Positions 1 to 64,000 of a DNA stretch of 64,000 bases are shown here, in pieces (the stretch's first letter is position 1; every line of letters starts with the position of its first letter). The notes under the pieces are model-generated. The model was given only the letters and a program-made list of their open reading frames with translations, made no database searches and was not told the DNA's origin. The stretch comes from Heterotrichella gracilis (lineage: Eukaryota > Sar > Xanthophyceae > Tribonematales > Xanthonemataceae). Both the position numbers and the translations under genes were made by a program. The stretch covers positions 1 through 64,000 of the forward strand of contig JAULBX010009438.1 of assembly GCA_032358255.1 (NCBI GenBank), given 5' to 3'.

Positions 1-45
1 CCCCCCCCCCCCCCCCCCCCACCCCCACGCACCCACCCACCGCAG

Positions 46-3000
46 GACGCAGGCATCGCCTTTGACATGTTCTCAAACGATGGCGGCAACACCGTGGATG
101 CCCAGGGGTACAGCAATATGATCAATGCGCTGCAGAGCAGATCACCATACTTTGCACACATGCCGGTGCGCACGGGGCTGAAAGTGGGGTACGTCTCCCA
201 AACCCTAAACCCTAGATTATAAACCCTAAGAGTAGGTACGTCCCCCAACCCTGAACCCTAGATTCTAGACCTTGAAAGCAGGGCACGCCACTACCCTTTT
301 CCCACAGCCCGCCGCTAGTGTGCACATTTGATGGCCCGCTGCGTATGCACCACTGTGTAGGGACTGTGCTTAGTGTCAGCTTGTTAACTAGTACACACCA
401 GCTGGCACAGGGGGTCCTCTTGCTTCTGGCTAAACTCCCCTAGGCACGTGAATGCACAGGTGGTTCTCCTAGTCCTGGCTAGACTCTTCTAGGCACCTTG
501 TTACACTCCTTGGCAAGGCTTCAGATGGTGAACCAGCACGCCAGGCAGCGTTGTGGCAAGCAGTGTGTCTGGTTGACTGTCTGAAGCCCTCGCAAGGTGT
601 GTATTTACGCGCCTAGGAGAGGTTAGTCAGGACTAGGAGGACCATCAGTGCACAGCACGTGTCAGCTGGTGTGTGTACTGTGGGATTAGATGGTGTGCAG
701 GGGGGCGGGGTAGCGTCATCCAAAGCGCTGCACAGTAGGTGGCTCAAACCAGGGTTAGCCCTACAAGCGCCCCTCTCAAATTATTGTATTATTGTAATTA
801 TTTACAATAATGACAGTGTGCCAATATAGTTCTTATCTACAATAATGATAGTCATGCCATCTTCACGGTGAGTCCTGGCTAGACTCCCCCGCTAACTGGT
901 AAAGGAGGCACGTGAATACACATCTTGCAAGGGCTTCTAATAGTCCACCAGCGCGCCAGGCTGTGCTATGGCAAGGATTGTGTCTTTTGATGCGGCCTGA
1001 AGACCTTCAACATCCCGGTACTTGCCCTTCCACAGGAGCGTGAAGTCATTTTTGAACTGCTGGTGGTTCCAAACTGCTGGTGGTTTGAAACCGACTTCAA
1101 CCTCCTGTGGCAGCACAAGTATTGTGATGTCAAAGGTCTTTAGAGGGCATCAAAAGACGCCCTCCTTGCCATGCGACTGCCTAGCGCGCTGGTTGACTGT
1201 TTGAAGCCCTTGCCACATGTGTATTCACGTCCCTAGGAGGGTCTAGCCAGGGCTAGGAGAACCACATGTCCACTGCACGTGTCAGCTGGTGTGTGCTGTG
1301 GAAATGGATCCTGTGCAGAGGGGCGCGGCAGGCCAGGTTGCTCAAACCAGTGCTAGCCCCACATATTCCCCTTTCAAATGCCTGTTTTGTAATAATCATG
1401 TATGAAAAATGTACAAAGCGCCTCCAAAAGCCTTGTGAGCCCGGGTTGGCTCCCTGAATGTGCTCACAATATCTTAATACCCCTTGCCCTGGGTGGCTGT
1501 ACGGCCCATAAAGGTTTCTTGCAGATGCCCATTGTCAATAATTTGCCAGCAGCCCACGGCATCTCTGTTATGTATTTTAGGTTTAGGGGTGTGGTTCAGG
1601 GTTGTAGATTGAGGGTCAGGGATATGGCATATGCGCGCGCACCTCAACAGGTATGTGGTAGGTCGCACCTGTGCGCGCCCCTGGTGTCCAAGGTGGGGGG
1701 TGCCCATCAGTCGATGCTGCTGAGCAAGGCCTCCACAATGACCCCTGTGGAAGGGTTTTCACGCACAGGGGCTATTGTGCACGCCAGGCTTGACACCCTG
1801 GGCTGGGTGGTAACCCCCCACCCTGCCACCAATGGTGCGCGCATGTGCGTGCTACCCTATACCTGTTGAGGTGCGGATGCTCATATGGCACGCCAGGTGC
1901 GTGCTTCAATAGAAGTGCTTCAATGAAAGCCTTTTCAACAGGGTTTGTCAACAGGGTTTGTCAATCTGTCAATAGGGTTTGTCAGCAGGGTTTGTCAACA
2001 GGGTTTGTCGACAGGGTTTGTCAATTTGTCAATAGGGTTTGTCAACAGGGTTTGTCAGCTGCAGCATGGCCCCCACTCTCCTGCTCCGCTCTTCCCCGTT
2101 ACACCAATTCACCGTGGACTGGGGCGAGGCATATCCAGGGGTGCTAATTCCCCTCCCCTTGCCAAACCCCATCACCCACTACACATGGTCTAGCTGGCCT
2201 CTCGGGAGTCGGGCACAGGGCTGTGGTAGCCCATATCCACGGCGCGCTGCTGCTCCAAATGACAACCTTAATACAGCTGGAACCTGATACTTACTTACCT
2301 CCCCTTACCAGACGTCCCCAGGCTCAAACTGCTGCAACATACATGCTTTCCCCATTCAACCCCCACCCCCCCTCACCAGCCCACCACACCTGTCCTAGCT
2401 GGCGTGTATAGCCTTTGGGGAGTCAGACACAGGGTGTAGGGTTGCCCATGCTCAAAATGCAGCCATGAAAGCCGGAAACGCAGATACTTATTTGCTTCCT
2501 TTTATCAAATGTACCCAGCAGTGCAACCAGGCTCAAACCGCTGGAACGCACACACTTTCGCCGGCTTACCCACCACCCACCCACCCACCAACCCCAGGGC
2601 CAGCTACGAGTGAGGGCCTCGTGGCGCACCTGTTAGACTCTGACCATACTCGCCACATGCCCCTCCCCCGTTGCACCCCCACCCCTCCAACCTCGGCTGA
2701 AGCGTACTCAGCTCTCAATCGGGCTTGAAACCCCGGAGTGCACCAGCTTAACCCCACCGGCCACCCCCCAATCCTCCCAGGCCCAGCAGCGAGGGCCTGA
2801 TAGCACACCTGTATGGCTACGATCTCGGCCGGCGCATGCCCACCCCATTTTCGCCCACCCACCCGCCCACATACCCGCCCACCCACCCACCCTTGACTGA
2901 GATCCTCCCAGCTACTCAGAGGGCTTTAAACCCTAAATGCACCAGCTACTCAATGGGCTTTAAAAACCCTTGAATGCACCAGGTACCTCCCACCCCGCCC

Positions 3001-5015
3001 CCACCTACACCCGCGCTTCCCACAGGCCCAGCAGTGAAGGTTTGATGGCGCACCTGTTTGGCAACGATCGCAGCGGGCGCATGCCCGAGGCAAAGTTCAT
3101 GTCCACAATCCTGGCCATGCAGGAGGAGCTGGTGGCGCTGGAGTTTGCGTATTACGACTGGGACAAATCGGTGGGGGTTGGGGATTACGGGTTACGGTGT
3201 GCTGGGTATGACGAATCCTTGTACTACGGGACCAAATTAGTAGAAAAACCCGAGGTTGATGTGTGTGTATTACATTCGGGACACAAACAGTGTGCATTTG
3301 GGAAACCTAGGGTGACATCCTGTGACTGGGACCAAATCGGTAGGAAACAACTAGGGTAGGGTTGTGCACACTGCCGATGGTCAAGTCCCTAGAGTAGGAC
3401 CCGTCGCCTCCACCTCTACACCATTGGCTACATGCCCATCCCACCTCTACACATGACTCCATCCCTAGATTGAGCCCACACCACCCACAAACCCACCCAC
3501 CACCCCGCAGGGTGCCATTACCGGTCGTGACTATGCACACGTGATGCCTGCCTCAGCCGGTGCCGACGGATCCTAGCTGAACCCTAAAACCCTACACCCT
3601 ACACCCCGCAGGGCACCATCACGGGGCGGGACTATGCGCGCATGACGGTGGCCTCAGCCTTGCCAACAGATTTCTCGCTAAACCCTAAACCCTAAATCCT
3701 TCACTCCGCAGGGCACCATTACTGGGCGTGACAACGCACACATGATGGTTGCCTCAGCCGGTGCCGACTGATCCTAGCTAAACCCTAAACCCTACACCCC
3801 GCAGGGCACCATCACGGGGCGTGACTATGCGCACATGATGGTTGCCTCAGCTAGTGCCAAGGAGGTTGAGAAGTACCTCGACAGGGTGGACAACCTGCCA
3901 CCCGAGATGGCCAAGGCAGCAATAGGGGCGGAGCAGTTCAAGTACGGCCCTTCGTTTTTGTAATCTTCTGTGTACGAACAATGTATATTTCCCCTCCTTT
4001 GTCGCTTCCCTTGGGCTCTTTGACCCACTTTTACTGTTTTTGGAAGCACAGGAAGTCGGGGCTTCTGGTTTTTGTGGGTGCATCTCTGTATTATTATATG
4101 TATTTTTGCACCGCCTGTAACTGTTTCCTGGGGCTGTGACTCTGTGACTCCCTTTTGCTGTTATAGAGAGGGGGTGTTTGACCTCGCGTGTACCAACCTC
4201 CCCCTCCTGCCTGCAGGAATTTCAGCCGGATACGCGCCAAGCAGAACCTCAAGCCCCTCATGATTGCGCTGGAATTCCACCAAAATGTGAAAGGGGGGCT
4301 GTCCCGCCAGGATTTCAAGGGGGCCGTCAGCCGCGTGCTCAAGGTGGGTGGTGTTTAGGGTTTAGGGTTATTTTTAGGGGGGTGCATGGAATGGGAGTGT
4401 GCTCGAGGTGGGTGGGGCAGGGGAAGGTGGAGTGGGGACGGCGGCAGGGATAAGCTCATGTATTCAAAACGAGGACGTGGAGCTTGCATTTGTGCTATTC
4501 GGCCGACTGCAAAAACGACAACACTTGAAACCCTAGATGAACAAACCCTAATCCTCCTCCTGCCCTGCCCAGGTGACCCTGACCGACCAGGATGTTGACT
4601 TTGTGTATGCGCTATTCGACAGCAACGGGGATGGCACCCTGGACGCGGATGAGTTCATGCACATGATCCACCGGCGCACCAAGGTGCAGATGCAGAGGGA
4701 CAAGGTGGGTGGCAAAACAGGGTGTTTAGGGTTTAGGGTTTGGGCTTAGATACTGAAGTTTGTTGACCAGAGGTGCAGGTGCAGGTGCAGGTGGCAACTG
4801 CATCATAAGAGGTATGATGCTAGATAAAAAAATGATGAGCTGCTGTCCCTGCCACCCCCCTCCTCCCTTTCTACAAATAATAACACAACAGAATAAATAA
4901 TACAATGTTGAATAATACCGAATATCAACGAGCCCCCTCCCCCCTTCTCCCGTAGGACGGCAACCGCATCCCGCCCAAGCGCTGGGACTGCATCGCAGCA
5001 TGCATGGCCTCGTGA
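46..5015 (+). CDS. MICU1: MICU1-like mitochondrial calcium uptake regulator (5' partial)
   Basis: This EF-hand protein of the mitochondrial intermembrane space gates the calcium uniporter in its family. Visible exons are 46-188, 3026-3170, 3805-3941, 4217-4343, 4573-4704 and 4956-5015. They give 247 residues with phases that agree at every junction; the N-terminus lies outside the window. Family hallmarks in order are a degenerate first EF-hand (FDMFSNDGGNTVD), VRTGLKVG, the LEFAYYD segment, GTITGRDYAHMMVASA with the LDRVDNL helix, and a canonical second EF loop (DSNGDGTLDADE, 4613-4651). Acidic positions for Ca2+ binding are intact in the second loop but not obviously in the first. The 2.8 kb intron 189-3025 is packed with repeats, and two exons have decayed tandem copies upstream. 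MICU1 versus MICU2/3 cannot be settled from the part visible. Homology is clear by eye from conserved segments; function is inferred from the family. Confidence 0.9.
395..790. repeat. Foldback (MITE-like) repeat, unit 1
   Basis: The segment at about 395-545 reappears in inverted orientation at about 565-790. Shared blocks include ACACACCAGCTG, the CTAGTCCTGGCTAGA region, GGCACGTGAATGCAC and the CTTCAGA..G..CCAG.. block. Arms are imperfect, so this is an old inverted-repeat element. No target-site duplication was identified. Confidence 0.6.
866..1390. repeat. Foldback (MITE-like) repeat, unit 2
   Basis: This is a second copy of the same family. The left arm (866-960) resembles 460-560, and the right arm (about 1165-1390) resembles 565-790, including the shared block GCTCAAACCAG..TAGCCC. 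Units 1 and 2 are therefore tandem copies about 600 bp apart. Confidence 0.6.
1936..2058 (+). repeat. 13-bp minisatellite with 8-bp spacers
   Basis: About eight copies of a 13-mer (consensus AACAGGGTTTGTC) run through this stretch. Twice the array is interrupted by a truncated 8-mer (AATCTGTC, AATTTGTC). This gives a higher-order pattern of a few 13-mers followed by one 8-mer. Confidence 0.85.
2598..2842 (+). repeat. Two decayed copies of MICU exon 3026-3170 (5' part)
   Basis: Copies at 2598-2665 and 2781-2842 match the first 60-70 bases of the exon beginning at 3026. Both are preceded by a CAG acceptor and a C-rich tract like the true intron end. Indels and stops make both useless as coding exons: the first converts the conserved loop after MAHL to a stop. 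Confidence 0.8.
3511..3771 (+). repeat. Ladder of three decayed copies of MICU exon 3805-3941 (5' part)
   Basis: Copies begin at 3511, 3612 and 3712, then the true exon begins at 3805, so spacings are 101, 100 and 93 bp. Each copy has the intron end (ACCCC..GCAG, often with CCCTAAAC), a working-looking acceptor and about 45 exon bases encoding variants of GTITGRDYAHMMVASA. Copies one and three run into in-frame stops shortly after; copy two diverges. Confidence 0.9.
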
Positions 5016-6847
5016 GGCATCCCCGCTGCTGGGTCTGCCATCTGTCATCCCCGGGACGGGGAGGTTTGCATCCCCGGGGATACACGCAGGAGGCAGCCGC
5101 AGCTCTTGGGGTGTGGTTACATGGGGTGGCAACATCAGATTCACGCAGGGGTGGCCGCGGCCGCACCTCATCTCACCACACCACATTAATCTCCAGATAT
5201 GGTGTGGTGGTGCACACACCCCATGCAGGCCGTACCAGCCTTGCTGGGAGGAGGGTCGGGCGCGAAAGAGGGAAATAGGACAATCCGGCGTAGCAGATAT
5301 TTATCGGTCCTCTGGCAGAGGCTTGGGCAATAGCAGAGCGTGTGTGTGGGTGGCATAAAGAGAGGAGTGCAGTTGGGTCCCTGGCGTTCTGGCTAACCCT
5401 TTTGTGACCTTACTCGCGTTGACTGTGCTCTGTAACCGTGCGACGGGTGCCCATTGTTATCCCTACTCTTGTGGCATCATGCCTGACGATGGCCAAAAAC
5501 ACAAGAGCTGGCTGGCCACCTGCCGGGTGCTTGTTCTCCACAGCCGCATGATGCGTCAAGGGGAGTTTAAACAAACACACCCCATCGGACTTCCTGCTTC
5601 TGGGGCGCCTGTTGCGTATGCCGCGGGGCTAGACAGGCACAAAGCAACCCCTGGCTAGGGTGTGTGGCTGCACTGCAGTACCTCGCGCTTCTACCTCAGC
5701 CTAACACCAGGGTTTGGTCGCTGACGGTGCAACCCTAGGCTAGGGTTTTGTGGTTGCAACGCTTGCGAGTTTTGTGCTTGCGGCTAGGGTGCCTTTTCAT
5801 CCCCAGGACTTCTAAAGCACCAAACTTCTGGTCACCAACACAGCTGTCTACTCTCTGGGCTGGTGACCTGGGCCAACAAGGGAGGCTATCATAGCGTTAC
5901 TGTGACGGTTCCTACTACGGCTCTTACGTAAAATTCGTCAGCGTCCTGTCACAGTGACGCGTGGGCCCGCAGGCAAGTGAGACACACGCCACACATGACG
6001 CAACTGATCTGCACCATCAATACATTATCAACACCAACTGACCTGGTTAAGTTCCGTCTAACAACTAGCCTGGTTCGGCACCATCTGGCTGTGAGGGTTT
6101 TTGCCGGTGTTGGTCGTAAAGCCGTACGGGGGCACCTGGGGTCTCAACCTGTGGTGCAGAGAAGCGGCCTTTAAAACCTACCACCCCACGGCTTGGGTCG
6201 TCCTTTCCTAATTAAGAGGTGAGGCTAAAAGCTGCTGTCTAGTACCATATCCGCTAGAGGATTCGTGCCTTGTATAACCTTTGAGGAGTGGTGGGGTACA
6301 GTCGGATCTTGTCAGGTGGGTCCCTTATGGTAGCGCACGTGCATATGTGTGCTATGCCACGAGGCATGGCATGACCTCCCTACTTCGTCACTTGGCGCTT
6401 CCGCTCGTTTGTTTGGTGGAAATTTTGCGCAACTTTGGTTTGGGCGTTGCCTTGGTGCGGCGTTTCCATGGTACGAGGCGCTTGAGTCTGTGCACTCGAT
6501 TCCACTCGGGACAGCTGCAGGGGGTCACCCACTCGCCATCCTCTCGTGGCGACGCGTCGTCGCCGCTGATATGTTGGCCCGTTGGCTCCGTAGCCTCGTT
6601 TTCTCTGCCGAGCAAGGCCGCACCTTTTGTTAAAGGTCGAGCAGAGCGTGTATTATATGGGTTGCGCATCCGCACACGTGGCTCGAGCCCGGCAATGTAG
6701 CATTTGCAAGCGACCCAACAAGTCTCCCGCGCGCTCCTCTCCTCCCAGTCACCCTCACCACGCCTGACTATACCCACTTTCTTTCACAGGCACCCGCCAA
6801 CATCCTAGGGTAAAGCTGCAGCTGAGGAGCGGACCTCCTCCATCACA
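5016..6847. other. Intergenic region between MICU and AMT genes
   Basis: This 1.8 kb region holds the MICU 3' flank and the AMT 5' flank. A TGTAA is present at 5431. A TATA-like TATTATATGG lies near 6649, about 190 bp before the AMT start. Open frames (for example 6281-6700) show no recognisable protein. Nothing else could be supported. Confidence 0.6.
5431..5435 (+). terminator. Candidate TGTAA poly(A) signal after MICU
   Basis: TGTAA lies 416 bases after the MICU stop. This pentamer is the usual poly(A) signal of green algae. It is short, so position relative to the stop is the only support. Confidence 0.3.
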
Positions 6848-9800
6848 ATGTCCGGCATGGATCTGGTGATGCTGAACGCCACCATCGATGAGCGCATCAA
6901 CGAGGTGGCTGGGTACGCACAGGCGGTGGAGGCGTGGCCGAGTCAGATCAACACCTTCTTCGTGCTAGTCAGTGGCTACATAGTCTTCGTCATGCAGGCT
7001 GGATTCTGCCTGGTAAGTTGGGCACAATGCCATGGACAGGTCTTTGCATACTTGTCGCCCTTGCCGTTGGAATACAACCCTGCAGGGCCCTAGGGCACTG
7101 ACTGTGTAACACGCTTGCAAGATGTAGTTCGAATTTCGTACCAGTAGCAAGCCAACCCCTTTCATCTCTTCCTCTTGCAGCTCACACTTTGGCTCTGTGC
7201 AAGTCAAGTGCATCCCTTTCTCTGCACCCTAAACCCTTCCATCCTTTTCCCCGCAGCTCAACGTTGGCTCAGTACCATTCACGTCCATCTCTTACCCTAA
7301 AACCTTAACATAAAACCTTCCATCCCTTCCCCGCAGCTCACCTTTGGGTCGTGCCAGTCACCTCCATCCATTACCCTAAAGCCTAAAGCCTAAGCCTTAA
7401 ACCCTTCCACCCCCTTCCCCCGCAGCTCACCGTGGGCTCAGTGCAAGTCAAGTCCGTGCGCAGCGTGTGCCTCAAGAACCTCATGGACGCATGCTTTGGA
7501 GGCATCGGCTTCTGGATCTTTGGATGGGCCTTTGCCTACGGTGATGCCCTGAACGAGGACGGGCTGGTGGTGCAAAACGGCTTCATCGGCAGCAGCCAGT
7601 TCCTGATGATTGGCCTGGACTCCTCGGTGTACTACGTGTGGTTCTTCCAGTGGGTGGTACGCATCACAACCCCTACTATACAATTACCGGTGTATAGGCT
7701 ATTATATGAATGCTTTTTGTTTGTTTGTTTGTTTGTCTGTGTAGTCTAATATTCAGAACCAGCTGGTTGTGCTCTTGCCTTCCATAAGGCCTCCCTCGCC
7801 GCTCTTGCCTCCCATAAAGGCACCACTGACCCTTGCCTGCATACGCCCATAAATCAAGTGCTGCATGCATTTTCAGCCACCATAATCCCTTCTCAGACCT
7901 CGTATCCCCTGTCCCTGGCAGTTTGCCATCTCCACGGCCACCATCGTGTCTGGAGCAGTTGCAGAGCGCACCCGCTTTGAGGCCTACGCCCTGTACGCAT
8001 TCTTCCTCACTGCCTGGGTGTACCCGCTGCTGGCGCACTGGGTGTGGAGCCCCGCAGGTACGCTGTGTGAAGGGTCGAGGCCTATGCCTGCGTTTAGGGT
8101 TTAGGGTTCTAGGGTTTTGGTTCTAGGGTTTAGGGTTCAGCCAATACATTGCTGTGCCGTCGCAGCAAGCACTTCTTCCCTGGCACTGTATGCACCACCT
8201 TTGGATCCTGCTTGCCTTGAGTTCCTGCTGGCTAAGGTCAGCCAATGTTGCCCTTGGCTTACCTACCCCCCCCCCCCCCGCTGACTTTGGCTTTCCTCCC
8301 CTTGCAGGCTGGGCATGCGCCTACCGCGCCCCCTCCGCCGGTGGCCTGCTGTTTGGCTCCGGAGCATATGACGCCGTGGGGTCAGGGGCTGTGCACATGA
8401 CCGGGGGACTGGCTGCGCTGGCTGGGGCCTGGGTGGTGGGGCCCCGCATGGGAAGATTTGACAGCAACGGAAAGGTACGGGTTTTTGACATTTTCTTGCC
8501 TGGGTTTGGCCGGTCGTGAAACCCTCGGATCCCAGCTGCCCACTGTATCCGCCCCACCGACTTGAATATTTCGTTTAAAAATAAGTTAAATCTGAACTAC
8601 TTCAATTCAATTTATTGAATTAAATCAATTCAAATGAAATTGAGTTTAATTTGCCCACTTCCTCACCCCCCCAGCCGCTCCACATGCCCGGCCACAACTC
8701 CGTCCTCTTCATCCTCGGCGTCTTCCTCCTGTGGTTCGGCTTCTACGGCTTCAATCCAGGCACAATGGCTATGGTCATCGTGCCCTCAGACGGCTCCGGG
8801 TTCATGAATGTGGTTACCCGCTGCGTGATCTCAACCACGATGGGCGCCATGTTTGGGGGCGTGGCGGGGCTGTGCCTGTACGCGGGGGTGAAGTGGGTGA
8901 CTGAGAAGAGGGTGGTGTACGATCTGAACCAGGCGGCCTGCGGGGCGCTGTGCGGCATGGTGGTCATCACCTCAGGTGGGTTTAGGGTATAGGGTTTTGG
9001 TGGTGGTGGTGGTGATTTTGCACTTCACGTTTGGTTGGCCTGTGACATGGATTGCAGTGGTATTGCGCATTATAAACCCCTTGCGGCACAGCGTGTGTCC
9101 TCGCCTCGGCTTTATGATCCTCTGCTTCCCTTGTGCCAGGCTGTGCCACCTACTAGCCTCCTGCCACCATGGTACCATTTGCTTCAGGGGATGATTCATG
9201 TCCTCCTCAGTTTTACTCACAAACCTTCCTCCCCCTGGCCCCAGGCTGCGCCACCTACTATCCCTACGCGGCAGCCATCGGCGGTGTGGTGGGGGGCCTG
9301 GTATATTACCCTTCCTCGTGGTTTGTGCTCAACGTAATGAAGGTGGGGACGCACTGAGCTATGCTGATTTCACACTGCATCTGTGTGTGTAAAATGACTC
9401 TCCATTATTACTTTTTTGAAAACTTCCTGTAAAGAAAAACTTCCTGTAAATACGAGCTAAATTAAATATGTTTTTTTTGTACATTACCAACTCGTTGAGT
9501 TTTACTAGGCAGTATTTCTGCTTGCATTTCACTCTCAATTTACAAATACCGTTCCCATTCAGGTGGACGACCCTGTGGACGCCTTTGTGGTGCACGGTGT
9601 GTGCGGCTTCCTGGGGGTGGTCTACATGGCACTCATGGCCAACGAGGACTTCACACACGCATACTACGGGGCCACCTATATGACACCGGATGGGGAGGAA
9701 AAGATCCGCCCCTGGGGCCTGTTCTATGGGGGGGGCGCCAGGGTGCTGGCTGCCAATTTGGTGTGGCTGGCCACCATCACTGGTGAGTGGGGTGGGGGCT

Positions 9801-10638
9801 TTCCTTGGGGAACACTGGATGCACATCCCACACTAGCCTGCGGTGGTACTGTCCCTCCATTACCAGATTTTGTATTTGGCCTGAGTGCCAGGGTGTAGTG
9901 CACGCTGTGGGATTTCAGCTGGGAACTCTACATACCTCTCCAGCTTGGCAGATTGTATGATGATTATTGCCCCCTGGCTCCCTTCTTCTGGGAGGCCGCC
10001 ACCTCCTCATTCCTAAGCCCTACATTCCAACCCTATGCAGGCTGGACCTTAGCCAACATGGTGCCCTTCTTCCTGCTGCTCAACAAGTTTGGCCTGCTGC
10101 GCATACCACCAGAGGAGGAGCAGGTCGGGTCAGATGTGTCACACCACGGTGAGTGCAGGCCAAACCCTAAACCCTAAATTAGGATTCGTGGGTTGATGTG
10201 GGGCTCCTATTCAGCCTGATTTGAAATACACACCCTGTAAACATGTGCACATTTTGCGGTCTGGCAGTGCATGCCTCCCGGGGAGCAGGATCACCTGACG
10301 CAATACACCCTGAACCCAAAACCCCCAAAAAACTTGAAACCCTTGCAGGTGGCTGCGCCGACATTGGCGACGGCGAGGCGGGTGCCCACGTGGACATTAC
10401 ACCCTGCACCCTACAATTCAAAAACCCTAAAACCCATAAAACCCTTGCAGGTGGCTGCGCATACATTGGCGACGGCGAGGCGGGTGCGCACGTGGACATC
10501 ACCAACAAGTCTGTTAACGACGTGCTCAAGGACTACAAGCCAGGCTACCAGGCGGCGCTGGGCAGCAAGGTGCAGGCACTGGAGGAGACGGTGGCGGGGC
10601 TGCAGAAGCAGCTGAGTGCTATGAACGCAGGCGTGTGA
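6848..10638 (+). CDS. AMT1: AMT1-type ammonium transporter
   Basis: This plasma-membrane channel for NH4+/NH3 belongs to the Amt/Mep/Rh family. Nine exons (6848-7012, 7426-7656, 7922-8057, 8308-8474, 8675-8975, 9245-9342, 9563-9782, 10041-10148, 10451-10638) give 537 residues with consistent phases. Visible signatures are FFQWVFAISTATIVSGAVAE, the GSGAVHMTGG signature with the first pore histidine (H207), and DAFVVHGVCGFLG with the second (H377). The C-terminal regulatory helix motif is present as SDVSHHGG. The residue equivalent to the inhibitory phospho-threonine of plant AMT1 appears to be S473. A short coiled coil ends the protein. The start is the first ATG in the frame; a second ATG lies three codons on. 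Exons 2, 6 and 9 and the 3' end have nearby decayed copies. The assignment is secure; expression control by nitrogen is likely for the family but not seen here. Confidence 0.95.
7181..7370 (+). repeat. Ladder of three decayed copies of AMT exon 2 start
   Basis: Copies begin at 7181, 7257 and 7337, before the true exon at 7426 (spacings 76, 80 and 89 bp). Each consists of a pyrimidine-rich intron end with a GCAG or TGCAG acceptor followed by about 30 bases resembling CTCACCGTGGGCTCAGTGCA. Divergence rises in the middle copies. Confidence 0.9.
9140..9160 (+). repeat. Decayed copy of AMT exon 6 start
   Basis: A CCAG acceptor followed by GCTGTGCCACCTACTA resembles the true exon start at 9245. 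A stop follows at once, so it is not a usable exon. Confidence 0.7.
10349..10411 (+). repeat. Open, in-frame copy of AMT exon 9 start
   Basis: The 5' part of the last exon (10451) is repeated 102 bp upstream with its TTGCAG acceptor, about 90% identical over 57 bases. The distance is 34 codons and the frame stays open between the copies, so use of this acceptor would add 34 residues to the C-terminal tail, including a second GDGEAGAHVDIT. Confidence 0.9.
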
Positions 10639-10782
10639 GGCCTGGGGGGAAGTTTACCCAATTCCATGTCCTCGCCCAACGCCCATGCGGAAGATGATGA
10701 TATTTTTGCAAGGTGGCATAAGATTGCTCATCAGTAAGATCCAATCCCCCCCTATAAGGTGGGTACGGCTTGGGGTCCTCCT

Positions 10783-10840
10783 GACGACGGTGACGGGGCT
10801 GAAGAAGCAGCTGAGCGCTAGAACGCAGGCGTGTGAAGGG
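10783..10840 (+). repeat. Decayed copy of AMT 3' coding end in the 3' flank
   Basis: GACGGTGACGGGGCTGAAGA and the following bases, through AACGCAGGCGTGTGA, repeat the last codons and stop of the AMT gene (10587-10638) about 210 bp downstream. Confidence 0.85.
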
Positions 10841-11357
10841 CCAAGGAAAATGGAAATTTCCATTTATGAATTGTATGTTACTATGAAGGAGTGACATAAA
10901 GAATCAGGTTCAACCATTTTTTGTTAGCATTCTAGTATATAGATCTCAATGCGGTGAGGCATGGGCAGTGTGTCAGGCCCCCTCACAAGTATTATTACCT
11001 GGTACCCCCTCGTGAAATTCAATATCATTGCGTCAGCTGGTCCAGACATATGTACTATATTACGCATTGATTCAGTGCACTGTCATTTCGATTTGCATGT
11101 GTTACAGTAATGGCTATCACATTGCTCAGCTACGTTGGCTGCCTTGACCATCAGTTGTGGAGTCCCCAGGCTGCAGCATTGCGGTCTATGGTTTGGGGCT
11201 GAGGCCCTAGGGTTTACGGCTGCCCCTTGTTGCGATGCTGTGCCCGTTTCCCGCCATTATGATTTTCGCCTCAGGCGACGGCGTGCAGAGGGTGATGCAC
11301 TTTGTTCACAGTTTTAGGCTTGGCACACTCATAGCTCTTGCATAACATTGTTTGCTT

Positions 11358-11362
11358 TTACA
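11358..11362 (-). terminator. Candidate TGTAA poly(A) signal (coiled-coil gene)
   Basis: TTACA on the plus strand reads TGTAA on the minus strand, 275 bases beyond the stop at 11637. Short motif, supported only by position. Confidence 0.3.
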
Positions 11363-11636
11363 ATTGTATGAATGCGAGTGTGCCACATGGGCCATTCTAC
11401 ACCAGCTGTACAATCCATGCTGGTGTTCTCACATGCTGCCATGATTCATGCCCATGGATGCGCCTTCTGCTGACCCGGATTTTGCAGCACTCGCGGGGAT
11501 TTGTGGCAAACTTTGGGGATTCTTAGCACCCTTGTCTGTCCTGGCTGCTATACATCATTTTTTGTAACATAAACCATGTATCAACAACATGGATCTTTCA
11601 AGTATATTGCTGGCTGCACCTGGTCGGCCCACCACA

Positions 11637-14600
11637 TCACAGTACAATGCTAACGCTGCCCAGCGCCTCGTTGCCATGTGACTCCAGAGCCTTCTCAAGC
11701 TGCCTGCGGTTGGCCGCCCGCACCTGCGCCAGACACGAAAAAATAAAAAGGTAAATGGTTGTCGTCCTAGAAGCTTGTAATAACACCTTGGTGAAAGGAG
11801 ATCAGCGATACATGAAAAGAATGGGATACGTATAAACAGCAAGTGCCAATTACTCTTCAAGAGTAAACTAGAGGCGTTTTATACTACTTTTGTTGGGCAA
11901 ATGCCTCGTAGCCAGTGTTTGCACCTTCCAGCGCGCGTTGGCGCAAGTCTTGACTATGCACTTCATTTGCTTTATTAGGAGAATGAGCACACCGCTAACC
12001 TCTAATGTCAACATTATATATTGCCATCCCTACCTGCGCCAGCACTTTGGCTGAGGCCATGACCGCCTCCATGCGCCGCTCAACCTCCTCCCGGCAGCTG
12101 ATATGCACCCCTGGGTTCCCACCAGCCACACCCTGGCGAGGGCTTTCCCTGGATGCGTGGCTGCCACTGGCAACACCCTGGCGAGGGTTTCCCCTTGGCA
12201 CTGGGCCCCGACCAGGCCCGTTGGGTGCTTGCAGGTGGTACCGCACTTTGAGCGGTGGTTGGGGGTGGGGGGAAGGGGTGCTGTGCTGGTTTCGCGCATG
12301 GTCCAGTCTCTGCCGGAGGTGGTTTGGCAGCGCCTGGCGTGGGTGGGGGTGTGCCGCCTGGGTGCTGCTGCCACCTGGGACACACACGTAATTAATTTCC
12401 GATTGATCGGAAATGAAACAATGATTACGAAAAAAATCCAGGTGTGCGGGCTGGCATCTGGAGCACACACGACCAGGGTCATGCCATGCAAATAAGATAC
12501 ACAAATGATAGTTACATTTATAGCAGAGCAAAGTAAAGCCAAGCACAGGGTATGGCTATCATTCCCATGTAGTAAGGTGGGGAAAAGACAGCCGCAGGCA
12601 GCAGTAGCTCCACAGCGACAGCAGGATCTGGGTTTACCGATCTGGGTAATAATCTGTAACTATTCTGTTCACCCAAGGCTGCGATTGGCCCATATTCACC
12701 TGCTACAATGTCAGCCATCAAGCTGGCCGCCCGGTTCTGAAAGCTGTGCAGCGACGGGACATGTTGGGCGCTGTTTCGAAGCGGCTGACGGCACACGTCC
12801 TTCCTGGTACCTTGCCGCAATACTCTCCTGCAGCATAAGCCAAGGCCACTGTCCACCATTAACGCAACACTAACAACCCTTTCTCTTCACAAATTGAAGT
12901 TACAGCAAAAAGCGAGTGTAGCAGGACTACTCACAGATGCTTTGATGTATATTCAATGCATTTTCCTTTATTGAGTATTGCACTCCTTGTCCCAGCGGGA
13001 ATGCATGTAATTATTACTATTATTAGTCCTTGTACCAGGGGGAAACTGACAGTTACCTTTGCTGCAGCTCTTTAATGTGGGTGTACAGCTGCAGCTCAAC
13101 CTCCATGATCTCCTCCCAACTCGCTTCAGGAAGCTCATCGAGCCATGTCAGGTGCATCTCCACTGCTGGTTGATCGCTGTGCTCTTGCGCAAGCGCATGT
13201 TGGACAGCACTGTCAAGCGCCTCTTCTGCGCTACCAAGGTGTTCCACAGCCATGGCCACCCAGTCATCGCACTGAGTCAGAAGTTCCATGGCCTTCTGCA
13301 GCGACGCCTGCATGGCAATGGTATGGGATCTCAATCCCAGCAATGGAGTCCAGGAAATATGTATGCCATGGGTGGCTAGGAAGCTGACACATGATGGCGC
13401 TGTGCATCATGCCATGTACGTGATGGTACGTGCATAACTCCGTGTATACGACACACAATGAACACTAATGGACAGTTTGCATTGACTGCAAACCAATCGC
13501 CCCACGAGAGACAGAATCCCAATAAAAGAGTCCCAATAGAAGAGTCGCTGTACAGAAGGCATACATTTTACTAGCAATAAACCTCTATTTAGAAAAGAGG
13601 TTTGCTGTGCACGCATGTCTGGTGCACCCGCATGACACCAAAACGTACCACATGCGCGTGTTGCTTTTGGGCGTTTTGGGCAATTGCGAGCTCGTATGGT
13701 GACAGCGCTTGCCAGGACTTGGATGGCATCCTCTCCTGCAGCGTCTGCAGCTCACGTTGCAACCCAGCAAGCATCTGCATGTGCCTCAACTTGGCAGTTT
13801 GTGCTGCTGCCAGTGAACGAAGTTTGGCGTGCAGGCGTCCTTGGAGGGTCCTTGCATGATGCGCCAAGGCGTCCACTTGCGCCCAGTCTGTTTGGTGATC
13901 AGAGCTTGAGCCTTGCTCAGTGTAATGCTGGGCGGCAGCTGCTGCAGCTGAGCCGGAGTTTTGTACAGCATCCTCTTTGCAGTGGTCCTGAATGATGAAT
14001 TGTGATAGTTTTCAGGGCGGAACGACAGTAAGGTATATGTATAAAAGAAAACCAGTAAGTGGGGGTCTGCAAGAGACTGAGTGAGACTTGCCTGTGGGAA
14101 CGGTGGGAGTGGGGTACTGATAAAAACACTATCAAAAGTCTGTGAGCGACTTGAGTACGCCCTGTTTTGAGCTGCAATCCATGCAGCGCATATCTGTGAC
14201 CAGCACCTGCGCACATGCATTGGAATGCCGCAATGTGAGTGACCCAGCTGGAATATTGGCAGAGAGTGTCTTACATTTCTGGACTGCTACCCACCTTATG
14301 TCGGTGATTGCCAGAGGATCAAGTGGAAGGCCAGAGTCCCTGGCTACCCAGAACAGCACCTCCAACCCTGTGGGTGGAAGGGTACTTCAGCACATTGGTA
14401 GCCACAGATCCAGCAGTGGCTGTTCGCAACCATGAGGCCTTACCTAGTTGCTCCTGTTGCTTTTCATCACCGTTTGTTGCCATCCTCATGTAGTCAGACA
14501 CTAACAAGCGCTCAGCACGCTGCAGGGATGGCTTGGACAGTGCCCAGCACCCCAAAGCCTCCCAAATCCCCAACTGCAAGAGATAGTGACGGTCATATAA

Positions 14601-14722
14601 TAAGCACCTGCAACAAATGCCCACCACTGCCACTGTACTTCAGCTCCTTTCACAGCAACAGACCCATGCCAGTCTGGTTGGGACCCATGGCAGGGTCACC
14701 TCCCCACCTTGTCATGCTCCAT
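11637..14722 (-). CDS. Unrecognised helical/coiled-coil protein, 492 aa
   Basis: I do not recognise the family. A nine-exon model (minus strand: 14722-14708, 14573-14444, 14367-14295, 14206-14092, 13987-13649, 13307-13057, 12827-12700, 12374-12034, 11723-11637) is open throughout, with all eight junction phases agreeing. The first exon is only five codons and is the weakest call. Residues about 1-110 are Leu/Trp-rich and helical (GLEVLFWVARDSGLPLDPLA). The middle is strongly helical with heptad-like Leu and Gln (LQRELQTLQERMP; MELLTQCDDWVAMAVEHLGS), a segment rich in Pro, His and Gly follows with an internal repeat (SPRQGVAGG-like, twice), and the C-terminus has a short coiled coil. Intron 4 would use a GC donor (14091-14090, CAG|GCAAGT). 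The gene is divergent from CASC3 with about 540 bp between starts. An augmin, kinetochore or cytoskeletal role would be speculation. Confidence 0.7.
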
Positions 14723-15258
14723 CGTGTTTGATAGACATATGGTTGGCTATCAAGTTTCAACCGAAGATCTTATGCCAACATTCTACTTAGTGGGCTGGTG
14801 ATATGCTGCCACAACCACGAAGTTTTGCTACCCACATGTCAATGCATGCCAATAAGATGTGCACGAAATAAAAGGCTGTACACGATTTGATACCACGCAA
14901 GGCCTTTAAAGGAAATGCTAGTGCTCCCATAGTTGTCTTTCCCTTCAACCGGGTGCATCTAGTACTTGTACTCGCATCGCCGCATGTGGGCCATTTTTTG
15001 GTGCCTCCCATGCCCACCCATCAACATTGAACCTTGGTATTTAGACCGAGGCACTACCCGTGTCAGTGCATATCACTGCAGAACGCTGAGTTTGCAAAAC
15101 CCACTAGGGCACAAAGATTACCAGCATAGCTTCTCATTTTCAAACTGCAAAGTTGCCACCCATTCTGGCACACCCAACCTTGACATCACGATCTACACCC
15201 CCATCAACCCAGCTGGTCCTGAGCTCTTTTACACACGTTGGAACTTCCATCTGGTGCC
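14723..15258. other. Divergent intergenic region (shared promoter candidate)
   Basis: 536 bp separates the starts of the minus-strand coiled-coil gene and the plus-strand CASC3-like gene. The spacing fits a bidirectional promoter, but no specific box was identified. Confidence 0.4.
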
Positions 15259-17315
15259 ATGTCGCTGAGACGCACGGCAGCCAGTGACGATGAGGAGGAC
15301 TACCACAGCGGCGAGGAGGAAGACGCAGAATCAGAATTCAGCTACAGCGACGACGATGATGTGCCAGACAGCCTTGCAAGTGTGCCCCAACCAGACCAAG
15401 TGGAGGCAGCGCCGCAGGAAGATGCCGTAACTGCACCGGCAGAAGCTGTGGAGGAGGTTGGGGAAGAGGGCGAGCCTGCAGATGAAGAGGAGCCGCCTCC
15501 AGAGGAACGCAGGCCCGAGAGGAGGAAGCTCGAGCCCTACGAAGTGCCCAAGTCAGGGGTATTCTACATGCACGATGACCGTTTGACGGATGAGGAAGCC
15601 GCTGAGCAACAGTACGTGGATGTCGTTGCTCTGGTTGTATGGCATGCCACCCCATTCTCCCCCGCATGAGCTGATCGGCATGCTGATGTGCAGGCGAGAG
15701 GAGAAGGAGGCCAAGAAGCTGTTTGACCCCACAGACCCTACAGAGGGCAAGTGGAAGCACGATGGCTTTGAGAGCCTGGAGAAGGGTGAAGACGTGCAGC
15801 CCTCGTCATTCTGGGTAAGTTGCTTCAAACTGGCTGTCATGAGTGGGGTTTTGTATCACAAGCAGTTTGAGCAGGGCAGGATGACGCCAGTGCCCAGTTG
15901 TACAAAGTGTAAGTGGTCTGATTTGCTTTTGAACTGCAGAGCTTCAAGCGAGGCGGTGGTGGAGGTCGGTCTGGTGGCAGGGGCAGAGGGCGGGGCAGGG
16001 GAGCTCGAGCGTATGAGTATGATGACGGGGAGCAGCAGGGCTATGCAGCTCCCTCTGGCTCTGGCTTCGGGTGGGTTTTGCACTCCACACTTACAGTCAC
16101 ACGCCTACCCCTGGAGGGTTCCTTTCATTTGTCTCATCCACAGTGCTGAAGCTGGCACCAGGTTAAACGCATTATGCCCTAGGTTACAGTTGCTGACAGC
16201 CAAGAGTGGCCGCATGCCATGCTTCACAACAGCACCTTACAGCAAGCTGCCCCCCTCTCCCCTTCTTCCACCATCATAACCCCCGTGGGTGTGTGCACAG
16301 GGCTGCCGACGAAGATGCACCCCCCGGGTTTGAGGCTGGGGGCGGGAGGGCGCCTCGGGGGCGCAGGGGTGGTGGCAGGGCAGCGGTACTGGTTGTCCCC
16401 CGTACTGTACAGTACGAGACAGAACCCTACCCTGCAAACCCTAGCTTCGAGGAGGCACAACCTGCTGTGAGGGGCAGGGGCAGGCAAGGGGGCAGGGGCA
16501 GAGGGAGGGGTCGGTCCATGTGGGAGAGGCCCGAGGGCGATGCAGAGCCGGCTGTGGAGGGTGAGAACGGTGCCGGGGGCGGTCAGGGGCGTGGGAGGGA
16601 CAGGGGCCGCGGGGGCGGCAGGCGTGGGGGCGGGCGGGGGAGGGGTGGTGCGGCACCGGCTGCGTATGAACAGCCTGCTCCTGAGGAGTGGCCTGAAGTC
16701 ACCAGCAGTGCGGATCAAGCAGCTAGCCAACCAAGGGAGGACACCAGAGGGGCAGAAGACAGCGGGAGTGTGAGGCAACCACCCAGCCAGCCAAGCAACT
16801 GGAGTTTAGCCGAGCAACCCGCACCGGAAGCATGTCCGGAAGCTCCTGAAAATGCCTCCCAGCCCGCCCACCAACCAGGCCCCGAGGCATACCAGCAGCA
16901 CCCACAGGCTCCCACCAGCGGCCCCCAGCAGCACTACCACCCGCAGATGGTGGCGGTCAGCATGCCGGGCCACCCAGGCGGACCCGTACAAGGCACCCCG
17001 ATGCACCAGTCGCCCATGCTGTTCCTGCCACCCGGCGCCCCCATGCCGCCCATGCAGATGATGGGCCACATGGCCTACCCCCCGCACATGGTCCCCGGCC
17101 AGTACATGCCCGTCCAGGGCCACCCCATGCAGCAGTTCATGTCGATGCCGGGCCCAATGCCGCCGCCCAACATGCACCCGCAGCACCAGCCCGGCCCACC
17201 CGGTGACGCAAACAATGCTCCTGCACAGCCTGCGGGGGAGGGCTCCGAGGCCGCGCCTGCCAAGGCGGGAGGCAGGAGGTACTCGGCGATGGCGAGGAAC
17301 CCCCCTGCAAGCTAG
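15259..17315 (+). CDS. CASC3: CASC3/Barentsz/MLN51-like exon-junction-complex protein
   Basis: This protein family binds eIF4A-III in the exon junction complex and acts in mRNA localisation, translation and nonsense-mediated decay. Four exons (15259-15611, 15694-15814, 15940-16070, 16301-17315) give 539 residues with matching phases. An acidic N-terminus is followed by the split Btz (SELOR) core: VPKSGVFYMHDDR at about residues 95-107 and KKLFDPTDPTEGKWKHDGFE at about 125-145. RGG/GRG-rich RNA-binding tracts come next, then a Pro/Met/Gln-rich tail ending MARNPPAS. The start ATG at 15259 has a good context and precedes the acidic stretch; only non-ATG codons lie upstream in frame. The last exon is long and intronless. 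Its final 170 bases are copied in the 3' flank. The Btz motif is diagnostic; the tail is low-complexity and lineage-specific. Confidence 0.9.
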
Positions 17316-17432
17316 GCGGGCTGTGCTGGAGCATGCTTTGGGCTTCAGCAGAGTAAACACTGAGGTCGTGTGGAGCAGGGTAATGCTTTGGGATTCAGCA
17401 GGGTAACACTAAGGGCGTGTGGAGCAGGGTAA

Positions 17433-17577
17433 TGCTGCCGCCCAACATGCACCCTCGACATCAGCCTGCTTGGGCTGGTGACGCCAGCAGCTGGGAGGGA
17501 GGGCTCTGAGGCCGCGCTTGCAAAGGATGGAGGCAGGTGGGACTTTTTAATGGCAAGAAACGGCCCTGCAGGCTAAG
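17433..17577 (+). repeat. Decayed copy of CASC3 last-exon end
   Basis: CTGCCGCCCAACATGCACCC through CCTGCAGGCTAAG resembles 17158-17316, with many substitutions and short deletions. It lies in the 3' flank, so it is a tail duplication rather than an intronic copy. Confidence 0.85.
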
Positions 17578-17629
17578 CATGCTGTGCTGGGTGCCCGTGT
17601 AGGTAGACAGATTAATGACAGTGATTGTA

Positions 17630-17634
17630 TGTAA
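17630..17634 (+). terminator. Candidate TGTAA poly(A) signal (CASC3)
   Basis: TGTAA lies 315 bases after the CASC3 stop, just beyond the copied tail. Position is the only support. Confidence 0.35.
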
Positions 17635-17924
17635 GAACTGCAGGAGAACTGTGTTTAGAACTTCGAACTTCAGGGTGCCACCGGGCGATAGGGAGCAGAG
17701 ACTGTTTTGGCAACTTTTGCGACAACTGTGGAACTGTCTTTTTAGTTGCTTGTACACCTTTGGGGGTAATATTTCACAGAAACAGCAGGTCATGTGTGTG
17801 TCAACTAGTGGCGCCTTGGGTAGTGCATATTCAAGCTTGATAATTTTGGACCCTTCGATGCAGCGTTCCTTTGCAAACACTGTCTGCATATTGCAGAAGG
17901 GCTGTGCCTACCTGCCACCACCTG

Positions 17925-18035
17925 TGCGCGAATGATGACAATCCAAATGGCTTTCTGCCATTGCGCGAATGATGACAATCCAAATGGCTTTCTGCCAATG
18001 CGCGAATGATGACAATCCAAATGGCTTTCTGCCAT
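17925..18035 (+). repeat. Exact 3 x 37 bp tandem repeat
   Basis: Three adjacent 37 bp units begin at 17925, 17962 and 17999 (TGCGCGAATGATGACAATCC and the rest of the unit). They are almost identical (about one difference), so the array is young. It ends about 390 bp before the PDI start codon. Confidence 0.95.
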
Positions 18036-18425
18036 GGCATGGCATTGCCAGATATTTGTTCTTGCGCTGTAAATGCCACGAATACCAGAAGCAGCCCTGC
18101 ACAAAGTGTGCAAACTGGCATGGCTGACTCTTTGTTGAGGTTGATCACACTGCACACCCCTGTTGGCGGACTGCGGCGCCCACTTACAGAGGTGGCAAAC
18201 GGCGGCCCAATCAGGAGCCAGCAGCACGTCACAACACCCAACAACGAGCACTGCTTCGGAACGGATATAGACAGAGCGATTAGTCGAGACAAATTCTCCC
18301 TTATAGTTGGTGCAGAACCTCGGTTGACGTGCACTATTACTTGACTAAACAGCATCGGAACAGACACGCATAATCTGCACGTTGCATTATTGGCATCAGC
18401 CACTTGAAATTGGCACACCATCACG

Positions 18426-21400
18426 ATGGTCCGCCTCAGGAAGTTGGCTTTGCCACTGTGCATCTTGCTGCTCATAGCCCTGTCCGCCCAAGGCTCGAGA
18501 GCGCAGGAGGAGGAAGAGTATGATCTGGACGAAGGCGAAGAGGAGCCCGCTGAGGGTGCTGGCGAAGAGCCATCGGAGAAGGATGTCGTGGTGCTGGGCA
18601 CTGCCAATTTTTCTGAGACGGTCCTGAAGGCCAAGTATGCCCTGGTACGGTGCATGCATGCAAACCTGTGTACGCTGCAGACGATCCTTTCAGCCAACTG
18701 ACAACGATGCGTTTCTGGTTCAGGTGGAATTTTATGCTCCATGGTGCGGCCACTGCAAGGTGCGGGATCGCTGATTGATTGCCCATCAAATTTGCTGGAA
18801 TTCATTCAGCTATCAACGAATAAAACTCACTCGGTGCTTCTGTTTCTCAGTCTCTGAAGCCCGAGTATGCCCGTGCCGCCACCGCACTGAAGGCCTTCGA
18901 TGCTGACATTGTGATTGGCAAGGTAGGGGACATGCCTGTCCATGCAGCACAATATGTTTCCTCACAATGTGCGTGGCCAGATTGCAAGATGACCGATTCC
19001 TGCAATTGAAGGTTGATGGATAGTTGGTTACTTCCAAGCATTCAAGCAGCACAGCCAGATTGGCAGTCTGCCTTGCACCAGCTTGCGCCACTTGGCATTG
19101 CCTACAGCATGCTGTAGCTCTGCGCAGCTGCTCCAACGTGTTGTGTCTAGAGGGCAGGCCCACGTGTAATTTAAGAGTGCCTCTTTTACCATTGCCAACC
19201 AGTTATCCCCACCCCAGGTTGACGCCACTGAGGAAGCTGACCTGGCTGCCAAGTACGAGGTGAAGGGCTACCCCACCCTCAAGTGGTTTGTCAACGGCAA
19301 GGACCAGGAGTACAACGGGGGCAGGACAGCGTGAGTACCCCCACCCTCCTCTCTAAACCCTAAACTTCAAACCCTAAAGAGTACAACGGGGGCAGGACAG
19401 CAAGAGTACCCCCACCCCCATTCCCTGCACGCCACAACCACACGCCTAGCGCAGTGAGCCACTTTTGGCACACGTCAAGGGTGTGAGCATAGCAGTATAT
19501 TTGTTGCTGCAGACCAGTGCAACTTAATTGTTAGATTGTGACAGCTTTCCAGCAGTCCGGCACCATTGCAGCTGTCTGACCCACCACCCTGTGCAGGGAC
19601 ACCATTGTGTCTTGGATCAAGAAGCGCACCGGCCCACCAGCAGAGACAGTCGAGGATGCAGCAGCGATCGAGACCATCAAGGCGGACAACGAGGTGTTTG
19701 TGCTGGGCTACTTTGACAAGTTCGAGGTGGGTGGGGCAGGAATAGGATTTAGGGTTTAGGATGCTGCAGGTATAGGGTGTAGGGTTTATGATGGTGCAGC
19801 CACCCAACAGCAGCAGCTGTCACAGAGATAATCAGCCATTCCGAATATTATTGGTCAACCATTGCTGTGTGGTGACTGCATTAAGCACCAAACCCTAAAA
19901 CCTAAACAGGCGTGATACTTGCACCAGGTACTCTCACCACCCACTTATGTACTTCCCGCACCAAGCATGCACGGACTAGTTGGCTGGACAGTTGTCACCA
20001 CTGGACAGCATCTGCAGCATTTGTACACCTATTTAACATCGGTTTAACTCTTGCAGGGTGACGCGTTTGAGGCATTCCTCGAGGCAGCTCGGGAATCAGA
20101 CGACCCTCCTTTCTTCCAAACCACCAGCGCAGCAGTGGCCAAGGAGCTGGGGCTCACCAAGCCAGGCTTTGCAGTCGGCAAGTCATACGATGGCTTTGAG
20201 ACTGTAAGTGACACTGGAACATGGGGGGGGATCCCCTGGCAATTTTGCACCCAGTATCTAGCAATTTAGGCAATGCAAGTCATGCATGCTGTAGGTACAT
20301 ACACACAATCCCTGGCTGCTGTCATGCTGGGGCACTGTGCTGCACATGCCGTGCTGCGCTTACCACGCTTCACGCACCGTGTTGCACGTACCATCTTGCC
20401 TTCTTGGGAATTCCACCTGCCGGGTGCAGGCAGGTCGTCAGCAAGGCTCACCCTGCCTTCACAGCCAATGTGCATCTATCGTCCCACGCACCGTGAACCC
20501 TAAACCCTAAACCCTGACTTGGCAGCGAGCTGCTGCTGACTGGAGCATGTGTGACTGCAGGTCTCCAGCGAGGGCCACTCCGCGTTCACAGCCGATGGCG
20601 AGCTGAAGGATGAGCTCATCACCTTCATCACAGCAGAGAAGCTGCCGCTGTACTTTGAGTTCAACCCAACCAACCAGCAGAAGATCTTTGGCAGCGGCGT
20701 CAAGAAGCACGTGCGTGCCATACCCTAAAACCCTACACCCAGGAATCCTACATCCATACCTTGCACGCGTCTTGCCACTGTGAGCTAAACTTGCAACAGA
20801 GGCTGGAATCGAGGAATGGCTAAAACCAGATCTGCCATGGCATGCATGCACCCTTAGCTTTCATCAGTGCAGTCTGAGTGACGGGCGACCTCGCAAATGC
20901 ATGCGTGGCGCCTGCATGGCAGCCCATTCGCCACATTACAAGGGCACACATGACGTGGGGCGGGCGTAACCATACATGGCTCCTGCTACAGGCCTCAAAT
21001 CCGCAAGAGAGCAGCTGAAGGTGCAATCCGGAGCCCCACATGCACCACCGCCCCACCCTTGACACCCCCCACCCACCCCGCAGGTCCTGGTTGTCGGCAA
21101 GGAGGCCAAGGTGGACGAGGCTGTGCTCGCAATTGTGAAGGGGGTTGCCCCCAAGCACAAGGGCGGCGTCATGTTTGTGACATGCATCTCGGACTCGCAG
21201 CACGGCAAGGCGGTGCTGGAGTACTTTGGGCTGGACGCGGACAAGGAGGAGATCCAGGTGGGTGGGGGCTGCAGGGGTGTTGGTACTGTGGTAGTCGGTG
21301 GCGTGCTTGCGTCCTAGCTACATGGGCACTTATGGAGGGGTAGGTCACATGGGCTCTTGGTGTCTGGGTGGTGCTGGAGTAGTTTGGGCTGGGCGCAGAC

Positions 21401-23064
21401 AGGGAGGAGATCCAGGAGTGGGTGGGAATGTTGCTGCACATGCATTGCCCTTTGTGGACCGGCTAATATGATCATGATTGTGTGGTGTGTTGACTGAAGC
21501 AATTCCACCTGCACCCCGCTGCACCCTCAAAGTTGGCACGTGCATGTTTTGACAAATGGGAGACTGCTTTTACCTCGACTCCCACAACATCTCATCACCA
21601 TCATCCATGGCCCCTTTGACGTTGTGTTCACAGGAATTAAAGGAATTCGTATCACCCTGTGACAATCTGGTAAAACCGTGCAATGCTTAGCGTCTGAATA
21701 ACCTTGATGCATCGCCCCTGCAGGTTGTTGGCTTTGACATGGAGAACACCAAGAAGTTCAAGTACACCTCGGACTTCACCGAGTCTGACCTGGATGCCTT
21801 TGCCACCGGGGTCACCTCGGGAACCCTGGAGCCAGACTACAAGTCGGAGCCCATCCCTGAGGGGGCCGAGGCCAAGGACGGGGATGTGGTGGTGGTGGTT
21901 GGCAAGAACTTTGACTCCGTTGTGAAGGACGAGAGCAAGGACGTGTTCCTGGAGGTGTACGCCCCATGGTGAGTGCCGGGCGGTAAACCCTAATTGTGTG
22001 CCATAACCCTAATTGTGTGCCCTAATTGTGTGCCCTGATGTTGACCCCAGTGTGAAGGACAAGGAGGTGTTCCTGGAGGTGTACGCCGCATGTTGAATGT
22101 TGGGGCCATAAACCCTTACCCCCAATTACGAGCGATATTGTTGACTGAAATGTGGAAGACAAGACCAGTGCCCATATCTGTTGAATGGTCCCTTATGTTG
22201 TGTTTTACCTGGAAGGAGCTGGCCATCCCACCTGGGCCAGACATGGAAATTCAACATGAAGATTGACATAAAACCGTGGTTTTCATCATTGTGGTTATTC
22301 GTCGCAGGTGCGGCCACTGCAAGTCCCTGGCCCCCATCTGGAAGAAACTTGCCAAGCGCTTCCGCAAGGTGGACAGCGTGGTCATCGGCAAGCTGGACGG
22401 GACTGCTAACGAGCACCGGGAGCTCAAGGTGGAGGGATTCCCAACACTCATCTTCTACCCGGCAGGCGAGGGCGCGGAGCCCATCACCTATGACGGGGAG
22501 AGGAACCTCAAGGTGAGGGGAGGGTTTGGGTGCTTTAAATGGACTGTGTTATTGCAGAGTTGATATATGACTTGAACGTCACAGTCTCATTCATGGTGGG
22601 AAGAGGAATCTAAAGTTTGGGGTGGGGGTGGTGGTGACTATGGGAGCGTGCGGCAGGGGGATGCGTTGCGACATGTTGATGAAGAGGTGTGGAGGGTGGT
22701 TTTAGGGGTTTGGGTGGAGCACAAAGCGGAGGGGTTTTCCATTACACATCCCCTACCCGGCAGGGGAGGCGGCGATCACATATGATGGGGAGGGGAATCT
22801 CATCCGGTGCATGTGCGTGTGCGATTGTGGTGGTGATTGTGGTGGTGATGGTGGGGCAGTAGGCGAGGGGTACGTGCTACAGTGGTTCAGCGGCTTGGCC
22901 ATGATTTCCTATTGACTGGCGGCGCTCACTCCCACCCCTTGGCCCCCCCGCAGGACATGACCAAGTGGGTGAAGAAGACCGCCAAGATTCCCTTTGAGCT
23001 CAAGAAGAAGAAGTCGGACGAGGAGGAGGACGCGCAGGAGGAGACTGGGAAGGACGAGTTGTAG
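18426..23064 (+). CDS. PDI1: RB60-like protein disulfide isomerase
   Basis: This enzyme makes and isomerises disulfides in the ER. The Chlamydomonas relative RB60 is also found in chloroplasts, where it was linked to redox control of psbA translation. Eleven exons (18426-18644, 18724-18759, 18851-18922, 19218-19330, 19597-19726, 20057-20203, 20561-20710, 21084-21257, 21724-21968, 22308-22512, 22954-23064) give 533 residues, close to RB60's length. A hydrophobic signal sequence (1-27) and an acidic linker precede thioredoxin domain a, with CGHC at 81-84 (YAPWCGHCK split over two exons). Redox-inactive b and b' domains follow. Domain a' has CGHC at 430-433, split by an intron inside the active site. 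The tail is Lys/Glu-rich and ends in KDEL. Four exon ends have decayed copies downstream of their donors. The identification is secure; plastid targeting is inferred from the relative only. Confidence 0.95.
19379..19417 (+). repeat. Copy of PDI exon 4 end with ruined donor
   Basis: GAGTACAACGGGGGCAGGAC AGC is repeated about 72 bp downstream of the true exon 4 end (19330). The donor GTGAGTACCCCC has become AAGAGTACCCCC, so only the original can splice. Confidence 0.9.
21369..21423 (+). repeat. Copy of PDI exon 8 end with ruined donor
   Basis: GGTGCTGGAGTAGTTTGGGC through GAGATCCAGGAGTGGGTGGG resembles the exon 8 end and donor at 21212-21266. A TAC codon has become TAG, and the donor junction CAGGTGGG has become CAGGAGTGGG. 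Confidence 0.9.
22041..22096 (+). repeat. Copy of PDI exon 9 end with lost donor
   Basis: TTGACCCCAGTGTGAAGGAC through GTGTACGCCGCATGTTGA repeats the end of exon 9 (21911-21971). The donor ATG|GTGAGT became ATGTTGAAT and six bases of the exon are missing. Confidence 0.9.
22748..22802 (+). repeat. Decayed copy of PDI exon 10 end
   Basis: TCCCCTACCCGGCAGGGGAG and following bases to GGGGAATCTCA resemble exon 10 near 22452-22511. It lies about 240 bp downstream of the true donor. Confidence 0.8.
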
Positions 23065-24200
23065 AGGGGTTGCTGCATGGGCGGGCATTACAGGGGCGCT
23101 GGAATTGCATTAGGCTGGGGCACGGGGGTGTGGGGGAGGGGTGGGAGGGGTGGGGGGGATCGTGCACTGTGTGAAATGAAGTCTGGGTTTGGCAATTTTC
23201 CGAGTGGGTGCGTTGGTTTGCGCTTTCAAGCTGCGAACTTTGCTTGTGGCTGGGAAGTTTTGGTTGGCTTGGTGCTGAAAGGCACCACCTCATTCTTGCG
23301 CGGCATTGCCAGCTGAGGCCAGAGCAGATCGGAAAGCACTTGTTCAGACACGCGTTTGCATTGCCACTGGCAATGATTTGTTCCCCAGCACTGTTAGTTG
23401 CTGCAATACCTGGCTGGCAGTGTTGTGCTTGGTGTTCAGGTCAACCTTGGCTATGGGGTAGGGCATTCAACTTAGGACTGCGGGGCCTTTTCAGGGCACT
23501 GCCAATGGATAGGCACTCAGCCTGGCAGCAGGCTGCTTCAGGATCACCATAACCTTTTAAGTTATGAGGCCTGACTGATTGCGCCACATGATGAACTGCG
23601 CACTTACTGTACTGCACATTGTCGAATGCGAGGTGGGACTAGGTGCCTGTGCCTGGAGACGCTTGCCCACTGGTGCCCACAGATCGTCTCAGCGCACTAG
23701 GCACATAGCCAACCTGGCAGTGTGTAATTACCGATGGTGAAAAGTGCCTTTGCAGCATCAAAATTCTTGAACATCAATTGCCAGTGACACTGTGGGACAG
23801 GGCGCTCAGACTTGTGGTGTCCTGCGGCAGGATGGGATGAAAATGCACCTTAACTATTTCCCACCACTTGTGTGCCAGTTGACACACATCCTCCTCCATA
23901 TGGTGAACAGCGTAAAGTGTACTAACGGAAGGTCTGTGAACCCTGAGGGTGCCCTCGTGGGACATGTTCATGGTGCACCCCGTTACAGTCCGTCACTATA
24001 TACCCCCTGATGGTGACGGCTGCTGCCAATGCATGCCGATGTCTAGCCATAAGAGGGCCAACAAAAGCTTGCTGGGCAGTGTCCCTGGTGCGTAACCTAC
24101 CTATCAACCCTTGTAGAACATAAACAGCTGGCCACAGTGCCGTTCTACAGCCAATGCATATGTGAGCCAACCCGTAGTATTGGTGAACCCATCAACAAAG
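23065..24200. other. Intergenic region between PDI and isoleucyl-tRNA synthetase
   Basis: 1.1 kb between two plus-strand genes. A G-rich tract follows the PDI stop. I see no convincing gene, repeat or promoter box here. Confidence 0.6.
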
Positions 24201-27200
24201 ATGGAGGACGTCCTGGAGGGGAAGGACTACAGTTTCCCCAAGGAAGAGGAGAAAATACTGCAGCTCTGGGACGAGATCGACGCATTCAAGGAGCAGCTGA
24301 GGCTGAGTGAGGGCAAGCCTGAATACGTGTTCTACGATGGCCCACCGTTCGCCACTGGGCTGCCCCATTATGGCCACCTGCTGGCAGGCACACTCAAGGT
24401 ATATTAACGAGTACAGCTGTTCTTGGGTTGGGTTGGTGGTTCGTGCAAGTGGTTGACACGGGCTGCTGACGTGCATTGGCTGAATTGTTCTGATCCCAAT
24501 GGGGGGCATGCACTGGAAGTTGGTCACTATGGCTAGCTAATTGGCGTCCTGGGTGGGTGACGGAATTTTATTGGATGTATGCACTGTTGGTTTGGTGGTT
24601 GAAGTATGATAAAATTTGCTTGTCTTATTGGAGGCATGTGCCAATGGCCTTGGGAGGGCCAAGATTGCCTCACAATTTCCTCACCCATACTGACTGCCTT
24701 GTCTAGGACATTGTGACGAGGTATGCCACTGCTACGGGGCACCACTGCACACGGCGGTTTGGCTGGGACTGCCACGGCCTCCCAGTGGAGTATGAGATCG
24801 ACAAGAAACTCAGTAAGTCTAGCCCCTGGTACTGCCTGGTACATACATCGGAATGTGCTATTAGGATAAATCCTTCTCAGGTGCATTAGCCACATTATGC
24901 ACATCGTCCTGGATCCCTTTCCGACCTGCCATTGGCTGATTGTTACACTCGCTGCAGACGTCAAGACCCGCGACGATGTGCTCAAGATGGGCATCGGTGT
25001 GTACAACGAGGAATGCAGGAGCATCGTGATGAGGCGAGCAACAGGCACTCCAAGCTGCGCGCCATCTCACACCAAAGTGCATGTGCAGCACTACCCGGCG
25101 CACCTCAAAAGCAAATCACCACACGCCACTTGCATCCTGTGTGACACACATGCGACCATGCTGTGCGCAATTCATAGAATGATTGCAGGACCCCGGATCC
25201 TAGATTCTAAACCCTAAACCCTTGCTGTGCATGTGCGCAGGTACTCCAAGGAGTGGGAGAAGACTGTGAAGCGCATCGGGCGATGGATTGACTTTGAGAA
25301 CGACTACAAGACCCTTGACCCCACCTTCATGGAGTCGGTGTGGTGGGTGTTTGGCCAGCTGTATGACAAGGGGCTGGTGTACAGAGGGTTCAAGGCAAGT
25401 GCAGGCAACCTTAGCTAGGGTTTAAGATGCAGGGTTCAAGTGGGTGGCACCTTGAGTACCTAATTACATGCATTCTGTCAGTAATTCCGGCTTAGGCAAC
25501 CCTGGACAAGCGTGCGCTACCCGGTCCTATCACTGGGTTGTACCATTTTTATATTGGTCTGTGCATTATTGAGGTTGCGCACAGTCAGTCTGCCACATGG
25601 TGCTTGCTGGTTGCGATCACTAGACGGCCAGCAGATCCTGTAGCATGCTGCGGCGCAGCACATATTTGGGCTGGCAATTGATGATTTGCTTAATTATTTT
25701 CTGACACCTCTTATCCGAGGGCTCACGCCCGTTGAATGTGTTACGCTCCAATCTGATCCCAGCTCAAATTGTGCATGCCGTTGCATCAAATTGACACACT
25801 AGCCTGTGGAGATTATGTACAAAAAGACTTTTGGTTTGACCTTGACCAATCTCCATGCATGCAACCCGCATCCTGTGCATCCCATGTATGTTTGCCACTG
25901 CTACGGCTGCTGGCATTTGATGATTTGCTTAAATATTTTCTGACACCTCTTATCCGAGGGCTCACGCCCGTTGAATGTGTTATGCTCCAATCTGATCCCA
26001 GCTTGCATGCCGTTTTGCACATGGTGTGTATTGAGGCATGGCATAGGTTCGTAATATGCTGTTCAATTTGTCAATGTCAGGTGCATACTTTGCATTTCAT
26101 ATGTGCCCTCTTGCCGCTGCTGGTAATTGATGATTTGCTTAAATATTTTCTGACACCTCTTATCCGAGGGCTCACGCTCGTTGAATGTGTTACGCTCCAA
26201 TCTGATCCCAGCCAAAGAGTGCAATTAAACCAGGAAAACAAGCCTTTTTGCATCTTTATCAATTATGTTGTCTGCACCCATTGCATCCCATGCACTCGCT
26301 GATGCAATCGCCGCTTTGAGTTGATGATTTGCTTAAATATTTTCTGACACCTCTTATACGAGGGCTCACGCCCGTTGAATGTATTATGCTCCAATCTGAT
26401 CTCAGCGCGAAGCTTGTTATTCACGCGTACATGGCCACTTTTGCAAATGGCAGCATGGCTCATCACATTAGGTCATGCATGCCATGCCATGTAACTGCAT
26501 TTTTCATGTGCATTCCACACCCGTTTCCCTACATTTCACACCCTCCCCTGCTTGCAACCATGTGCCTATCTCTACATTGTCTATGGCCGTTTGACCCGGG
26601 TGTGAGGAGCTCCCGGGGATGGCTACGGCGCTGCCGGTCCTTAAATGTTCCTTCCTTCCTTCCTATCTCTACACCCTCCACACACACACCCCACCCTACT
26701 CTCCGCCCCGCAGGTCATGCCCTACTCCACCGGCTGCAGCACCCCCCTGTCCAACTTTGAGGCTGGGCTCAACTACAAGGACGTGTCAGACCCAGCAATC
26801 ATGGTGAGCCACACCCTAAACCCTAACCATTGCATTCTATTATTATCATTTTTTTATTACAAGTGTAATATTTACCGTTGCGTTGTGGGTGGCCTTTTTT
26901 TCTTGACAATCATGGTGAGGCACATGCCAGTGGACCCCAACACATGGATCTACAATGTGCTCCGCATTGGGTGGTCTGGTGTCACCATTTAGACGCTGCC
27001 CAGCGGAGCGTTCATTACATTTTAATGACATATAATTTTGATGTGCTGATTTGACAGATGTATGGATTTAAAAATCAGTACGATTTCCCCTTGTTTGTTA
27101 CATTAACAGGCTTGTATCCGCCCCACAGATCAGCTTTGCCCTGGACGACGACCCAGACAACGCGCACCTCATTGCCTGGACCACCACCCCCTGGACCCTC

Positions 27201-30200
27201 CCCAGCAACCTGGCCCTGTGCGTGAACCCCGACTTCGTGTATGTGCGCGCGCGGGACCCTGTGAGGGACCGCGTGTTCATCGTGGCGGAGGTGCGCCTGG
27301 CGGAGGTGCCGGGGGCGGTTGTTGCGGCCAAGAAGAGCAAGGGGAAGAAGGGCGAGGAGGAGAAGGAGAAGAAGGGGTGGGAGGTGAGGTGGTGGGTGGT
27401 GGATGGTGTGTACCTGTTAGGGGCTGGGTTTTGCGTGGCTGTGTGTGGGGGAAATGTGGTTGCTAGGTGACTCTGAGCTTGCGGGGAGGAGCTACCAGCC
27501 TCTATTCCCCTAATTTGCCAATCTCAAGGCAACCGGCGCAGTGGCAAACTACTAATAACCCAAACCTAAACCCTAAACCCTCGGCAACCTAAAAACCTAA
27601 ACCCTAAACTGTGGTACCCTACCGCTGCAGATCCTGGGCAAGGTCACGGGCGCTGAGCTGGCGGGCAGGAGCTACCAGCCGCTCTTCCCGTACTTCGCCG
27701 ACCTCAAGGCAACCGGCGCCTTCCGGGTAGTGGCCGATGGCTATGTCACTGCAGACAGCGGTACAGGGGTGGTGCACTGCGCGCCCGCGTTTGGAGAGGA
27801 TGACAACCGCGTGTGCCTAGCCAACGAGATTGTAGCCAGGGGGGCGGAGCTGCCCTGCCCTGTGGATGCCAGCGGGCTGTTCACGGCGCCTGTGTCGGAC
27901 TGGGAGGGCGTGTGAGTGGGGCTGGGGGGTTGGGTGGGGATTCTGTGTTGTTCATGGTGCACTGGGAGGGCGTGTGAGTGGGACTGAGGGGTTGGGTGGG
28001 TGGTGGTGTTGGTTGATGTGTGTGCAGCGACATGCAGGGTGTGTGAAGGGCGCCGCTTGTCTGGAACTTGTGTGTGAACATGTTGACACATGTTTTTTTG
28101 GGGGCAAAATGGGGCCCAGGTGTCAGACAGGATGGGGCATTGCTGGCAAGCAAGCGCATCTGTCATGTGCGAGGCTCTGGCTGTCCTGTTGTCACGTCCT
28201 CCTTGATCCTGGAAGTGGGAGCATTTATATGTGGATGAGGCTTCTACCATGCCTCCGCAACACTCCCAGGGCCAGGGGGGATGTCACAAAAGGGCCGCCA
28301 GAGTCTAGCAGGTGACAGGGGCGCTTGGGTGCTAGCGATCCAGCACGTTGTTGGGGAAGAGGTTGAGGCGCAAGTTCTCTCCAGGAGGACTTTTGGTGTT
28401 TTCAGTCTCCAGGTTGCCAGTGTTTAGGTGAACAGCAACTACATGCCAAACCCCAAACCCTAAATTCTAAACCCAGATGTGACAAGGGTACCACCGACTG
28501 ACATCTGTCTGACATGCGTGTGTGGTCTCACAGGCACGTGAAGGATGCAAACCGCAGCATCATCGCCGCCACCCGTGCTAGGGGGCTCCCACACCAGCTC
28601 CTGCTCTGTGCGATTGGCAAGTTTCTGCTGTTCCTGATGTGTGCGCCTGACCCTTGTGTGTGTGGTGGTGTCATAGGCACGTGAAGGACGCTGACCGCGA
28701 CATCATCGCTGCCATCAAGGCCAAGGGCCAGCTGGTGGACAACCAGAGCTACATGCACAGCTACCCATTCTGCTGGCGGTCGGACACGCCGCTCATCTAC
28801 AAGGTGGGCCCGGGAGTGATTGTGTGGTGGTTGCTGAATGGTGGTGGTGGCGAGTTGTCCAGAATTCAACAATTTAGCTGTTGAAACACCTTGCAAATGT
28901 ACAGCAGTTTTGTCTGGGTTTTTTAGTTTAGATTATCTTGGTCTTCTCGCTTTTAGAATTCTGTAAAATGTGCAAGAAATTCCTATACATTCTGATTTTT
29001 TACTACGTCTTGTGTCACAGAGCCAGGGTTGGCTCTCTGAGCATTGCTGTCAAGTAAAATCTTGTAAATCTTGTAAATCATGTTGTTTAAATGCCTACCA
29101 CCCCCCACCCGCAGGCCGTCCCCTCCTGGTTTGTGCGCGTGGAGGCCATCAAGCCCCAGCTGCTGGCAAACAACGCGCAGACCCACTGGGTGCCCGCACA
29201 CGTCAAGGAGAAGCGCTTCCACAACTGGCTGGAGAACGCGCACGACTGGGCCATCTCCCGGTCCCGCTTCTGGGGCACGCCGCTACCCATTTGGAGCAGC
29301 GAGGATGGGAGTGAGGTGGTGGTGGTGAGCTCTGCTGCGCAGCTGGAGGAGTTGACGGGGGAGAAGGTGGGTGGCGGGTGGTGGGTGGTGGGGTGGTGGG
29401 GGTGGGAGGGGGGAGCGCAACGTGGCACTTGCTAGAGCCGAGTGGTGTTTAGGGTTTGAGGCATGTTGCTGCCCATCTGGAGCAGCGAGGATGGGAGTGA
29501 GGTGGTGGTGGTGGGCTTGGCTGGGCAGCTGGAGGAGGTGACGGGGGAGAAGGTTGTGATGGGTGGTGTGGGTGGTGTGTAGGGGTAGGGGGGTGGGTTC
29601 ATGTCGCAGCTGAGGGAGGTGACGGGGGCTCATGGTAAGGGTTCAGGGTCGGGGTTACAGGTTGATTACCTCCACCACTACTGCCCAATCCCAATATTCT
29701 CCTGTCCCCCAATGCTCAACCTCAATGCCAATCATCCCCAATCTCAATCCGATCCCAACTTCTCCTCCCCTTTTCTCCCAGGTGACCGACCTCCACCGAC
29801 ACTTCATCGACCACCTCACCATCCCCAGCAGGCAAGGCGGACCCCCCCTGCGGCGTGTGGACGAGGTGTTTGACTGCTGGTTTGAGAGCGGGAGCATGCC
29901 CTACGCATACATCCACTACCCCTTTGAGAACAAGACGCTGTTTGAGGACAACTTCCCAGCGGACTTTGTGGCGGAAGGTGCGCGGAAAGTAAATGTATTT
30001 TTATTTTGTAACAATTAATTCATTTAAAATCTGTTTTAGGGTTTAGGGTGATGCATTGAAGTTTAATTGCAGGTTGAATGTTACAGTGCGTGTTGGGCGC
30101 CAAGGTAACAATAACTCTGTCAAAAGTTTTTTCCTTTAGTATGTGTTGCTCTGGTGAGCCCACTGTGCTAATGATGGCGGCGTATTCCCCTCTCCTCCTC

Positions 30201-33200
30201 CAGGCCTGGATCAGACCCGCGGCTGGTTCTACACGCTCATGGTGCTGTCCACCGCGCTGTTTGACAAGCCCGCCTTCAAGAACCTGGTGTGCAACGGCCT
30301 GGTGCTGGCGTCCGATGGCAAGAAGATGAGCAAGCGGCTCAAGAACTACCCGGTGAGGGGCGGCCGCTGTCGACCGGTGTTCCTGACAATCAACGCCGCG
30401 GCACCTGTCAGCACCTTGCCATCCTGTGCCCGCGGACAGATTAGACTTTCGTGGCAAAAAAATGAAATATAAGAAGGAGAAACGTGTAGAGAAAAAGCTG
30501 ATGGAAAACATCACAAAGATGGATAATAGTACAGAATAATGAATTAAAACAATGTTTGAAAACCTTGCCCCTTCATTGCAAACCCTAACCACTTCTCCTC
30601 CCATCCAGGACCCCGTGACGGTGCTTGACAAGTACGGCGCCGACGCGCTGCGCCTGTACCTCATCAACAGCCCAGTGGTGCGCGCCGAGACCCTGCGATT
30701 CAAGGAGGAGGGCGTGTTTGCCGTGGTGAAGGACGTGTTCCTGCCCTGGTACAACGCATACCGCTTCCTGGTGCAGAACGCGGCGCGGTGGCAGATGGAA
30801 ACCGGGGGGGAGTTCAAGCCCACTGAGGTAGGATGGGGGATGGGGCTTTAATGCTTGCAGTGGGTGATGAGAGGGTTGAGCACCACTTGCTATGCGATTC
30901 CCACCCAACCCCTGCCACTGCCCCCCATCAGCATACAGGCACACACACACCCCACGTGAATGCCCCATTCCGGGGGACATTCCTAGTCGATGTCTCCTCC
31001 GCCACCAATGTGCTGTCCTGCTTGGCCCTGGCCGCTTGCCCATGTGAATGTCATGTGGACCTCCGCCCACAGTGTCCCACCAGAATCGCCCACCTCACCC
31101 TACCACCCTACCCACTATCCACCCACCCCGCCCCAGGTTGACGTCTCCTCCGCCGCCAACGTGCTTGACCGCTGGATCCTGGCCGCCTGCCGCTCCCTGA
31201 CCTCCTTTGTGCGCACCGAGATGGCAGCCTACCGCCTGTACACAGTGGTCCCATACCTGGTCAAGTTCATAGACAGCCTGACCAACACCTACGTGCGCCT
31301 CAACCGGCGGCGGCTCAAGGGGCGAGGCGGGGAGGCGGACAGCGGCATGGCGCTGGCTACACTGTGGCACACCCTGGTCACTGTGTGCAAGGTGAGGAAT
31401 GGGGAGAGGGTGGTTTCCTTTTGGGCCATGGGGGGCATGTGTCTGCAGAGGGGTGGTGGTTGGTGGTGGTTGCATGAGTATTGGGGAATCATCAGAAACA
31501 CCGTGAGGGTTTTTCAACCAAGGTATGATATAGCCAGGCTACTACTGCCGTGCTAATGGCGGGTCAATGGAGGGCTTGATTTATACATCTAGTTTACAAG
31601 TCAGTGCCCATGATTGCAGGTTTCCGCTCCACTGCTGCCCCCCCCCTCCCCCATTTCTATAAACCCCCTAACTCCTCCTTCATATCCACCCACCCACACC
31701 AATCCACACTCTCCCTCCCCGTTTTCCAGGTCATGGCCCCCTTCACCCCCTTCTTCACTGAGGCCATGTACCAGAACCTAAGGAGGGCGTGCCCGGGCGC
31801 ACCCGCAAGCGTGCACTACTGCGACTTCCCAGAGGCGCAGGAAGCGCAGAAGGGGGATGAGCAGATACAGGTGGGGAGTGGGAGATATAATGCTGAAAAT
31901 ATCGGGATAACATATAAGAGAAAGTAGAGTTTTCCTTTCGTTGCTGATTGTGCTACAGTCAGCAGTGCTGATAAATGGGATGACAATAGCAATCTGTGAA
32001 GAATTCGAAATTCCCCGACGCCTGTGCCCACACCCATCCCTGCACCCACGCCCAAACCACAACCCACCCACTTACCACACTGCACCAACGAGCACCACAC
32101 ACCACCGTGCAGGCATCTGTGGAGCGCATGCAGCGTGTGATTGAGCTGGTGCGTGTGGTGCGGGAGCGGCGGGCCCGCCCCCTCAAGGTGCCCCTGCGGG
32201 AGGTGGTGGTGGTGCACACAGACGCCGCCTTCCTGGAGGACCTGGATGGTGGGTGTGGCTGGGGTGCTCTGGGTGTGGCTGTGCTGCTGAGGTTGTGTGT
32301 CTGTACGTAGGCTTAGTGCCTGGCCAGGGTTTGCAGGGTACCGGTAGGGTGTGGTCGTTGCCACAGGTTTTCGTGAGGGTTGATAAGGTGTCATTTTGCA
32401 CTTGCCCCTAGGGGTGTCAGGGTTGTTAGGGTGTCGCATGTGCAGGTGAGAGCAAGAGCTTGCCCACGATTGTTTGCATGAGGTGGTTTCCTCCTATCGT
32501 ACCATTGCATCCCAACCACCTTGTCGGCTCCTTTCTGGCTGGTGGGGCAAGAGGCTGCAGACAATGACCCACAGCGCACATGGGGTGCTACTGCTGCGCT
32601 GACGTACCCGTCGCCTCCACGGCCATTCACCCCTTGCAAACATACCCATGCATGCTTTCCATCCTGCTCTGCATACTGCAACCATATACCGTATCATGAT
32701 AGACACCCATTCCTTTGTTTTTCTATCAAATATCTGATGATGTACCATAATGTAAACCACATTAACCAGTTTTTATATGAAATAAAAAATCAGTGTTAAG
32801 TTAATAATTACATCAATTATTGCATTGCACGCCAAACAGATGAGGGTAGCTAGAATCACCATTGTGTTCATTTTCCCCCACATATTTCAATGTGTGCCCC
32901 CCCCCTCCACCCTCCCCTCACCCCACCCCTCATCCCCCACCAGGCGAGCTGCGCGAGTACGTGTGCGACGAGGTCAACGTGCGCCAGCTCACAACTTGCT
33001 CAGACCCGCTGCGCTACGCCACGCTGCGCGCCGAGCCCGACTGGGGGGCCCTGGGCAAGCGCTTGGGTAAAGCCATGGGGTCTGTGGCCAAGGCTGTGCG
33101 GGGCCTGAGCCAGGAGCAGGTGCTTGCCTACGAGGGGCAGGGGAGCGTGGTGGTGGATGGCCACACGCTGGTGGCGGGGGACATCAAGGTGGGTGGTGGT

Positions 33201-34676
33201 GTTGGGTGGTGGTGGTGTGGGGGTGGGTGTGGGGGTGGCGGCGGCGGTGGTGGTGCTGGTGGAGGTAGGGGGTATGGTAGGGGGTGGGATTGTGTTTGAA
33301 ATGATGGCGTGCTGGTGGCCATACCTGTGTGGGCATGTGTTGCGATGGTTCTTTAACCGCTCATGTACATGGTGCATGGCTTCACGCCCTCGCTTGTTCC
33401 CTCCGAGTGGCCCACATCCTCATACCCCACACCTTCATGCAACACGTCGCCCCTCCCTAACCCACCCGCACCCCCGCCGCAGGTGGTGCGCGACTTCACG
33501 CCGCCCCCCGGCTCCTCCCCTGAAGACATGGACGCCAACGGTGACGGGGAGGTCCTGGCTGTGGTTGACCTGCGGGTGGATGAGGGCCAGGTGGAGGCGG
33601 GGCTGGCACGCGAGGTGGTCAACCGCGTGCAGAAGCTGCGCAAGAAGGCCGGGCTGGTGGCCACCGACGTGGTGGAGGTGTGGGTGGAGGTGGCAAGCAC
33701 GTCAGGTGGGTAGGGGGTTGGTTGGGTGATGGGTAAGGGTGGTTTGTTGGTACTGTGGACCTTTGGGGGAGGGGTACTAGCCAGGGGGTGAATGGCAGCT
33801 GATCTGCAGGAGCGAGGGGGCAGATGTGGTGCGCTTTTGCGGTGCATGTATATGCATGCATACACCACCTTATGATATCATTAGAGTAAGGGCAGGAATG
33901 GTCAATTATCCTGCCATCATTTGCATTGCACCATCTACACCTTATACCAATCCAACACCCTCACCCTCATCCCATGCAAACCCCACGTCTGCACCCTTAC
34001 CCCATGCAAACCCTAACCCAAACCCTACCCCCTGCAGGCCAGGACGGCGCCGATGCAGCCAGCGGCACCGCCACCCTGCAGCGGGTGCTGGCCACGCAAA
34101 CCGCCTACATGCGCGAGGCCCTGGGCTGCCCCGTGCTGCCCGCTGGGTTGCGGCCTGGCCATGCAGTGGTGGTGGCCAGGGAGGCGCAGGTGGTGGGGGG
34201 TGAGGATGCGCGCGCCGAGTTTGAGGTGGTGCTGACCACGCAGGCGGTGGCGTTTGTGGAGGGGGCGCAGGCGGAGGTGGGTGGTGGTGGTAGGAGTGAC
34301 AAGGACTAAAATTGCACTAGTGAAAGCTCATGACGGCTGGGAAAGCCTTTTGTTTGTTTGTTTGGAAGATGGATTTTAAAGGAAAATAAAATTAGAAACC
34401 AAAAATGTAATAAATATCGATAAAGTAATACAAATGCTTACAAAAGAATACATGTTTGGATAGCCATCATCCTTCATTCCGCAGCACGCGGGCGGCCCCG
34501 AGCGCGCCGCCGCCGTCAAGGTGTGGCTCGCCTCCCGGGACTATGCGGGGCTGCAGGCGGAGGCCGCGGCAAACGGTGGGAGTGTGGGTGTGGTGCTGGA
34601 TGGCAGCAGGGTGACGCTCACCCCTGGCACTCACTTTGTATGGAGCGCGGCTAGCCTGGTGGAGGGGGGGCAATGA
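24201..34676 (+). CDS. IARS1: Cytosolic isoleucyl-tRNA synthetase
   Basis: This class I synthetase charges tRNA-Ile in the cytosol. Nineteen exons (24201-24398, 24707-24812, 24958-25033, 25241-25394, 26714-26803, 27129-27383, 27631-27911, 28677-28803, 29115-29366, 29782-29977, 30204-30352, 30609-30827, 31137-31391, 31730-31870, 32113-32248, 32944-33188, 33483-33705, 34038-34276, 34485-34676) give 1177 residues, normal for the eukaryotic enzyme. The HIGH-type motif is HYGH at 56-59 within [12 protein letters not shown]. The editing domain shows [10 protein letters not shown] near 226-235 and [15 protein letters not shown] at 337-351. KMSKR is at 619-623, followed by LKNYP. The anticodon-binding region and C-terminal extension follow. 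A Lys/Glu-rich insert closes exon 6. Introns 3 and 4 both use GC donors. Exons 7, 8, 9 and 13 have decayed neighbouring copies. The only in-frame ATG near the start is 24201. Confidence 0.97.
25671..26406 (+). repeat. Four copies of a 93 bp repeat in an IARS intron
   Basis: Copies begin at about 25671, 25910, 26120 and 26314, each roughly 93 bp (core TTGATGATTTGCTTAAATAT, then GAGGGCTCACGCCCGTTGAA, then CTCCAATCTGATCCCAGC). They are over 90% identical to each other while the 100-150 bp between them is unrelated. A short hairpin (GGGCTCACGCCC) sits in each. Confidence 0.92.
27472..27545 (+). repeat. Decayed copy of IARS exon 7 start
   Basis: CTTGCGGGGAGGAGCTACCA through AAGGCAACCGGCGCAGTGGC resembles 27655-27735. 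A Tyr codon has become TAA. It lies about 180 bp upstream of the true exon region. Confidence 0.9.
27961..28002 (+). repeat. Copy of IARS exon 7 donor region
   Basis: ACTGGGAGGGCGTGTGAGTG and the G-rich stretch after it repeat 27899-27940 almost exactly, including an intact GTGAGT. Unlike most copies the donor is preserved, so a competing 5' splice site exists 62 bp downstream. Confidence 0.9.
28534..28580 (+). repeat. Copy of IARS exon 8 start with intact acceptor
   Basis: A CTCACAG acceptor followed by GCACGTGAAGGATGCAAACC and CATCATCGCCGCCA resembles 28677-28725, about 143 bp upstream. The copy loses frame similarity after about 45 bases (CACCCGTGCTAG). Confidence 0.9.
29467..29634 (+). 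repeat. Two copies of IARS exon 9 end
   Basis: 29467-29553 repeats CCATCTGGAGCAGCGAGGAT through ACGGGGGAGAAGGT (true exon 29287-29368); 29602-29634 repeats only the last 25-30 bases. The nearer copy keeps AAGGT but not the following donor consensus. Confidence 0.9.
30986..31040 (+). repeat. Decayed copy of IARS exon 13 start
   Basis: GTCGATGTCTCCTCCGCCAC through CTGGCCGCTTGCC resembles the exon starting at 31137, about 150 bp upstream, but with the acceptor AG changed to TAG|T. Confidence 0.85.
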
Positions 34677-35403
34677 CATGCGGGAGGGGGTGGGGCGGGG
34701 GCAGGGGGTCTGTGGGGAGGGGTGGGGCAGGAGAAAGGGGTGCTGACTTGTTGGGCAAAGGGGGGATCGATCGTAGTGGGTGATGATGTTTGTTTCAGGC
34801 TGGTTTTTTTTATTGGCGCCAGCGCTAATTGGCACCAGCGCTGCCGCAGCGGGCTTGGCTGTTTAGGAAAAGAGAACCCGCTGTTTGGCGGTTGTCTTTG
34901 AGCTGTGATAATCATTGGTGCAGTCACACGCTTGGTGCTGTAACATGTGTGTGCCTCGAAATAGGACTGATATTAATATAGTGGCTGATGACATCAGGAA
35001 CATCAGTGTCTTGCAATCGTGGAATCAGACCTGCAGCTTGACTTTGCACTGCAATTGAAGTTCAAAACGTAACATTGTTTTTTCCAAGCTGTGCCTTTAA
35101 CAGTAGTAACTGTAACAATTATTGTACTCCGTTTCATGAGCTCAACAACCATTTTGAAAGTCTTTCACTCCAGATGATCCTACCACTGTGGCAGTGGCTG
35201 GACTGACTCAGTGAGTCTAGAGAACTTCCTTTATGAATGAACTAAGCGCTGACATCAATGACGTGATGTGACAGTGCAAGTACAATTACGTCAACAGGTC
35301 ATCAAATTAACCCCCCTTGTCTCCCTCTTCTCAAATGATCCACCACCATTGATGTCACACTGTGCCCCCCTGGACCCCCTCTCCCACCCAACCCCCCATC
35401 CCC
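34677..35403. other. Convergent 3' flanks of IARS and SDR genes
   Basis: 727 bp between two convergent stop codons. It contains a TGTAA at 34939 and a short direct repeat (TTGGCGCCAGCGCTAA / TTGGCACCAGCGCT, 34813-34843). No gene seen. Confidence 0.6.
34939..34943 (+). terminator. Candidate TGTAA poly(A) signal (IARS)
   Basis: TGTAA lies 263 bases after the IARS stop codon. Position is the only support. Confidence 0.4.
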
Positions 35404-37470
35404 TCATCTTGCTGTCCACCCCCCATCAATGGAGATGCACGCCCCTGTGAATGAGCGCGCCTGGTCGCTGCACAGGTGCACCACCAGCGCCCCTATCTCC
35501 TCAACATCCACAAAGCGCTTGGTGGGCTGGTCGGCAAGCAGCACCTCGCTCACCACACGCTCCTGGGGGGGTGGAGAGGGGGATGGTGGAAAAGAAGGGA
35601 GGCAATTGCAACAACACAAATGCCCCCCGTCTGGAGGACATGACCTCACATTGTTGTCAACAGGAAAACCTAAAAACTAATGGTTGGATTTTTCATTGGC
35701 AAATGCTTCCATTTACTGGTACACTGCAAAAATATACCTTTGGTATCCCCCGTGCGCGCGCTGTGTCCTCTAGCTGGTTCCGAATGAGGTCGGTGAGGAC
35801 ATATCCCGGGCAGATGGCGTTGCATGTGACCCCAGTGCGCGCCACCTCCAGCGCCACAGTCTTGGTGAGGCCCGCGATGCCGTGCTTGGCTGCGTTGTAG
35901 GCGCTCTTGTAGGGGGAGGCCACCAGGGCGTGCATAGACCCTGGGCAAGGGTTTTGGAGAGGGTTCATTGGGGCGGCAACAGGGGGTTGGTGGGGGTGAT
36001 TGTGTTGTACTGAATTGGTGTACCCTAGGGAAGGGTTTGGGGAGGGATTTGGCGGGGCATGCAGTGCCGTGCTCGGCGGCATTGTAGGGGCACCAGTGAA
36101 GGGCCTAAGGGGGGACAGTTTCAACCAACTCCAATTTTGTTACAGGACATTTTATTAGATGTGTGACTGCGCAGCTCACCTGTGTTGATGATCCTGCCCC
36201 AGTTCCTCTCCAACATCATGGGCAGCGCGGCCTTGGTGGTGTGGAAGGCCGAGGTGAGGCACACCGCTATGATGGCGTCCCACTTATCCTCAGGGAACTC
36301 ATGCACTGGGGATACAAATTGGATCCCCACGTTGTTGCACAGGATGTCAAGGGCGCCGAAATGGGATTGCGCTTGGCTGATCATGTCCCTGGAAAATTGC
36401 ATGTGTGGGTTAGGGTTCTGTGTGCGCCAGGATTAGGGTTTGGGCTGCACAGGATGTCAAGGGTGTGAATCGAGACTGCGCTTGGCTGATCATGTCCCTG
36501 CATCCAGGGTTGGCTTTTGGGTTAGGGTTTCTGGCTGCACCAGGATTAGGGTTTTGGCTCCATCGTGAATTAGGATTCTGGCTGCCCTGTGCTTAGGGTC
36601 TATCGCACATCGACATGCCCATCGCACCACACTGGTAGAGCTAGCTGGAACCCCCACCTGAGCTCGGCTGGTTGCCGCACGTCAGCCCTGCTGAAGTGCG
36701 TCTCCACGCCGTGCTCTGCCTCTATTGCCCTGCACTGCTCCAGCAGCTCCTTTTCCGGCGCCAGGCCATGCATGACCACATTGGCGCCTGCCCCGGCCAG
36801 CGCCTTGATCATGCCCAGCCCTATGCCCTGGCTGGAGCCTGACGCATGGAGAATATCTTGTAAAAAAATGAGTTATTCGACCCAACGCATGTCAACTATG
36901 TGATGTTGTATTTTCTGGTGCCAGACTATGCATGGCCATTTTGGCAATGGCCCATGGCAGTGCCTGTATCGTACCCATTCCTATGGTCACGTACACCCAA
37001 CCCAGTGCCCTGTCTGAAGCCAGTCAGGAGGGGAATGCCTGACCGGCCCAGCCGATAATGCGTGGCATTCTGTGATGAGTTTTTCAGTAGCAACTACTTC
37101 ATCGCATCCCGGCCAAGCCTATCACAAGGAGGAGAGTGCCTCACTATGAGCTACGCCCATTAAACCGCTGGTGCAGAGATGGGTAAACCAGTGAAAGGAC
37201 ATGGCTCGCTGGCGATGAGCACCTTGGGATGGCTGCTTATATGAGTTTATTGGTGGAACTAAGCAACGTGTGAGGGCTAGCTAGCCCTGTCCTACACCTC
37301 CTGGGTACATGTAATGTGCATGCAACGGGACCATTTGCAGTGGGGCATTCAGCATTGGGTTTTCAGCAGCAACAACTTCATCACCTCCAAGACATCCAAC
37401 GAACCACCCAGCTTGAAGCTGCTTACTTACCAGTCACAAGGGCAACTTTTCCAACCAGAGACTTGGCCAT
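35404..37470 (-). CDS. 3-hydroxybutyrate dehydrogenase-like SDR oxidoreductase
   Basis: This is a classical short-chain dehydrogenase closest to bacterial-type D-3-hydroxybutyrate dehydrogenase, which interconverts 3-hydroxybutyrate and acetoacetate with NAD. Five exons (minus: 37470-37431, 36838-36658, 36388-36180, 35940-35738, 35562-35404) give 263 residues with consistent phases. The Rossmann glycine motif TGSSQGIG is at 13-20 and CNNVG replaces the usual NNAG. The catalytic set S145, Y158 and K162 has the correct spacing ([18 protein letters not shown]). The end IDGGWTAR is typical of this subfamily. The absence of a clear transit peptide suggests a cytosolic enzyme. Three exons have decayed copies in the adjacent introns. 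Substrate is inferred from overall similarity, since other SDRs share the core. Confidence 0.88.
36058..36095 (-). repeat. Decayed copy of SDR exon 4 part
   Basis: CATGCAGTGCCGTGCTCGGC and GGCATTGTAGG resemble 35875-35905 (GCCGTGCTTGGCTGCGTTGTAGG), about 180 bp away in the preceding intron. Confidence 0.75.
36447..36500 (-). repeat. Copy of SDR exon 3 start with acceptor region
   Basis: TGCACAGGATGTCAAGGGTG through CTTGGCTGATCATGTCCCTG resembles 36337-36390. It covers the exon 5' part and the acceptor junction on the minus strand and lies upstream of the true exon. Confidence 0.9.
36915..37022 (-). repeat. Old copy of SDR exon 2 start
   Basis: Blocks such as GGTGCCAGACTATGCATGGC and CCCAGTGCCCTGTCTGAAGC resemble 36755-36841, with many substitutions. 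This is one of the more decayed copies. Confidence 0.65.
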
Positions 37471-38425
37471 GATGTGGGTTAACCAGCGCCTCCGCTTGTT
37501 AACAGTACAGAACGCAGTGGACAGGCTATGCTAAGGATACAAACTTCAATGCTTTGTTATTGCAAAGTCGCGCGGCACCATACAGCAGGGTTTGCGTTCA
37601 CAATCCGTACGCATATATGTTACGCATGCATGCATGTCATCTGCAACAGGGTGCACCTGTCATACCGCGGCTGCCTGTGAAACCCTTTGAAATAGCTGCA
37701 GAACCTTGCGCAAGAACAGTGACCTGAAATAGCAAGTGGGTTCCTGTTGCCGTTTGGGCACAGACAGTGCGGATAACGGGTTGCTTGCACATAGGCAGCA
37801 AAAATATATGCAATTGCTGGACGACGAATAAATGCAACAGCAAGGTAGAACGTTTTGACAAGTGTTTTAGAGGTCTTCAGGGATTTTCGTTTCAGGTTAA
37901 CAATTAGACAGGGAATTATAGCTTGAGATTTTGTGGAAGCCAGTGGTAGATTTGGTGTTTGCCACAGAACTTCCGGGTCATGAAGTGTTCATGGACAGCA
38001 ACATGCACAGCATTGTCTAGTAAATTTGCGTAACAATCGCAATAGCTCACACTGTGACGACGATTGTAGTTTGTTGGAAGAGTGCCTGCCCAGACACTGT
38101 GGGTTGACAACGTGTCAATCCATGATGCCCCTGCCAGGGTGGGTACATCTTTGTCACTGACAAGCCATGATGGGTGGGCCGCCGTGTGGCTAAAAGCACC
38201 ACGGCTGCCCTTGCTTGCAATTGCAACTGGCTGGGCATACCAATAGGAATCCTATCAGTACTTTTACACTGGGAATGGTTTGGCCTGTGTATATGATGCA
38301 ACGGGCACTCGGGGCAATAAGCCAATGTTGGCTTGGGACTGCGCACTGTATTTGCGGCACACTCCGTACGCCACCGTTCAAGATTGGTCAAAACTGAGTC
38401 GCCCTTAGGGTTCCAGCGAGGCGCT
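37471..38425. other. Intergenic region between SDR and rubredoxin genes
   Basis: This is the 5' flank of the SDR gene and 3' flank of the rubredoxin gene, both on the minus strand. A minus-strand TGTAA lies at 38264-38268. Nothing else was recognised. Confidence 0.6.
38264..38268 (-). terminator. Candidate TGTAA poly(A) signal (rubredoxin)
   Basis: TTACA on the plus strand, 158 bases past the minus-strand stop at 38426. Position is the only support. Confidence 0.4.
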
Positions 38426-40011
38426 TTAGTAGGCAGAGTTGAGGACAAAGTACAGCACCACCAAGACTGCTGCAATCCCTGCTGCGCCAACCACCAGTGC
38501 GTTGGCATCGCCCCTGCAAAGGGAGATGGGACAAGGAGTCAGGCCTGGAGGAAATGAGAACCAACAGCATGCACGTGTACAGCTATATACGGTATACTAG
38601 TGCACAGTCGCTGCAGTGACACTCCCATGAAGGAGAGATGTTTAGACCTGCCCAGGGGAGGAATGCCGAGCAACCTGCACATGTGCCGTACACGGCTACG
38701 GCAGGCAGGACTGAGTTCTCAACTGAAACTTTTGGCTCATCCACGTGCAAGTAAGTCATGGCCAAACTTACTTCTCTGCCAGGGCGGTTCCCTCAGGCTT
38801 TGCCCCCTTGAGGTCTGCCTTGCGCGCCTTCCGCACATTGAGGTCGTTGGCGTTGCGAGCTACAGGCTTGGCATACTCGTTAAACCTGTAGGGTGACAGC
38901 AAACAACGAGGTAATGTATCATAAACCAGGTTGGGTTGGCAAATCCACTTTCCTTGGATACCACTGTGTTAGTCAGATGGCTGGGATAGGCCACTTGCCA
39001 GTGTTGGGTGGGCAACGGATGTGCACAACCCTATAAGACCCTTGGCGCCTCACCTCCTTTTGGGTGCACGGCAAACTGGGCACCGGTAGCTGCTGGGCAG
39101 GCTCTCAAAGGGCTCGCTTTCATCGTAGATGTAGCCGCAGTCCGTGCAGATGTAAGCGGGGGTCTTGGCCTTTGCCTTGCCAAAGAGGGCAAGGGTCTCC
39201 ACGCCCTTGGCTGCCGCAGCTGGCCGCGTGACCTGGCCAGTGACCAAGTGACTTCAGTGGGTATATGATAGTGGTGCGTTGGAGTGCAGGTAGAGAAGGA
39301 CCGCTTGCACACGATGATGATGAGGGACTGTGTGCTTTATCGGCCATAAGGTGGCAGGACCCCTCGACAATGAGGTAGGGCATGCAAGTTGGTGGTCAGC
39401 AAGGTTGGTGGGTGGTAGACAGCCAAGGTTGAAGCTAGGATGCAGTGCTACGAGGTGGCAAGAACCAGGCACACGTGCAAGGTGGTGAGCAGCATGGCAT
39501 CGCAGATTGGTGGCCAGCAGCTCAGGGACACATATAGGTGGTTTATAGCACAACGCACGGATTGTGTCAACCACTTAGGCTAGTCAATTACTACGTATGT
39601 ACGTCAGCATGCACACACAACGCAAGGACTGGTTGAATTGGTCGACATGCGTCTCCTCCACATCGGTGTGGCTAGGATGCATGCATGCATTCGAGAGTTG
39701 ACCAAGGAACCACAGTACTTGGGCAAGTTCCAAAGCACACTGGAAGCTCAATAAACTGTCTACACGTCAGACTGCCGAGAGTGGACCGATACTTGTGAGC
39801 ACGCCAGTATGCATGCATCTTGTCCTCGTCAGCACATTAAGCGCATCAGCAGCCTCGCTATTCCCACAGGGTTACCAACACATCACCTCACCTTGCGGTG
39901 TGAGACGCGCTTTCCGAAGAGCGACTTTCCGCTGCGGGAACTAGCCACTTGCTGCGACGGTGCAAGGAACGGAGTGCGCAAGGATGTACAATGCATACTG
40001 GTTGTGGCCAT
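38426..40011 (-). CDS. Membrane-anchored plastid rubredoxin
   Basis: Small iron (FeS4) electron-transfer protein. Four exons (minus: 40011-39892, 39232-39054, 38885-38772, 38513-38426) give 166 residues with consistent phases. The N-terminal 40 residues are Ser/Thr/Arg-rich without acidic residues, like a chloroplast transit peptide. The metal site is C69-x2-C72 (CTDCGY) and C91-x2-C94 (CPVC), followed by [21 protein letters not shown] charged linker leads to a single C-terminal transmembrane helix (about 142-163), ending NSAY. The layout matches the plant rubredoxin-like proteins of the At5g51010 type better than the photosystem assembly rubredoxin RBD1, whose loop is longer. An in-frame open stretch runs upstream of 40011 to an ATG at 40143, so a longer start is possible. 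Thylakoid location is inferred. Confidence 0.9.
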
Positions 40012-41374
40012 TGTGGCTTTCTGTGCCCGAATAGTATGGGAGACCACCGGATCTTTTTGTTGACAACAACTATTGAACAAGCGCAGGTTGACGTAACCTT
40101 GAAGCGTTAAAGTTAAACTGGGTGGTCTTCTTCCGCGCGGCATTGCCCATCCGATGAACTGTAACAGTGGAACTCAGCGTGCCCTAGTTTAGGGTTTGAC
40201 TCCACTATGCAGATCCACCTCCAAAGTTCCAATAACGCTAGGGAAGACTAGCTGAGCAGCTTGACGAGCTGAACAGCTTGACCAGCTAAGCAGCTTGGCT
40301 GAGCGAACCCCTTCACTGTAAGGTTTTCAGAATGCAAAAGTCGATGGGTTTCATGTAAGGAGTCAGCGTTGTACGTCGTTGAACATCGCGCACATCGAGT
40401 TAGGTCTTGTCCTGCAGTGTTGCAGCGTGCTTGTCAATGACAAAGACTTCCAGCTTTGAGTGAGCAACGATGACTGCACAGACAGGAAAGCCTTAATCTG
40501 TACTGCAAGCCAATGCAAGTCAGAGTATTGCCCACAACCCATTCAACCCAGTCCCCGTATTTGGATTGGTTTTTTCCAAATCAGACGAGGGCTGGCAACA
40601 AGTGTAGTTACAGATTTACTTCGCGTACGGCTAGTCTATGCACTCCATCTGTAAACCTTGCTTGGAACCCGCCCTCAACAAGTGGATCTGAAATGGGTAG
40701 TCCTATCAGTACCATGGCAGTGATCATGGAACTAAAACAGGGCCATCAAAATGCCCAGGTACATCAAAATGCATGTCACCATTTGACACTGTGGTATCGA
40801 CGTATAAATCATAGCCAACTGGGAAGGAAAATGTACATAATAGTGGAAGCAACATAATAAAACCAAGGTAAAAACAGCCTGCTGCAGCTCCGATGTCTCA
40901 CACAGCCAGCTGGGTAGCGAAATGCTTCATCACATTGGCAACTGTGACCAAGCAAACAGGTACTGCCCGAGTGTGTGTGAAGACATTGAAGTGTACCTGA
41001 ACACCCTCGACTGCCCTGTCTGGGGGAAGCAAGCCTAGAGGGCGTCCCCCACAGGCAAGGTGGCGCATAACTTTAGTGGTCCAAACGGCTAGCTTGGTCA
41101 AGACGACCAGGCGTGGGGCTTCACTGGCCGCCACTGAACTCGGCAAAATCACCTCCATATCTCAGGAACAAGGAGGACCTTGGAAATACAACCAAGGTAC
41201 CAGTAGGTGCCAAGTGGTGTCCAAGGCACCTACATGTCCAGGGGTAAGCCAAGGCGCCTACATGTACAGGTGTTTGTGCGGCACTGCTGGGTGGCAACCC
41301 ACCGCCCAAGAACCCGGCAACATCACCTCCAAATCCCAGGAAGGAGGAGGACCTTGAGGGTAAACCAAAGGCGC
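40012..41374. other. Intergenic region with 3'-end copies of the membrane-protein gene
   Basis: Near 40250-40310 there is a short AGCTTGAC/AGCAGCTTG repeat. From 41146 to 41370 the DNA consists of tandem pieces related to the end of the gene at 41375. The minus-strand open frame 40898-41158 could be a further exon but no consistent splice was found. Confidence 0.5.
41146..41374 (-). repeat. Tandem copies of the 3' end of the six-helix membrane gene
   Basis: GGCGCCTACATGTACAGGTG TTTGTG occurs at the true stop (41370-41395) and again at 41254-41279, with a shorter variant near 41226. A second block (ATCACCTCCA.AT..CAGGAA then AGGAGGACCTTG) occurs at 41147-41180 and 41323-41356. Confidence 0.85.
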
Positions 41375-43161
41375 CTACATGTACAGGTGTTTGTGAAGCA
41401 CCAGGAAGATCCGCCTGGCGCGCTGCTCCATGGTGTGTAGCACCAGGCTGGGCACTATGGCCCCCAGGATGAGCTGGATGGAGACCACCGCGGGCACACA
41501 GGCCAGCATGTGCAGGTGCGCGAAGGTGCCGGCGCAGGTGGAGGGGATCTGCGCCATCAGCAGCGCCACGCACAGCACGTGCAGCGGCAGGTGAACAGCA
41601 AAGCGGACCTGCGGCGGAGCAACGACAGGTCAGCTTACTGAACAAGCATTGCCAAAAAAAAAAAGGGATTTTACAAATTTTATTTGACAGGCACAGTACA
41701 AATACTTTGCAAAAACAATAATCCGATCCACGGCGAGCAAGGGCACTGGATCATACAGGCGTAAACTATGAGATGGCCAGCACCGCACCTGTCCACCAAA
41801 ACTGAACAGCGCCAGCGGCAGTGTGAAGGTCCCCAGTAGCACAGTCCCCAGTGGCGCAGGCTTGGTCTGCACGAGCAACAATCGGTGAGCAACACGAACA
41901 CATCAACACCCACAGCTTTCCTAGGACAAGCACCTTGGACATAGCAACCATTTGCCCCCACACAGCAAGTCTAGGATAAGCGCCTTGGACACAGCACCAC
42001 CCAAACTGCCCAACAGACAGGTTCAGGTCCTTGCACAGAAATATTACAAAGAAAAAGCACACGCAACAGCAGGGTCCCCCGCACGCACCCATAGGTTCAC
42101 CACGGAGGTGGCTGTCCGCAGCACCCTGAAGAACACCAGCAGCGGCTCCCGCCGCCTGTCATACCAGGTGGGCAGGATGGGGGCCAGCATCAGAAACAGC
42201 GCGGACACCAGCGCTGCAAAGCTCAGCGCTATCTGCCAGTCCACGGGCTTTGAGATCATGCGGGACAGCACCCCTAGGGCGGTCAACAAGCTGTACACCC
42301 CCAGCAGGCAGTCGTACTTCCTGGACCGCTTGGCGTGCCAGCCCAGGAACTCCCGCTCCTTTTCCCCGCAGCTGAACTGGAGCCAGAACCAGTCGATGGT
42401 CGCCGTGTCCTCGTCATCCCCCGAGTTGCTGCTGTAGTCCGGGTCGTCATCCCGCGTCTCCAGGTGGTAGGAGGTGCACATCAGGGGCTCCTGAAGGGCA
42501 GCAGGAGTTTCAGCAAGGTGGAGGCCAGGCATGCGGGGTTGACACAGCTTCATGACAGCGGCACAAAAGTCATTGAACAGATGTGTAGCACAGAAACAGC
42601 ACGTATCCATTCAATGCCAAGATGCCAGGTGTGTGGCCAGGCATGCGGGGTTGACACAGGTTACTGGTTGGCAAGGGTACCGCACCTCGTCAAAGCTTGA
42701 AGATGAATAGTTCTGCACCCACTCCACTTCTTGGGAGAGCAGTGTGTAGAACACGTGTGGGGGTCCAATCATGCCCCTGCATGCAGAGATGAGGGGTGAG
42801 GAGTGAAATGATAGAAACCTAAGAGGGTGTGGAGTTGCACCAACCAGGCCCATGTGACCAGCCAGTGTCAAAGATGCACTCCCTTGTAAGTGTCAGCGCA
42901 CCTGTCAGCTAGCTGCTGCAAGGTGAAGCTTGACTTCAACGTCTCTGCCACCGCAGGGGTATACACTTTCCGCAGCAGCGAGTCTAGTGCCTGCAAGATG
43001 GCGACACCCGCGTCAGTGTGGGCGACACCCAAGATGGCGGCACCCAATGGGCACAGTTTGCTGGGTGTTGGCAGTGATGGCGCCTCGCCACGGGAGAAAG
43101 GGTACCATACCTGGTCAATATATGGACCGTCAACATCAATGAATGGACCGCCAAAATCCAT
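41375..43161 (-). CDS. Unrecognised multi-pass membrane protein, 314 aa
   Basis: I do not recognise the family. Six exons (minus: 43161-43111, 42990-42902, 42776-42686, 42490-42089, 41866-41789, 41608-41375) form an open model with matching phases. Residues 1-110 are soluble (ALDSLLRKVYTPAVAETLK; MIGPPHVFYTLLSQEVEW) and include an acidic stretch (DDDPDYSSNSGDDEDT). About six hydrophobic helices follow (for example LLGVYSLLTALGVLSRM, IALSFAALVSALFLMLAPIL, HMLACVPAVVSIQLILGAIV). The protein ends with a basic helix, MEQRARRIFLVLHKHLYM. A bundle of six helices followed by a basic helix recalls the N-terminal part of some algal sensor or cyclase proteins, but no catalytic domain is present and that is only a guess. 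The 3' end is tandemly copied just downstream. An intronic repeat (GGCCAGGCATGCGGGGTTGA) occurs at about 42526 and 42634. Confidence 0.65.
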
Positions 43162-44486
43162 CTTGCTCCAACAACAGTCCCTTTCAAGTGGTTCTCACCA
43201 ATGTGTAACCTGCAACAGCGAAGGTGATGAACTCAGTATGGGTATACCCAAGCGCAAGGGATGGTACTGCAAGGTACACAACCCCCAGCAGCAGGGGTTG
43301 TGTTAGTCACGAGTTCTCGTGGCCTAACACTTTCCTATGGAATGGGCGTGAGCCAATGGTGCCTCAACGTCATGAGCCTGGTACCCTGACGTGGGAGTGG
43401 GTAAGCATGTCACAGTGAGTTGCTGTGCACCACCCACGAGCAGTGCAGCTAGAGGGAGGGCTCACATCAGCTGCCAAAGCATAGATGGGGGTTAACATGG
43501 TAAAGCAAGCCACCCTACGCCCCAATGGTCCAAGCATGGCCCCAAGAGGGTTACACATGCTTGGACATATTTGGTCGATGGTCTGGGGACACTGCAGCAT
43601 GACTTGATAGGAAGAGGTACAACCCAACACATCCAGTTGTACAGCTACACCTAAGAAGCCAGAAGTGGCCAGCACGTCACCTGAGAAAGGCAAACCAGCT
43701 GATGTCAACACCAACTTTGCCAGGTCCTTCTGACAGGCGCCAACGCCCACCGCGGAGCTGCCCTTCAGACTCGACAAAACAGGCGTGCCCCGAAACTTGT
43801 CGAAATGGGTAGTCAATCAGAGCTCCCCACGGGCCATGGTCGAGTCACCCGTACTGTCAGCGTTCAAGGTGACGGGCAGCGGAACGAGGTCACCAGCAGT
43901 GCACAGCGGGCTCCAGGGCTGCAGTTCAACAACCGGCGAGGCTAAGCGAGCTTTGTTTACGGGCAGTAGACACTGCGATTGCCTTATTTACGTTGGATTG
44001 GTGGCCGTCGCTTTGCATTGTCGTGCACTGTCGTGGCAAACCCTCTTTTTTGGTGACAAGCTGCTTCCGCTACAAGTTTTGTCAGGTTCTTCAGCCTCGT
44101 ACAATTTGAGTATTATCCATTTTTGTCGCTCATCTTTGATAACCCCTCGCCTGAAAAGCAGCACAGTTGGATTGGTTACAAGGCAAACGGTAGCAGGTTT
44201 GTGCCCGGCATACTCCTTGAAACGTGAGCTGTCCGTTGTTGCTGACCCCGGCGCGCCTTCAAGTGGTACCCCAACCAGACGAGTGTGGCTTCAGCTCACC
44301 CTCCAAAGAATAACTCTTAAGAGGCCAGAACGCAGCGCCCAAGACGGGACTGGAGTCTTGTCGCAAGTTCGACTGTCGTAGAATTGCCTGTCTGCGCCAC
44401 TGTTGTGTGTTCAGGCCCACTTTTGGGTTGAGTGTCCGCCGGGACGTTGGACGCCCTACCAGGGCAGGACACAAAACACAGCAACG
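43162..44486. other. Divergent intergenic region
   Basis: 1.3 kb between the start of the minus-strand membrane-protein gene and the Rab start on the plus strand. Open frames at 43785-44381 lack recognisable features. No promoter elements could be assigned. Confidence 0.5.
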
Positions 44487-45826
44487 ATGTCGCGGGGAAG
44501 GCAGGACTATGATTACCTGATAAAGCTGCTGCTGATTGGGGACAGTGGTGAGTGGGGTTTTTCAAACGGGGCTCCCGTTTGCGCGCTGCCAACCGTGTCA
44601 TGTGCTGCTGGCGAGTGCCTGCATCTCATCCTTGGCCCTTTCCCTCGCAGGGGTGGGTAAGAGTTGTCTGCTGCTGCGGTTCTCGGAGGACTCCTTCACA
44701 TCCAGCTTCATTACCACCATCGGGTAGGTTTTCAGTCCGTTCCCCTGCCCCACCTTTTCTGCTGTTGCCGGGTTGTTGAAGCCATGCTGTTTGCCCTCCA
44801 GGATCGACTTCAAGATAAAGAAGATCATGCTGGACAACAAGTGGATAAAGCTGCAAATCTGGGATACTGCTGGGCAGGAGAGGTTCCGCACCATCACAAG
44901 CGGTGGGTCCTCCTGTGGTTCTGTTCACTTTCTTGTTGCCTCTCTGTGCCTAGCCCTGTTACTGAGGGACACTTGCTGCTTTGCAGCATACTACCGCGGC
45001 GCTATGGGCATCCTCTTGGTGTACGATGTCACAGACGAGAACTCCTTCAATAACATTCGGCGTTGGATGGACAACATCAAGCAGCATGCTGCAGACAATG
45101 TCAACAAGGTGACCCAGCATGCTGTTTGTGTATGACAATAGCACCAAAAAAAGCAGTGAAGGTGTTCACCCACCAGCTTTGCTGAAGAACTGGTGCAACA
45201 AACTGTCACCCTGACACATCTTTTGGCTGCTAGCATGGCAGCATACTGTGTTTCGGTGGAATATTCACTCAGATTGCTATGTGTTACCCCTGCATCAGAT
45301 CCTTGTGGGCAACAAGTGCGACATGGATGAGAGCAAGAGGGCAGTCCCATACAGCAAGGGCCAGGCTCTGGCTGACGAGTACAAAATCAAGTTCTTTGAG
45401 ACAAGTGCAAAGAACAACATCAACGTTGATGAGGTACGGAACCACCCTGTGCCCTTGGCTCTGAAACTTGTTGTCCATATGAGCAGCTGCGAAGCCTTTG
45501 CATATGGGTAGGCGCAGGGGTAGACATGCCCAGGGCCACTTGAGCAGTCTGTTGATTGACCCAGTTAGGTATAGCACAAACTCCAAAATCGGCATAACCA
45601 ATGTTGAGTACGACGTATTGGGGTCACACATGCAAGGCTGTACACTCCTTGCCGGAAGGCGTGCAACTAACTTTGATGGTGCGGTCTACAGACGTTCCAC
45701 TCCATTGCCAAGGACGTGATGAAGAGGTTGCAGGAGGCCTCTGACTCGACAGGAGGTGCCCAGGCCGCGCCCAAGCTGTCCCTAAACTCGGCACCAGCCA
45801 AGCCAGCAAAGGGCGGGTGCTGCTAA
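44487..45826 (+). CDS. RAB8: Rab8/RabE-type small GTPase
   Basis: Prenylated GTPase that directs secretory vesicles from Golgi to plasma membrane; in algae it is also linked to ciliary delivery. Six exons (44487-44547, 44651-44723, 44802-44902, 44987-45108, 45299-45433, 45692-45826) give 208 residues, normal for Rabs. P-loop GDSGVGKS is at 18-25. The effector region [12 protein letters not shown] is of Rab8 type. [31 protein letters not shown] and ETSAK are all intact, so nucleotide binding and hydrolysis should be normal. The double cysteine GGCC at the C-terminus is the geranylgeranylation site. The first intron falls inside the P-loop, as in several plant Rabs. No missing residues were found. 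Confidence 0.96.
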
Positions 45827-46914
45827 ACGACAGACCCTGCGTGCACCAGTTGGTTGCAGCATGGTTTGTGCACCTCCGCCCTCGTTGTGTGGGTTTGTTG
45901 GGGTGGTCGTTGGTTTGTAGGCTGTTTTCACGCACGGCTTGTGGTCTGGGGTGGGAGGATTGTGCAGCATTGTAGCTGTACACCTGGGCAGAAGCACCCG
46001 GCGTATGTGTGAAGTGACCTTGTATTCGTGCCGGAAGTGGGTGACTCTATCCTTACTGGATTTGCTGGACTGATGCACTATTTTCAGTGACACATAAAAT
46101 ATATGGAATATATGGCTAGTGTCCATGTTGTTTTGGTACTTGCTCCATCTTGTGTTCTTGCTATCGTGTGTAACACAGGAATGAGCCATATCCTCTCAGT
46201 CCCCGCTTCACCTGTAAATGTGTCTTGTGCTGATAACCTGACAGATAGGCAACTGTGCTGCGGGGGCTGTTTACTTAGTTCAACAGGAACGGGTGACTAT
46301 CCTTTTTGTCACAACAGGAACATGTACAGCACTTGCCCTGCATACTGGCTTTGGCTAAGGCCTTGCTTGACCCGCCGTCCTGGCTGGTTGTGGTGCCCTG
46401 GTGCAAGTCAGTGGCCTCCCAACTCCCTTGTGCATCCCCTTCCTTCCGGTCTTTCTCTAGGTCAGACATCGTTTTGCAGCTAGTGAGCGTGGGCTGGACG
46501 GTTCACACAAAAGTGCCATGGCTCCTCCAAACAGGCCTTGCATTCAGTGGACGAGACTGTGTACAGTGTACAGTAAACAGTGTACCCAGAGCACCCACAT
46601 TGCCACGCCTTGGCACTCTGGCACCCACCTGCAGGTGGGGGTTTGACCCACCTGGATGGTTATAGCCCTATAAGGGTTTCAGTGTTTGACATTGCTGGCA
46701 CTGGCTGTCTTCATATTGTTCAAGGCCTAGTCAAGACTCGTGGCACAGGCTGTTTGTTGTGTCTTTCTGCCTGCTTGCATAACCCACTTCAAATCAAGCA
46801 CTTTCCCTGTGACAGACAGTTCTAACTTTGGTGCACAGTTTTGCTTGATAATCAAGGCAGATGCAAGTGACTTTGGAGTCGCCCACAAGCTGCTGATAGG
46901 GTCTGCGTCTGATA
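45827..46914. other. Rab8 3' flank
   Basis: 1.1 kb without a supportable gene. It contains the TGTAA candidates and a short GTGTACAGTGTACAGTAAAC palindromic run near 46560. Confidence 0.5.
46169..46173 (+). terminator. Candidate TGTAA poly(A) signal (Rab8)
   Basis: TGTAA lies 343 bases beyond the Rab stop; another at about 46215 is in TGTAAATGTG. Position is the only support. Confidence 0.35.
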
Positions 46915-47544
46915 ATGACGACTCCTACCTCCCTCACCGACGCGCAGCGGATGCTGGGCTTCTTGGAGACAGCGCTGGCACAGGCATGGCATGCATGGTG
47001 CATGCATGTGTCATGACTCGACAACAGCACCCAGTGTGGTTCACTGTGGGCGCCAACAGACGCTGACGGCGCATCTTGGCTTGCAGATCGAGGGAGATCA
47101 AGGAGACTTAGATGAGGAGGCGCGGGAACAGCTAGAACTGCTGAGGAAACACTCGCTGGCCCTGGCATCTGCAGTGCACGGCAAACCAGTGGTGCAGCAA
47201 GTGTTGACTGACGTGGAGATTGCAAAGCAGCTGGAAAGGTACTGAGTAGCACGCGCTCTTGCCTCGGTTGTCTATTGTCCCGCACGCGGTACCCAGTCCC
47301 ACTGCAGTGTCTGCACATGCATGCATGTGACTCACACCTCTGCTGCAACCCCTCAGTAGCTAACTATGCTCCCTGCCACTTGCTCAGCCTTTCAAGCAAG
47401 CTCTCAAGCTTCGAGAACGCGCTTTCCGGCGCAGACCCCGACACCAAGGAGCTGCTGAGCCACAGCACAGCTCTGTGGCTGGGACAACAAGGACAGCCGG
47501 GTGGTCCTTCGCAGCTACAACAGGACCCGGCACAAGGCAAGTAG
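46915..47544 (+). CDS. Small unrecognised helical protein, 125 aa
   Basis: I do not recognise it. Exons 46915-46983, 47087-47238 and 47388-47544 join in phase from an ATG to a stop. The first donor would be a GC type (CAG|GCATGG), so that junction is the weakest; a GT further on would add eight residues. The product is almost wholly helical and acidic (DEEAREQLELLRKHSLALA, VVQQVLTDVEIAKQLE, LSSKLSSFENALSG) with a Gln/Pro-rich end. It could be a subunit of a coiled-coil complex. A Pro/Gln/Ser-rich open frame downstream (47628-48008) could be a further exon if CAAG|GCAAGT at 47538 is used as a donor, but the frame does not fit a clear acceptor. Confidence 0.5.
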
Positions 47545-48511
47545 GAGAGCAGGTGGCCCTAGCCTTGAGACACCTTTAGCAAATGAACCCTAATCAGCGC
47601 ACAGCTTAAGCTCCAGGGCGTGGAACAATGGCATGTGATGTCATCACTTGGCAACATTCACAACCAGCCGTAAGCGTCAGCCCAACTCCACCCAGTTTAC
47701 CGAAAGGACAGTCGCAGCTTGGAGTGCTGAGACCCCAATCACTGCCCCAGCTTGTGCCTCAGTCTCAGCTGCCCCTCAGCTGGGCAAACCAATATTCCGT
47801 CCACCCACCCACCCCAGAAAGCACCCCAGCGCACATCCCTCCCCAGCCCTCCACCACTCCACGCCTAGAATCCGGGCCTGAACACCGCGCTGTCCTGGAA
47901 GGTGACCCGCGACGGCAGGGTGTGCACTCCAGGAACCCTATCGGGGTGCCACTCCAGCCACGCACCCCTTTCGGGCCCTGGACACAAACCCCTGGGGAGG
48001 GGTGGTGACGGCACAGCAGCTTTGCTGCAGTTAGGAGGCCTGGGAACCACTTCCTGCAACAGCCACACAAGGAATGCTGACGTCAGACAAAATGGATACC
48101 GCTTTGCGCTTGTGCTGGGGAAATGGGGGTATCAACTTCTGGGATCGCCAAGTACCATCATGGGATCTAAAGGACCATGGTGTCGGGTCTGAGAGGGTTT
48201 GTACAGAATTCATGGAATTGATCGGAACCCATTTAATCAAAAGGGACCAAAATGTTTCATTGGCAAGTCCTTGCTATTGGCCTATCAACCATCATTTACA
48301 TTGTTATGCGGGTTTCTCAGGGAAGACGCTCAATGCGTTATGCTTCGCACTCTTTTAGGACGTTACACCTTGCAGGGTTACTGTAACAGCATCATGTTAA
48401 TGTAAAGACATGCTATTGCGAGGCAGGACCACATGCCATCTCGAGACAGGGCCATGCAATACATACTATGGCAGACGCAAAACATGTAGCATCATCCACA
48501 AACCACAACGC
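47545..48511. other. Convergent 3' flanks
   Basis: About 1 kb between the small helical gene and the F-box gene. A proline-rich open frame spans 47628-48008 without supporting motifs. A minus-strand TGTAA lies at 48363-48367. Confidence 0.5.
48363..48367 (-). terminator. Candidate TGTAA poly(A) signal (F-box gene)
   Basis: TTACA on the plus strand, 145 bases past the minus-strand stop at 48512. Position is the only support. Confidence 0.35.
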
Positions 48512-50204
48512 TCATAATTCTATAATTCTATCATGTATAATGCACAGTGGATGCACCAGGGCCATGTGCACACGCACCCGCTTGACAGACACCCACAGCG
48601 ACTCCGAGGCTGGGTCGCTGCTTGCGTGGCGCGTGTGGCGGCAGCCGTCAAAGTGGCGGTTGTAGATGGTGGTGTGGTGTACGCGCCTGTTGCAGCAGGT
48701 CCAGCGCAGGCCGGTGCCGTTGAGCGTCCCGCCGCTGAACAGCACGCCGGAGTGGTACCTGCAAGCAGTCCTTTGATGGAAAATAAGGGAAAATGGAGAG
48801 AGAAAAATACAGTTCACAAGATTTTCACATTCCATTCGTGGTGCCCTGATGCAGTGGCCCCTTAACTCCGCCTCTGTGCATCCCCTTTCTTTCTTCCTTC
48901 CCGACAGTTACAGTTAGGTCTCAAGAGCCCGGTAGGGTGCATCAATCAGTCAGTGCTACAGACCCCAGGCAGTGTGGGTAGTGCACCTGCATGCGATGGG
49001 GTTTAGGGTTCAGGGTGCCGCACCTGCATGCGGTGGGTGTGTTGCGCCCATCCCTGAACTCCAGCTTGCATCGCCCGCACACGTGCACGCGCGCAAGCAC
49101 CCGATACACCCAAAGCTCCTGCAAGCGTGGAAATAATACATGAATTTATGAAAGCGCTCTCTGTTGTCCCCCTCTCACCCCCTCACCCAGGCTGCCACAA
49201 AAACGCAGGCGGGCCCGCCAATGCAATGCAGACCTGTTCCAGCCATCCCACACAGGAGCGCCAGTCTATTTGCTTTGTTTTCGCTTTTTCTTCTCCTCCA
49301 TCTGCACACTTTCTTCCCAGCGCCTGATTGCTTTGTGCAACCCCCCAAGCAAAGGATGAAAGGTCCAGGGTCAAACTCTGGGTCATACTCACAGGCTGTG
49401 CACATGCGCACCTCATCCCCGGGAGATGTCTCCATGGCCCCTGCCAGCGCCACTGCCAGCTGCCTGCATTCGCTGTTTGTCTCCATGTCCCGCTGGGCCA
49501 GCAGCGACCACAGGGAGGGGGCACGCGCAGCGCTGCGGAGGCGCTTGGCGCACCTGCGGGTGGGGGATGCGAGGTGGGTGTGTTAGGGGGTGCATGGGGA
49601 AGGGGGGGATAGTGGTGGCACCCACTGTGGAGGTTCCTGGAGCGCCTGCGGATGGGGGCTGGAGAGTGGGGTGGCGCTTGGATGTGGTAAGCCGGTGCAG
49701 GTGGTGGGAAGTGGAATGAGGATAGTATTATAGGGTGCGGGGGGACATAGGCAGGCCACGCGTGGCACTGGCTCAATTCAACTGTGGCAACCCTGTCCAT
49801 CTGTGCAGACAAACCTGTCCAAGGGTATTGGACACTCACTGCTGCAGGGTGCAGATGTCTGTCACTGGCAGGGCCAGCAGCACCTGGTGGAGGATATCAG
49901 GGGGCAGGTCGTGCAGCGCCACCCGGGCAGCTCCCCCAAGCGCAGCTGGTTCCGGCGGGGAGGGACAACCCGCAATCCCGTGCCCAACAGCGGTTTCTGA
50001 CAGGGAGCTGGACGCAGCTGGTTCCGGCGGGGAGGTGCAACCCATAGTTCCGTGTTCAATAGATGGCAAGTGCTTCTCTTCTATTTTTACAGCTGTTTCT
50101 GAAGGGGGTGGGCCACATGTCGCCTCGTCGTCAGCTGTTTCCATGGGATAAAAGCGGTTCGCCGTGGTGCGCACAGGCGTTGTTGAAGGGGAGGGGGCAT
50201 CCAT
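48512..50204 (-). CDS. F-box protein with Cys/His-rich C-terminal module
   Basis: F-box proteins link SCF ubiquitin ligases to targets through SKP1. Four exons (minus: 50204-49840, 49553-49412, 49118-49024, 48758-48512) give 282 residues in phase. An acidic, Pro-rich N-terminus contains a short duplication (GCTSPPEPAA / GCPSPPEPAA). The F-box spans about 97-145 (LHDLPPDILHQVLLALPVTD, then RLRSAARAPSLWSLL). The C-terminal half has regularly placed Cys and His: CGRCKLEF, TACRYHSG, LRWTCCNRR, then HHTT.YNRH.DGCRHTRH. This looks like a zinc-binding module of the CHORD kind (Cx2C, CRYHSG, WxCC). The exon 2 donor (GAG|GTGCGC) was chosen because the apparent GTGAGT nine bases on gives a stop. The target is unknown. 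The open frame continues upstream of 50204 but without an ATG. Confidence 0.75.
48984..48999 (-). repeat. Copy of F-box exon 3 donor junction
   Basis: GCACCTGCATGCGATGGG repeats the exon 3 end and donor at 49020-49038 (GCACCTGCATGCGGTGGG), 38 bp further into the intron. Short, so only moderately supported. Confidence 0.55.
49620..49672 (-). repeat. Decayed copy of F-box exon 2 start
   Basis: ACTGTGGAGGTTCCTGGAGC GCCTGCGGATGGGGGCTGG resembles the exon-acceptor junction at 49532-49573 (GCTGCGGAGGCGCTTGGCGC, then CTGCGGGTGGGGG), about 90 bp upstream in the transcript direction. Confidence 0.75.
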
Positions 50205-51148
50205 CCGAATGGAGGCGTCGGGGTGGGGTCCAGGGCTGCAGGGGAGGGTGCTGCGGGTGCTGTGCCGTTTGGGGGTGGGGTGGGGTGGGTTTGCCTGTTG
50301 CTGGTGCGGGGCTTCAGGTGTGCAAACAGACGGCAAGATGGGCGGGCTGTGTAACACGAGGAAGTCTGTTTTCGGATTGCAAGCCTACGGGGGTGTGGTA
50401 TGTATCAGGATCGGCAGCAAACGTGGTGCATGCACGTCTACATGCATGCATGCATATGGTTTCTCAGGAGTCAACATGTACGTGGTATGGCAGAGCGAGG
50501 CGGTAGTGCGCGGGTTGGAAGCATACAGTGCCACGTTGCCGCCCTACAAAACAGCTTCTGCCCAAAGCAAGGTCTGCTCAAACCTCTTGAGGCACGCGCT
50601 GTAAGGAAATTTGAAACTCGACCTGCCTGCATGCCCAAAACCCTCCCGCCTGTTTATCATGTGATTGAGCCCCAGGGCCCTGGAAGCCACTTGCACGCAC
50701 TGCTCATAAACAGAAGTGCCTGTTGCTTAGCGTTGTATATCCTTCTGCTCGGAATTTGCTGCGTCGTTATTCAGGATGATGCATGCATGCATTTGGCATG
50801 CCAGGATACACAACTGGCATGTCCATATTCCTTTTTACGTGCAGCGCCGTGACTCCGCCATCATCCGCAAAATGCCAGAAGTTGAGCATGGCTGCAATAC
50901 CAATATGCTCCCTATGTCGCAAAGCTATCAAAGGATAGCTGTCCTGGGGGGGCGCCATGTCGCATACCCCAGCTGCTCCTGGCAACCTATACATGCAAGC
51001 CCTCTTTACACGTTGAACGCAACGGACCTGGCAAACGGCTTTCTGTTAACCTGGCACCCGTGATCGACTTGCGACGTGCGAGCCAAGAGGGCCTGAGTCC
51101 ATCCAATTGGGCGAGTCCATTCAACTCAAACTCCAACCCACTCCAACC
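50205..51148. other. Divergent intergenic region
   Basis: 944 bp between the F-box start (-) and the MFS start (+). It carries several ATGCATGC runs (50430-50460, 50780-50795). No gene or promoter box could be supported. Confidence 0.5.
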
Positions 51149-54100
51149 ATGGCATCCACTCCAACCCACGGGTTCTACTTCAACAAGTGGTACTCGTTCG
51201 TGGCGTGCGCGTTCGTGCAATGCGCGGTGTCTGGCCTGTGCTACACCTTCAGCATATACTCCACTGACGTGAAGGAAGCCCTAGGGTATACCCAGGCACA
51301 GCTGCAGGGTATGGCTGCCCCCCTGCTTAACCCCAACTACCTGGCGTTCGTGCCGGGGCTGCTGTACGATGCGCTCAAGGGGAGGCACCTGGCCCCAAGG
51401 TAAGCCTCAGAAGGCAAAGTTCTTTGTGCGCTACATACATGCATGTGGCGGGGGCCTAGGTTCAATACCCCAGTTGAAGCCCACACTCCACCAACCCTCC
51501 CATTCCACCCATGCCCCCTTAAATCCCTCTGAACAACTACTACAGGCTAAGGCTGTACTGGCTGTAGGAACACTGCTCACCAATGCAAGGAATTGTTGGC
51601 TGTAGCTCCCTACAGCTTCGCAGCTGATGCAGACCTATGCACGCATGTAGCTGTCACAGCCTTAGCTGGTTCCCAGTGGTTCACCCTTTACCTCCCCACA
51701 CACACCTCACCAGCCCCTCTCTCCCTTGTCTACCAGGCTGTGCGTGGCGATAGGCACCCTCCTCACCAGCGCCAGCAACTTTGGGCTGTGGCTGGTGGCC
51801 ACCAAGCGCCTGGTGCTGTCCTACCACCAGGTGGTGGCGGTGTGCATGGCCTCCACAGCAGGACTCATTTTCACCGACACCGCGTGCATCGTCACAAGCG
51901 TGCGCAACTTCCCAAACGAGCGGGGGACGGTGGTGGGTGCGTGCGCAAACCCTACAACAACCCTCTTGCCCAGCTGTGTTTCTTGCAACCAGTGTGCACA
52001 ATTTCTCGGCGATGGTGGGCACGTTCGGAAACCCTTACAGCGGGATGCAGAACCCCACAGCTATATGCAAAATTTTTGCAGCCAGGTGCAAGCATACCTG
52101 CTGCACAGCTGCGTGGCCAGTGAGGGCGACTTCTCAGCGTGCGAGGGATTGTGGTGGGTGCATGGCGCAAATCCTAAGCCTTAAACCATACCGGAGGCTG
52201 CACAGCTGGCAGGCAATGGTTGGCGCCTGCTGCGGCTCTGATACTGTCAAGCCATCACAATCACATTCTTTCACCACAACCCCACCCACCTGCGCACAAT
52301 GCAGCCCCATGCAGTCCGCATCTGCAACCAGGTCGCCTGCATCCCTTCCCGAGAATGCATTTTGATGTGAGCGTGTTGGGGGTGGTGATGTAGTCAATCT
52401 GGTTGCAGGTGCGGCTCCTTGGGGCCGCATTGTGCACAAATGGGTGGGGGTATGCTGAAACATTGTGTTTGTAGCAACTAAAGGGTGTCCATTGCAGAGC
52501 TGAGCAGGCGCAAGTCATGTGCTGTATGCAATATGATTCAATGCTCCTAAAGTGAAATTCAATCTAAACAGAGTTCAACCTGTGCTTGTTTTTAAAGTAT
52601 GTTGGGCCACATACCAGCTGGTATGCAATGGTAGTTTTGCATTGTGTCGGTGTGGAGCAGATCCATTGTGAATCTCAATGTGCACGCTCAAGTTGGCCAC
52701 AATGCATTGTGGTTGTGAAGCAACTTTCTGTTTCGCCTGTAGGTGTGATGAAAGCCTTCCTTGGCCTGTCTGTCAGGGTATGCATCCGCATATACTCAGC
52801 ACCATTCCAGTTCAGGGGCGCAGGTATTCCTGCCCTTTCTGTACTCTACCCTCTCACAGTACAGCACTCCACCAATTGACAAGACGCTGAATGCTACAGC
52901 ATGACACCAAACTAAACCACCGTGACCAACCCTTGACCGCAGGCGTGATGAAAGCCTTTCTGGGCCTCTCAGCCAGCGTGTGCATCAGCATCTACTCAGC
53001 GCTCTTCCAACCAAGGGCCCTGGATTTCCTGCTGTTTCTGTCCATTGCCCCCCTGGCGGTAGGCCTCCCCGCCCTGGTTTTCATAAACCAGGTCCCCTTC
53101 GTGCAGCGGTGTGAGTGGGAGGGGGGCAAGGGGGCGTACACAACAGGTGGGGGGTGGGGGTGGGGAAGGGGAGGAGGAGTGTGGCAAGTGGATGGAGGGC
53201 CAAGGGGGCGTACACAATGTGGGGGGTGGTCCACAGGGTCTTGCTTCCTCTCATGTTACACAATCACTCATCATGGTCTGGCCTGCATGTACCTTTGGCT
53301 GTAAGCGTGTGGTGTGCAGGGCAGCGTGTGGTGTGAAAGGTTCGGGTGTTTGCCCTTCCCGCAAGCTTTCCGCAAGGGTCTTGCCCTTCCCTGGTTGCCC
53401 CGCGTTCCATTCTTGCCCCCCACACCCACCCCCCGCAACCCTACAGGGTCCCGCTTCCTCTCAGCCTACACAATCATCTCCCTCCTGGCACTGAATGTGA
53501 CCCTGCATGCGGTGCTGGGGACAGCCATGGGGATCCCGAAAACCCTCCACCAGGCTTTCCTGGGGGTGACCCTGGTGCTGCTGGGGGGGCTGGTGGTGGT
53601 GCCGGTGGGGTCTGGGGGGGTGGCGGCTGTCAAGGCGGTGGTGGAGGTGGATGCGGAGGTGGCTGGGGAGGGTGGTGGTGAGGGGATCAGGTGCGTATGC
53701 GTGTGTATGTGTCAGTTTTGATTCTTGGATGTGGGGATATACCAGTTTAGTATGGGCGCAGGAAGTAGGGTTTAGGGTTTTAAGGCTAGGGTTACATGCT
53801 GCATGCTGCACCACAGCCTCCATGTGACCTATCCTGCACCACCTGTTTCACCTACCACACGGTGTGTCCACACCATGCCCGTGCACGAATCAAACCATCC
53901 CACCAGCCACCGACCCCCCTCCCCCCTTCCTGCACCACAGCACCCTCCAGGAGCCCCTCCTCACCCCCGCCCCACTCCTCCCGCCCCCTGCCCCCACCAC
54001 CGCCACCACCGCCACCCCACCACCACCCCACCACCGCAAGCTGCACCGGTCCCGAACAGTCCAGCTGGCGCTCAGCGGCATGCCGGACATGAGCCTCCCG

Positions 54101-56409
54101 CAGTGCCTGCAGGCAGTGGAGTGGTGGCTGCTGTTTTTTGTCTTTGGCGCGGGCACGGGCTGCAGCATCATGTTCGCCAACAACCTGGGTGAGTTGGTGG
54201 TGGTGGGTGGATGAGTGGGTGGGAGCAAAAATCCTACGTCCGGCATCCTCCCTATCCCAATACCCATCATTCATTGTTTTCAATCCATGGGCTGCAGCAC
54301 CATGTTTGCCAAAAACCTGGGTGCGTGGGGTGTGGGGGTGTGGTGGGAGCAAAGAGAAGCCCCTGCCATCTCGCCTCCCAATTTAGCCATGCAAGATCTC
54401 GATGAGGGACGCGCTGCCGCTTGAATGTGTACAGGTTTCTGCAGTCCATGTCAACTTATAATCCACGTATGATCCACAACCCCCATGGTGTGCATGCCAT
54501 TTTTTCCCAGTCCCCACCATGCATTTATAATCCCCCGCAGGTCAACTATCGCAATCCCTGGGAGGCGCGCATGACGGCCAGGACGTGTATGTGTGCCTCC
54601 TATCGGTGTCAAGTGCACTGGGGAGGCTGGCGATGGGGTGGGGCCCCGAGAGGGCGCTGCATGCCAGGGGCACCCCCAGGTGGGCATGGGAACTGGGAAT
54701 AGGGATGGCGGGAATTGGGGACTTGTGGGACCGGCTAGTAATCCACATCCCCTTTTGGGGTAGGAGGGGACTGGTGTGTGGGACAGGTAAATCACCATTA
54801 CAAAGGGTGCGGTGATCCTCAAGTAGAGTTGGGGTTTGGGGTGTGTGCAGGGCGCACAAAGCATGGTGACACCTCTGTAAATTAAGGAAAAGAAATGGGA
54901 TCCCCTTCCTCCTTTTCACAGCCTGCCTGAAAGGTGCCAGCCATCGATTCATTGCATTGATCGCAATTTAAATCGTGTTTAATGACCAATAATCACCTCC
55001 AAATACCCACAATCACCACTACCCACTAGTCACCTCCAAACCTACAATGTTATCCCGCAGGTCCCCCTTCCTCTTGCTCACCTCTTGCCTCCAATTGCTT
55101 TCTGATCACCTCCGATCACTATCCAATCACCCACGATCACCGCTGATCACCTCTGATCACCCCTTCTCTCGCAGGTCCCTCTTCCTCCTGCTCACCGCCT
55201 GCCTCACAGCCACCAATCAGCTCCTACTAGCGTTCGCCAAGCTGCCCGCCCTCTACCCTTGCGCCCTACTAGCCGGGGCCACCCTAGGTAAGGGCACATG
55301 AGGGAATGTCCAGCATTTGTACTTGTAAAACACCATTCTCTGCAATGTCCCTGTCTTCTTACTCGGTTGCCAATTGTGACACCCGCAAGTGTTTTCGTAT
55401 CGTTTTGTCTGCACACCCCAAGGGTTTTTGTCTTGCTGGTACCCACACGGGCCTCGGAGCTGTTTGGCCTCACGCACGCCCGCGTTCTGTACTTATTGAA
55501 CAATTCAAGCAAGTTATTTTTTGGTGGGCCCTCCCAGGCTTCCATTTCTCCCTGGTCCCCACCCTGGCCTCGGAGCTGTTTGGCCTCACGCACTACGGGA
55601 GCAACTATGGGAGCCTGTGCATGGCGCCCACCTCCCTTGTCTTCCTCATGAGCACTCAGCTGGCAGCCAGGCTGTACACGTGGGTGGGCAAGGGGCATGG
55701 GGATCCCCGCGGGGTGTGCCTGGGACCCGACTGCTTCAGGTACGACCCCGCAATGTGAAAAATCAGGGGGTTGGATTCAATTGCGTTGGGGTCAATTTAC
55801 AAAAGAAATGGAATCGAATTACCATCAGTATTTTAAACCCATACGACAGGCTGCTTCAGGTGCATCCCGGGGGTTGACATCGGCATTTGGATGTGTGTGG
55901 TGACGGAAGCATCGACGTCGAGTGTAAAGCAACACATGGTGCATTCCTGGTGTTCCACATGGCTGCACATGACAGTAACCCCCCGTTCACCCGATTTGCG
56001 GGTACAACATTCTGGTGCTGGCGGGGGTGAGGCTGGCTGCGTCTGGTGCAGTACCAAACCACACACGCATCCCCTGCACCGCACAGAACGAGGTTTTACT
56101 AGGGCACTGGCTGCCATTTACCTGCCATGGCGCCCAAAATAAATAAATAAATAAACAAATACTGCTTTGGCGCCCAAAACCCACAGGACAATGAACCCCC
56201 CCGTTTGTGAACGGTGAAACTGATTTGCTTTGGTATGCAGGTACACCTTTCTGGTCCTGGCGGGTGTGGAGGTGGCTGCCGCGGGTGCAGCGCTGGTGCT
56301 GTACCGCCGGACGCGCGCCCTGTACCGCACCGAGTACCGCCAGCTGCACAGATATGAGCAGGCAGTGGAGCACAGAGCGCAAGAGGGGGAGGCGGGGGGG
56401 GCACAATGA
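51149..56409 (+). CDS. Nodulin-like major facilitator superfamily transporter
   Basis: Multi-pass membrane carrier of the plant nodulin-like MFS group (NFD4-like); the substrate is unknown. Nine exons (51149-51399, 51737-51936, 52943-53110, 53447-53690, 53941-54188, 54541-54679, 55175-55287, 55538-55739, 56241-56409) give 577 residues, all phases agreeing. Hallmarks are FYFNKWYSFVACAFVQ and FSIYSTDVKEALGYTQAQL at the N-terminus, FPNERGTVVGVMKAFLGLSA, a central cytosolic loop with EPLLTP and a poly-Pro/Thr stretch, CSIMFANNLGQLSQSLG, LSALGRLAMG-like helix, ASELFGLTHYGSNYG and the conserved CLGPDCF near the end. The 1 kb intron 51937-52942 and most others contain decayed exon copies. The length and order of motifs match complete family members. 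Confidence 0.92.
51543..51605 (+). repeat. Decayed copy of MFS exon 2 start
   Basis: CAGGCTAAGGCTGTACTGGC through GAACACTGCTCACCAATGCA resembles the exon start at 51737 (CTGTGCGTGGCGATAGGCAC, CTCCTCACCAGCGCC), 190 bp upstream. Confidence 0.7.
52740..52830 (+). repeat. Copy of MFS exon 3 start
   Basis: TAGGTGTGATGAAAGCCTTC CTTGGCCTGTCTGTC..ATCCGCATATACTCAGC resembles the exon at 52943 for about 80 bases. The true acceptor CAG has become TAG|G in the copy, which is still a legal AG. Confidence 0.9.
54280..54335 (+). repeat. Copy of MFS exon 5 end and donor
   Basis: GGGCTGCAGCACCATGTTTG CCAAAAACCTGGGTGCGTGG repeats 54156-54195, keeping a GT after CTGG. A second usable donor about 130 bp downstream of the true one is therefore possible. 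Confidence 0.85.
55049..55103 (+). repeat. Copy of MFS exon 7 start with intact acceptor
   Basis: ATCCCGCAGGTCCCCCTTCC TCTTGCTCACCTCTTGCCTC resembles the exon start at 55175. It is followed by tandem GATCACC-rich repeats (55100-55165). Confidence 0.85.
55442..55486 (+). repeat. Copy of MFS exon 8 internal part
   Basis: CCCACACGGGCCTCGGAGCT GTTTGGCCTCACGCAC resembles 55558-55594, about 116 bp upstream. This copy lies inside the exon-start region but lacks its own acceptor. Confidence 0.8.
55995..56100 (+). repeat. Copy of MFS exon 9 start
   Basis: GCGGGTACAACATTCTGGTG CTGGCGGGGGTGAGGCTGGC through CACCGCACAGAACGAGG resembles 56237-56340, with deletions. It lies about 240 bp upstream of the true exon; a related piece follows the gene at 56636-56735. 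Confidence 0.8.
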
Positions 56410-56534
56410 ACAAGCGTTTGCTGTGCAGTGCTGCAACGCCAGTTGTTTAGGGTTTAGGGTGGCATGCAGTACGTGCCCATGCATGCCATAGTGTGCGGGG
56501 TACGCATGTGGCACAGGATCTGTCGCGCATAGTA

Positions 56535-56735
56535 TTGCCAGGTGGACAGCTTCAAGCAGGCAATGGAGCACACAGCACAGGAGGATGGGGAGGGGTCTGT
56601 GGGGTTATAGAACCCACATGCACATCTGCTGTGTATAGGTACACAGCACTTTCTTGGTCGTCACGGTGCGGGGTGGGGTGTGGCGGGTACTGCATGCATG
56701 CAGTGGAGCAGGTGCTGTATCGCCCCATGGAGTGA
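56535..56735 (+). repeat. Two copies of MFS last-exon parts in the 3' flank
   Basis: 56540-56608 (AAGCAGGCAATGGAGCACAC AGCACAGGAGGATGGGGAGG) resembles the coding end near 56350-56400. 56636-56735 resembles the exon 9 start, with TAGGTACAC followed by TTTCTTGGTC. Confidence 0.75.
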
Positions 56736-58012
56736 TTATCACATGGTAATCATTTGAGCAGCATTACCTACGGCATCTGATGAACACTGCCTTTGCCACC
56801 CAATGGCGCCTGGCGGGGCCCATTCTGCACTCCCTCTAGATACTATATCCTCCATAGCCACTACTCCATCCACCAATATGTTTCCCCCTCCCCATGACGG
56901 GTTCCCTGATTGACCTGATTTGGGGGCCACCCATAGTATGCGCAGCTACTATGCCGCCTTATTCACGCCTTTGGCATCTATTTTCTTTTCTTATTTTTAC
57001 AGTTTACAATGGAATGCCTGGGAAGTCAAAACAGCATTATGACAATCTTCCTTGACTAATATTATATGCATCCACATTCGAACACACTACAAACAAACAA
57101 ACAGCGCATTCCCAGCACATACAATGTCGCAATTCTCCCTTGGGACTAGTAATTGGAAATACTAGATGAATACGCTCAAACAGTACTTTGCCAGATTTCC
57201 CGTACACTGCCACGGTACACTGAAATTTACTGCAGCCACCACACTGTCAGTGAGTGACGCAGTGTCAAACATACATTGCTATATTAGGAAGGAAAAAACA
57301 TGGAGTAACTACTGTTATTACAGTAACAATAACACGATGCTTGTCACCATAAAATGGTGAGACGGGACAGTCTTAATGATACTGCAAATGCAGGCTGCAT
57401 TACCAATGACCCCGCGCACGCAACATCAAGTCCTAGTGGTGGCACTCTGGGCCAATTATGGGGGGGGCATGGACCATGCGATTTGGACCCCTTCCGGTGG
57501 TCAGACACACGTTTGAACACATATTCGGAATCAGCACGGCGTCATTGGTTTTCACGATGTTTCAGAAAGTGTGTCTAGGACGGCGAAAATGGCCATGTTT
57601 TCGTTACAAAATCAGTCAGCAACTAACCCAGTCAAAATCGTCCCAAAGTCGACGCACAAAACGACTCGAAACGACTTCCGAACAACACAAAAAAAATTCG
57701 AAAAGCGTAGATACGCTTCTCGTCGAGTTACCTTTGCAACACCGTTTTTAATAGTTCGAAATTCGTCGGGAATTGGGACCATGGTCCTCGGCCCCAGAGT
57801 GGGAAATCAGAGAGTGCCAGCACTAGGACATCAAGTGCTTTCATGCTTGCCGCTTTCACAAGGGGCTTTCCTAATAGTATTCATGTTCCCCCAGTATGGG
57901 GATTCCCGCCATTCGTTGACTTCCCTACCATCCGCCCTACTGCTCACCGCCGATGGTGACTAGTGAAATGCCCCACCCAAGCCCAACCTGGCCAGGCAGC
58001 TAATCAATCATG

Positions 58013-58152
58013 GTGTGAAATCTGATTGGCACAATAGGTTGGTTGATTGATTATGTGCCTGGCCAGATTGATTCATCGATTGCAATTGATAAATCAATCT
58101 GGCCAGCCAGCAAACCAATCAACCAACCAAATGTCCCAATCAGATTTGACAC
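58013..58152. repeat. 60 bp inverted repeat with 18 bp loop
   Basis: The left arm 58013-58073 begins GTGTGAAATCTGATTGG. The right arm 58092-58152 ends CCAATCAGATTTGACAC and is its reverse complement over about 60 bp with a few mismatches. Blocks GGTTGGTTGATTG and GGCCAGATTGATT pair with their complements. A foldback element or MITE remnant is likely. Confidence 0.9.
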
Positions 58153-58499
58153 AGCTGCAGCTGACTGTTGGACCCTGGATCAGCCAACCCTCTCGACAAG
58201 CTACCATTGGAGCGCGTCCCACAAATGCGCTATGCTGCACAGCCCAGCTGGCCAGCCCAAACCATTTACCAGGGGTCTACCAAGGGGGATGGGGTCCCTG
58301 AAGTGCAACCTGAGGATGTCACCGTCTACTTCCAGCACGATGTGCATCCCAACATGTGCCCTGCCCGCCACAAGCGCTGCACCGGCTGTGCCCACGCCCT
58401 GCCTGAACCCTGGCAGCTCAACACTTTTGCAAGGGTGCCCATCACAGCAACCAAAAACCACACGACCCTGCATCCACCACGGAATCCAGCGGACGAGAC

Positions 58500-61400
58500 T
58501 CAGGCGTGCTGCGGCACCTTGCTGCTGCTGGAGTTTTGCGCTGCAGGGCCCTGTTTGGCAGCTGTCTTTCTGCCGGGTCCCAGTTGGGAGGCCAATGCGA
58601 GGTAGCAGTTGTAATCGTGCTCAGCCTTGCTGACGTTGGGGCTGGGGGCTGCCAGAGGCTGCTGGTCAGCTGTCTCCTCCATGTCTGCGATCATGTTTTC
58701 TGCCACCTGGCAGTAGTAGTCGAGGAACTCCTGTGTGCGCTTGAGAACAGCTTTTTTGGGGGTGCGTTCTGCTGCCATTTTCACTGCCATACGGTGGTAG
58801 GCCTTCTCCCTGCAGAACAAACAACCTTGTAAGCGCACCACTCCAGCTCCGGCAACCCGTGCTGGGTCATGATATGCTTCATGCAAGAGGCTGCCACAGC
58901 CACAACCTATGAAAAAGGAATAAATAGTGAGTACCCGCTGCGACTTGTACAAACCATCAGGCAAACACGCTAGAACAGGGGCAGCATCCCTGCAGCGGAG
59001 GTGTCAGAGCAATGCGCGCCCATATGCAGAACCACCTGGTTTGCAAGAACCAGTAATCCCAGGATATAGCCCTAACAAAAAACTAGGAAAAAGCCCAGTG
59101 GCCCACCTACCCTCCACAGTCCACAACCGAGAACCCACGCAGACCTATCCAAACATAACAGAACAGGGCGAACAGCGTACATCAGCTTGCCTCTAATCCA
59201 GCTCAGACAGCTCAGACGTTCACCAACTGTGGCCCCACGCACACCAACTTGCCTTTGCTGGATGAGTTCTTCAGAGTACAACCCGCTGGTGCGGAACATT
59301 CCCACTCGCAGCTCGCTGGGCATTTCAACCGTCGCCCTCAGCCGCTCGACGGCGCACTTGTTGAACATCTCGTGCGTCGCAACCATGGAGTGGGTGACGG
59401 AGTACAGGAGGACCGCGGTGGGGCGGGGACTTCGCGACAGAGCGCTTGGCAGCAGCAGAGCGTTTGGCACCAGCAGCTCCCTTCTTGGCGCACACCCTGC
59501 AAGCAAGCAGACGCTGCCACTAAGCAGGTGCGAGACCCACGCCAGGAAAACAAGGTAAAGCTCTTTCAAACCCTCGGGACACTTCCGACACCGCAGCCAA
59601 GCAGTAGGAACGTTGGTGCACCGCATGCATGCAAGTTGGAGTCTGGCGCATATGCATACCATGGGTGGTTGTCAGGTACGAAAGGGCTGTGGTTGAACCG
59701 CAGCAGCACAAGTACACCCCCTTGCGTCAAGTGTGCCACGTACACTGAGCTGCTCGCCACCCTTGGGCTCGAGCTTGTTGCAGGCAGGGGTGTGAGGATC
59801 GCCATGGTTGGGCAGTCCTCGTCACCAGCGCTAGGCAAACGAACAAGCTGCGTGAAGCAAGCTGCGTATAACCCAGCACCTCAATAGGCACAGGAGTGCA
59901 ATTTACCAGGTACAGCCTTCAGCCAACCACCGTGCTCACAACCAGATGGCTGTTCAGACAGCTCACAAAACGTTACTGGCTCGCCGTTGAGAACAGTGCA
60001 GGTAACCCGACGGTTCGCTCAGACCTCTAGGACTTACAAGATATGACACAAAAGCCAGTAGGTATCGCCACTTTACAAGGACTGACCGCTGTGCTGCTGT
60101 TGGGAATGGGTGTAATACGCATGCATGCATGCATGCATCTGCCCAGCACCACCAGAAGCACGTTCCTGAAGTATACGGTGTATGGATACACAACAGCCCT
60201 GAAGAGACACCAGTACTCCCGTGACGCATTGCCTTAACGACGGAGGAGGTAGGAGTTAGGTGGGAGACGCAACCACAACTATGCTGCAAGTGGGTTTTCT
60301 GGGACGTAGGTACCTTTCTTGTGTCCCCATATGCTTGGGAATTTTCTGAGAAGCAAAGGGCTTTTAGTTTATATTTGACACGGTCTGGTGTTACAATAAA
60401 GGGTTGTGCAAGCAGTAGAGGGTTTTGAGGCGGATGCAAGAAGCAAAATGCCACCCCGCACAATGGCACACCATGAGCCAGGGATGAAACACAAAGACAA
60501 GCCAGGCAGCAACCCGTGGAACACGGCGTAGGTAACAAGTGCTGAGCACCCTAAATGTTTACCCGTTTTCCAGAAGATTGTCCAAACTGTACAGTGCTAT
60601 CGTGCAGATGCTGGAACCAACACACACCTGAAAACATGGCCTGCCGCAGAATTTCTGGAAAACGGGTACATGAATTGCACCGCTGCTTGTCCAACTGTGT
60701 CCAGCGCTGCAATCATGTACCGGTTTTCCAGAACGCTAGCGTGTTGTGTGAAAGGTGGTGGTCCTGCCGCACATTAAACGACTTGTATGCAGCATCATAA
60801 CCTCCCAGACGTGTAGTGATGAGTACCCGCTGCGACTTGAACACACCATCAGGCAAACACGCTGGGACAGGTGCAGCATCCCTGCAGACCCCAACGGAGG
60901 TGTCAGGGCAATGCGCGCCCATATGCAGGCCAAATTGGTTTGCAAGAAAGAAGGCCGATCCCAGCTAAATGCCCGATAAGGGTTTGCAAAAACAACTAGG
61001 AAAAAGCCCAGTGAACCACCTACCCTCCCCATTCCACAATCAAGAACCCACGCAGTCCTATTCACAGATAACAGACCAGGCGAACAGAGTATATTAGTTT
61101 GCTCAGTATGCGCAGCTCATCCAGCTCAGGCGTCCAGCAATTGTGGCCCCACACACCAACTCACCTCGCCTGAACGCCTTCTTTAGAGTACATCCCGCTG
61201 GCGCAGTGCATTCCCACTCGCAGCTCGCTGGGCATTTCAACCGTCGCCCTCAGCCGCTCGACGTCGCACTCGTCGTAGCTGTCGCAACCTGCGAGAGGGT
61301 GATGGGGTAGAGAAGGGCTATGATGGGACTGGAACCCCTTGACAGAGCGCTTGGCACCAGCAGCACCCTCCCTGGCGCACAACCTGCAAGCAAGCAGACG

Positions 61401-62160
61401 AAGCCACTAAGCAGGTGCAAGACCAATGCCAGCGGTTGGCAGTGCGCAGCAGCCTCTATTCCCAGCAGCGTATGAACCCCCAAAACTTAATTGTAAACCC
61501 TTTCAAAACCTTTCAAAACCTCGGGACACTTCCGAAACCGCAGCCAAGTAGCCAAAGCGTTGCTGCACCACAGCGCAAGCAAGTTGGAGCCTGGCGCATA
61601 CTGCACCTCATGGGCTTGTGGTTCACCCGACTCTTTGTATCACCGTATTGTGATACCGCAGCAGCATTAGCAAACCACCAGTTGGTGACCACCTTGCATC
61701 AAGTGTGCCACGTACCCTGAGCCGCTCGCCACCCTTGAAATCAACAACCTTGGTGCAAGCAGAGATGCGAGGAACGGCGTGAGTGGCGACACTTGCCACC
61801 AGGCGCAGCTGTACCTGCAGTGGCATTGGGTGGGTGGGATAACTGGGTGCACCACTGGGGTGGTGGGGTGTGGAGGTTTGTGTGATACTGTGCTGGTGTG
61901 TTATGGTTTCACTGAGGTGGAGTGGAGTGGAGTGTAACTCCTGTGAGTGGGACGTTATCCAGTCGCAGGCGTTGGGGTTTGACATACGGATGCGTGCATG
62001 CATATGACGGATGCATGCGTAAGTTGCACAGCATGCTTCGCACACCTGAAGGGACAAAAGTGCTTACTTGACGTATTTTCTTAGGCCACGGATTGTGTAT
62101 GTAGTCCTTGTGCGGCCAATCACTGTCTATCGCTCGAGCAATCTCAGAAACGGCTGTCAT
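58500..62160 (-). CDS. Unrecognised gene, partly duplicated (model uncertain)
   Basis: I do not recognise the product. One coherent minus-strand chain is 62160-62068, 62045-61693, 61383-61165 and 58809-58500, with agreeing phases, 324 residues if 62160 is the start (upstream exons are possible). The 22-base gap between the first two pieces is too short for an intron, so those two may not be neighbours in a real transcript. Parts look coding: ARAIDSDWPHKDYIHNPWPK, a Cys/His stretch (CEACCATYACIRHMHARI), DFKGGERLRVRGTLDAR, ERLRATVEMPSELRVGM, and a helical C-terminus (EKAYHRMAVKMAAE, TQEFLDYYCQVAENMIADME) ending SSSSKVPQHA. The third exon has a duplicate at 59253-59520 that could join to the last exon instead, through a GC donor at 59252-59251. 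Which exon is used cannot be decided here. Confidence 0.4.
58931..59830. repeat. Segmental duplication, left copy
   Basis: This stretch is repeated in the same orientation at about 60820-61790. Long shared blocks include GAGTACCCGCTGCGACTTG, CATCAGGCAAACACGCT, AATGCGCGCCCATATGCAG, AACTAGGAAAAAGCCCAGTG and the coding block encoding ERLRATVEMPSELRVGM. The left copy has a 7 bp length difference inside the exon-like part that breaks the frame kept in the right copy. Confidence 0.9.
60560..60733. repeat. Inverted repeat of 32 bp plus a third partial copy
   Basis: 60653-60685 (TTCTGGAAAACGGGTACATG AATTGCA..CGCTG) is the reverse complement of 60702-60733 with few mismatches, separated by 16 bases. 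ACCCGTTTTCCAGAAG at 60560-60575 is a third copy of the arm tip. Confidence 0.85.
60820..61790. repeat. Segmental duplication, right copy
   Basis: Partner of 58931-59830, about 1.9 kb away. Its exon-like parts keep open frames and GT donors (GCGAG|GTGAGT on the minus strand), so this copy is the better candidate for the functional exon. Confidence 0.9.
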
Positions 62161-63366
62161 GGGTTATTGGGAATGGCCCCCGGAATGGCCCCTCAGAAGC
62201 CCCAACGGGCGGAACGTTGCAAACGTACAGCCGTGTTCCTTATCCACTGAAGTTGAACTGTATTAGTTGTCCAGTTTATGGAAAATACAGTTCGCTGCAT
62301 TGTTGCAATAGAGTGTCCACCGGCCTGTCTCCCGGGAAGGCTCTTCAAGACCCCACACCCTAACTTAGGGTTAACCTGGCAGGTTAACCCAATGCCCCGG
62401 GTGGACGGCAAGATCTTGGCAATGAAAAGCTGACTGTGGTGGATTGCAAACGGATGACCAGGGCTGGAGCATAGGCTGGTAACTTGCTTACACTTAATTC
62501 TCGGAGGTATGCCTGGCAGCTGAACCAACGTGTCACACAAGTATAAATTGTCTTCTCAAAACACAATGCACTCCCGTTGGCCACAATTGGACTTGTAAAA
62601 CTTGATGTACAGCACACCCACTGGTGACGCTGGAGAGCATATGACTTTCAAGCACTGTGGTGGTTCCAGCACCGTGTGTATCATCTGAATAGTCCCTGGT
62701 ATACACCCAGTATAAAACTCCAACTCTGGACAGTGGGGTAGTGCAGGCAGCCAGTGCGCACCCTAAACCCTATACTCTTTATGACATACGCTTTGCGGCT
62801 CCCAATGGCTGGGCCTAGGTGCAGAACCGACTCAGGCGCCCACTGTGCACTGTGGTTGTGCCCTCCGTGGCCCCAAACCCCTTTCAATCGCTGTTCTATC
62901 AACCCCAGCTTAGTGATCGCTCTAGGAACTGCTCGCCAAGCTCCTCCCACTGCTCTCAAATATTGTACAACCCCATCAAATGCGGTCTGCACTTGATGGT
63001 ACAAACCCCAGCTGGCGCGTGTCCTGCAGCAGCGCCTCGGTGAAGAAACCCCCAGAGATTGCCCCCCCACAGAATGACGCTCTTTTGGGAGCACGAGGTG
63101 GCGCCTGCGCTCTGCAGCACCTACTCCCCTTCCCCTGTCACTAACCCCTTGACGGTCATGTCACAATTGCGCGCCCGATGTATGGCTGCAGCCTCAGCTG
63201 GCGCGTGTCCTGCAGCAGCGTCTTGATGAAGAAGCCCGTCTCCTCGGGGTTTGCCACCTAGCAGTAGCTCCACATACGCGTGTGCGCTCTGCAGCACCTG
63301 CAGCTCCCCTCATCCAGCCACCACTTTGGCCTGGTGATCACAGTCCAACCCAGCCGCCCCCCTCAC
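62161..63366. other. Region with no supported gene, copies of a downstream exon
   Basis: This stretch probably holds introns or flank of the minus-strand genes. Decayed copies of the exon at 63367-63524 lie at about 63005-63060 and 63175-63262. Minus-strand open frame 62681-63094 has no recognisable feature. Confidence 0.5.
63005..63262 (-). repeat. Two decayed copies of exon 63367-63524
   Basis: CAGCTGGCGCGTGTCCTGCA GCAGCG is present at 63010-63035, 63197-63222 and in the true exon at 63389-63414. The copy at 63175-63262 extends over about 85 bases (GATGTATGGCTGCAGCC through CTCCTCGGGGTTTGCCACC) and breaks where the third base of a codon becomes a stop. Confidence 0.9.
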
Positions 63367-63524
63367 TCGATGTATGGCTGCAGCCGTAGCTGGCGCGTGT
63401 CCTGCAGCAGCGTCTTGATGAAGAAGCCGGTCTCCTCGGGGTTCGCCACCCACAGGATGGAGCAGCAGTCGCGCGTGGCCTTGTCGTTGCCGCTCACGGT
63501 GAAGCGGTCGCCCACGTGCATCAC
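63367..63524 (-). CDS. Exon of an unrecognised minus-strand gene (partial)
   Basis: A single clear exon is visible: TACAG acceptor before 63524 and GA|GTGAGG donor after 63367, phase 0 at the start and two bases over at the end. It encodes MHVGDRFTVSGNDKATRD, then CCSILWVANPEETGFFIKTL and LQDTRQLRLQPYIE. I do not recognise the family. Further 5' exons would lie at higher coordinates; repeated pieces reading MAFLGF or VAFLGL at 63750-64000 look like copies of one of them. It may belong to the same gene as 58500-62160, but the phases do not connect directly. Confidence 0.5.
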
Positions 63525-63739
63525 CTGTAGGGAGTTTTGGGGGTGAGTGTGTGGGCGTACTGACTGAGCCGCCGTGTGGTGTCTTGGTCGCACAAAAGAG
63601 CATGAGCTGCAGCGAGCGCTGTGCATCAAGACTGGTGTGTCAGCCAAGTTCCCTGTCCTCGTAGCATTTGTTGCCCCGAATTCCGCGCCTCCACCCAACC
63701 CGACCCTGCGCCTCCCACAGCCCCAGCCCCGCGCCCTCA

Positions 63740-64000
63740 ACTTTGCCCACAACCCCAGGAACGCCACCTCATTTCCCATGAACCCCTAAGACCAAACCCA
63801 AAACCCTACTCCTTGCCTGCACCTCCCTTCCCCAGAACCCCAGGAAGGCCATACGTGCCTCCAACCCAATGCTCTTGTTGCCCACGTCCACAAAACCATC
63901 ACCTCCCACCGCCCACACCCTACCCCCGCACTTCGTTTAGCCAAACCCTAAAACCTAACCGTTGCACACGTTCCTCCTTCCCCCTGAACCCCAGGAACGC
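63740..64000 (-). repeat. Repeated fragments of an exon near the window end
   Basis: The plus-strand word AACCCCAGGAA(C/G)GC(C) recurs at about 63751, 63836 and 63988, each within similar C-rich flanks. On the minus strand these read GC(G/C)TTCCTGGGGTT, coding A-F-L-G. They are probably another ladder of exon-boundary copies whose true exon is at or beyond the window edge. Confidence 0.65.

Follow-up and report, generated by a model that had tools for sequence, protein, structure and literature searches.

How do genes come to carry, beside their exons, short and diverged copies of the edges of those same exons? The question is raised by the window (the whole stretch of DNA analysed here, 64 kb long), for which a preliminary description had proposed a duplication process that starts or ends at exon-intron junctions. 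Here, a different reading is developed. The copies are probably short tandem duplications, mostly of 60-250 bp, left where staggered DNA breaks were repaired inaccurately, and found mainly in certain contigs.

Sequences and methods

The sequence comes from one assembly of a 68.5-Mb nuclear genome. The survey covered the window and 19 other 10-kb stretches, 254 kb in all. Local self-BLAST was run with soft dust masking, offsets of 20-1500 bp and a cut-off of 40 bits. Gene models came from a purpose-made gene finder, which fuses neighbouring genes, so that some "introns" are intergenic (for example, around window position 17925). Intron counts exclude predicted exons scoring 4 or less (42 of 442) and introns shorter than 35 or longer than 1500 bp. 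One stretch (L003, GC 0.357, no coding called) was excluded from all counts of the survey; it had been part of an earlier 200-kb comparison, where it gave 0 pairs. Four more (L023-L026) were used solely for contig-repeat density counts and for comparing the composition of rich and poor stretches. The Pfam comparison covered seven window proteins, and five shuffles were run in the per-intron analysis of duplications and arrays.

Copies of exon edges in the window

Self-BLAST of the window returned 42 pairs of at least 40 bits, against none in three shuffles of 264 kb; diverged copies of exon edges near their own exons are thus real. With redundancy removed, 36 local direct duplications remained in the window and 88 in the 19 other stretches, a total of 124. 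A first count of "more than 30" copies in the window is plausible, if each array copy is counted (2709-3086, 3483-3858, 7154-7455). The forms first described also stand. Copies upstream of an exon, such as 7154-7360 ahead of the exon at 7426, consist of an intron end, an AG and an exon start. Those downstream hold an exon end with a donor that is damaged (19379-19417, GT to AA) or intact (27961-28000), and last exons are copied into the 3' flank (10786-10836, 17431-17590). The features are as follows.

2709-3086, plus strand: in an EF-hand gene region, intron tail and exon start of 2943-3086 copied upstream at 2709-2841, 73% over 145 bp
3483-3858, plus: intron tail and exon head repeated in an array of about 3-4 copies with a period of about 98, real exon 3805-3941, with AAACCCTAAACCCTA between copies (TRF, self-BLAST pairs, sequence)
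7154-7455, plus: ammonium transporter gene (PF00909); acceptor and start of exon 7426-7656 repeated upstream in stacked copies with a period of about 77-80 (TRF, pairs, Pfam)
10301-10502, plus: last intron of the ammonium transporter gene; 10395-10502, with the acceptor of the last exon (10451), copied at 10301-10400, 81% over 108 bp
10786-10836, plus: 3'-flank copy of last exon end 10587-10638, 92%
17431-17590, plus: 3'-flank copy of coding end and flank 17156-17329, 70% over 174 bp
19379-19417, plus: disulfide-isomerase gene; copy of 19308-19346 on the donor side, its GT changed to AA, 32-bp filler with CTAAACCCTAAAC, 95%
21367-21426, plus: donor-side copy of 21209-21266, 88%
22041-22116, plus: donor-side copy of 21911-21991, 78%
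22419-22802, plus: pair 22419-22510 (exon) and 22716-22802 (part called exon by the gene finder), 75% over 93 bp
27473-27539, plus: acceptor-side copy of exon 27653-27719, with CCTAAACCCTAAACCC between copy and exon, 87%
27961-28000, plus: donor-side copy of 27899-27938, donor intact, 95%
28515-28571, plus: acceptor-side copy of 28657-28714, 83%
29271-29596, plus: pair 29271-29413 and 29457-29596 across a donor, 84% over 143 bp
30986-31040, plus: acceptor-side copy of exon 31137-31191, 78%
36446-36562, minus: minus-strand gene; acceptor-side copy of 36336-36449, 79% over 118 bp
36911-36985, minus: copy of exon 36751-36825, 72%
41242-41284, minus: copy of 41358-41401 (exon end and donor-like GT), 91%
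49941-50062, minus: tandem pair inside an exon, offset 72, 82% over 50 bp
52741-52842, plus: acceptor-side copy of 52941-53041, 77% over 102 bp
53187-53217, plus: donor-side copy of exon end 53114-53143, 87%, 35.6 bits (below the 40-bit list)
53233-53266, plus: acceptor-side copy of 53443-53476, 85%, 40 bits
54286-54353, plus: donor-side copy of 54154-54229, 78%
55050-55091, plus: acceptor-side copy of 55164-55205, 86%
55436-55477, plus: acceptor-side copy of exon 55552-55593, 93%
55997-56051, plus: acceptor-side copy of 56236-56290, 80%
56531-56595, plus: downstream copy of exon end 56333-56397, 75%
63006-63450, no strand assigned: three related copies (63006, 63176-63258, 63368-63450) beside a weakly predicted exon, gene model uncertain, 90-95%

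Within the window, 28 of the 36 pairs overlap a predicted exon by 12 bp or more and eight touch none (five other non-coding, three labelled intron-internal); a single pair (49941/50013, offset 72) lies wholly within an exon. Across window and stretches together, 96 of the 124 pairs touch a predicted exon. Stuttering of non-exon sequence is likewise present, in 21 intron-internal and seven other non-coding pairs.

Frequency, locality and regional density

Exon-edge copying extends beyond the window, yet most introns are unaffected. Screening exons against adjacent introns found a copy of the adjacent exon in 57 of 345 introns overall and in 15 of 81 in the window, so the original phrase "most introns" was an overstatement; any local duplication overlaps 88 of the 345. 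Adjacent matches above 35 bits number 79, whereas shuffled introns peak at 34.6. These 79 are direct, in head-to-tail orientation, against one inverted. Their source lies within 5 nt of the facing exon border in 64 of the 79 copies, where uniform placement predicts 10%, and the real junction falls within the aligned stretch of 48 pairs. The self-comparison for inverted local repeats gave 18 pairs. Palindromes make up 13 of these, and one pair, L011 1109/1545, overlaps a predicted exon.

Could the copies have been carried in by introner-like mobile introns, or be retro-copies? Telomere-like sequence does recur in many introns. Nevertheless, exon-derived copies are local, with 79 adjacent matches and eight non-adjacent, and each copy resembles its own exon. 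The exon-against-intron screen found no exon-derived match between different loci, all eight non-adjacent matches falling within the same locus. This origin is very improbable.

An assembly or collapse artefact might, of course, be suspected where the basis is a single assembly. The 124 pairs, however, have identities from about 68 to 98%, a divergence (about 2-32%) too great for an assembly fault; codon positions 1 and 2 change more slowly than position 3; and at least one pair occurs in 13 of the 19 other nuclear stretches. An artefact is thus extremely improbable, and the view of an ongoing local process holds.

Density differs between contigs and recurs within them. Two stretches from each of four contigs (which have no chromosome assignment) gave 21/18, 0/1, 11/6 and 0/0 pairs; the first of these contigs, C75, thus has 21 and 18 per 10 kb and the last, C70, 0 and 0. 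C15 and C96, like C75, belong to the rich contigs. Subtelomeric position was considered as a cause of regional density and set aside on the evidence of one contig: C70 begins with a telomere, and its two stretches (20-30 and 60-70 kb) contain 0 pairs each. A mixed culture of two algae, as the source of rich and poor stretches, is not supported. Between the two classes the correlation of codon usage is 0.984, and the median intron measures 294 bp in rich and 277 bp in poor stretches, set against a 4-mer correlation of 0.963 and splice-site base fractions that differ by up to 0.14.

Recurrence within a contig would also suit unequal exchange or meiotic gene conversion, expanding repeats from small seeds as in minisatellites, and multi-copy arrays do occur (3483-3858; L008 6022-6467). 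Against this, a single copy is found in 48 of 60 exon/intron combinations, and many pairs have filler but no second copy, which unequal exchange alone does not create. We regard this route as quite unlikely.

Are junctions special?

In a masked test, exons were masked, events were detected in introns, and the null was random tandem duplication passed through an mRNA-neutral filter. The median intron is about 280 bp and the median unit in this test about 105 bp. Of 41 events, 25 spanned a junction where the null predicts 17.4 (P 0.008, taking introns within 3 kb); recounting four array events, picked by hand, raises the count to 29 of 41. Among events of at least 80% identity, 17 of 28 did so, with 12.1 expected (P 0.034). 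A threshold of 85% left 11 of 19, with 7.9 expected for introns within 3 kb (P 0.09; P 0.12 within 1.5 kb) and 7.1 for all introns of the locus (P 0.043). The window alone gave 4 of 7 against 4.0.

Thus, a modest junction excess remains, weak in young copies and absent in the window alone. Duplication that starts or ends at junctions is unsupported, and is not needed as a mechanism, since the units run across the junction. Geometry and the mRNA-neutral filter reproduce much of the bias seen in the masked test; much of the apparent focus reflects geometry, the loss of duplications that change the mRNA, and the slower decay of exon-derived sequence. The residual excess (25-29 of 41 against 17.4) is not explained by a uniform process.

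That residue is an argument for exon edges as true hot spots, with duplication initiated at exon-intron boundaries by, for example, co-transcriptional splicing, R-loops or the step in GC between exon (0.619) and intron (0.516). The P of 0.043 among copies of at least 85% identity, with all locus introns, and the concentration of telomere-like arrays within 60 bp of junctions point the same way. The weakness in young copies within 3 kb and the window's 4 of 7 count against it. So do units that run well past the junction on both sides, and constrained splice-proximal intron sequence in the real copy, which favours detection at junctions. Junction-directed initiation is unlikely, though the two could act together, with break repair doing the joining.

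As first proposed, many false splice sites remain, with AG intact in 21 of 23 acceptor copies and GT in 18 of 25 donor copies. Identity at codon positions 1 and 2 is 0.892 in acceptor pairs and 0.898 in donor pairs, and at position 3 it is 0.805 and 0.833. Retention of splice dinucleotides matches that of dinucleotides at codon positions 1-2 (0.81; P 0.29 for AG, 0.30 for GT), and by this comparison they decay neutrally. Selection on false splice sites had been a candidate, AG seeming over-retained against mixed flanks (15.9 expected); it is not significant against codon positions 1-2.

Telomere-like arrays between copies

The telomere unit of this alga is TTTAGGG, pure arrays of which begin at bases 4-7 of six contigs. 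Between copies, such arrays are about 20 times as frequent as in the intron background, although the cases are few. At identities of at least 84%, short fillers (10-60 bp) hold 11.65 arrays per kb, against 2.95 in units, 2.14 in flanks and 0.56 in other introns (P 0.032, 0.0095 and 9e-7); telomere units occur in six of 15 filler places and are missing from nine. At 70% or more they occur in 10 of 31 short-filler places (P 0.0032 against units, 0.0018 against flanks). The enrichment weakens in fillers up to 150 bp (8 of 34 places; 3.38 per kb against 1.97 in units and 1.00 in flanks).

Arrays are also associated with duplications more broadly, being present in 48 of 88 introns with a duplication and 36 of 257 without (P 6e-13), and across 25 blocks of 10 kb the two correlate (Spearman 0.62). 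Where no duplication is detectable, 34 arrays (1.04 per kb) lie within 60 bp of junctions, against 17 (0.29 per kb) elsewhere. This clustering without duplication means that arrays and duplications may share a preference for exon edges, or that the arrays may be fragile sites and not a scar.

The latter would make the arrays pre-existing fragile or G-quadruplex sites that stall replication, with the duplications as a consequence. Co-occurrence by intron and by block agrees with it, and replication stress linked to G-quadruplexes is one possibility named by the authors of the avian study discussed below (PMC12954441). Yet short fillers hold arrays more often than units or flanks do, as expected of an insert, and many duplications have no array nearby; this order of events seems unlikely.

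A role of telomere-like arrays as splice signals was also considered and not retained. Near acceptors, CCCTAAA outnumbers TTTAGGG: among 280 introns of at least 180 bp, it lies at 0-30 bp in 19 introns against 1, and at 30-60 bp in 7 against 0. This fits avoidance of AG ahead of the acceptor.

Probable repair of staggered breaks

Repair of staggered breaks, the reading preferred here, can be set out in four steps. First, a gene would be opened by nicks on opposite strands, tens to hundreds of bases apart, or by a break with 3' overhangs. Both overhangs would then be filled in and joined to give a head-to-tail duplication; sometimes telomerase or a telomeric template may add TTTAGGG, leaving filler between the copies. 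The third step appears as a pattern: duplications within exons are nearly absent (the sole one has an offset of 72, divisible by 3), and those that are wholly intronic or span one junction persist, because the mRNA is unchanged. The surplus copy becomes intron and decays neutrally. Fourth, the identities suggest that exon-derived halves diverge from their source more slowly than the rest, so that old events come to resemble pure exon-edge copies.

Several young pairs are plain head-to-tail duplications in which unit and offset are about equal (L007 9058/9143, offset 85; L013 1654/1756, offset 102). Among 15 filler-free pairs of at least 78% identity, the ends overlap by 2-7 bp in five, by 14-20 in two and by more than 30 bp in seven, and fall 2 bp short in one; the seven resemble arrays of more than two copies.

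The fill-in and the telomeric filler have published precedents. CST-Pol alpha-primase fill-in yields small tandem duplications at breaks with 3' overhangs (PMC8355091, which also cites plant paired-nick work on such duplications), and telomeric insertion at staggered breaks occurs with flank duplication (PMC7215372). A more specific version can be offered as a speculation, on balance improbable: telomere end-processing (telomerase adding TTTAGGG, CST-Pol alpha fill-in), acting on interior breaks of certain chromosomes, might produce the telomere-jointed exon-edge duplications in introns, a region-specific stuttering convergent between algae and birds.

Relation to known systems

The closest known case is avian "exon stuttering" (sequence stuttering) on dot chromosomes, the smallest bird chromosomes (PMC12954441, 2026). 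It shows the same pattern, and the statement that no such dense boundary-focused copying was known is out of date. There, stuttering is described for birds, gerbils being mentioned as data not shown, and the mechanism is left open. In both systems, the adjacent intron holds local, imperfect tandem copies of the outer part of an exon together with its donor or acceptor. The blocks measure tens to hundreds of bases, coding sequence is intact, and occurrence appears to depend strongly on region. The source is at the exon border in both (over 90% within 1 base in birds, 64 of 79 within 5 nt here). The host here is an alga, not a bird, and telomere-type filler stands at some joints. At the birds' cut-off of 42.1 bits, 45 of 345 algal introns are affected, against 3.4% of dot-chromosome introns, the bird matches being hand-reviewed and the algal ones not. 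Copies per event are few (one in 48 of 60), where the chicken median is four.

Other systems share parts of the pattern. Staggered-break fill-in duplications (PMC8355091) are likewise head-to-tail, with short end overlaps in some and almost no inverted copies; the algal ones are known from evolutionary products alone, have filler that is sometimes telomeric, and have units often above 100 bp. Interstitial telomeric sequences (PMC7215372) likewise consist of the species' own telomere unit, repeated in short arrays away from chromosome ends, and in some cases the flank is directly duplicated. In the horse, though, duplication alone accounts for 3 of 66 loci, whereas algal arrays and duplications are strongly associated and arrays lie near exon edges. 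In intron gain by tandem duplication (Gao and Lynch 2009), the duplicate also crosses an intron-exon boundary; that was a single intron-creating case, unlike the more than 100 pairs in 254 kb here, most of which enlarge existing introns.

A search of titles and abstract beginnings on stuttering, algae, telomere-like repeats and partial exon copies, most subscription papers lying outside it, found no report of exon-edge copying in algae. Two features look new: the TTTAGGG arrays between copies, in few cases, and the recurrence of similar densities along one contig. With its small genome, its densely spaced events, contigs that have them and contigs that lack them, and telomeric filler at some joints, such a microalga would make the mechanism of stuttering experimentally tractable. 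Its introns are, moreover, a natural test of splicing amid many intact duplicate splice sites, and of intron growth.

Source of the sequence

The window is bases 1-64000 of contig C96 in an assembly of 903 contigs (68.5 Mb), and we interpret it as chlorophyte (green-algal) nuclear DNA, on its chlorophyll a/b-binding matches (43 in the genome) and the scores of its CP26 exon. The top structure entries for that exon, which we take to be green-algal photosystems, score 308 bits; a second group, presumably land-plant CP26, scores at most about 134 bits. Six contigs open with telomere arrays whose first base lies at 4-7; the repeat, TTTAGGG, is described as the ancestral telomere of green algae (PMC8226300). 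These are probably chromosome ends of the assembly.

Contigs with a CCCTAAA array at the start:
C70
C140
C526
C609
C717
C770
C712 (near the start)

A 10-kb stretch (20001-30000) of another contig, the 894-kb C1, combines long open frames with a GC content of 0.357, and no introns are predicted in it; C1 is probably bacterial or otherwise non-nuclear.

Exons were called over 264 kb by a gene finder trained on these data, which returned 442 exons, 400 with a score >4. All seven window proteins submitted to Pfam (from the finder or hand-corrected) match families, including a disulfide isomerase with thioredoxin domains, a Rab-like GTPase and a nodulin-like transporter. A large gene at 24-35 kb presumably encodes isoleucyl-tRNA synthetase. 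The ammonium transporter matches PF00909 over its full profile (2-399 of 399). Because its model is complete without any copied edge, the copied edges are argued to be surplus.

Copies of exon edges

At a threshold of 40 bits, the window contains 42 local direct repeats, and 20 other 10-kb stretches together contain 108; three shuffles of the 264 kb gave none. With redundancy removed and the C1 stretch left out, 124 pairs remain over 254 kb, of which the window contributes 36 and the 19 other stretches 88. The preliminary count of more than 30 copies in 64 kb is plausible if every copy of the multi-copy arrays is counted. The median offset is 142 bp. Predicted exons are overlapped by at least 12 bp in 96 pairs; 21 lie inside introns, and 7 in other non-coding DNA.

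Here, a screen patterned on the published avian one compared 400 exons with 345 introns. Above 35 bits it gave 79 matches between adjacent exons and introns and 8 between non-adjacent ones, all 8 within the same locus; shuffled introns reached at most 34.6 bits. Exon-edge copies occur in 57 of the 345 introns (45 when the cut-off is the 42.1 bits used for birds), from the donor side in 38 matches and the acceptor side in 41. In 64/79 matches, the copied sequence originates no more than 5 nt from the exon border that faces the intron; random placement in the exon would give 10%.

The window also holds other repeats. Tandem segments at 58928-59801 and 60820-61776 (77% over 643 bp, 70% over 270 bp), 1.9 kb apart, exceed the exon-edge events in size. 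A 239-bp unit of non-coding sequence recurs about three times (73%) at 25670-26406 without involving an exon edge, and an intergenic 37-bp unit, present three times at 17925-18038, has the top identity of the window pairs (97%). Imperfect palindromes of ~100-330 bp are possibly fold-back elements.

Imperfect palindromes (self-inverse matches):
window 906-1234
window 1625-1890
window 28139-28339
window 52257-52472
window 58013-58152
sampled stretch L005, 9483-9761
sampled stretch L006, 6657-6755

Copied splice sites can be followed in 48 pairs that match a real junction to a copy lying entirely in non-coding DNA. AG survives in 21/23 such copies and GT in 18/25. Dinucleotides at codon positions 1-2 in these pairs, a fairer control, are retained at 0.81, from which neither AG nor GT differs significantly (P 0.29 and 0.30). 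Within the power of 48 pairs, there is no sign that false splice sites are purged or retained; the copies look to decay neutrally.

Is duplication directed at exon boundaries?

When a tandem duplication spans one junction, the mRNA stays the same provided that splicing uses the outer junction; a duplication inside an exon would alter it. With introns of ~280 bp and units of ~105 bp, junction-spanning events are common by geometry. To cancel the slow decay of exons, exons were masked and events detected in intron sequence alone, the expected number being computed from intron lengths within 3 kb.

Junction-spanning events, exons masked
Set; observed; expected; P
All events; 25/41; 17.4; 0.008
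Identity >=80%; 17/28; 12.1; 0.034
Identity >=85%; 11/19; 7.9; 0.09
Identity >=85%, all introns of the locus; 11/19; 7.1; 0.043
Window alone; 4/7; 4.0; not given
20 (not 30) intron bases required; 25; 18.4; 0.020
Four hand-picked array events recounted; 29/41; not given; <0.001

Thus, duplication directed at exon boundaries is not needed to explain much of the junction focus; a modest surplus over expectation may be real.

Telomeric repeats at the joints

Short runs of the telomere unit occur in 84 of 345 introns, against 2-6 in each of five shuffles. The exact 18-mer AAACCCTAAACCCTAAAC occurs 2076 times genome-wide; its reversed control, 0 times. Arrays are present in 48/88 introns with a duplication and 36/257 without. 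In short fillers between copies (10-60 bp, copies at least 84% identical) their density is 11.65/kb (6/15 places), against 2.95/kb in units (binomial P 0.032), 2.14/kb in flanks (0.0095) and 0.56/kb in other introns (9e-7). For fillers up to 150 bp it drops to 3.38/kb (8/34 places), against 1.97 in units and 1.00 in flanks; the enrichment rests on small counts.

Telomere-unit arrays near exon edges (window):
4353-4369
4724-4741
8092-8137
10162-10178
20496-20515

Away from duplications, arrays are also denser near junctions (1.04/kb vs 0.29/kb); they may mark old scars from which the copies have been lost to decay, or reflect an independent preference. Both orientations occur near donors and, in introns generally, almost only CCCTAAA near acceptors, as if TTTAGGG were kept out where it would supply an AG. 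CCCTAAA might serve as a branch site.

Regional density and a proposed route by repair

Two stretches were taken from each of four contigs, picked as rich or poor by the first. Density was consistent within each contig, with pairs (first/second) of 21/18 in C75, 11/6 in C15, 0/1 in C30 and 0/0 in C70. Neither gene structure nor codon usage clearly separates rich from poor stretches. C70 starts with a telomere yet is poor, which speaks against a simple subtelomeric effect.

The best reading is that staggered breaks are filled in and joined, with telomeric repeats inserted in some cases, and that a neutral filter then acts on the products. What the data show is the tandem orientation of the copies, the size of the units, the composition of the fillers, a near-neutral decay and a density that varies by region; the break, the fill-in enzyme and telomerase are inferred. 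A staggered break would open the DNA, fill-in and then joining would produce the tandem duplication, and telomerase would sometimes add repeats at the joint. CST-Pol alpha-primase, the telomere fill-in complex, is reported to turn 3'-overhang breaks into small tandem duplications in mouse and human cells (PMC8355091), and flanks are described as possibly duplicated when telomeric sequence inserts at staggered breaks (PMC7215372). The two combined would yield a duplication with a telomeric joint.

Relation to exon stuttering in birds

The preliminary description cited no precedent for such dense boundary-focused copying. One now exists: the "sequence stuttering" described in February 2026 on avian dot chromosomes has an exon-edge form, "exon stuttering," with the same anatomy (PMC12954441). 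Its authors present the phenomenon as new, describe it for birds and refer to gerbil genes without showing the data; they name length polymorphism as one of three features and leave the mechanism open (PMC12954441). Compared with that account, the alga matches in anatomy and, judged by contig, apparently in regional character. It differs in its host, a very distant lineage, in the share of affected introns (13%, with less manual checking, vs 3.4%), and in adding telomeric joints. The algal copying works like exon stuttering and is probably a member, with a distinctive variant.
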